The translations under genes were made by a program, and so were the position numbers. From contig CABVRV010000039.1 of assembly GCA_902500755.1 (NCBI GenBank), positions 1-32,534 of the forward strand: a DNA stretch of 32,534 bases. Reading direction: 5' to 3'. Under the pieces are notes generated by a model. The model was not told where the DNA came from. It saw only the letters and a program-made list of their open reading frames with translations, and did no database searches. The first letter of the stretch is position 1; each line of letters opens with the position of its first letter. Positions 1 to 32,534 of this stretch are shown piece after piece. This DNA is from an uncultured Nitrospira sp. Lineage in GTDB: Bacteria > Nitrospirota > Nitrospiria > Nitrospirales > Nitrospiraceae.

Positions 1-57
1 ATCCTTGTTCAAGACCTTGCTGAAGCAGGGAAGGAAAGCCTGGGAATGAACGAAGTC

Positions 58-699
58 TTACTTCACTTTCGATAATTCGGCGGGAATTCTGATCTCTTGT
101 CCGTCTTGTAGATTGACGACAAACACCGACGTGGCGTTGGAGTCGAACTGTTCATAGGCAAAGACGGCGGTGAACCTGGATCGAAAGGCCGGGCCGTTGC
201 CTTCGTTCTTTCGTCCCCGTTCAGCTTTACCGATGTCGATTGCCTTGGTGCGTTTTGACTCTTGGTGCAGCTCGATCAAGGCCCCCTCGGCGAAATACTC
301 GTCATCGCCGCACAACTGCACCTCAATCTCCATGTTGGGCATGTCCATCACCTTCTGGATAAACTCCTCGGGCATGCGCACGTCCATCTTTCGCTTCTTC
401 GATTCCGCCGCTTCTTGCCGACCAAACGCTTCCAATCGATACTGCTTCGTGCGCAGAATGGCGCTCGCACCGCAGGGCTCTTTCTCCGGATCGGCGCCCA
501 CACGACTCGCCAAGGACGCTTGCTGCAGGACTTTCCTCACATCTTCCGGAGAATTGGCTTTTTCCATCGGCACTCGACCGGCCTCGAGCGCCTTATGCGC
601 GTCTTCCGACGACAAATTGACCTCGATCGCCCAGGCGGCGCTCAGCCCGATTGTCAGGGTTCCAATCAGTGCCAGTGCGACTTGTTTACGAAGGGTCAT
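58..699 (-). CDS. Hypothetical exported protein
   Basis: This 213-residue protein begins with a basic n-region and a hydrophobic stretch ending in an AWA signal-peptidase I type site near residue 24, so it is probably periplasmic or secreted. The mature part is hydrophilic and rich in charged residues, with only two cysteines (near residues 76 and 130) that could form a disulfide. I recognise no known domain. An upstream in-frame ATG at 717 would add six residues. The start at 699 is preferred because an AGGGAAGG ribosome-binding sequence lies just before it and the signal peptide then begins correctly. The gene stands alone, with its 5' side facing the maf end at 803. The function is unknown; that it is a real gene is supported by the signal peptide and good codon structure. 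Confidence 0.7.
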   Translation of the reverse strand: MTLRKQVALALIGTLTIGLSAAWAIEVNLSSEDAHKALEAGRVPMEKANSPEDVRKVLQQASLASRVGADPEKEPCGASAILRTKQYRLEAFGRQEAAESKKRKMDVRMPEEFIQKVMDMPNMEIEVQLCGDDEYFAEGALIELHQESKRTKAIDIGKAERGRKNEGNGPAFRSRFTAVFAYEQFDSNATSVFVVNLQDGQEIRIPAELSKVK

Positions 700-802
700 A
701 CCTTCCCTCTCGTGCACTGCCGGACAAGCTTGTCCTAAACGCGAGAAACGAAGCGACTGGATGGCATCCGAGTATTCTAGGGGAACAGACTAGCCGTTGC
801 AA

Positions 803-1435
803 TCACACCGCGAAGCGATTCCAATTCGCGTAAGAACGTCGCTGGTACAGCTCTTCGACATGCACGGGAACGGGATACCCGGCTAACCCAAGCAAACGCG
901 CCACGAGCTTGATCGGAAGCCCCACCACGGTCGTATAGTCGCCATCGACGCGATCCACGAGATCCCCGCCAAGCCCCTGAATCGCATAGGCCCCCGCCTT
1001 CCCCAACGATTCTTGCGAGGTAAGATATTGCGTATAGAGGTTTTCACGATCAGGTTTCATTTCTACCTTTGCAGTATCACTCTCGACGAACTCCTTCTCT
1101 CGCTCAGGGCTGCATAGAGCCACAGCAGTATGGACATGGTGTGAGCGGCCGGCCAAGCGTGCGAGCATGGTGCGAGCGTCGTGAAGATCGACTGGTTTCC
1201 CCAAGAGCTGACCGTCGAGATCAATGACCGTGTCGCTGCCAAGCACCAACCCGTCCGGTAATTGGGCCGCTACTGCCCGCGCTTTTTCGAGAGCGAATCG
1301 TCTGACCTGTTCAATGGGCGCCGACTCAGGCATCGGTTGTTCATGGACATTCGACGGGATAACGTGAAAAGACAGGCCCAGCAGTGCCAACAGCTCTTGG
1401 CGACGCGGCGAACTCGATGCCAGAATTAGCTGCAT
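803..1435 (-). CDS. maf: Maf-like nucleoside-triphosphate pyrophosphatase
   Basis: The 210-residue protein has the Maf/HAM1-like hallmarks. The N-terminal strand is followed by SSSPRR (residues 7-12), the substrate-binding loop. A GSDTVI motif holds the catalytic aspartate (about residue 68), and LGKP follows. Later come GKAGAYAIQG and a GDYTTVVGLP segment typical of the YhdE branch (dTTP/UTP or modified-nucleotide pyrophosphatases). Family members hydrolyse non-canonical or selected NTPs to NMP and PPi in the cytoplasm, and overproduction blocks septation in some bacteria. The length fits the family. Its ATG overlaps the 3' end of the upstream dihydrouridine synthase gene by ten bases, so the two are probably translationally coupled in one leftward operon. 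The exact substrate class is an inference. Confidence 0.93.
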   Translation of the reverse strand: MQLILASSSPRRQELLALLGLSFHVIPSNVHEQPMPESAPIEQVRRFALEKARAVAAQLPDGLVLGSDTVIDLDGQLLGKPVDLHDARTMLARLAGRSHHVHTAVALCSPEREKEFVESDTAKVEMKPDRENLYTQYLTSQESLGKAGAYAIQGLGGDLVDRVDGDYTTVVGLPIKLVARLLGLAGYPVPVHVEELYQRRSYANWNRFAV

Positions 1436-2610
1436 CGTGACGCCAAGGGGCTCATGTCATCGGTCGATTCCGCTGGCGGAGACTCCTCCTTCTCTTTCTC
1501 CTGTACCCGCCGCTGGAAGTCCGCGAGCAACTCGTTCAACTCATCGACCGAGGAGACGCGCACCATTTGTGCCCGAAGCGAGGCGGCATGCGGAAAGCCT
1601 TTGCAATACCAGCCCAAATGCTTCCGCATCCGATAAAATTGTTCTTGACCATACAGAGCCTGGAACTGCTGCGCATGGTCCACCAGAATAGCGAAGCGCT
1701 CTTCCTGCGGTACTGCCGGACCGGGATCTGTGGTTTCTCCAATCTTGAGCGATTCATTCGCCAACTGACGCACCTGTTCCTTAGAGCAAAAGAACCACGG
1801 CGCGCCCAGAGCGGCGCGCCCCACTAACACGCCGTCCACGCCTGTCTCGCGGACGCGCGACACGATGTCCGATGGGCGTTGAATATCGCCGTTCCCAAGC
1901 AGTAACGTCCCTGATCTCTTCGCCATCGCGGCTGCGCGCGAGATGGCCGACCAGTCCGCGGACCCTCGATACATCTGCTTGAGCGTCCGTCCATGAAGGG
2001 AGATCACGGTGGGCTGTTCTTTCAACAACTGTTCAAGCCACGCTTCGATCGTGACCTCGTCATACCCAACTCTGGTTTTCACAGAAAGAGGCACCGTGCG
2101 TCGTGAAGTTGGAGTGACGCTGCCGCGCCGGCAATTCAGACGGTGGAACGCGTCGATGCGAGCCTGTTTAAATCCGGCTTGTTGGAGGGTCCGTCCTTGT
2201 GCCCAATCATCGATACCGCGCCTGGCCGCCTGCATGAGAGAGCGAGCCAGTTCGGGGGTGCGGATCAGTCCGGCACCCGATCCGGAGGACGCGACGCTCT
2301 TCGACGGGCAACCCATGTTAATGTCCAGCCCATCAAATCCCAGTTCGCATACGGCCTGTGCCGCCTGGTAGAAAAGATCCGGGTCCTTTCCATAGAGTTG
2401 GGCAACGATCGGACGCTCGACTTCGCTGTAGAGGAGAGTCTCCAGCTGGATCTCAGGCCCACGGCAGACATCATGCACATGAGTAAATTCTGTAAAGGTG
2501 ACATCCGGCTTCCCCCGATTGGCGATCACAGATCGAAAGCAAGCGTCGGTGACACCATCCATAGGCGACAACCCAATGATTGGGCGTGGAAGGTTCAGCC
2601 AGAAATTCAT
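1426..2610 (-). CDS. dus: tRNA-dihydrouridine synthase
   Basis: This FMN-dependent TIM-barrel enzyme reduces uridines in the tRNA D-loop using NAD(P)H. In the 394-residue product the N-terminal LSPMDGVTD matches the FMN-binding start of Dus proteins. NMGCP places the general-acid cysteine at about residue 101, KTRVGYD lies near 178-184, and HGRT near 206-209. A GNGDI strand and a GVLVGRAALG phosphate-binding loop complete the barrel. Between the GAGLIRTPELA helix and KTR there is a basic insertion of roughly 40 residues, not usual for DusA/B/C. A longer reading frame runs upstream to 2733. I chose the ATG at 2610 because homology begins there and it sits one base past the stop of the upstream MNIO-like gene. 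The specific target uridine cannot be assigned. Confidence 0.92.
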   Translation of the reverse strand: MNFWLNLPRPIIGLSPMDGVTDACFRSVIANRGKPDVTFTEFTHVHDVCRGPEIQLETLLYSEVERPIVAQLYGKDPDLFYQAAQAVCELGFDGLDINMGCPSKSVASSGSGAGLIRTPELARSLMQAARRGIDDWAQGRTLQQAGFKQARIDAFHRLNCRRGSVTPTSRRTVPLSVKTRVGYDEVTIEAWLEQLLKEQPTVISLHGRTLKQMYRGSADWSAISRAAAMAKRSGTLLLGNGDIQRPSDIVSRVRETGVDGVLVGRAALGAPWFFCSKEQVRQLANESLKIGETTDPGPAVPQEERFAILVDHAQQFQALYGQEQFYRMRKHLGWYCKGFPHAASLRAQMVRVSSVDELNELLADFQRRVQEKEKEESPPAESTDDMSPLASRCS

Positions 2611-2611
2611 C

Positions 2612-4132
2612 TCACTGCACCTGCGCGACAACGTGTGATTCATTGATTGATCGGTAGGCAAGCCGAAGCTCACCAGCTTCTCGGTCCGCCGTGTTCTGCA
2701 GTTCTGGAGCAACCTCACGTACAAACTCCACAAACCGTTCGACTTTCAGCAAAAAGAAATCATACGCTTCGGAGAGAGGCCGTGGCTCACGAAACCAGAA
2801 GGTGACAAATCCATCGAGAGACCCTCCTGTCTCTTTGAGCCGACGACAGGACTCTACGAACATATCCTCCAACTCACCTCCCCAATGGAGAATCTCATGC
2901 GCAAGATAGCGGGTGCGGTAGCGGTCCAACTCTTCTTCGTATGCGGAGGGTTGTTTCCATTCCGGCCCCACCGGCTCGGCCTTGCCTGTTAGGACACCTA
3001 CATACTGATCGTAGGCATCTCTCAAGTCCTGCCCGGTCCTTGTTGAACTCTGCTTCTCATGAAATGAGCCGGCTTCGATAGTGAGCGCGCTCTTGTCGGC
3101 CATCGGCATACGATTGAACACTGATGCGTAGCGTCGTGAGAACTCGGTGAATTCCTCGACGATCAGTCCAACAGGTTTCGTGTCGACTTCCAACGCGAGA
3201 CCTTTCAGGCTGATGAGCCGTGGATGATTCAGGATCTGATCGAGCATTTCGAACAAGACGGGAGGGATGGGGGCTTCATGCGCATCGATCCATGCAGGAA
3301 GGACGTCTTCGTTCGTGCGGCCTGCGTGGATTGAGAAGTGGGATTCGGTTGAAACATGAATGGCCAGACCTGCAACATGAATTTCTACAACCCGCTCCAT
3401 GGGGAATTCATCGAGAAACGCGCTCACGAATTGTACGAGCGACTGAGTTCGAGAGGTCCTCGAGTAGCGAAAGACCGTCCAGAGATGACCGACATCCAAT
3501 ACCAACCCACAAGACGACTGTTCGCAAACGATTCTAAAAAATGATGGAAGTGATAGGGTCGCGGCAACGAAATAGGTGAGTGGCGGCATTTCCAGCAGCA
3601 CCAACGGCGTGCTGCCATTATCCAGCGCACATTGTTGATCGAGAAGACTTTGGATCTCCCTGATATTCTCGCTCACGATCTCTGCGCTTGACCGAGTGTA
3701 GAGAGGAGGGAGATAGGTTCCGAAGCACTGCCCGGCGAGAACCTTCGTCGCACACTCGTGATTCAGCCAGGGACTCTGCAAGATCGAAAGCTGCTCGAAC
3801 GTTTCTCGGAGGGCTGCTTGAAAAGATCTCGTTTCCATCACCTCAGGTTGGGTGACCCACAACCCTTCTCCATGATAGGCTAGCAACTCGTCGCTAAGAT
3901 CCTTCTTCATGTGCTTCAAAGCCATGGAGGTCGTATGGAAGACCTCCAGATAGCCGAACGAAAGGTGACGTTCCTGGAGAGCTCCCCGCAAGCTCGCGAG
4001 GTCAGGAGCATGGATATCGACGGAAAGGCCTAGTCCGTGCCTAGGAATCGCCTCGAGCCGGCGAAGAAACTCATGATGGAACCACCCTCGAATTGTCATC
4101 CTTCTACCCATTCCATCGATCACAATTTTCAT
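2612..4132 (-). CDS. Diverged DUF692/MNIO-like protein with C-terminal extension
   Basis: The first ~330 residues follow, in order, the motif series of DUF692 multinuclear non-heme iron enzymes: LEVFH (62-66), HGEGLWV (87-93), LNHE (123-126, where typical members have SDHL), LLEMPP (179-184, in place of LENPS), LDVGH (212-216), EIHVAG (250-255), IDAHEAP (282-288) and ALEVD (313-317, in place of IEWD). Most candidate metal ligands (His, Asp, Glu) therefore persist, although several positions are substituted. Characterised members modify cysteine-containing ribosomal peptides. Residues ~350-506 form an additional, mainly helical acidic domain that I do not recognise. No obvious peptide precursor gene is adjacent; the neighbours are dus and maf, with a one-base gap to dus. 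ATGs at codons 8 and 12 are alternative starts. The family call is an inference from motif order. Confidence 0.68.
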   Translation of the reverse strand: MKIVIDGMGRRMTIRGWFHHEFLRRLEAIPRHGLGLSVDIHAPDLASLRGALQERHLSFGYLEVFHTTSMALKHMKKDLSDELLAYHGEGLWVTQPEVMETRSFQAALRETFEQLSILQSPWLNHECATKVLAGQCFGTYLPPLYTRSSAEIVSENIREIQSLLDQQCALDNGSTPLVLLEMPPLTYFVAATLSLPSFFRIVCEQSSCGLVLDVGHLWTVFRYSRTSRTQSLVQFVSAFLDEFPMERVVEIHVAGLAIHVSTESHFSIHAGRTNEDVLPAWIDAHEAPIPPVLFEMLDQILNHPRLISLKGLALEVDTKPVGLIVEEFTEFSRRYASVFNRMPMADKSALTIEAGSFHEKQSSTRTGQDLRDAYDQYVGVLTGKAEPVGPEWKQPSAYEEELDRYRTRYLAHEILHWGGELEDMFVESCRRLKETGGSLDGFVTFWFREPRPLSEAYDFFLLKVERFVEFVREVAPELQNTADREAGELRLAYRSINESHVVAQVQ

Positions 4133-4267
4133 CTAGTGTATGTCGTAAAACCATTGAATGACAAGCCTTTCCCCCCTCCGTGGGCTCAGCAGACCTTCTG
4201 CTATACTTGGCATACGTTGCGACGGCCAGGGGAACAAATTACTGGTGAAAAAGGACCTGGCTGAGGA

Positions 4268-5044
4268 ATGTCGCACAAGGACGGTCAACAGCAAAAAGAG
4301 CCAGAACAACAGGTCACTCTGGTAGCACACATGATGACACCCGGCGTCGTTCAGATTCCTGGAGATGTATCCGTCACCGAAGCGGCGTCTCTCTTAGAGC
4401 GCGAGCGGATGCCCTGTCTTCTCGTCAAAGACTCAGAGTCTCGTTTCGGACTCATGACACCGACTGACATTGTCAAAAAAGTGGTCGCCCAGGGGCTTGA
4501 ACCGGATGATATTGAAGTCCGCACGATCATGACACAGCCAGTCCAATTTATCGAATACGACCGAGCTGTGGAGGACGCGTCGACCCTCATGATGTCAACT
4601 GGGATGCCGATCCTGATCGTCACCAAACAAGATCAGCCGGTCGGAGTCCTGACGGCACGAGACCTCGTACTATCGCCGAAGCGGTGCGTGACGAGCATGG
4701 TCGCAACTATCAGCATCATGGATGGGGAGTCGGTGGGTGCTGAACATCAGGTGACCATTACCCAACTCAGTCATGCCGGTGCTTCGGTGAAGTCTCCAGC
4801 CTTCCTCCTGTCCGGGACAAAAGTGATACTGAGTTTTTCCCTTTCAGAAGCAATGAGTCCGTTGACGATACGAGGGACGGTCCTGAGTAATGCCCTGGTC
4901 GAGCAGGTCTCAGGCGCAACCCGCGTTGCCATCTCCACGCCTCCTGGGATCGAGATCCAATTTACGGATCTCTCTCCGGCCGATCAGTCACGAATCAAAG
5001 CGTGGGTGCTGGCCAATCTTCCTAAGTCGTTCGACCCATCTTAA
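4268..5044 (+). CDS. Tandem CBS-domain protein with PilZ-like C-terminus
   Basis: The 258-residue protein opens with two CBS repeats (about residues 17-75 and 82-135). These are recognisable from MMTPGVVQIP...PCLLVKD...GLMTPTDIV and IMTQPVQFI...PILIVTK...GVLTARDLV. CBS pairs usually bind adenine nucleotides and act as allosteric sensors. The remaining ~110 residues resemble a PilZ-type beta-barrel: short strands, an internal LSHAGASVKS turn, and IEIQFTDLSPADQSRIKAWV near the end. PilZ domains often bind cyclic di-GMP, but I cannot see a clear RxxxR motif, so ligand binding is uncertain. An AAAGGA sequence precedes the ATG at a plausible distance. The gene is divergent from the MNIO operon and lies just upstream of the LOG-family gene on the same strand. 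It is probably a cytoplasmic regulator. Confidence 0.8.
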   Translation: MSHKDGQQQKEPEQQVTLVAHMMTPGVVQIPGDVSVTEAASLLERERMPCLLVKDSESRFGLMTPTDIVKKVVAQGLEPDDIEVRTIMTQPVQFIEYDRAVEDASTLMMSTGMPILIVTKQDQPVGVLTARDLVLSPKRCVTSMVATISIMDGESVGAEHQVTITQLSHAGASVKSPAFLLSGTKVILSFSLSEAMSPLTIRGTVLSNALVEQVSGATRVAISTPPGIEIQFTDLSPADQSRIKAWVLANLPKSFDPS

Positions 5045-5121
5045 ATTGGTCTAGATCGTCGCAATCTTTGACCAACCACCGTTCCGCTGGTACAATTTCC
5101 TCACTCAACACAAGGACACCC

Positions 5122-6177
5122 ATGTATACAACCGGAAAATCATCACAGAACCGCTCTCGCCCCGTCTTGTCACGCGACGAGATTCTTCATCAAATCAGCA
5201 CGCTTCTGAATAGTCCGGAAGATGACTTGCATGCAGCACTCATGCGAGAGCTTCTGATGGGGTTGTTGAAACTCAACGACGCACACCTAGACCTCCTGGA
5301 TATAAAAATCGTCAATCGGGCCGTCAAAGAGCTGCGTCATGCTTTTGGGGTGTTTCATGGCTATCGTGATCGTCAGAAGGTCAGCATCTTTGGCTCGGCA
5401 CGGACGCCATCCGACGATCCCAATTATCAATTGGCCCACCAATTCGCCCACGCCATTGTGCAAGAAGGATTCATGGTCATCACCGGAGGGGCGGATGGGA
5501 TCATGCGCGCCGCTCAAGAAGGTGCAGGGCGGGAGAACAGCTTCGGCGTCAATATCATGTTGCCGTTTGAACAAGGGCCGAACTCAACGATCGCCGATGA
5601 CGAGAAACTGATCACCTTCAAATATTTTTTCACGCGAAAGCTGATGTTCCAAAAGGAAGCGAACGCCATTGCGCTCTTTCCGGGTGGCTTCGGCACACAC
5701 GACGAAGGCTTTGAGATCCTCACCTTGGCCCAGACCGGAAAGAGTGACCCTCAGCCCATCATTTGCCTTCAAGCTCCTGGTTGCGACTACTGGAATGACT
5801 GGTCGTCGTTCGTGGTACGACAACTGCTCACGAGAAAATTGATCAATGAAGAAGACATGAATCTTTTTGTCGTCGTTGATTCTGCGGAAGCGGCGGTCAG
5901 CCACATCCTCCGATTCTATCGCCGATATCACTCTATCCGGTTTGTAGGGCGACAGCTCGCCATGCGACTCAGACAAACCATCTCTTCCGAGCAACTTGAG
6001 CAGATCCGAGAGCGATTCACGGATCTTCTTTCTGACGGCACATTCGAACTCCGTGGCCCTCTCGAGGAAGAGCTCGATGAACCGGCGTTGCGCGATCTGC
6101 CGAGGCTCGCGTTCAACTTCAACCGACGCAGTGCCGGCCGACTTCGCCAATTGATTAGCCACCTAAACGGGCTGTAA
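5122..6177 (+). CDS. LOG family (TIGR00730-like) Rossmann-fold protein
   Basis: This 351-residue protein has the LOG core. A strand and turn SIFGSART (about 88-95) is followed by VITGGADGIMRAAQEGA and the signature PGGFGTHDE (about 187-195), which carries the catalytic-type glutamate. Family members include phosphoribohydrolases that cleave cytokinin-type or purine nucleotide 5'-monophosphates; many were once mislabelled lysine decarboxylases. The protein is longer than the classic ~190-residue LOG. It has an ~85-residue N-terminal helical segment and a C-terminal extension of ~110 residues, like the larger PpnN-type relatives. A TTG at 5068 would give a longer form. The ATG at 5122 is preferred because AAGGA lies at good spacing before it. 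It follows the CBS-PilZ gene by 77 bp. The substrate is not predictable. Confidence 0.85.
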   Translation: MYTTGKSSQNRSRPVLSRDEILHQISTLLNSPEDDLHAALMRELLMGLLKLNDAHLDLLDIKIVNRAVKELRHAFGVFHGYRDRQKVSIFGSARTPSDDPNYQLAHQFAHAIVQEGFMVITGGADGIMRAAQEGAGRENSFGVNIMLPFEQGPNSTIADDEKLITFKYFFTRKLMFQKEANAIALFPGGFGTHDEGFEILTLAQTGKSDPQPIICLQAPGCDYWNDWSSFVVRQLLTRKLINEEDMNLFVVVDSAEAAVSHILRFYRRYHSIRFVGRQLAMRLRQTISSEQLEQIRERFTDLLSDGTFELRGPLEEELDEPALRDLPRLAFNFNRRSAGRLRQLISHLNGL

Positions 6178-6225
6178 TCGTCCCACTTCCCGGCATAGAC
6201 CAGAAAGATACCTTTTCGTCACGAC

Positions 6226-7125
6226 ATGGGCATGGTATCCTCTCCCATTGTTATGGATACTGTCTCGTCTGCTCCGCCATTTCACGGCTCTCCCGACATT
6301 ATCCTCTACCATGCGGACTGTTCCGATGGGTTTGGAGCCGCCTGGGCTCTCTGGAGGAAATTCCCGAGCGCCAGCTTTGTGCCCGTCAAACATGGACAGC
6401 CTCCTCCACCTAACCTCAAAGATCGACGAGTTGTCATTGTCGACTTCAGCTATGGTCGACCAATTCTGGAAGCCATGGCCTGCGAAACCAAGGAACTCTT
6501 GATTCTGGATCACCATATCACGGCAGAGAGAACGCTGGAGGGCTTTCCCAACGCCTACTTCGATCAAACCAAGTCCGGTGCGGTGCTGGGTTGGGAGTGG
6601 GCACATGGTACTGCCGCGCCATGGCTGCTTCAATACATTCAAGACAAGGATCTCTGGACGTGGACCTTACCAGGAAGTCGGGAAATCAATGCAGCTCTGG
6701 CCTCCTATCCGTTCGATTTCACTGTGTGGGACCGCTTTACACAAGCCTCGCTCGAACAAGAGGGCCGGGCCATCTTACGCTATGAACAAGAGCTGGTCGG
6801 CAAGCTCGCGGCACAGGCCGCAATGGTGGAATTCCAAGGCATCGTCGTTCCCTCTGTGCAAAGCGCGATCCTGACCAGCCAGATCGGCGAACGGCTCTCA
6901 CCACATCACCCGTTTTGCATGATATGGCATGATCGGGATGGTCGTCGCTATTTCAGCATGCGCTCCCGTGCCGATGGAACAGATGTCGGTGCCATCGCCG
7001 CCTCGTTCGGCGGGGGAGGTCATACCCACGCCGCGGGGTTTTCTGTTCCTCTGCAGAACGATGGAACCCTACCAACTGACCCCAGACTGCCACGTTTGAT
7101 TATTGATCGTCGCCTCATTCCCTAG
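6226..7125 (+). CDS. DHH-family phosphoesterase
   Basis: The motifs HADCSDG (about 29-35), VDFSY (72-76) and LDHH (94-97) match motifs I-III of the DHH phosphoesterase superfamily, which bind two Mn/Mg ions. A glycine-rich GGGGHTHAAGF near residue 270 marks the C-terminal DHHA1 substrate-binding domain. The 299-residue length fits stand-alone DHH-DHHA1 proteins acting on short oligonucleotides, 3'-phosphoadenosine phosphate or cyclic dinucleotides. The HADCSDGFGAAWA variant is typical of a subgroup annotated only as DHH phosphohydrolases, so the substrate stays open. Several in-frame ATGs (6226, 6232, 6253) could start it and none has a clear ribosome-binding site. It is followed after 12 bp by the rhomboid gene, suggesting co-transcription. 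Confidence 0.85.
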   Translation: MGMVSSPIVMDTVSSAPPFHGSPDIILYHADCSDGFGAAWALWRKFPSASFVPVKHGQPPPPNLKDRRVVIVDFSYGRPILEAMACETKELLILDHHITAERTLEGFPNAYFDQTKSGAVLGWEWAHGTAAPWLLQYIQDKDLWTWTLPGSREINAALASYPFDFTVWDRFTQASLEQEGRAILRYEQELVGKLAAQAAMVEFQGIVVPSVQSAILTSQIGERLSPHHPFCMIWHDRDGRRYFSMRSRADGTDVGAIAASFGGGGHTHAAGFSVPLQNDGTLPTDPRLPRLIIDRRLIP

Positions 7126-7137
7126 CCTGGAACCATC

Positions 7138-7842
7138 GTGATTCCACTTCACGACGATAACCCCACAAAAATTACTCCGGTCGTTACCATGACTTTCATC
7201 GCCATCTGCGTCGCCGTGTTTCTGTACCAAGTCAATCTTCCCCGGGGACCGGGCGAACTCTTCGCGTTCCAATACGGTGCGATTCCTTCCGTCATCTTCG
7301 GCCAGGCCTCACTTCCGGACGAAGCCAGGGTCGCGTTTCCCGCCACCCTTACGCTCATAACAAGCATGTTTCTTCACGGAGGATGGATGCATCTGTTAGG
7401 AAACATGCTCTATCTCTGGATTTTCGGGAATAACATCGAAGATGTGATGGGTCATGCAAAATTCGTCGTCTTTTATGTTCTCTCCGGCATCCTCGCCGCA
7501 CTCAGTCATGCACTCACCGATCCTTCCTCCCACATTCCCATGGTCGGAGCCAGTGGAGCCATCTCCGCAGTGTTAGGCGCCTATCTGTTGCTATTTCCAC
7601 GGGCTCACGTACTGGTCTTCTTACCCGGACTTGGAATGACACGAGTCCCGGCTGGAATTGTCCTTGGGATGTGGTTCATTACTCAACTGATCAGCGGAGG
7701 GATGAGTGTCGGCGCCACTGGAGGGGGCGTTGCCTTCTTTGCTCACATCGGAGGGTTTATTGCAGGTATGGTTCTGATTGGGTTCTTCAAGCGGAGAGAC
7801 GTAAGATTTTTTGCTCCATCTCGATCAACGTGGCATGACTAA
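7138..7842 (+). CDS. Rhomboid family intramembrane serine protease
   Basis: This 234-residue polytopic membrane protein has about six hydrophobic segments. The active site is visible: GASGAIS holds the nucleophilic serine at about residue 139, and FFAHIGGF provides the catalytic histidine at about residue 203. The HGGWMHLLGNMLYLWIFG segment (about 80-97) is the conserved L1-loop/TM2 region of rhomboids. Rhomboids cut transmembrane substrates within the lipid bilayer. The start is a GTG, 12 bp after the DHH gene stop, so the two probably form an operon. The C-terminus is short and basic, with no extra domain. It is convergent with the sensor-kinase gene, leaving only 29 bp between the stops. 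The natural substrate is unknown. Confidence 0.93.
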   Translation: MIPLHDDNPTKITPVVTMTFIAICVAVFLYQVNLPRGPGELFAFQYGAIPSVIFGQASLPDEARVAFPATLTLITSMFLHGGWMHLLGNMLYLWIFGNNIEDVMGHAKFVVFYVLSGILAALSHALTDPSSHIPMVGASGAISAVLGAYLLLFPRAHVLVFLPGLGMTRVPAGIVLGMWFITQLISGGMSVGATGGGVAFFAHIGGFIAGMVLIGFFKRRDVRFFAPSRSTWHD

Positions 7843-7871
7843 CGCTGAGTGCTCCGTTCCGTCCACGCCGC

Positions 7872-9719
7872 CTATGCAGCGTCCAGCGTCTCTCTTACCT
7901 TTTCGATAAGACCAGATTGACGATAAGGATGTTGCAATACAAACCGCTGATTGATCCGATGGTGTTGAATCGTTTCGTCGTCATAACCAGACACAAAGAG
8001 CGCCTTCATCTTCGGATGTTGATTCATGAGGCGACGTGCCAGTTCACGCCCGCCGATCTCGGGCATGATCAATGGGCTCACCGTGAGATGAAGAATGCCG
8101 TTATACTGTTGCGTAAGCATCAAGGCTTCGACTGACGACGCTGCTTCCAGAACTCGATAGCGATACCGTTGCAGGGCTGACAGCGCCAGCTTGCGCGCGA
8201 TCTCATTCTCTTCCACGAGCAGAATGGTTTCATTTCCTTTGGCGGCCATGGCAGTTGGAATAACCTCCACACGTATCCCCGTGGGTGAGGCAACAGGGAA
8301 GAACAGGCGGACAGTCGTTCCATGCCCTGGTCGGCTATTGACATCGAGTGAGCCTCCATTCTGTTTGACAATTCCGTACACGGCTGTGAGGCCAAGGCCG
8401 ATGTTCGTTTCCTTCGTCGAAAAGAACGGCTCGAACATGTACGTTTGAGTATCTAGATTCATCCCGGTTCCAGTATCTGCGATCTCAATTAAAACCTGTG
8501 GGTACTTCATGCCCGTCGGCAAAGGCAGATTCGATCGTGACGTGTCATCGAGTGTCTTGACGTCGATCGACAAGCGACCTCCATTCGGCATGGCATCTCG
8601 TGCATTCACCACAAGGTGAAAAATGACGGTTTCTAACCCTTCTCGATCCACTTCGGCATACACCACCTGTTTCTGTGTTTGAATAACCAGTTCAATGCCT
8701 GAGGGTAGTAGACTCTTCATCATTTCGTGCAAGTCGATCAATACCGCCTGAACGGAGACCCTATGACAAACCGGGCGATCTTCGAGATTGAGTGCAATCA
8801 GCTGTGCCGTCAAGGTGGCGGCTTTTTCGCCGATCTTAAAGATCTCGTCGGCCGATGCCCTGAGAGGATCGTTCGCCTGAAAACGCGATAACATGATGCC
8901 GGTCTGTTTTCCGATGCCCGCGAACAACGTTCCGAATTCTCCGGCTATCCTCGTCGCGACTCGGCCGACAGCTTCCATTTTCTGTGCTTCCTGAAGTCGT
9001 CGTTCCAGTCCTTGTCGGACAATTTGCCCTTCGCGCAGCTCGGCGTTTGCCCTCGTGAGGTCCTCTTTAAGAGTTTTGATTCGAGCGTCGAGCTGAGTTT
9101 TTGCGCTCGACAACTCATCCTCTGTCCGTTTCAAGCCCTCAACGTCCTTCAGCAACGACGCTTTTTCTTCTTGGGCAATGGCCGTGTTTTCCAGGGCGAC
9201 ACCGTAAAACACCGCCATTACGAGAAGAATCGGAATCCCCAAGAGTTGCCCGGTGGCCATCGTCCCGGCTTGAAGAATGCCCTCATAGAGGACAACCGCA
9301 TATCCGACGCTCAATAAGAGAGAGAGCCCAAGCACGTGGCTCAACCGTCTTACGGATGCCGCCACAAGCACGAGAACAAAGTACGCAATATAGAGATCGG
9401 ATCGTGCATTGCCCGAAAGATAAATAACGGAGGTTACGAGAATCGTATCGATTGTCACCAGGCCGGCGCTGAACCAAGCGGATGCCAGTATAGCCTTAGG
9501 CAACATCGCAATTGCGACCATGGCCAACCAGAATCCCATCACCAACGTGTTGCTTATGCCGTGACTGATGATTGAATGCACACCGAAAAGCAATTCATAG
9601 GACAGGATTATGGTGACAAGGCCTTGAAGGACGAGGTAGCGAGATCTCGGATCCGTGAGTAATTGATAGAGTCTGTTAGCCGCTTGACCATGGCCGGTTT
9701 GCACTGAGTCGTGGGACAT
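7872..9719 (-). CDS. Hybrid sensor-kinase-like membrane protein lacking canonical phosphoacceptors
   Basis: The 615-residue product has an N-terminal region with about six transmembrane segments (30-180) and a coiled coil (180-250). A DHp-like helix begins QKMEAVGR. An HATPase domain is intact: N-box HLVVNARDAM (368-377), DTGTGM (415-420), FEPFFSTK, GLGLTAVYGIV. A C-terminal receiver-like domain (497-612) follows. In the DHp helix the usual IAHDFNN is IAGEFGT, so the phosphoacceptor histidine is glycine (~260). In the receiver the phosphorylatable aspartate is proline (~549) and the conserved lysine is histidine (~597). It may bind ATP but cannot use the standard relay residues. The start at 9719 follows CTGGAGAG; a longer frame reaches 9761. 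A TATAAG hexamer lies about 60 bp upstream. Confidence 0.85.
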   Translation of the reverse strand: MSHDSVQTGHGQAANRLYQLLTDPRSRYLVLQGLVTIILSYELLFGVHSIISHGISNTLVMGFWLAMVAIAMLPKAILASAWFSAGLVTIDTILVTSVIYLSGNARSDLYIAYFVLVLVAASVRRLSHVLGLSLLLSVGYAVVLYEGILQAGTMATGQLLGIPILLVMAVFYGVALENTAIAQEEKASLLKDVEGLKRTEDELSSAKTQLDARIKTLKEDLTRANAELREGQIVRQGLERRLQEAQKMEAVGRVATRIAGEFGTLFAGIGKQTGIMLSRFQANDPLRASADEIFKIGEKAATLTAQLIALNLEDRPVCHRVSVQAVLIDLHEMMKSLLPSGIELVIQTQKQVVYAEVDREGLETVIFHLVVNARDAMPNGGRLSIDVKTLDDTSRSNLPLPTGMKYPQVLIEIADTGTGMNLDTQTYMFEPFFSTKETNIGLGLTAVYGIVKQNGGSLDVNSRPGHGTTVRLFFPVASPTGIRVEVIPTAMAAKGNETILLVEENEIARKLALSALQRYRYRVLEAASSVEALMLTQQYNGILHLTVSPLIMPEIGGRELARRLMNQHPKMKALFVSGYDDETIQHHRINQRFVLQHPYRQSGLIEKVRETLDAA

Positions 9720-9921
9720 CTTGTGTACTCTCCAGAAAGAACAGCATGTAAGGACAAGCAACTTATATACCCTCCCCCTCGCTGTTAACCCGTTCTTTTC
9801 CCATACGTTTCAGCGATCGTTCGACCTCTAGCGAGCTAACTAGTGACAAAATCGAACGGCGCAAGTGATTGAGCGGACTGCTCACCGGAGAGCTTGGGGA
9901 TAAGTGCCAGGTGGGAACCAG

Positions 9922-11085
9922 TTAAACGGGCCTTCTCAGGGTCGCGATAAACCTCTGAGACGTCGCTATTGCCATCTCCTTTTGTGGAGCCGTGAAAGTC
10001 ACGTGACCCATTTTTCTGCCTGGACGAATCATCGGCTTGCCGTACAGATGAAGCACGGCTCCAGATGTCGAGTAGAGCGCGGAACAACCTGCTGCGGACA
10101 TCACAGATCTGACATCTTCGCCGATAAGATTCACCATAACTGCAGGACTCAAAAGTCTGACCTCCCCCGGAGGCAGTCCGCAAGTCACTCGTACCTGTTG
10201 TTCAAATTGGGATACGGTGCAGACATCCAATGTATAGTGCCCGGAATTATGTGGCCGCGGCGCGATCTCATTGATGAGAAGACTGCCCTCTTCTGTGTGG
10301 AAGAGCTCTACACAGAACACGCCAACTCCCTGTAATGCCTCTATAGCTTGTAGCGCCAGTTCCTGGGCTTGTTCTGCTACACCTGCAGCAATGGATGCGG
10401 GCACGAGCGTGTCGCGTAAGATCCCCTGTTCATGCTGATTCTCGGCAACCGGATAGACTCTGCTCTCCCCATTCTCATTGCGCACCACCAGAACGGAAAG
10501 CTCTCTGACAAATCGAACAAACTGTTCAACAATCCACCGCTGGCCTGTTTTGGTCTGTTCAAGGATCGTTTCAACCAATTTCACATCGGAGGGGCTTCGA
10601 AGGATCCACTGCCCTTTTCCGTCGTAACCACTCTTCGCCGTTTTACAGACAACGGGAAGCCCAAGGTGGTCGACCGCGAGTTTTAGCTGGCTGGCAGATT
10701 CCACGGCGGCAAATGAAGGGACCGAGAGTAGCCGAGACGACAAGAATTGTTTCTGCTCAATCCGATCTTGAAGAGTGCGAAGAACCGCGCTGGATGGCGT
10801 CATCCTGCTACGCTCTTCCAACCACCCACACAGCTCCGCCGGAACGTTTTCCCATTCCAGAGTAACAGCGTGGGCAAGACTTGCAAACCGTTCACGACTG
10901 GTGGTGTCTGGAAAGGGTGTAGTGTACGAGTGGGCAGCTAACTGATGAGCCGGGGCATCAGGATCTGGATCCCAGACGGCCACACGATAGCCCATTCGGC
11001 GTGCAGCTGTGGCAAACATCGCCCCCAGCTGTCCGCCACCCAGCACACCGAGAATTGAACCCGGCTCAAGAATTGGTGTGGTCAC
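9922..11085 (-). CDS. purK: N5-carboxyaminoimidazole ribonucleotide synthase
   Basis: PurK makes N5-CAIR from AIR, bicarbonate and ATP in de novo purine synthesis. The 387-residue protein starts with the preATP-grasp strand [13 protein letters not shown] and then [15 protein letters not shown], typical of PurK. The ATP-grasp core follows, with [18 protein letters not shown], the [16 protein letters not shown] region and [29 protein letters not shown] (metal-binding Glu/Asn and substrate loop). The start codon is GTG and overlaps the purE stop codon as GTGA, which indicates translational coupling. The protein acts with PurE in the cytoplasm. The reading frame is complete, with no sign of disruption. 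Confidence 0.96.
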
Positions 11086-11651
11086 CGCCGGCGGCTCGCC
11101 TTCGCGATCCCCTTTGCCTCAGGTGAATTAAGGACGCTTTCGGTTTGAGCCGTGCGATAGCTCGTAACTCGTTTGGCTATGTCGGCATCGCTGACGGCAA
11201 GAATCTGTGCCGTAAGAAGAGCCGCATTCTCAGCACCGCCGATCGCGACCGTCGCAACCGGAATCCCCTTTGGCATCTGCACAATCGACAGTAAGGAATC
11301 GAGGCCACGCAGGTTTTCTGTTGGAATGGGGACTCCGATCACCGGCACGTGCGTCTTAGCTGCTAGCATGCCAGGGAGATGGGCCGCTCCTCCAGCCCCA
11401 GCAATGATGACTTTGATCCCTCGACCTGGAGCGTTGGTCGCGTATTCAAAAAGGCGGTCCGGCGTTCGATGGGCAGAGACGACTAGGAATTCGTACAGTA
11501 TACCAAGTTGGGCCAGAACTACCCCGGCTTTTTCTAAAATGGGAAAATCTGATTTGCTCCCTCCAAGCACACCGACAACCGGCCTAAGAACCGGAGCCTT
11601 TCGCCTGACCTTACTCGATGATCCGCTCAGCCTCCCTCCGATCCTAGCCAT
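11082..11651 (-). CDS. purE: N5-CAIR mutase (PurE class I)
   Basis: PurE converts N5-CAIR to CAIR, the step after PurK. The 189-residue protein contains GVLGGSKSD (phosphate-binding loop), [11 protein letters not shown] (catalytic histidine region), [14 protein letters not shown] and [22 protein letters not shown], all class I PurE hallmarks. A basic N-terminal extension of about 28 residues precedes the core. It is somewhat longer than usual, and the ATG at 11651 has no close ribosome-binding site, so the true start could lie further in. The purE stop overlaps the purK start. Upstream lies a 302-bp gap with a strong hairpin that isolates the pair from the adaptor gene. Confidence 0.95.
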
Positions 11652-11953
11652 TCAGGGTTTTCTCTCCCTCTTCCTGAGAAACGTGATCCTACTCGAAGAC
11701 TTGGCTACAAACATTAGCCGGTCTGTTCGTCGTGGTCAAGAAGAGCATTCACAGCAGGAATTAATAAAGGCTCCAGCGAAGAATGGACAGAGCAGCACTT
11801 CGTGCCGTAAGCCGGCCTCAGCATGCGCATGGTATCTGGCTCTCAGAAATGTGCGATCTGCCGCTAAACGCGAAGATGGCCCAGGAGAGGATCTCCTGAG
11901 CCATCTTCACAGAGGTACGTTCATGCGCTGCACATTGGTACGGCGCAATTCGA
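11652..11953. other. Intergenic region between purE and the copy A adaptor gene
   Basis: About 300 bp without a convincing gene. It holds the leftward purE promoter region, which I cannot define, and a 37-nt hairpin at 11873-11909 listed separately. The plus-strand frame crossing this stretch is mainly antisense to purE. Confidence 0.6.
11873..11909 (-). terminator. Strong hairpin, probable terminator of the copy A secretion operon
   Basis: Two 17-base arms (GAAGATGGCCCAGGAGA and TCTCCTGAGCCATCTTC) pair with a single mismatch around a 3-base loop. It lies 45 bp past the stop of the leftward adaptor gene. The leftward transcript reads only a short TTT after the stem, so the U-tract is weak. 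It may act as a terminator or as a 3'-end stabiliser. Confidence 0.6.
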
Positions 11954-13399
11954 CTACTTGATGCCTTGTCCAGCTGACCTTGGAGCAAACATCTCAAAGA
12001 TGCTTGGTTCACGCTCCATATAGTCCGGTGGGAAGAAGTTAAAACGCCTCCACAACTCGTACCAGAGAGGGACACGATTGAGGATCACCCACCCTAATAC
12101 TCTTGTTCCTTGCCGGACCTGAGCTTGCTCCGGCCAGGGTTGAGGATCGTCCGGGTCAGGCACGACCCAGAATCGGTAATTCCCTTTGCCATCGTCGATC
12201 TGATCGACCACCTTGATCACACCTGACCGAGTACCAGCCATGAGCCCTGGCCAGGCCGGCAATGGAATAGCCGGCACTCCAAAGAACAGGATCTTGACTT
12301 TCCGTCCAGGACTTAAAAGGGGAGCATCCAACCCTTCGGCCACCATTTCGATAGCCGGATCGCTTGCGAGAGGTGAAATGGTGACCAGATTCTCACCTTG
12401 CTTGACGGTTTCGTTAATCCCGACTCGAGCCATTTTGACGACGGTTCCATCCATGGGCGCATAAAGCTTGGCCGCTTCAATACGTTGCTGGACGCCTTGC
12501 TGCTTATAGGACATATCTGCGAGCTGTTCGGTAGCCTTGGCAGCTTCAGCCACCGCATTGTCACGTGATGCCATGGCATCGATGAGTTTCTGATTCACAT
12601 CGGCCGTAATCTGATCGCGACCGAAGTTCAGAGCCGATCTGCTCTGTTCTGCAGCCAGAAGGTTGGCCTGAGCTGCTTGCAGAGCTGCTTTGCTCCCGAT
12701 TTCAGTTTGGATCGTCAATTCGAGTTCTCGTTGTGAGACGAGTCCATCCCTTACGAGTTGTCGGTGTCGATCGACGTTGAGTTGCGCTGTATCGACGTCG
12801 ATCTTAGCCGCTTCGACCTTTTGTTGGGCCTCTCGCACGCGGTTATCAGCCTCGACCACCCGGGCTTCTGCCGAGGGAACCGCAGCCTGGACCAATTTCC
12901 TCATCTCAACGATCCGTTTGGTGAGTTGATCCGCCCTGCCTAACGCTGCTTGGCGTGTTTTTTCTAACGCGTCCCTGCGCTGTTCGAACAACGGAAGGAT
13001 CTCAGGAGCCATATAGGTCGGGTCATAGTCCTCAAGCTCGCCGACGAGCTCGCCCTTTTTAACCTTGACACCTTCAAAGATATGCCATGCCTTGACTCGG
13101 CCGGTAATCCGAGATTCGATCTGTTGCGGACGATCATAGGGTGTATAGGCCGAGACTGTGCCCTGTGCGCTGATCGTCTGTGTCCAGGGTACGAACTCAA
13201 GTATGATGAGAAACACAAGAAGAATCGTGAGGATGGCTCGCGATGCCGTGAACATCCCGCCGGAAAGTTTCACCGCCTCCCAGCATGGCAACGTTGACAA
13301 GGCCGATCCCTGTTCTATCGTGATTGCCTCCAGACCAACACCCTTCCTTGCGAGCGCACGTTCTCCACTTCTTTCGAGACCACCACCTAGGCTAGCCAT
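11954..13399 (-). CDS. HlyD-type membrane-fusion adaptor (copy A)
   Basis: This 481-residue periplasmic adaptor should bridge the inner-membrane ABC-type protein and a TolC-like channel. A cytoplasmic N-terminus of ~50 residues precedes one transmembrane helix (53-72), followed by PWTQTISAQGTVSAYTPYD. A biotinyl-lipoyl half-domain comes next (ITGRVKAWHIFEGVKVKKGELVGEL). A long alpha-helical hairpin (about 130-300) is rich in Ala, Glu and Gln. The second lipoyl half follows (LYAPMDGTVVKMARVGINETVKQGENL), then a beta-barrel. The C-terminal WVILNRVPLWYELWRRFNFFPPDY is distinctive and is also present in copy B. The start has GGAGG at ideal spacing. It is the last gene of the leftward operon, 51 bp after the ABC-type gene. 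The substrate is unknown. Confidence 0.92.
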   Translation of the reverse strand: MASLGGGLERSGERALARKGVGLEAITIEQGSALSTLPCWEAVKLSGGMFTASRAILTILLVFLIILEFVPWTQTISAQGTVSAYTPYDRPQQIESRITGRVKAWHIFEGVKVKKGELVGELEDYDPTYMAPEILPLFEQRRDALEKTRQAALGRADQLTKRIVEMRKLVQAAVPSAEARVVEADNRVREAQQKVEAAKIDVDTAQLNVDRHRQLVRDGLVSQRELELTIQTEIGSKAALQAAQANLLAAEQSRSALNFGRDQITADVNQKLIDAMASRDNAVAEAAKATEQLADMSYKQQGVQQRIEAAKLYAPMDGTVVKMARVGINETVKQGENLVTISPLASDPAIEMVAEGLDAPLLSPGRKVKILFFGVPAIPLPAWPGLMAGTRSGVIKVVDQIDDGKGNYRFWVVPDPDDPQPWPEQAQVRQGTRVLGWVILNRVPLWYELWRRFNFFPPDYMEREPSIFEMFAPRSAGQGIK

Positions 13400-13450
13400 G
13401 GAGCCTCCATAAATTTACCTGTGTTAATGGGCCAATTGAACCATTGCTCA

Positions 13451-15127
13451 TTATGCATGGGCATGGTGCAGCATAATCCGACGATCTGCATGATCCGTCA
13501 GGTTTGGATCCGTTGAGACGAAGATCACCGACCATGCTTCGTCTTTAGAGCACAGGCGACGCAGCACCCTTTCTCTCAACGATGGCTCAAGCGCGTGAAT
13601 TAGCCCATCGAATATCAGGACTTGCGGATGGCCCAGGATAGCGCGGGCCAACAAGATCTGCACGATGTGCGTCGGTGAAAGAGATTCTCCGAGCGAAGAA
13701 ACATCGGACTTCACCCCGCGTGGCAAGGCTTCGATATCTTCTTCTAGTTCGGTAAAGCGGAGGGCCCAGTTCAGGTCATCATAGGTCACATAGGAACGTC
13801 CCATGACGATGTTTTCTTCGATCGTTCCTTGAACCAACGTCAATTGAGAATCAAGCATGACACTGCGGACTTGGTTGAGGCCATTGGGATCCATGTACCG
13901 CAGATCTATTCCGTTGTACTGGACAACTCCGTTGGTCGGGGTCTCGAGACCTCCCAAGACTCTAGCCAGCGCGGTTTTGGCCCCCGTAGTCTTAGCATAG
14001 ATACCAAGCTTCTCTCCGGGCGCCACATCCAAGTTGAAACCGTCAAATACGGGAGCTCCACCGTGGATCAGACTGACACCCTTGCAGGTAACACGGACAC
14101 CCTGGGTTAAATGCTTCGGCATTCCCACCGGTGATTCAACCGAGACGTAATCTTGCTCTTGGTTGAAGACCGTATCAAGGTGGGTGAGGGCTGTGAAGAA
14201 GTAGTACACGAACCCCATGTTCTTGATGAGAGTGTCGAAATTTATAACCAGCGCACCGACCACCGCTTGGACGGCGACTAACTGCCCGAGGGTCAACTGA
14301 CCGATGGACATGAGATAAGCCGCCATGCCAAGAGCACCAGCCTGCGCGAACGCTTGTCCACCCACAGAACCTACGTACTGACGCACGAGGACACGAAACC
14401 GTGCCTTTCGAGTTTCAACATAATGATTCACGAGGTCGTTCGTTTTCTGCAGGATATACGAACGGCTGTCGGTCGCTTTAAATTGCAACGAATTCTGCGC
14501 AACCTCTTGAACCCACCGGAAGGTATCGTACTTCGCGTGTGACATGTCGAGAGTCGTCTTCAGCGCGCCGCGAGAGAGCACGAAGAACGTGATCGCAAAC
14601 CCCGCCATAAGAAGCAAGTTGAACATGAGAAAATACGGATGGTACACCATCAGCAAGAGCATACCGACCGTCCCACCCACGACCACATTGATCAAATCGA
14701 ACAGCAGGGTGGACAACGCCCGCTGCATAAAGACGGTTTCCATGAAGTAGTTCGCAATGTGAGTCTGCGAGGCCTTGAATCGATTCCGAGGAAGCTGCTC
14801 AACCATCGCCACTGTGATTCTGGCAAAGACGCGACGTTGTATGACATCGATCGCGTAAAAGTGGAATGTCTTGAACAGGCCGACGAACAACAACACCAAC
14901 AGCATGACAGCGGTCAATGTCCAGATCATGACCGGCTGAACCGCATAGGAGAAGGTGCTGACCAACTCCTGTACGGTCAAGGGAATGATCAGGGAAAAGA
15001 ACGCGACGGCCACGGCGTAGGAAAAGATCAAGTACATGATCCTTTTCTCAGCCTTCATGGCGACGGAAAGCTGCTTCATTAACGCTTCAAACAGGCCTGG
15101 ATAACGATTGCCCTGAGGTTCTTTCAT
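13451..15127 (-). CDS. ABC-exporter-like protein with degenerate nucleotide-binding domain (copy A)
   Basis: The 558-residue protein has an exporter-type transmembrane domain (about 30-320, with hydrophobic segments and a conserved LVAVQAVVGALVINFD motif), then a nucleotide-binding-domain fold (about 345-558). The catalytic motifs are altered. Walker A reads AKTTGAKT (378-385) instead of GxxGxGKS/T, keeping only the lysine. The signature LSGGQ is LSPTH (483-487). In Walker B, IFDG replaces LLDE, so the catalytic glutamate is Gly508. The H-loop histidine is Asp540. Flanking ABC features such as LLARAI and the final DRRI strand are still clear. It is not a frameshifted relic: the frame is intact and a paralogue shares the same replacements. 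It may be a structural or regulatory pseudo-ATPase in a type I secretion-like complex. Neighbours are TolC-like and adaptor genes. Confidence 0.88.
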   Translation of the reverse strand: MKEPQGNRYPGLFEALMKQLSVAMKAEKRIMYLIFSYAVAVAFFSLIIPLTVQELVSTFSYAVQPVMIWTLTAVMLLVLLFVGLFKTFHFYAIDVIQRRVFARITVAMVEQLPRNRFKASQTHIANYFMETVFMQRALSTLLFDLINVVVGGTVGMLLLMVYHPYFLMFNLLLMAGFAITFFVLSRGALKTTLDMSHAKYDTFRWVQEVAQNSLQFKATDSRSYILQKTNDLVNHYVETRKARFRVLVRQYVGSVGGQAFAQAGALGMAAYLMSIGQLTLGQLVAVQAVVGALVINFDTLIKNMGFVYYFFTALTHLDTVFNQEQDYVSVESPVGMPKHLTQGVRVTCKGVSLIHGGAPVFDGFNLDVAPGEKLGIYAKTTGAKTALARVLGGLETPTNGVVQYNGIDLRYMDPNGLNQVRSVMLDSQLTLVQGTIEENIVMGRSYVTYDDLNWALRFTELEEDIEALPRGVKSDVSSLGESLSPTHIVQILLARAILGHPQVLIFDGLIHALEPSLRERVLRRLCSKDEAWSVIFVSTDPNLTDHADRRIMLHHAHA

Positions 15128-15255
15128 GAGTACCCCCGGTTATAAATCAGGATGTGAATCATTGGTCCCTTACTGAAGTTAATGACGCCGGCACTTAACC
15201 ACATTCATGGTTCTGCAGCCAAGCCCCCCGAATGAACTATCGACCCATGCGAACG

Positions 15256-16845
15256 CTAATCACGCCCGGAAATTGTACGACCCGATGAACCAGCCGCATA
15301 TAATGGGTTACCATATTTTCCGAGGACGTTCTCCGCGAGTGACTTCGACAACGCGCCCCTGGCCCACAACATCCCTCCTCGGGCCACGGCATAGTCGGCT
15401 TGGGCACGGTAGAGCTCGTAAGCCGCTTCGACGACGGCGCGCTCGCGCAAGTTGACGAACAACACACTCGTCGCTCCCATGTTGAATCGAGCCCGTTCAC
15501 CTTCTTCCAACGTTTTGGCCAAGCGAAGAGCTTCCGTTGCGGCCTTCACTCGGTCTCTTGCCCTCACAATGGCCGAGAGCCAGTTGTCCACATCGATCGA
15601 GACCTGACGCTCCGTGTAGGCCTGCTTATACGCCAACCGTGTCTGTTCAGCCTCAGCATGAAGGACCTTCCCGCGGGCGCCTCGATTGAACAACGGCATG
15701 CTGAAGATAGCATTCATATGGTAGGCGAACCCCCCAAAATAGTAGATAGCGCCCGTCACCGGCCCCCCCGCAACCGTGAGCTTTGGAAGTAGATTATTCT
15801 TCGCCAGTTTCAGCTCGATATTGTTCAATTTGGCTTCAATGTAAAGATCGCGCACTTCTGGACGATCCTCCGTGGCTTCCACCTTGAAGGCCGCCACATC
15901 CTCTTCGCTCGGCAACGGCGTTTCCCCCTGAAATTCTGGGGCCCATTCAGGACGGGGTGTCACAGGTTGGCCGTCTTCCCAGAGAAAGAGTGCAAGCTTA
16001 TATTGCTCATACTCGACCTTCCGTTGCGCGGCAATGGCAGCCTCTCGTCGTTTCTGAACTTCCTGTTGGGCTTCGACTACGTCGATCGGAGCGACTGCCC
16101 CGGCTTTGGACCTCCCCTCAACCATGCGATAGCGCTCTTCTGCTACGGCCAGGGCACGTCTCACCACATCAGCTTGTTTGACCGCGACCTGCCAATCCCA
16201 ATACTGGATAGCTCCGGCGAGATAGAGATCTTGTCGTTTCTGGGCCACCTTCACCTCGGCCTGTGGCCCGGCGAGCTCCGCCTGTTGAAACTCGGCATAC
16301 TCTTCGTTGACCATGAATCCCCGCAGAAGATTAAATGCTCCGCCGATTATGGCCATTTGCTGCGGATAGAAACCTTGCAGGTCTTGAGGGATCGCCACCG
16401 CGGGACTCACAATACGTTGGGGCCTGACGCCGTCGAAACCACCAAGAGTGGATCTATCCCCAAGGCCGTTACGGACACCAGCGTAGATCTCCCATCCCCA
16501 GGGGTGACCGACCTTGAGCATGGTATCGTTATAGCCCGCAGTCAATGTATTCACGCCAGAAACGTTCGTCAGATTATACGTTTGATACCGGTCGACCTCA
16601 AGCTCGTTCCGAACCTTAGGCTCCCACGCTCCTAACGCCTTCAGGACTTTCGCCCGAGCCCGTGCTCGCTCGAGTCCAGTGGCCCGGAGGAACGGATGGG
16701 TCAACTCAATCCTGGCCAGCACTTCTTCAATGGTCAGGGGAGCCGTGCGAGTCGACTGAGCCTGCACGGCACTTGAGTCGATCACCGGTTCCGCCAGTGC
16801 AGTCTCCGACACCATTATCAACGAGAACAGCAATAGAAGGATCAA
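15256..16845 (-). CDS. TolC-like outer-membrane efflux protein (copy A, third of three)
   Basis: This 529-residue protein has a signal peptide (hydrophobic core, then ALA before EPVIDSS). Two repeated coiled-coil/outer-membrane-factor halves follow, typical of the TolC/OEP family: VLARIELTHPFLRATG near the N-terminus, EVKVAQKRQDLYLAGAIQYWDWQVAVKQADV in the middle, and VSIDVDNWLSAIVRARDRV and VLFVNLRERAVVEAAYELYRAQADYAVARGGMLWARG in the second half. The apparent start is TTG at 16845. I accept it because the same AAGGAGCATCC leader precedes it as in the two sister genes. It forms the exit duct across the outer membrane with the adaptor and ABC-type proteins. It is the most diverged of the three copies and carries extra residues around 95-140. 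Confidence 0.92.
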   Translation of the reverse strand: MILLLLFSLIMVSETALAEPVIDSSAVQAQSTRTAPLTIEEVLARIELTHPFLRATGLERARARAKVLKALGAWEPKVRNELEVDRYQTYNLTNVSGVNTLTAGYNDTMLKVGHPWGWEIYAGVRNGLGDRSTLGGFDGVRPQRIVSPAVAIPQDLQGFYPQQMAIIGGAFNLLRGFMVNEEYAEFQQAELAGPQAEVKVAQKRQDLYLAGAIQYWDWQVAVKQADVVRRALAVAEERYRMVEGRSKAGAVAPIDVVEAQQEVQKRREAAIAAQRKVEYEQYKLALFLWEDGQPVTPRPEWAPEFQGETPLPSEEDVAAFKVEATEDRPEVRDLYIEAKLNNIELKLAKNNLLPKLTVAGGPVTGAIYYFGGFAYHMNAIFSMPLFNRGARGKVLHAEAEQTRLAYKQAYTERQVSIDVDNWLSAIVRARDRVKAATEALRLAKTLEEGERARFNMGATSVLFVNLRERAVVEAAYELYRAQADYAVARGGMLWARGALSKSLAENVLGKYGNPLYAAGSSGRTISGRD

Positions 16846-16870
16846 GAAAGGATGCTCCTTTGTTGCTGAA

Positions 16871-18415
16871 TTAATCGCGTCCTGGTTGCTTGTAGCCGTT
16901 CATACCCGCAGCCGTTAGCGGGTTCCCGTACTTGGCCAATTCGCTTTCTGGCCAGGGCTTCGACAACACACCCCTGGCCCACAACATGCCTCCACGCGCC
17001 ACCGCGTAGTCAGCCTGCGCCCGATACAGCTGGTACGCTGATTCCACCACGTTGCGCTCACGGAGGTTCACAAAGAGGACGGTAGTGGCACCCATATTGA
17101 ACCGGGTCCGTTCGCCCTCCTCCAGCGTCTTGGCCAACCGCAGGGCCTCCATCGCCGCCTTCACTCGGTCTCTCGCTCGCACGATGGCCGAGAGCCAGTT
17201 GTCCACGTCAATGCTGACTTGTTGCTCGGCGTACAGCTGGCTCAAAACCAATTGTTGCTGCTCCGCTTCCGCGATCATGACCTTTCCACGCCCTTCCCGC
17301 TGGAACAGCGGCATCGCAAACTGCGTTTCGAACCCATACCCGACTCCCATAAGCCAGTCCGCTGGGGCATCCATCCGTCCTCCCTTAAAATCAAACTTCG
17401 GGAGCAGGTGGTTCTTGGCGAGCTTGAGATCAATATTGTTCATCTTGGCTTCGATGTAGTAGTTTCGCACTTCCGGCCGATCTTCTTTCGCCTCTACTTT
17501 GTAGGCCGCGACCTCGTCATTGGTCGGGAGCGGTGTTTCGCCCTGGAATTCCGGCGCCCATTCCGGTCGAGCCGTCACCGGCTCACCGTTTTCCCAGAGA
17601 AAGAGGGACAGCTTGTACTGCTCATACTCCACCAGCCGTTGCGCGGCGATCGCGGCCTCTCGCCGATTCTGCACCTCTTGGTTGGCCTCAATGACATCGA
17701 GCGGCGCCACCCTCCCGCCCTTGGCTAGCCCTTGCACCTGAATGAGGCGATCTTCCGCGACGGCCAAGGTCCGCTTCTGCACTTCAGCCTGCTTCACAGC
17801 CACCTGCCAATCCCAGTACTGCACGGCCCCGGCGAGATAGAGGTCTTGCCGTTTCTGCGCCACCGCAATCTCCGCCTGCGGCCCCGCGAGTTCGGCCTTC
17901 TGAAACTCGGCGTACTCCTCGTTGATCATCAGGCCGCGCAGCAGCTTGGCCGACCCACCGAAGATCATTTGCTGCTGAGGATAGAGGAGCAGTACATCAG
18001 GGATCTGTGCGTGGATGTGTTGCGTGCGGAAATCACCAAAACCGTTGCGGATCCCGCCAAGGACCCGGAAGCCCCAGGGATGCCCGACCTCGAGCTTGGT
18101 GTCGTTAAATCCCCCCGTATTCTGATCAATGGTGCTCAGGAAATTAAAAGTCTGAAAGCGAGCGGCCTCCGTAATGTTTTTGACCGTCGGTTCCCAGGCC
18201 CCGAGCGCCTTTAGGATCTTCGCCCGAGCCTGCATTCGTTCGACCCCGGTTGCCCGAAGCAGCGGATGCGTCAACTCAATACGGGCGAGCACTTCGCTGA
18301 TGGTCAGGGGCTCGGTGCGGGCAGACTGCGCGTTCAACGCGCTTGAATCGTGCACCGGTCCCGCCACGGTCGTCGCGGGAAGCATGATCAGAACCATAAG
18401 GATTAGAGCGGCCAT
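16871..18415 (-). CDS. TolC-like outer-membrane efflux protein (copy A, second of three)
   Basis: The 514-residue protein has a cleavable signal (MAALILMVLIMLP...VAG) and the same layout as its neighbours: ELTHPLLRATG, AQKRQDLYLAGAVQYWDWQV, VDNWLSAIVRARDRV and LFVNLRERNVVESAYQLYRAQ. It ends in QPGRD, as does the sister at 18439. A longer frame runs to 18550, but the start at 18415 sits behind AAGGAGCATCC and directly precedes the signal peptide. The 23-bp spacer to the upstream sister and the 25-bp spacer downstream resemble each other, which supports tandem duplication of a gene-plus-spacer unit. Why three channels are kept is unknown; they could serve different adaptors or conditions. Confidence 0.92.
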   Translation of the reverse strand: MAALILMVLIMLPATTVAGPVHDSSALNAQSARTEPLTISEVLARIELTHPLLRATGVERMQARAKILKALGAWEPTVKNITEAARFQTFNFLSTIDQNTGGFNDTKLEVGHPWGFRVLGGIRNGFGDFRTQHIHAQIPDVLLLYPQQQMIFGGSAKLLRGLMINEEYAEFQKAELAGPQAEIAVAQKRQDLYLAGAVQYWDWQVAVKQAEVQKRTLAVAEDRLIQVQGLAKGGRVAPLDVIEANQEVQNRREAAIAAQRLVEYEQYKLSLFLWENGEPVTARPEWAPEFQGETPLPTNDEVAAYKVEAKEDRPEVRNYYIEAKMNNIDLKLAKNHLLPKFDFKGGRMDAPADWLMGVGYGFETQFAMPLFQREGRGKVMIAEAEQQQLVLSQLYAEQQVSIDVDNWLSAIVRARDRVKAAMEALRLAKTLEEGERTRFNMGATTVLFVNLRERNVVESAYQLYRAQADYAVARGGMLWARGVLSKPWPESELAKYGNPLTAAGMNGYKQPGRD

Positions 18416-18438
18416 CGAAGGATGCTCCTTGTGCCGGA

Positions 18439-19992
18439 TTAATCGCGGCCCGGTTGTGTGTAGCCGTTCATGCCCGCCGCCGTCAGCGGATTTCCATACT
18501 TCGCCAAAGACTCCGTCGGCCAAGGCTTCGACAACACGCCTCTTGCCCACAACATGCCTCCACGCGCCACTGCGTAGTCGGCTTGCGCCCGATACAGCTG
18601 GTACGCCGACTCCACCACGTTGCGCTCCCGGAGGTTGACGAAGAGCACAGTGGTCGCGCCCATGTTGAATCTCTTGCGCTCACCTTCCTCCAGCGTCTTG
18701 GCCAACCGCAGCGCTTCCGTCGCGGCCGTCACCCGGTCCCTGGCCCGCACGATCGCCGAGAGCCAGTTATCCACGTCGAAGCTGACTTGCTGCTCGGTAT
18801 ATTGCTGTTTCAATGCCAATTGTTGTTGGCTCACTTCCGCGTATAGGACCTTCCCACGTGCTTCCCGTTGGAACAGCGGCATCTCAGCGTGTACGCCGGT
18901 CCGATACCCGATTCCCACAATCCAGTCCGTGGCCCCTTCGGTCGGCCCCCCTTCAAGCAGGACCTTCGGGAGCAGGTGGTTCTTGGCAAGCTTGATATCG
19001 ATATTGTTCATCTTGGCTTCGATATAGAGGTCACGCACTTCCGGCCGATCTTCTTTCGCCTCCACTTTGTAGGCCGCGACCTCCTCGTTGGTCGGGAGCG
19101 GAGTCTCGCCTTGGAATTCCGGCGCCCATTCCGGTCGTGGCGTCACCGGCTCGTTCTTCTCCCAGAGAAAAAGGGACAGTTTGTACTGCTCATATTCCAC
19201 CTTCCGCTGGGCAGCGATGGCGGCCTCTCGCCGCTTCTGCACCTCTTGGTTGACCTCAATGACATCGAGCGGCGCAACCTTCCCACCCTTGGCCAATCCT
19301 TCGACCTGGACTAAGCGGTCTTCGGCAACGGCCAAGGCCCGTTTCACAATTTCAGCCTGCTTGACGGCGACCTGCCAATCCCAATATTGCACGGCCCCGG
19401 CGAGATAGAGATCTTGCCGTTTCTGCGCGACCTTGATCTCCGCCTGCGGCGCCGCGAGCTCGGCCTGTTGAAACTCAGCGTACTCTTCGTTGATCATGAG
19501 GCCGCGCAGCAGCTGGAACGACCCCCCGACGATGAGTTGCTGCTGAGCATAGAAGCCCTGCATATCAGGGATAATAGCAATAGTACCTTGATTGCCGTTA
19601 TCTCCGTAGCCGTTGCGCACCCCGCCCTGGACCTTGAAGCCCCAGGGATGCCCGACCTCAAGCTTGGTGTCGGCAAATCCCCCGTTATGGGTATCAAAGG
19701 TCGTGGGAGACGTCGTGAGATTCCACGTTTGAAAACGTTGAGTCCGTGTAATGTTCTTGAACGTCGGTTCCCATGCCCCGAGCGCTTTCAGGATCTTCCC
19801 CCGTGCCTTCGTTCGCTCAGCTCCTGTCGCCTGAAGCAGCGGATGGGTCAGCTCGATTCTTGCCAGTACTTCATCGATGGTCAGGGGAGCGGTGCGTGTC
19901 GACTGCGTTTGCACAGCACGCGAGTCGATCACCGGGTCCGCCAGTGCGGTCATTGGCAGGAGAGTTACAAGGGCCAACACCAGAGCGATCAT
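18439..19992 (-). CDS. TolC-like outer-membrane efflux protein (copy A, first of three)
   Basis: This 517-residue outer-membrane factor starts with a signal peptide (MIALVLALVTLLPMTALA, cleaved before DPVIDSR). It has two OEP repeats with EIKVAQKRQDLYLAGAVQYWDWQV and VSFDVDNWLSAIVRARDRV, and ends in QPGRD. It is the promoter-proximal gene of the leftward operon and is divergent from the first NhaR-like gene across 142 bp. The start at 19992 is set by AAAGGAGCATCC upstream; the longer frame to 20031 would place a charged stretch before the signal peptide. It is most similar by eye to the middle copy, with long shared blocks in the second half. It is expected to work with the adaptor and ABC-type proteins encoded downstream. 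Confidence 0.92.
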   Translation of the reverse strand: MIALVLALVTLLPMTALADPVIDSRAVQTQSTRTAPLTIDEVLARIELTHPLLQATGAERTKARGKILKALGAWEPTFKNITRTQRFQTWNLTTSPTTFDTHNGGFADTKLEVGHPWGFKVQGGVRNGYGDNGNQGTIAIIPDMQGFYAQQQLIVGGSFQLLRGLMINEEYAEFQQAELAAPQAEIKVAQKRQDLYLAGAVQYWDWQVAVKQAEIVKRALAVAEDRLVQVEGLAKGGKVAPLDVIEVNQEVQKRREAAIAAQRKVEYEQYKLSLFLWEKNEPVTPRPEWAPEFQGETPLPTNEEVAAYKVEAKEDRPEVRDLYIEAKMNNIDIKLAKNHLLPKVLLEGGPTEGATDWIVGIGYRTGVHAEMPLFQREARGKVLYAEVSQQQLALKQQYTEQQVSFDVDNWLSAIVRARDRVTAATEALRLAKTLEEGERKRFNMGATTVLFVNLRERNVVESAYQLYRAQADYAVARGGMLWARGVLSKPWPTESLAKYGNPLTAAGMNGYTQPGRD

Positions 19993-20076
19993 ATAGGGAT
20001 GCTCCTTTACATCGGGTGGCGGACGGCGCACACAGTAGCAATCTCCCGCTTATTTTTCAAAATAGATAAAACGGAT

Positions 20077-20105
20077 TGGAGTTATCGGCTAATCCGATGT
20101 ATAGT
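20077..20105 (+). promoter_or_regulatory. Putative promoter of the first NhaR-like gene with embedded operator
   Basis: TGGAGT (20077-20082), a 17-bp spacer and TATAGT (20100-20105) give a sigma70-like promoter with a weak -35. The spacer contains ATCGGCTAATCCGAT, a perfect 5-bp inverted repeat that satisfies the LysR-type T-N11-A rule. An overlapping CGGATT...AATCCG repeat extends it. The position suggests autoregulation and possibly control of the divergent tolC operon. Confidence 0.5.
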
Positions 20106-20134
20106 GTCCCCCTCAATTGGAGCACTAGGGCCAT

Positions 20135-21034
20135 ATGGATTGGCTGAACTATCATCACTTATTGTATTTCTGGTCCGTCGCCAAGCACGGCACCATGACG
20201 AAGGCGTGCGAGGAGCTCCGCCTCGCGCAACCCACGATCAGTGGACAAATCCGTCTCTTGGAAAACACGTTGGGGGAAAAGTTATTTATCCGCACCGGAC
20301 GTCGCCTCGCGTTGACGGAGATGGGCCACCTGGCCTTCAAATACGCAGAAGACATCTTCGCCACCGGCCAAGAGCTCCTGAACACGGTCAAGAGCCAAGG
20401 AAATGGGCAGCCTACCCGCCTGGTCGTGGGCATCGCGGACGCGATCCCGAAACCCCTCGCGACGCAACTCCTCAAGTCGGCCCTGAAACTCTACCGGCCG
20501 ACTCGCTTGATCTGCCAGGAAGACAAGTTGCGCCAACTGTTGACCGATCTGACTGCGCATCGGTCGGACTTGGTGATTGCCGACACACCGGCTCCGCCCG
20601 GTATCAAGGAGCACATGTATAACCATCCTTTGGGCGAATCCGGCGTGACCTTGTTCGCAACGGCGAAGTTGGCCGGGCAGTATCGTCGAGATTTTCCGCG
20701 CTCGTTACGCAGCGCGCCCATGCTGCTTCCCACCCCGAATGCGATGCTTCGACGGCTGTTGGATCAATGGATGGTCCACCATGGCCTCCATCCTGTCATT
20801 GTCGGTGAGTTCGACGACAGCGCAACCTTGAAGGCGTTCGGCCAGGACGGCTATGGCATCTTCCCCGGCGCGTCGGTGATCGAGAAGGAAATCTGCCGCC
20901 AATACCGAGTGCAGGTGGTCGGACAGTTGGAGTCGCTCAAACAACACTTCTATGCAATCACGGTGGAGCGACGCGTCAGACACCAGGCCGTCCTGGCGCT
21001 CGTCCGAACCGCCCGGCGAGAACTGCAGAGCTGA
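20135..21034 (+). CDS. NhaR-like LysR-family transcriptional regulator (first)
   Basis: The 299-residue protein begins MDWLNYHHLLYFWSVAKHG, the N-terminal winged helix-turn-helix of the NhaR branch of LysR-type regulators. TKACEELRLAQPTISGQIRLLE is the recognition region and GEKLFIRTGRRLALTEMG the wing. Residues from about 95 on form the substrate-binding-protein-like effector domain. E. coli NhaR responds to sodium; the ligand here is unknown. AGGG lies at good spacing before the ATG. It is divergent from the tolC operon and followed by a paralogue on the same strand. The promoter spacer carries an inverted repeat suitable for self-binding. It is probably the local regulator of the secretion-like operon, by position only. 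Confidence 0.9.
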   Translation: MDWLNYHHLLYFWSVAKHGTMTKACEELRLAQPTISGQIRLLENTLGEKLFIRTGRRLALTEMGHLAFKYAEDIFATGQELLNTVKSQGNGQPTRLVVGIADAIPKPLATQLLKSALKLYRPTRLICQEDKLRQLLTDLTAHRSDLVIADTPAPPGIKEHMYNHPLGESGVTLFATAKLAGQYRRDFPRSLRSAPMLLPTPNAMLRRLLDQWMVHHGLHPVIVGEFDDSATLKAFGQDGYGIFPGASVIEKEICRQYRVQVVGQLESLKQHFYAITVERRVRHQAVLALVRTARRELQS

Positions 21035-21121
21035 TGCCCCCTCGACCCCGCCTGCATCTCCCCAGCAATTCCATCTGACACTTGGCAATCTACGCCACTA
21101 GGAGCAGCACAGTACCTGGTC

Positions 21122-21150
21122 TGGAGTCATCCGTTGTTTCTTTGTATAGT
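21122..21150 (+). promoter_or_regulatory. Putative promoter of the second NhaR-like gene
   Basis: TGGAGT (21122-21127), a 17-bp spacer and TATAGT (21145-21150) repeat the arrangement upstream of the first regulator. The -10 ends only nine bases before the proposed ATG, so the transcript would be leaderless or nearly so. The spacer lacks the inverted repeat seen at the first promoter. Confidence 0.4.
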
Positions 21151-21159
21151 ACGGCTCCT

Positions 21160-22080
21160 ATGGAGTGGCTCAATTATCACCATCTTCTCTATTTTTGGTC
21201 CGTTGCGAAACACGGAACCGTGGCAAAGGCTTGCGAGGAGCTTCGCCTCGCTCAACCCACGATCAGCAAGCAACTAGGGCTTCTGGAAGATACACTGGGA
21301 GAAAAATTGTTCCAGCGGACCGGTCGGCACCTCGTACTGACGGAAATGGGCCGCATTGTCTTCAGGTACGCCGAGGATATCTTTTCCATTGGACAAGACC
21401 TCATGAACACCGTGAAAGGGCGGGGGAGCGGCCGCCCGATTCGCCTGACCGTCGGCATCGTCGACGTGGTGCCGAAGCTATTGGCCACCCGCCTGCTGGA
21501 ATCCACCTTCAGACATTCACCGTCAATGCACATGATCTGTCGGGAAGCGAAGTTAGACCAATTACTGGCAGATCTGGCGATTCATGGGTTGGATTTGGTC
21601 ATCGCCGATACCCCCGCTCCTCCCTCGATCAAGGTGCAGACGTATAACCACTCCTTGGGAGAATCCGGCGTGACATTTTTCGCGGCGCCCAAATTGGCCG
21701 CCCGATACCGGCGCCACTTCCCCCGCTCCATGAACGGCGCACCGGTCCTCCTGCCGACCTCCAATACCATGTTCCGGATGTCGCTGAACGACTGGTTGGC
21801 ACGTCAGGAACTGCACCCCACCATCATCGCGGAGTTCGAAGATAGCGCCACGTTAAAAGCCTTTGGGCAGGAGGGACATGGGGTATTTCCTGGGTCCACG
21901 GCCATGGAAAAGGAAATTTGCAGACAGTATCAAGTGGCGGTAGTGGGACGGGTGGATTCGGTCAAACAGAAGTTCTATGCCATCACCGCCGAGCGCCGAC
22001 TGAAACACCCGTCTGTTGTGGCGCTCTTGAATGCAGCTCGCCGCGAAATATTGCATGAACGGCGAAGCAAAGTGCAGTAG
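21160..22080 (+). CDS. NhaR-like LysR-family transcriptional regulator (second)
   Basis: This 306-residue paralogue of the preceding regulator begins MEWLNYHHLLYFWSVAKHG and keeps the same helix-turn-helix (AKACEELRLAQPTISKQLGLLE), linker and effector-domain landmarks (DLVIADTPAPP, SATLKAFGQEGHGVFPG). A TTG at 21082 would extend it by 26 residues. The ATG at 21160 is chosen because homology begins exactly there, although no ribosome-binding site precedes it and a TATAGT -10 lies just upstream. It is convergent with the cytochrome c gene (10 bp between the stops). The duplication presumably gave two regulators with different effectors or targets; this is not visible in the sequence. Confidence 0.9.
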   Translation: MEWLNYHHLLYFWSVAKHGTVAKACEELRLAQPTISKQLGLLEDTLGEKLFQRTGRHLVLTEMGRIVFRYAEDIFSIGQDLMNTVKGRGSGRPIRLTVGIVDVVPKLLATRLLESTFRHSPSMHMICREAKLDQLLADLAIHGLDLVIADTPAPPSIKVQTYNHSLGESGVTFFAAPKLAARYRRHFPRSMNGAPVLLPTSNTMFRMSLNDWLARQELHPTIIAEFEDSATLKAFGQEGHGVFPGSTAMEKEICRQYQVAVVGRVDSVKQKFYAITAERRLKHPSVVALLNAARREILHERRSKVQ

Positions 22081-22090
22081 CTATTCCGGC

Positions 22091-22552
22091 TTACTTTCTC
22101 AATGTCCGGACATATGCCAGTACATCCTTCGTCTGTTGCTCCGAAAGACGCCATTTCCAGGCCGGCATCACTTTTTCGGGTCGTCCTTCATGAATGGTCT
22201 TCAGCAAATCTAAATTTAGTTTTCGTTGAGTCGCCGCGGAAGTTAAATCGGCCACCTCGGCACCGACGATCTTGAGACCATCCCCTTTTCCTCTAGGCCC
22301 ATGGCACGTTGCGCAATGTTTACCGAACAGCTCCTTGCCGGCTCTTGCCTCTCCGCCGGCCGTCACGTTTGGATCCGAGCTGATCTGATTGCGAGCGTTT
22401 TCAGTCGAACTTTTCTCCTGCTGGCGTGCCGGCGTTGCCTCCGCGGCGTCCAGAACATTCGGAGTCGCCAGGATGGCCAGAATGAAGACCGTCCAAGAGA
22501 TGGAACTCACACGTCGAAGCATCGTCGTCGAAACATTCTTGGATACTGCCAT
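22091..22552 (-). CDS. Monoheme class I cytochrome c, exported
   Basis: The 153-residue protein has an N-terminal signal or anchor (hydrophobic 17-36), a hydrophilic linker and one cytochrome c domain. The heme-attachment motif CATCH is at about residues 80-84, followed by GPRGKGDG. The likely distal ligand is Met129 in KVMPAWKWRLSE, and the closing helix is TKDVLAYVRTLRK. The family carries electrons in the periplasm. It has GAGGAG at good spacing before the ATG and starts 14 bp after the sthA-like stop, so the two are probably co-transcribed. Placement of a periplasmic electron carrier next to a cytoplasmic transhydrogenase and stress proteins suggests a redox-stress role. No equivalent gene is seen in copy B. 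Confidence 0.93.
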   Translation of the reverse strand: MAVSKNVSTTMLRRVSSISWTVFILAILATPNVLDAAEATPARQQEKSSTENARNQISSDPNVTAGGEARAGKELFGKHCATCHGPRGKGDGLKIVGAEVADLTSAATQRKLNLDLLKTIHEGRPEKVMPAWKWRLSEQQTKDVLAYVRTLRK

Positions 22553-22566
22553 GGTTCTCCTCTCAT

Positions 22567-23967
22567 TCAGCTGACCAGTTTATTATAGGCATCAAGCGCC
22601 GCCACTTTGTAGCACTCGGCCAGGGTCGGATAGTTGAACGCGGTGGTAAGGAAGTACTCCAGTCCGCCCTGTAATCCCAAGACCGCCTGGCCGATATGGA
22701 TCAACTCGGTGGCTCCGGTACCGACCACATGCACGCCCAAGAGCCGTCGAGACTCCCGATGGAACAGCATTTTGAGAAAACCGCTGTCGTCACCGAGGAT
22801 ATGGCCCCGGGCGATTTCTCGATAACGGGCCACGCCACTCTCATACGGGATTTTCTTCACCGTCAACACATGCTCCGGTTCTCCGACCGTCGACACTTCG
22901 GGGATGGTGTAGACGCCGATCGGAAAGTGTCCCACCATCGGTCCGGCTTCGACCCCGAACGCATGACAAGCGGCCAGGCGACCTTGCTCGGCTGATGTCG
23001 CGGCAAGGCTGGGGAATCCGATGACGTCACCTCCCGCGAAAATATGTGGCACGGCTGTGCGATAGTGCTGATCGACGGCGAGGCGTCCTCGTTCGTCGGC
23101 TTCGAGACCGGCTGCAGCCAGATTCAATCGCTTGGTCGCGCCCTCCCGCCCGGCGCTGAAGAGCACCAGCTCCGATGCGAGGCGTTTTCCTGATTCCAGG
23201 AGAATCACCACCCGTCGCGGGTGCTCCTCGATGATATCCAGCCGCGTCACGGTTTCGCCTAATCGAAACGTGACTCCGGTATTGCGCATCTGATGAAGCA
23301 GTTCATCGACCAACTCTCCGTCCAGAAATTCCAAGGGTCTCTCCCGCTTGTCCACCACGGTCACTTCGACGCCGAGGGCGGCAAACATCGACGCATACTC
23401 CATTCCGATGACACCGGCTCCGACCACAGCAAGCCGGCGTGGCAAGCAGGCGAGTTGCAGCAATTCGTCGCTCGTGACGACCAAGTCGGGTTCAATGGAA
23501 GCTCCAGGTGGCAGAGCGGGGATCGTACCGACGGCGATGAGAATATTCGCGGCGCTGACGACTCGGCATCCATCCGCAGACATGACGGTCACGGTGTGAG
23601 GATCGCGGAAACTCGCCTCGCCCATGAGAACGGTCACCTCGTTACGCCGCAGTTGGTCCGCGACCACATCCGCTTGAGATTGCTCGACTTCCGCGACTCT
23701 GGAGAACAACGCTTGCGCATTTGTACGGACATCGGAAAGAGAATGCCGGTAACTTCCATTCCGAAGCGCGCTTCTCTCTAGAGATATGACGGCCTCTCGG
23801 AACGTCTTACTTGGGATGGTTCCGGTATCCACGCACACTCCCCCGACGATGTGCCCTCGCTCGATCACCGCTGTGCGCTTGCCTAATTTGGCCGCCTGCA
23901 CGGCCGCCCGTTGTCCGGCCGGACCGCTGCCGATACAGAGCCAATCATAATCGTAACCATCTTCCAT
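22567..23967 (-). CDS. sthA: SthA-like soluble pyridine nucleotide transhydrogenase
   Basis: SthA is a cytoplasmic FAD enzyme that transfers hydride between NADPH and NAD+. The 466-residue protein shows GSGPAG (FAD Rossmann), GGVCVDTGTIPSK, VVGAGVIGMEYASMFAALG (NAD(P) Rossmann), FAGGDVIGFPS and a C-terminal FNYPTLAECYKVAALDAYN. The redox-disulfide region keeps one cysteine (about 45) but has Thr50 where lipoamide dehydrogenases have the second, matching SthA rather than a disulfide oxidoreductase. The start at 23967 has AAGGAGAG upstream, and the resulting length equals that of the E. coli enzyme as I recall it; a longer frame reaches 24012. It lies between USP and cytochrome c genes. A short relic of the same gene occurs at the collinear place in copy B. 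Confidence 0.9.
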   Translation of the reverse strand: MEDGYDYDWLCIGSGPAGQRAAVQAAKLGKRTAVIERGHIVGGVCVDTGTIPSKTFREAVISLERSALRNGSYRHSLSDVRTNAQALFSRVAEVEQSQADVVADQLRRNEVTVLMGEASFRDPHTVTVMSADGCRVVSAANILIAVGTIPALPPGASIEPDLVVTSDELLQLACLPRRLAVVGAGVIGMEYASMFAALGVEVTVVDKRERPLEFLDGELVDELLHQMRNTGVTFRLGETVTRLDIIEEHPRRVVILLESGKRLASELVLFSAGREGATKRLNLAAAGLEADERGRLAVDQHYRTAVPHIFAGGDVIGFPSLAATSAEQGRLAACHAFGVEAGPMVGHFPIGVYTIPEVSTVGEPEHVLTVKKIPYESGVARYREIARGHILGDDSGFLKMLFHRESRRLLGVHVVGTGATELIHIGQAVLGLQGGLEYFLTTAFNYPTLAECYKVAALDAYNKLVS

Positions 23968-24051
23968 CTGGCGTCTCTCCTTCCTTGTCCCTCGCTTCTT
24001 ACCAGCCTTCATGAGCGGTACGAACGGTGGTTCCGCTCGACTCTGTACGAT

Positions 24052-25023
24052 CTACCACCTGCGTAGTGTCGTGAGTGGATCAACCGGCACGGCCAGAACT
24101 GGACAGGCGGCACGGCGTATGACACGCTCAGTCGTCCTTCCCAGCAACGCATCGAGAAAGCCGTGTCGCCATTCAGTGGCCATTACGATCAGATCCGACT
24201 GATGAAGGTCGGCTGTCTCGATAATTTCATCCACCACGATTCCGGTTCGGAAGCTCTCCTTCCAGCTCCACCCATCCCGTTGGGGCAGGCGCAACTGCGG
24301 CATGCCTGATGGCTCTCCCACGTAGAGGACTTCCAACATCACCGACTGCATTCCAAGACCGGCGACCAGCGTGCACGCGGCGTCGACGGCAGCCTGCGGA
24401 TGCGGGCGGTGATCAACGGGAATAAGAATGCGCTGCATTTGGACGGTTCCGGTATCCAGTGAGACGAATCCGCTGCCATGACCCGGCACGAACAAGCTCA
24501 TCGTGCGTGATTTGCGTGCCAGCGACTGACCGACCATATCGGGCAACCATTTCCCGAGAGGGTCCTGCGGATGAGTGGCCAACACCATCAGGTCCGCCGG
24601 TTTACGCCACAAGAGTTGCAGAATGGAGGCGACCGGGTTGTCCCCTTTCGAGAGAATCTTTCGGACGCCAAAACCCAGTGCCAGGAAGTCCTCCTTGGTG
24701 GCTCCTTCCCTGAGCACCCCCCACCGGCTGAGTGTGGCCCGCACACGCGGAAAGTTCTCAAAATCCGGGTCGGCCTGTGTAGGATCCACATGTAGGATCG
24801 TCAGGTCGCTTGTCATGCTCAGACCGAGCTTCAGCGCATGACGAAACGCCGTCATGCTGGCCTGAGAAAAGTCAGTCGGATGGAGAATATGTCGGATGCG
24901 CATCAACCCTTCGTCGATAGGAACAACCATTTCCTTCCCCTTCTCGTAGCCTCGCTGGGTAGATTGTTGAATCAGCACGGTCACCCCCTTTTTTCCTGAA
25001 ACATTAGGGTCAAGCACTGTCAT
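24052..25023 (-). CDS. Tandem universal stress protein (copy A)
   Basis: The product (323 residues in the longest form) contains two USP domains. The first starts HILHPTDFSQASMTAFRHALKLG...LTILHVDP (about 44-190). The second starts RILIPVDHRPHPQAAVDAA and ends RHGFLDALLGRTTERVIRRAACPVLAVP (about 210-315). The second keeps a G-x-LLGRTTERV loop resembling the ATP/phosphate-binding signature; the first lacks it. USPs are cytoplasmic stress-linked nucleotide binders. The ATG at 25023 lies 6 bp after the stop of the small exported protein gene but has no ribosome-binding site. An ATG at 24930 behind GGGGAAGGAA is a good alternative and would remove 31 unconserved residues. It is closely related to the USP at 30834. 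Confidence 0.88.
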   Translation of the reverse strand: MTVLDPNVSGKKGVTVLIQQSTQRGYEKGKEMVVPIDEGLMRIRHILHPTDFSQASMTAFRHALKLGLSMTSDLTILHVDPTQADPDFENFPRVRATLSRWGVLREGATKEDFLALGFGVRKILSKGDNPVASILQLLWRKPADLMVLATHPQDPLGKWLPDMVGQSLARKSRTMSLFVPGHGSGFVSLDTGTVQMQRILIPVDHRPHPQAAVDAACTLVAGLGMQSVMLEVLYVGEPSGMPQLRLPQRDGWSWKESFRTGIVVDEIIETADLHQSDLIVMATEWRHGFLDALLGRTTERVIRRAACPVLAVPVDPLTTLRRW

Positions 25024-25029
25024 GGCGCA

Positions 25030-25413
25030 CTACTTGTCGAACGCCCAGTTGAACATCAACGCGCCACCGTCGGCGACATTCGCATGGTGGTGGCCAGCAT
25101 GATAGGGCCTATGGCCGTCATGTAAATATGGATCTGTATGGATAAAGCGAACGCCATCATCCGTGGCTCGCTCCGGCAGAGAAGGGCCAAAGAACTGTGC
25201 CCCCGTGAGGTTGGCGTAGTTCGTCTTTTCGCCCGGTTTCTGTGAATTTGCAAGATTCTGTTCTTGTTGAAGCTTCGTTCCCACTTCTGCCCAGGCCGGA
25301 GTCATGGCCAACCCGACTAGGGCGCACAGCGTGAGAGCCATGAATATTCCGACGAGGGGTGTAACTTCTGTCGTTCCTCGGCCCGCCGTGTTGGTGATGA
25401 TTCGTGCGTTCAT
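25030..25413 (-). CDS. Small His-rich exported protein (copy A)
   Basis: This 127-residue protein has a long signal peptide with a hydrophobic core (about 20-38) and an AWA site near residue 42. The mature part is about 85 residues. Its C-terminus holds VRFIHTDPYL, a histidine cluster (DGHRPYHAGHHH) and ADGGALMFNWAFDK. The same spaced pattern (VR-x-IHTDP ... H ... ADG-x-A-x-M-x-x-W-x-F) occurs in the exported protein at 32102, so this is a family, though I do not recognise it. The start at 25413 is fixed by AAAGGAGGG upstream; the frame extends to 25629 but that part lacks coding character. It is the first gene of a leftward cluster with USP, sthA and cytochrome c. It is a candidate substrate or periplasmic partner of the tripartite system; this is inference. 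Confidence 0.75.
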   Translation of the reverse strand: MNARIITNTAGRGTTEVTPLVGIFMALTLCALVGLAMTPAWAEVGTKLQQEQNLANSQKPGEKTNYANLTGAQFFGPSLPERATDDGVRFIHTDPYLHDGHRPYHAGHHHANVADGGALMFNWAFDK

Positions 25414-25727
25414 GACACCCTCCTTTCTGGATGTTGCGAATACCGTCATGACGAAATGTACCCGGCGTCTTACGCATAGACAAATAGATAAGTTATATAG
25501 AAACGATCTATTAAATAAATTGTACGATGCGCAGTTCTTATGCTGATCCGCCCGTATCCTGACAAGCTGGTGTCGAGCAGAGTTCTGCTCGTCTGGTTCA
25601 CCACTCTGCGCGACCGAGCAAGATGCCACTCCACTGGTAAAGCGTGATGCGCGGAGTAAATTGACTCGGTTGGCGGTTCTTTCTATGATGAGGGCATGGA
25701 TGTTCGCAGGGTCTGGAACTGATCATC
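25414..25727. other. Divergent regulatory region, copy A small protein / copy B adaptor
   Basis: This 314-bp stretch has no convincing gene. It contains an AT-rich island (about 25480-25530) likely to hold the leftward promoter of the small exported protein, and a clear rightward promoter listed separately. It is also the boundary between the two module copies. Confidence 0.6.
25661..25689 (+). promoter_or_regulatory. Sigma70-type promoter of the copy B adaptor gene
   Basis: TTGACT (25661-25666), exactly 17 bp, then TATGAT (25684-25689): a close match to consensus. Expected transcription start is about 25696, giving a ~30-base leader before the adaptor ATG at 25728. Confidence 0.65.
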
Positions 25728-27185
25728 ATGGATAGCGAAGGCGGTTCCGTAGGCAGTCATGCTCTCGACCTCGGGAACAAGGTCCGTTCCCTCGTTCACG
25801 GTGAATCCGGCTCGGAAGAAATCGCCATCGACGAGCTCGCTACCGCAACCAAGCTTCAATCCTGGGAGGCGGCTCAGCTTCCCAATGGATGGAGATTTTC
25901 TTCCCGTCTGCCGATCATTCTGTTCGTCTTTTTCTTCCTGACTATCTTTCTTGTTCCTTGGACGCAGACGGTGACCGTGACCGGCCAAATGTCGGCTTAT
26001 ACTCCCTTCGAACGACCACAAGACATCGAAGCTCAAATTACCGGCCGTATCAAAAAATGGCACGTGCTCGAAGGAGACCAGGTCAAGTTGGGAGATCTGA
26101 TTCTTGAGCTGGAGGACAATGACCCCAACTTCATGTCACCCGACTTATTGGTCTTTTTGAATCAACGGAAAAAAGCGTTGGAGAAAACTCAAGAGGCGGC
26201 GTTGGCCAGAGTAGACCAGCTGGACAAGCGCATTGTCGAAATGCGAAATCTGGTGAAAGCCGCCGTCCCATCAGCCGAGGCTCGCGTGGTCGAGGCTGGC
26301 AACAGGGTGCGGGAAGCGCACCAAAAGGTCGAGGCAGCCAAAATTGCCGCAATTACCGCAGCCCTGAACGTAGACCGGCACAAACAATTGGCCAAGAGGG
26401 GGTTGGTCTCCCAGCGAGAACTGGAATTGACGATCCAAGCGGACACCGCCGGCCAAGCCGATGTCGAGGGGGCCCAAGCGAATCTCCAGGCAGCCGAACA
26501 AGCCATGAAATCCCTCGGCTACGGTCGAGATCAAGTCAGCGCAGAAATGTTACAGCGGTTGCTCGATGCGGAGGCGGGTCGCGATGCCTCGGTGGCCGAA
26601 GCGGCCAGAGTCGGCGACCAACTGGCCGATGTGTCGCTACGGTTCTCAAATGCCGAACAACGTCGGGTTGCCGGCAGGATTGTGGCTCCAATCGACGGCA
26701 CCGTGGTCAAGATGGCCAAAGTCGGTGCCGGCGAAACGGTGCGTCAAGGCGATACCATCATCCGTCTTTCGCCCACCAGTACGGACAAAGCGATTGAGAT
26801 GACCGCGGATGGGCTGGATGCTCCCTTGTTGAATGCCGGTCGGGAAGTAAAGATTCTTTTCTATGGAATCCCTGCGATACCGCTTCCGGCATGGCCTGAA
26901 CTGATGGCCGGGACCTATTCCGGTGTGATTAAAGTGATCGACCAAGTCGACGATGGAAAAGGCAACTACCGTTTCTGGGTCGTTCCTGACCCTCAGGATC
27001 GCTCATGGCCCGAACAATCTCACGTCCGGCAGGGCACGAAAGTGATGGGGTGGGTCATCCTGAACCGTGTTCCCCTCTGGTATGAGCTGTGGCGTCGGTT
27101 CAATCTGTTCCCGCCGGATTATGAGGAACGATCGCATACGGTGATCGATACCCTTCTCCCGAAGGCGGGGCGAGGCTCGAAGTAA
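25728..27185 (+). CDS. HlyD-type membrane-fusion adaptor (copy B)
   Basis: This 485-residue paralogue of the adaptor at 11954 has the same order: acidic cytoplasmic N-terminus, one transmembrane helix (59-77) followed by PWTQTVTVTGQMSAYTPFE, lipoyl half-motif ITGRIKKWHVLEGDQVKLGDL, long helical hairpin with KAAVPSAEARVVEAGNRVREA, second lipoyl half IVAPIDGTVVKMAKVGAGETVRQGD, beta-barrel, and a WVILNRVPLWYELWRRFNLFPPDY tail. Unlike in copy A it is on the opposite strand to its ABC-type partner, convergent with it (68 bp between the stops), and has its own promoter. The ATG at 25728 has no strong ribosome-binding site. The role is expected to be the periplasmic bridge in the copy B complex. Confidence 0.92.
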   Translation: MDSEGGSVGSHALDLGNKVRSLVHGESGSEEIAIDELATATKLQSWEAAQLPNGWRFSSRLPIILFVFFFLTIFLVPWTQTVTVTGQMSAYTPFERPQDIEAQITGRIKKWHVLEGDQVKLGDLILELEDNDPNFMSPDLLVFLNQRKKALEKTQEAALARVDQLDKRIVEMRNLVKAAVPSAEARVVEAGNRVREAHQKVEAAKIAAITAALNVDRHKQLAKRGLVSQRELELTIQADTAGQADVEGAQANLQAAEQAMKSLGYGRDQVSAEMLQRLLDAEAGRDASVAEAARVGDQLADVSLRFSNAEQRRVAGRIVAPIDGTVVKMAKVGAGETVRQGDTIIRLSPTSTDKAIEMTADGLDAPLLNAGREVKILFYGIPAIPLPAWPELMAGTYSGVIKVIDQVDDGKGNYRFWVVPDPQDRSWPEQSHVRQGTKVMGWVILNRVPLWYELWRRFNLFPPDYEERSHTVIDTLLPKAGRGSK

Positions 27186-27253
27186 TTTCTCGGCGCGCTC
27201 CGCGTCCCGATTCCTCCAAGCGTTTTCCTCGATGAATTGAGAACTCTCGCCCC

Positions 27254-28954
27254 TCATGCGGGTAACATGGGCACCGCGGCGCCCGCATCATCTAAGGTGA
27301 TGCGGCGATCGACATAAGGCGTCAAGTCAGGGTCGTTCGACACGAAGATCACGGTCCAAGATTCATTTTTTGAGCAGAGACGCTGGAGAATGGTATTCCG
27401 CAACGTAGGCTGCATGTCATGAATCATGCCGTCAAAGATTAGAATCTGCGGTCGCCCGATGATGGCGCGCGCGAGCAACATGCGCAACATATGCGAAGGT
27501 GCCGGTATTTCTCCGAAGGCGCTGATATCGGAGTTGATGCCTAATGGGAGAGCCGCGACCTCGTCCTGGAGTTGAGTCAACTGGAGCGCCCAACGGACAT
27601 CGTCGTACGAGATGTAGGGACGTCTCCAAACAATGTTGTCCGCAATCGTCCCATCGATGAGGGACAACTGTGAATCGATCATGAAGCCGCGGCATCGGTT
27701 CACAAGGCTTAAATCAAGATGCCGAAGTTCGACATCGTTATAGGAAATGATGCCGCTCGTCGACACTTCGAGGCCGGCCAGCACTTTCGCCAGTGCCATT
27801 CTCGCCGCGGTTGTCTTCGCGTAAATCGCAATCTTTTCGCCTGGTCTCACGGTCAAATCCAGATTGTCGAACAGGGACGCGCCGTTGCGAGTCAATCCCA
27901 ACCCATGACATGTCACCCGGATGCCGTGCGTCTTTGGGTCGGGGAGAGTCACCGACGACGTCGGAGGCCGATGGTGCTGGTCACTCGGCAACGCAAAGAA
28001 TGCATTCAATTCCTCCAACGCCGTGAAAAAGAAATACACCTGCCCCATACTCTTGACCACCGCATCAAAGTTAATGAGGAGGCTTCCGACGACGACCTCG
28101 ACCGCCACGAGTTGGCCGAGCGTCAACTGCCCGACGGAGAGGAGCCAGCCGGCCAAAGCCAGGGCGCCGCTGTGTGCGAGGGCTTGTCCTCCTACCGAGG
28201 CCAGGAATTGACGCAACAGGACGGAGAACCGCGCTCGTCGACACTCCATATACTTCTTCGCCAGTTCATCGGTTTTCTGCATCAACAACGTGTGGCTGTC
28301 GGTCGCCTTCATGTGGAGTACGTTCTGCGAGATTTCCTGAATCCAGTGCAGCACATCATACTTGGCGTGAGACATTTCGATGGTGGTTCGCAGTCCGCCA
28401 CGTGAGAGGACGAAGAAAATGAGGGCTGACCCAAGGAGGAGGACCAGGTTAAAAAGGATGAAGTACGGATGGTAGAAGGCCAACATGATCATGCCGATCA
28501 TGCCGCCCACCAACACATGGACCAAATCCACAAGAAGGGCCGATAACGCACGCTGCATGAATGCGGTTTCCATAAAGCAATTCGAGACACGTGGTTTGAA
28601 TCCCTCAAATCGCACATGGGGCAGCTTCTGAGCCATCGCGAAGGCGGTCCTCACAAACAGTCGACGCTGGAGCACTTCGACTGCATAGTATTGCAGCGCT
28701 CGAAATACTCCGACGAACGCCAGGACGACGACCATGATAATGGCCAGCGTGGCGATCATGATGGGTTGGATCGCAAAGGAAAACGTGTTGACCAGTTCTT
28801 GAACGGTTAAGGGGACGATGAGGGAGAAAAGTCCGATGACGAGCGCATACGAGATCACGAGCGCGAGAATTCGGCGCTCAAGCCTCAAGAAACGCCCCAA
28901 ATGCCGTAACACGTCGATGAGACTCGGGTGATGATCACCGAGAGGCTGTGCCAT
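27254..28954 (-). CDS. ABC-exporter-like protein with degenerate nucleotide-binding domain (copy B)
   Basis: This 566-residue paralogue of the protein at 13451 shares an exporter-type membrane domain (about 28-320, SYALVIGLFSLIVPLTVQELV through LVAVEVVVGSLLINFD) and a nucleotide-binding fold (about 345-566). Degeneration goes further here. Walker A is AKTTAARM (379-386), so even the lysine is arginine (~385). The signature is APSH (485-488) where LSGG would be. Walker B reads IFDG with Gly509 for the catalytic glutamate, and the H-loop position is Asp541. The frame is intact over its whole length, and blocks such as IFDGMIH and VIFVSNDPDLT parallel copy A, which argues for selection rather than decay. 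It is 108 bp downstream of its TolC-like partner and convergent with the adaptor gene. Confidence 0.88.
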   Translation of the reverse strand: MAQPLGDHHPSLIDVLRHLGRFLRLERRILALVISYALVIGLFSLIVPLTVQELVNTFSFAIQPIMIATLAIIMVVVLAFVGVFRALQYYAVEVLQRRLFVRTAFAMAQKLPHVRFEGFKPRVSNCFMETAFMQRALSALLVDLVHVLVGGMIGMIMLAFYHPYFILFNLVLLLGSALIFFVLSRGGLRTTIEMSHAKYDVLHWIQEISQNVLHMKATDSHTLLMQKTDELAKKYMECRRARFSVLLRQFLASVGGQALAHSGALALAGWLLSVGQLTLGQLVAVEVVVGSLLINFDAVVKSMGQVYFFFTALEELNAFFALPSDQHHRPPTSSVTLPDPKTHGIRVTCHGLGLTRNGASLFDNLDLTVRPGEKIAIYAKTTAARMALAKVLAGLEVSTSGIISYNDVELRHLDLSLVNRCRGFMIDSQLSLIDGTIADNIVWRRPYISYDDVRWALQLTQLQDEVAALPLGINSDISAFGEIPAPSHMLRMLLARAIIGRPQILIFDGMIHDMQPTLRNTILQRLCSKNESWTVIFVSNDPDLTPYVDRRITLDDAGAAVPMLPA

Positions 28955-29062
28955 GCTATGTATGTATCACCGATTGTTCATGCCGTCTCGATATTTCAGA
29001 CCGTCCCAACGACGAACCTCAGCTCCGATACGCACGCCATGCGCTTACGATCGAGGGTCACC

Positions 29063-30532
29063 TCAGCGGTAGCTGGCTCTCGTGGATTCGCTCGGGCTCT
29101 TCGCCCACGTTCCAATGGCCCACTGGTAGAGGGCTAGGGCCTTGTGGTACTCGGCCTTCGCCCGAATGACCTGACTTTGCGAATCGATGGTGTTGCGTTC
29201 CCGAAGATTGACGAACAGCACGCTGCTCGTCCCAATGCTGAAACGATACCGCTCGCCTTCTTCGACGATTTCAACGAGACGGAGGGCTTGCGAGGCTTCT
29301 TCGATTCGCTCCCTTGCACGATCCATCGCAGACCGCGCATTTTCGATATCGACAAGAACCTGATTTTCCCGGTACTGTTGCGCCACCACGAGTCGTTCCG
29401 CCTGACCCTGTGCGTGAAGCACTTCACCGCGGCCGCGGCGTTGGAACAGAGGAATCCTCAGTTCGGCACCGAATCGGTACCCTAACCCAAGCACAAATTT
29501 CTCCGGAGTGCGCGCCGGTGCTGCTTCCAAGTTCAGGCTTGGGAGCAAACTGTTCTTCGCCAACGCGAGGTCAATGTTGTTGATCTTCGCCTCCACCTCG
29601 AGCGCCTTCACTTCCGGCCGTTCCTTCATTGCCTCCGCCTTGTGTACCATGACGTCGTCCAGGGTTGGTGCTGGCCGTTCCGCCGGAAAGTCTGGAACAC
29701 GATCCAACGGCGGAATCATCGGAGAACCCTTCTCCCACAGAAACATGGAGAGCTTGAACTGCTCCTGCTCCAGTAGTCTCCGGGTGGCGATGGCAACTTC
29801 ACGCCGCCGGTGGACTTCCTGGCCGGCTTCCGTGACATCGATTGGAGCCACCGCACCGGCCTTCGCGCGCTCTTCCACCTGCTTATACCGATCTTCCGCC
29901 ACGGTCAGCGCTCGTTTCTGCACGTCGAGCAGCTTTGCCGCAGCTACCCACTCCCAGAATTGATGAGCAGCGGCCAGGAAGAGATCCTGCCTCGTTTGAG
30001 TAATCGTGATTTCTGCGCGAGGAGCCGCTAGTTCCGACCGTTGGAGCTCAGCGCGTTCGGGGTTGATCATCAGGCCTCTGAGCAAGGGGAAGAAGCCGCC
30101 CAGGATGACTTGCTGATTACCGTCACCGAACGATAGGTCCGGAATTCTCGCGTCACCGATCGCTTGACGGAACCCGGCGCTGCCTCTAAAACCCAGAGGG
30201 TGCAGCGCTTCAACCAGCGTGTCGTTAAAACCGACCGTTTGAGTGCCCTTACTCGGGTCGGTACTTGAAATAAAACGTTCCAGCTCCATATCGTTCACAA
30301 GGATGGGGTCAAAGGCGCCGAGCGCCTTCAGCATCTGCCCTCTGGCGATCGTCTTTTCGGCTCCGGCCCCCCGCAAGAGGGGATGCGCCCGGTCGATCCG
30401 GGTGTGGAGCTCGTCAAGACTGAATGGAATGGGCGGGAGCGATTTGGCGGGCGCAACGTCCGCCGCCGGTCCCGCGTAGGTGATCATCGGCTGCATGAGG
30501 ATCCAGCCGAAAACGAACGACAGGATTGTCAT
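29063..30532 (-). CDS. TolC-like outer-membrane efflux protein (copy B)
   Basis: The 489-residue outer-membrane factor has a signal peptide (MTILSFVFGW...ITYAG). The OEP pattern includes ELHTRIDRAHPLLRGAG, EITITQTRQDLFLAAAHQFWEWVAAAK, NNIDLALAKNSLLPSLNLE and SSVLFVNLRERNTIDSQSQVIRAKAEYHKAL. It matches the three copy A channels block by block but is more diverged and lacks their GRD C-terminus. The start at 30532 has AAAGGAGTG at good spacing; a longer frame to 30607 has no such support. It is the only channel of copy B. Between it and the USP gene lies the sthA relic. Its presumed partners are the ABC-type gene downstream and the inverted adaptor. Confidence 0.92.
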   Translation of the reverse strand: MTILSFVFGWILMQPMITYAGPAADVAPAKSLPPIPFSLDELHTRIDRAHPLLRGAGAEKTIARGQMLKALGAFDPILVNDMELERFISSTDPSKGTQTVGFNDTLVEALHPLGFRGSAGFRQAIGDARIPDLSFGDGNQQVILGGFFPLLRGLMINPERAELQRSELAAPRAEITITQTRQDLFLAAAHQFWEWVAAAKLLDVQKRALTVAEDRYKQVEERAKAGAVAPIDVTEAGQEVHRRREVAIATRRLLEQEQFKLSMFLWEKGSPMIPPLDRVPDFPAERPAPTLDDVMVHKAEAMKERPEVKALEVEAKINNIDLALAKNSLLPSLNLEAAPARTPEKFVLGLGYRFGAELRIPLFQRRGRGEVLHAQGQAERLVVAQQYRENQVLVDIENARSAMDRARERIEEASQALRLVEIVEEGERYRFSIGTSSVLFVNLRERNTIDSQSQVIRAKAEYHKALALYQWAIGTWAKSPSESTRASYR

Positions 30533-30677
30533 GGAAACACTCCTTTCACGCAATGAGTGAGACATGGAGAGTATCCGTCCGTTCAGAACACAACTCGCGA
30601 TGTACAAGCCGCACGCGCACCAAGAGAAACATTATTCGTCAAAATAGTCGATGGCACATGATCCAGCCTTGGGAAAC

Positions 30678-30812
30678 TCAGCATACTGGTGCAGGTAGAC
30701 GAAGGCCCAAGGGCACCGAGAGCCAAGACCGCTTTCCCAATTTGGCGGCTTGCACGGTCGCCCGCTGGCCGCCTGGGCCGCTTCCGATGCAGAGCAAGCT
30801 ATAGTCAAACAC
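30678..30812 (-). pseudogene. Remnant of an sthA-like transhydrogenase gene
   Basis: Read leftward from a GTG at 30812, the frame encodes FDYSLLCIGSGPGGQRATV and then QAAKLGKR. This matches the first ~30 residues of the SthA-like protein at 22567 (YDYDWLCIGSGPAGQRAAV, QAAKLGKR), including the FAD-binding glycines. Similarity stops after about codon 28, and a stop follows at codon 45, so over 90 percent of the gene is missing. A GGAG lies just before the GTG. The remnant begins 21 bp after the USP stop, which is the place sthA occupies in copy A. It shows that copy B once carried sthA and lost it by deletion. Peptide expression is unlikely but possible. Confidence 0.75.
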
Positions 30813-30833
30813 GGCTCCAGCACGTTCCCCATC

Positions 30834-31715
30834 TCAGCCCTTTACCACAGCGGTTTCCGGTGACTCGTGAACCGGAACAGCCAACACCGGGGTATGCGCG
30901 TGGCGCACGACCCGTTCCGTGGTGCTGCCGCACAGGGCGTCGAGAAACCCATGGTGCCACCGTGTAGACATGACGACGAGGTTGAAATCAGTTTTCTCCA
31001 TCGCGGCGAGAATCTCGTCAACGACCACACCGGAGGAAAAGATCCATTGCCACTGCCAACCGGGGATCCCCGGAAGCCGCAGATGCGGCGCGTGCAAGGG
31101 ATCGCCCACATACAACAGATGAAAGGAGACCTCGCGAGCTTTCAAACCTGCCGCCAACACGCAGGCAGCTTCCACCGCGAATTGAGGGGAAGGCCGGTGA
31201 TCCACTGGAATCAGGATACGCTGCAACCGGCACTCACCACTTGCTAAAGAAACGAACCCTTTGCTGAGTTCCGGGACGAACAAGGTCGTAATCCGAGATT
31301 GTCGCGAGATATCAGCCGCCACCGGATTCTGTAACCAGTCACTCAACTGATCCCGTTCATGAGAGGCTACAACCACCATATCAGCCGGGCTCTGCTGCAG
31401 ACACTGCATCACGGAAACTATTGGATCCTTGCTGGCGGCTTTAATTTTTCTGACACCGAGCCCCAGCTGTATCAATTGCTCCTTAGTCCCCTCTCGCGGC
31501 AGCACCCCCCAGCGGGTGAGCGTCGCGCGCACGCGAGGAAACTCCTCAAAATTCGTCTCCGCATGGTCGGGATCTACATGCATGATCGTGAGATCCGTCC
31601 CCATGTCGACTGCCAGTCTCAACGCATGACCAAACGCCGCCATACTGGGAGATGAGAAATCGGTTGGGTGGAAAATGTGTGCCATCCCGTTCTTGCTTTG
31701 AACCGAGAGCGTCAT
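30834..31715 (-). CDS. Tandem universal stress protein (copy B)
   Basis: The 293-residue protein has two USP domains and parallels the USP at 24052 along its length: HIFHPTDFSSPSMAAFGHALRLAVDMG...LTIMHVDPDHAE, FPRVRATLTRWGVL, then RILIPVDHRPSPQFAVEAACVLAAGL, and near the C-terminus RWHHGFLDALCGSTTERVVRHAHTPVLAVPV. The last segment contains the GSTTERV loop similar to the USP ATP-binding signature; the first domain lacks one. The ATG at 31715 is chosen because AAAGGAGA stands 7 bases before it; the frame reaches 31766. It is a cytoplasmic stress-type protein. The conserved pairing with the small exported protein and the tripartite genes in both modules suggests a shared regulon. Confidence 0.9.
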   Translation of the reverse strand: MTLSVQSKNGMAHIFHPTDFSSPSMAAFGHALRLAVDMGTDLTIMHVDPDHAETNFEEFPRVRATLTRWGVLPREGTKEQLIQLGLGVRKIKAASKDPIVSVMQCLQQSPADMVVVASHERDQLSDWLQNPVAADISRQSRITTLFVPELSKGFVSLASGECRLQRILIPVDHRPSPQFAVEAACVLAAGLKAREVSFHLLYVGDPLHAPHLRLPGIPGWQWQWIFSSGVVVDEILAAMEKTDFNLVVMSTRWHHGFLDALCGSTTERVVRHAHTPVLAVPVHESPETAVVKG

Positions 31716-32101
31716 CGGCGTATCTCCTTTCAAACCACGAAAGCTGACACAATGACCGGAGGCCATCCGCAGATCCTATGCAGCTGGGCGATTACGTCGT
31801 AGTTCTCGCCGCCAGCAACTAGAATCATATTGTTTGCTCTGTTGGGGCCTTCTTGTGGAGTACATAAACGCCTCCTCTATTCATCGTCATGCTCTGGACC
31901 ATCGATAGGGGACCTAAGGACTCACGCACCTCCTCAGGCGAGCTCCCAGACTTGTTAGACTCATCGGAGTTCATATACGGGCGCATATCCCCCCGACGCT
32001 CTCTCCGCTGTAGGCCACCGTCGGCTTCCTCCTTCTGGGTCCTAGCGAGTCGAAGGAGAAAGACGCTGGTTTTTTTCCTCCCTACCAACCGTCCAAGATG
32101 A
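31716..32101. other. Intergenic region between copy B small protein and USP genes
   Basis: This 386-bp stretch is much longer than the 6 bp between the corresponding genes in copy A. It contains one doubtful small leftward frame (31825-31986, listed separately) and no hairpin or repeat I can support. It may hold an independent promoter for the USP gene. Confidence 0.5.
31825..31986 (-). CDS. Possible small protein, doubtful
   Basis: A 53-codon leftward frame starting MRPYMNSDESNKSG and ending HKKAPTEQTI lies between two same-strand genes. It is hydrophilic, with no signal peptide, membrane segment or recognised motif. A GGGGGG run stands too close to the first ATG to be a convincing ribosome-binding site, and the frame continues upstream to 32088 without better support. 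I list it only because it fills an otherwise empty interval. It may well be chance. Confidence 0.2.
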   Translation of the reverse strand: MRPYMNSDESNKSGSSPEEVRESLGPLSMVQSMTMNRGGVYVLHKKAPTEQTI

Positions 32102-32449
32102 TCACGTGCCGAAGGTCCAGCCGAGCATCACCGCGGCGCCATCGGCCGCATGCGAGAGTATCGAGTGTCTATAAAAAGGATGCGGGCCGGGAGCAGCAGG
32201 GATGTGCGGATCAGTATGAATAAGCCTCACTGCGCTTTCGAAAGTCGACTGCGGTGCAGGCCCCTGACGGTGGTCGCGCTCAACACTAGGCGTCTGAACA
32301 GGCTGCGGCCGGTCCCGCGCTTCTGGGAAATCAGCATCGAAGGACGCCTGCTCTTCAAGCTGAGGGCCGACATGCAAGCCCGCGGTCACCCCATTCGAGG
32401 CGAAGCTCCACACCATGAGTAGTATGATGAAACCCATAACGCGTTTCAT
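32102..32449 (-). CDS. Small exported protein (copy B), paralogue of the copy A His-rich protein
   Basis: The 115-residue protein has a compact signal peptide (MKRVMGFIILLMVWSF, cleavage probably after VTA near residue 23). A hydrophilic, proline- and glutamine-containing linker follows, then a C-terminal ~48-residue segment with VRLIHTDPHI, several histidines and ADGAAVMLGWTFGT. That segment aligns with the C-terminus of the protein at 25030 (VRFIHTDP ... ADGGALMFNWAF), while the linkers differ. The start at 32449 is supported by GGAAGGAAGG upstream; the frame extends to 32494. It heads the leftward copy B cluster just as its paralogue heads copy A. Histidine, tryptophan and acidic residues could bind metal or heme, but this is speculation. 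The family is unrecognised. Confidence 0.75.
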   Translation of the reverse strand: MKRVMGFIILLMVWSFASNGVTAGLHVGPQLEEQASFDADFPEARDRPQPVQTPSVERDHRQGPAPQSTFESAVRLIHTDPHIPAAPGPHPFYRHSILSHAADGAAVMLGWTFGT

Positions 32450-32534
32450 TGGTACCTTCCTTCCCACGAACCAGGTCACATCGGTCAGACACAAGAAAGC
32501 TGTACCACCAGATCAACACATCGACCAATAGATA

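Follow-up and report, generated by a model that had tools for sequence, protein, structure and literature searches.

Introduction

Type I secretion through HlyB-HlyD-TolC joins an inner-membrane ABC exporter to a periplasmic HlyD adaptor and an outer-membrane TolC channel, and adaptors of this kind carry the TolC-docking pattern RxxxLxxxxxxS. An ABC-type membrane domain is also found in SbmA/BacA (SLiPT), which works without an ATPase; according to PMC13316013, these proteins import peptides, have an additional TM0 as well as a glutamate ladder, and are proposed to derive from ABC transporters via NBD loss.

The window, the 32,534-nucleotide stretch of Nitrospira DNA analyzed here, encodes the same three parts as HlyB-HlyD-TolC, with HlyB as the best structural match of the ABC subunit and the docking pattern kept in the adaptor. 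Unlike that system, the Nitrospira trio has lost the catalytic ATPase motifs, includes between one and three TolC genes (four in a single case), and in many loci is accompanied by a NhaR-type regulator. Unlike SbmA/BacA, it mostly still has the dead domain and is linked to HlyD and TolC, and the conserved acidic residues of its membrane domain are fewer than the glutamate ladder of SbmA as far as that source describes it. NHLM- and LssB-type exporters (TIGR03796, TIGR03375, and TIGR03797) are the top NCBIfam hits of both ABC proteins of the window at 101-122 bits, but the cut-offs of 693-853 bits are far from reached, the models' N-terminal third is missing, and the ATPase is degenerate.

We propose, as a reading whose chances we hold to be evenly balanced, that the locus encodes an NhaR-controlled, type-I-like exporter that is not driven by its own ATPase and is perhaps driven by an ion gradient, and that the trio and its NhaR regulator were duplicated once. 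Its core would be a tripartite exporter that resembles type I secretion systems and is found in the order Nitrospirales, made of HlyD, TolC, and a HlyB-fold pseudo-ATPase subunit.

Gene content of the window

The sequence-only reading had described two collinear copies of paralogous genes, with the adaptor inverted in copy B, two inserted regulators, extra TolC copies and a cytochrome in copy A, and sthA reduced to a relic in copy B. All of these genes were recovered in that order (Table 1), the A side holding two LysR/NhaR genes, two added TolC genes and one cytochrome c, HlyD_B lying opposite in orientation to ABC_B and TolC_B, and the 28-aa relic was 79% identical to the SthA of the window (BLASTP, E 1.7e-11). 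In within-window BLASTP comparisons, identities between the copies were 60% over 468 aa for HlyD, 53% over 560 aa for ABC, 55% over 270 aa for USP, and 44-48% between TolC_A1-3 and TolC_B, with 67-78% among TolC_A1-3 themselves; the resemblance of SEP_A and SEP_B was confined to 52 C-terminal residues (37% identity; E 1e-6 or 5e-9, depending on the setting). The pairwise E-values of these A/B pairs rule out chance resemblance. Likely starts were chosen for NhaR2 (21160), TolC_A2 (18415), SEP_A (25413), and SEP_B (32449), the first-start frames being longer.

Table 1. Features of the window, with coordinates, strand, and basis of assignment.
Feature	Position	Strand	Basis
HlyD_A, periplasmic adaptor	11954..13399	-	passes the PF13437 cut-off, falls far short of that for NCBIfam type_I_hlyD; RHRQLVRDGLVS matches RxxxLxxxxxxS
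ABC_A, putative HlyB-fold exporter subunit, degenerate ATPase domain	13451..15127	-	PF00005 36 bits; motif columns; AF2 model, best PDB match HlyB 8dck
TolC_A1, outer-membrane channel	15256..16845	-	PF02321
TolC_A2, outer-membrane channel	16871..18415	-	PF02321; start is an internal ATG, first-start frame from 18550
TolC_A3, outer-membrane channel, leads A run	18439..20031	-	PF02321
NhaR1/TolC_A3 divergent promoter region, conserved	20059..20106	-	dyad ATCGGATTAGCCGAT at 20084-20098
NhaR1, LysR-family regulator, divergent from A trio	20135..21034	+	PF00126/PF03466; 65% to NhaR2 (within-window BLASTP)
NhaR2, LysR-family regulator, B/stress-island type	21160..22080	+	NCBIfam NhaR equivalog 233.4 vs 219 bits; distribution
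c-type cytochrome	22091..22552	-	PF00034
SthA, soluble transhydrogenase, outside B-linked lineage	22567..24012	-	NF003585 591 bits vs cut-off 465; tree
USP_A, tandem universal stress protein	24052..25023	-	PF00582; tree
SEP_A, small exported His-rich protein	25030..25413	-	no Pfam family; NCBIfam match at chance level only; profile A3
HlyD_B, adaptor, inverted	25728..27185	+	PF13437, PF13533; RHKQLAKRGLVS matches docking pattern
ABC_B, exporter subunit, degenerate ATPase	27254..28954	-	PF00005 22.3 bits, below cut-off 25; motifs
TolC_B, outer-membrane channel	29063..30607	-	PF02321
sthA relic, 28 codons	30726..30809	-	before TolC_B, the position that sthA occupies in other genomes' B loci
USP_B, tandem universal stress protein	30834..31766	-	PF00582; 86% to USP of L105/G011
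SEP_B, small exported His-rich protein	32102..32449	-	no family in Pfam or NCBIfam

An inner-membrane ABC exporter, HlyD, and TolC are encoded together, as in type I secretion systems, and the docking pattern in its loose form was found in 42/42 HlyD_A-type and 49/51 HlyD_B-type adaptors. The NCBIfam models were not reached by HlyD_A (type_I_hlyD, 56 bits against a cut-off of 208.65), ABC_A (LssB, 113.7 against 693.1), or TolC_A1 (type_I_sec_TolC, 52.8 against 225.15). As far as sequence can indicate, the trio is type I secretion-like, but its predicted pseudo-ATPase, and the absence of that domain from the subunit in three genomes, would set the system apart.

Regulators and genomic neighbors

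NhaR genes lay beside 25 of 31 A trios and seven of the ten trios fetched from family f3 (one a fragment), but at only 3 of 36 C-type trio loci (again one a fragment). In the window, a NhaR-family LysR gene stands next to a conserved operator-like site, the family assignment coming from the equivalog match of NhaR2 and the dyad lying at NhaR1. With duplicates removed, 29 A loci have NhaR1 adjoining TolC; every one of them contained the cores TATACAT and CCAATC[CT]G[CT]TTTATCTATTTT, and 23 had ATCG-N6-8-CGA. ATCG-N7-CGAT by itself was not above chance in the window (one found, 1.16 expected); the evidence for the dyad consists solely in its conservation. With up to 3 mismatches allowed, the promoter dyad had one site in the window's genome, so NhaR1 seems to act locally. 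The conservation of the promoter region suggests that NhaR1 controls the A copy through the promoter dyad.

SEP, NhaR2, USP, SthA, and NqrA were each searched for within the genus, in 80 genomes. With NhaR2 counted where a match spanned the full length at 71% identity or more, which excludes a broken match in G410 (71%, half the protein), NqrA occurred in 13/16 NhaR2 genomes and 11/64 others in raw counts that ignore kinship. In L188 and L190, NQR lay close to both NhaR2 and SEP; DabA/DabB adjoined the trio in 4/10 f3 loci and were also present in the NhaR2 island L187, and SthA adjoined the trio in 1/10 f3 loci. Depending on the genome, the variable NhaR2 islands of the B copy hold small exported proteins, USP, SthA, carbonic anhydrase, and cytochrome c. 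Na+-NQR and N-ATPase appear as haloalkaline or Na+ adaptation genes of Nitrospira in passages of PMC8115096, PMC10308925, and PMC12342949; the frequency of NQR in NhaR2/SEP genomes is a point of likeness, and those passages mention neither the trio nor SEP.

It had been proposed that the linked stress, redox, and small exported proteins belong to the same system as the exporter. This holds in part: NhaR recurs with the trio and the islands, and SthA, inorganic-carbon, and Na+ genes do so more rarely, also in another family. Neighborhood by chance, with the trio a separate exporter and the stress genes merely sharing an integration hot spot, is an unlikely reading that still carries some weight, in that island content is very variable and the B locus occupies differing genomic places; the recurrence of NhaR with the trio in two families, the single SthA case in the other family, and the presence of NhaR2 in 13/14 SEP genomes count against it. 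If NhaR control does belong to the exporter, a change in pH, Na+, or inorganic carbon would cause NhaR to turn on a two-membrane conduit.

A predicted pseudo-ATPase

Nearly every genome drawn from the window's genus (53 of 55) has the ABC subunit, as do N. defluvii and N. moscoviensis; it has no published description that narrow phrase matching could find in the open-licence literature. In a motif alignment of 44 members, from which the duplicate loci L066 and L136 had been removed, the first two glycines of the P-loop were present in none and the third in 3, the third-position Gly of LSGGQ in none, and the Walker-B Glu in none, its column holding Gly in 43; His was absent from all four columns of the switch, which close with an invariant D-P. 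Judged by Walker A, signature, Walker-B Glu, and H-switch, the subunit does not qualify as a working ATPase, and the label pseudo-ABC given to it earlier was apt. The P-loop Lys (32/44) and the Q-loop Gln (33/44) are often retained, so the domain may still bind nucleotide.

The best PDB fold match of the AF2 model of ABC_A was HlyB in the HlyB/D complex (8dck), and pLDDT in the dead domain was mostly 80-91. Of 820 ABC_A pairs, 284 could be used for the two domains alike; in these, the median dN/dS was 0.035 in the dead domain and 0.084 in the membrane domain, the dead domain being lower in 279 pairs, a constraint by which we rejected ABC_A as a decaying pseudogene. The dead domain of ABC_B is less constrained (0.139 against 0.098 in the membrane domain, with the smaller value in just 10 of 76 pairs), which is compatible with decay. 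In three genomes, a gene of 339-348 aa that encodes just the membrane domain lies behind HlyD-TolC, and these NBD-less genes have dN/dS of 0.25-0.30. In the membrane domain, the acidic residues shared by 47 or more of 48 rows were limited to E27, E54, E130, and D144; a phmmer search of this domain alone against PDB chains gave no match. By its sequence, the ATPase domain of this HlyB-fold subunit is a conserved pseudo-ATPase.

The subunit might instead pair with, or borrow, an active ATPase encoded elsewhere, as a heterodimer or through an NBD acting in trans. Heterodimeric exporters in which one of the sites is degenerate are common, and tandem pseudo-ABC genes in some genomes would suit such pairing, but the adjacent second ABC is likewise degenerate and no intact ABC partner stood out in the partly annotated flanks of the trios; we consider this arrangement rather improbable. 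Poorer still are the prospects of an ordinary ATP-driven T1SS or drug pump whose diverged ATPase hydrolyses ATP with unusual residues: the HlyB-like fold, the overall NBD alignment, the retained Lys and Gln, and the strong constraint on the A domain would fit it, but the catalytic Glu, switch His, and third-position signature Gly are gone in 44/44 and the P-loop glycines in nearly all, and the ATPase domain is absent from three genomes that retain HlyD and TolC.

If the exporter's own ATPase does not drive it, the conduit would cycle without ATP hydrolysis by that domain, either by ion-gradient coupling as in SbmA or as gated passage, and the dead domain could serve as a scaffold or gate. A more far-reaching version, possible although we doubt it, is that the exporter shifted from ATP-driven to ion-gradient-driven inside a TolC machine, its ATPase having died before two Nitrospirales families split, surviving in many lineages as a scaffold under constraint and being discarded in some, under NhaR control by Na+, pH, or inorganic carbon. 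If true, this would provide a natural series from degenerate ATPase to no ATPase inside a recurrent HlyD-TolC operon, with which the question of whether a tripartite exporter can operate in the absence of ATP hydrolysis could be put to the test.

Duplication history

ABC_A and ABC_B formed sister clades with support 100 in a tree of 61 rows (45 A, 16 B). A careful HlyD tree placed A and B on one side of a branch, weakly (43/84), and a quick tree with more rows grouped B with the C type; a free TolC tree did not join A and B, but joining them was not rejected (p-AU 0.258). These trees point firmly to a single split at the base of the genus for ABC and are compatible with it for HlyD and TolC. 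A recent duplication within the window's genome was rejected, because A and B trios are each found in many genomes of the genus and in separate clades.

The accessory genes behave differently in the trees. USP_A grouped with a USP of N. moscoviensis (support 91), outside the B-linked lineages, and USP_B with the USP of another genome; the SthA of the window fell outside ten rows, from eight genomes, of B-linked SthA. The expectation that all paralogous pairs split at a common node is thus borne out as far as compatibility goes for ABC, HlyD, and TolC, but not for USP and SthA. For the flank counts, we removed loci with less than 7.5 kb upstream (13/44 A, 6/14 B, 5/41 C) and dropped duplicate loci (L066, L136, L137, L138). 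SEP, USP, SthA, and cytochrome genes were then beside 0/30 other A loci and 0/36 C-type loci; at the B loci, SEP and SthA were each found in 5/8, and USP and cytochrome each in 3/8. Linkage is nonetheless not confined to the window's genome: SEP lies near the B trio in 11/14 SEP genomes, and at L235, a locus from a different family, SthA is encoded behind HlyD-TolC-ABC.

The proposal that the whole block was duplicated therefore survives for the HlyD/TolC/ABC trio with NhaR1/NhaR2 and was rejected, on the USP and SthA trees and the flank counts, for SEP, USP, SthA, and cytochrome, which by these comparisons lie outside the duplicated block and have separate histories. One seven-part system (SEP, USP, SthA, cytochrome, TolC, ABC, HlyD) duplicated as a unit would explain the shared gene order in the window and the linkages of SEP and of SthA in L235, but is highly improbable given those trees and counts and the SEP islands that lack a trio (L187, L188, L190).

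If a single duplication at the base of the genus doubled the trio together with its LysR regulator of NhaR type, the A copy would have kept the old slot beside purE/purK and acquired two further TolC genes, and the B copy would have come to lie in variable NhaR2 islands, related islands adjoining Na+-NQR or Dab genes. In the window, where the A and B loci adjoin, a second SEP-USP-SthA set of different ancestry may have been inserted, followed by decay of the B-linked sthA.

By eye, SEP has an N-terminal signal-like segment, which would suggest Sec rather than T1SS. Some genomes carry two adjacent pseudo-ABC genes, the second also degenerate.

A degenerate ATPase domain in the ABC subunit

We propose that HlyD, TolC and the ABC subunit assemble as a tripartite machine in which transport would proceed without hydrolysis by the ABC subunit's own ATPase domain. 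The trio is built like a type I secretion system but differs in that its ABC subunit falls short of the ATPase motifs expected of one. Pfam ABC_tran matches to the window copies were weak (ABC_A, 36 bits; ABC_B, 22 bits). In a 44-row alignment, with rows hand-picked from the lineages fetched, the first, second and third P-loop glycines were kept in 0, 0 and 3 rows, the Walker-B glutamate position held glycine in 43 rows and serine in one, the third position of LSGGQ was glycine in 0/44, and the H-switch region read [ST]-x-D-P, its D and P being identical in every row. Often retained were the P-loop lysine (32/44), the Walker-B aspartate (39/44) and the Q-loop glutamine (33/44). No restored LSGGQ or Walker-B glutamate occurred among the rows listed in the family motif comparison, and alignment to P-glycoprotein chains gave identical replacements. 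The AlphaFold model of ABC_A (pLDDT 70.8, pTM 0.67; ten-residue means mostly 80–91 in the ATPase domain and 36–88 in the membrane domain) best matched HlyB in the HlyB/D complex (8dck; E 3.3e-19, TM-score 0.49–0.59).

Among 41 A-type sequences, dN/dS was 0.035 in the degenerate domain versus 0.084 in the membrane domain (284 of 820 pairs with both dS values in 0.15–2) and lower in the degenerate domain in 279 of the 284; dN was lower there in 757 of all 820 pairs. The 14 B-type sequences gave 0.139 versus 0.098 (76/91 pairs), with dN lower in the degenerate domain in 0/91. These contrasts indicate that the A-type ATPase domain is guarded, while that of the B type is looser than its own membrane part.

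Three genomes of one genus in f3, another family of Nitrospirales, lack the ATPase domain: their sole ABC-subunit match (loci L232, L233 and L234) is an open frame of 339–348 aa comprising the membrane domain alone, closed by a stop codon upstream of the following gene and placed behind HlyD and TolC, with NhaR divergent. A blastx comparison of ~450 bases 3' of these frames with ABC_A and ABC_B gave no match, and dN/dS of the frames was 0.25–0.30 (three pairs). Downstream lie a DabB-like gene (PF00361), a gene without assignment and DabA (PF10070; 889 bits in L232); with L121 included, four f3 genomes have DabA and DabB-like genes next to the trio. SthA follows the trio at one of ten f3 loci (L235). 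The HlyD adaptor of the trio carries the docking pattern.

A non-transport role, such as signalling or gating, is possible. In the available text of PMC13316013, SbmA is a precedent for an ABC-type membrane domain driven by protons; what speaks against powering of this sort here is how few acidic residues are conserved. The membrane-domain model of ABC_A is of too low quality to speak of single residues. Searches of open-licence literature, several of them with narrow phrases, listed no paper on the trio in Nitrospira or on any type I exporter whose ATPase is inactive.

N. defluvii and its kin have two degenerate ABC genes in direct succession, the second ~47% identical to ABC_B; a 4HB_MCP sensor-like membrane protein is encoded next. 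A further pseudo-ABC gene stands alone in N. defluvii and in a genome of a different genus, adjoining histidine-kinase-type and sigma-54 response-regulator genes; HlyD and TolC were absent from the stretches fetched around it.

Distribution and history of the trio

We drew 396 genomes of the phylum. At E <= 1e-120, a strict threshold that excludes more distant ABC exporters by design, the ABC-subunit profile matched 111 of them: 53/55 in the window's genus, 47/56 in other genera of the family and 11 in one other family of the order, with no match outside the order among the genomes drawn. In the GTDB collection we found 181 relatives; the top-scoring 80 are named Nitrospira, Nitrospiraceae, Nitrospirae or Nitrospirota, apart from records titled Nitrosospira, which nest inside Nitrospira in the ABC tree.

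The sequence-only reading held that a whole module had been duplicated as a block. Every paralogous pair that it claimed was recovered in our within-window comparison, and for the trio duplication agrees with the ABC tree, where ABC_A (45 rows) and ABC_B (16 rows) are sister clades (support 100) and N. moscoviensis diverges earlier. HlyD and TolC trees were computed on subsets of rows. A careful HlyD tree placed A and B on one side of a weakly supported branch (43/84), and a quick tree with more rows grouped HlyD_B with the C type of other genomes (83); the free TolC tree did not unite A and B, and the constraint was not rejected (p-AU 0.258). In the window's genus the A trio mostly occupies the slot that holds the C trio in other genomes, between purE/purK and a pseudouridine synthase/arginase side; within it the trio is reordered and inverted.

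Among 31 A loci whose flanks were long enough, 27 have three TolC genes; in the TolC tree, each of the three lines reaches across the genus. Compared with the nearest relative, L134, the TolC_A genes have 81–86% DNA identity, HlyD_A, ABC_A and NhaR1 92–93%, and purK beyond them 86%. With dN/dS of 0.145–0.174, the TolC_A genes may owe their excess divergence to exchange or to diversifying pressure on surface loops.

Duplication did not extend to the accessory genes. Among loci with at least 7.5 kb upstream, the small exported protein (here called SEP), USP and SthA lay within 9 kb of 0/31 A loci (the window's own set lies just beyond) and the cytochrome near one, the window itself; none was near the 36 C loci. 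Near eight B loci we counted SEP at 5, SthA at 5, USP at 3 and the cytochrome at 3. The closest kin of USP_A is a USP in genome G406 (57%, support 91), and that of USP_B is 86% identical. Ten B-linked SthA rows from eight genomes form a group (97) outside which the window's SthA falls; the sthA relic matches the best of this group at 24/27 residues and the window's SthA at 22/27, a weak but consistent sign of closer kinship to the former. An extra SEP-USP-SthA set was probably inserted between HlyD_B and the cytochrome, after which the original sthA would have decayed. At L043/L136 and L116, B and A loci adjoin, and the insert is absent.

NhaR regulators and island context

NhaR, which we suggest controls the trio, flanks 25/31 A trios and 7/10 fetched f3 trios (one a fragment), and only 3/36 C-type loci, six f3 loci being counted among these 36. 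Between NhaR1 and TolC_A3 lies a ~48-base region, conserved though synonymous sites are near saturation and occurring once in the window's 3.83-Mb genome. All 29 non-duplicate A loci in which NhaR1 adjoins TolC have both cores of this region, and 23 of the 29 have its dyad; T-N11-A dyads are typical of LysR regulators.

NhaR2 (full-length match, at least 71% identity) occurs in 16 of 80 genomes of the genus, and Na+-NQR in 13 of these 16 versus 11/64 others (Fisher 2.7e-6, kinship uncorrected). SEP occurs in 14 of the 80, together with NhaR2 in 13 and NQR in 11; it lies near a B trio in 11 and without a trio in G081 and G127, G020 being too fragmented. In the trio-less islands NhaR2 is accompanied by carbonic anhydrase with, as judged by eye, a twin-arginine start (L187, L188), by NqrA (L188, L190) or by Dab genes (L187). 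From the associations with NhaR, NQR, carbonic anhydrase, Dab and SthA, we infer a pH/Na+/inorganic-carbon regulon. In the available text of Camejo et al. 2017 (PMC5596200), NhaR is listed for N. moscoviensis and for comammox genomes and not for N. defluvii, in line with this. A second small, apparently exported family (cluster c29) stands just before SEP in many islands.

Positions of features in the window (the entire contig C39, 32,534 bases) and in fetched loci
Position	Feature	Remark
58-717	219-aa protein	N-terminus signal-like by eye; no Pfam match
2612-4132	Large MbnB/TglH/ChrH-type protein (PF05114)	Lies in the conserved surroundings of purEK (cluster c13, 41 loci); RiPP pathways are known to include this family
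11954-32449, leftward, right part	SEP_B, USP_B, sthA relic, TolC_B, ABC_B, HlyD_B	Relic 28 codons; HlyD_B inverted
Next after HlyD_B	SEP_A, USP_A, SthA, cytochrome c	
Then	NhaR2, NhaR1, TolC_A3, A2, A1, ABC_A, HlyD_A	Both NhaR on opposite strand
15256-20031	TolC_A genes	
L098:11753-13483	Second degenerate ABC gene	
L127:5837-7522	Solitary pseudo-ABC gene	
L128:10121-11854	Solitary pseudo-ABC gene	
L232:8450-11728	DabA	
L233:13443-16733	DabA	
L234:2000-5269	DabA	
L121:13978-17232	DabA	
L131:1550-1972	Second small, apparently exported family	Homologues in other SEP loci; no Pfam match
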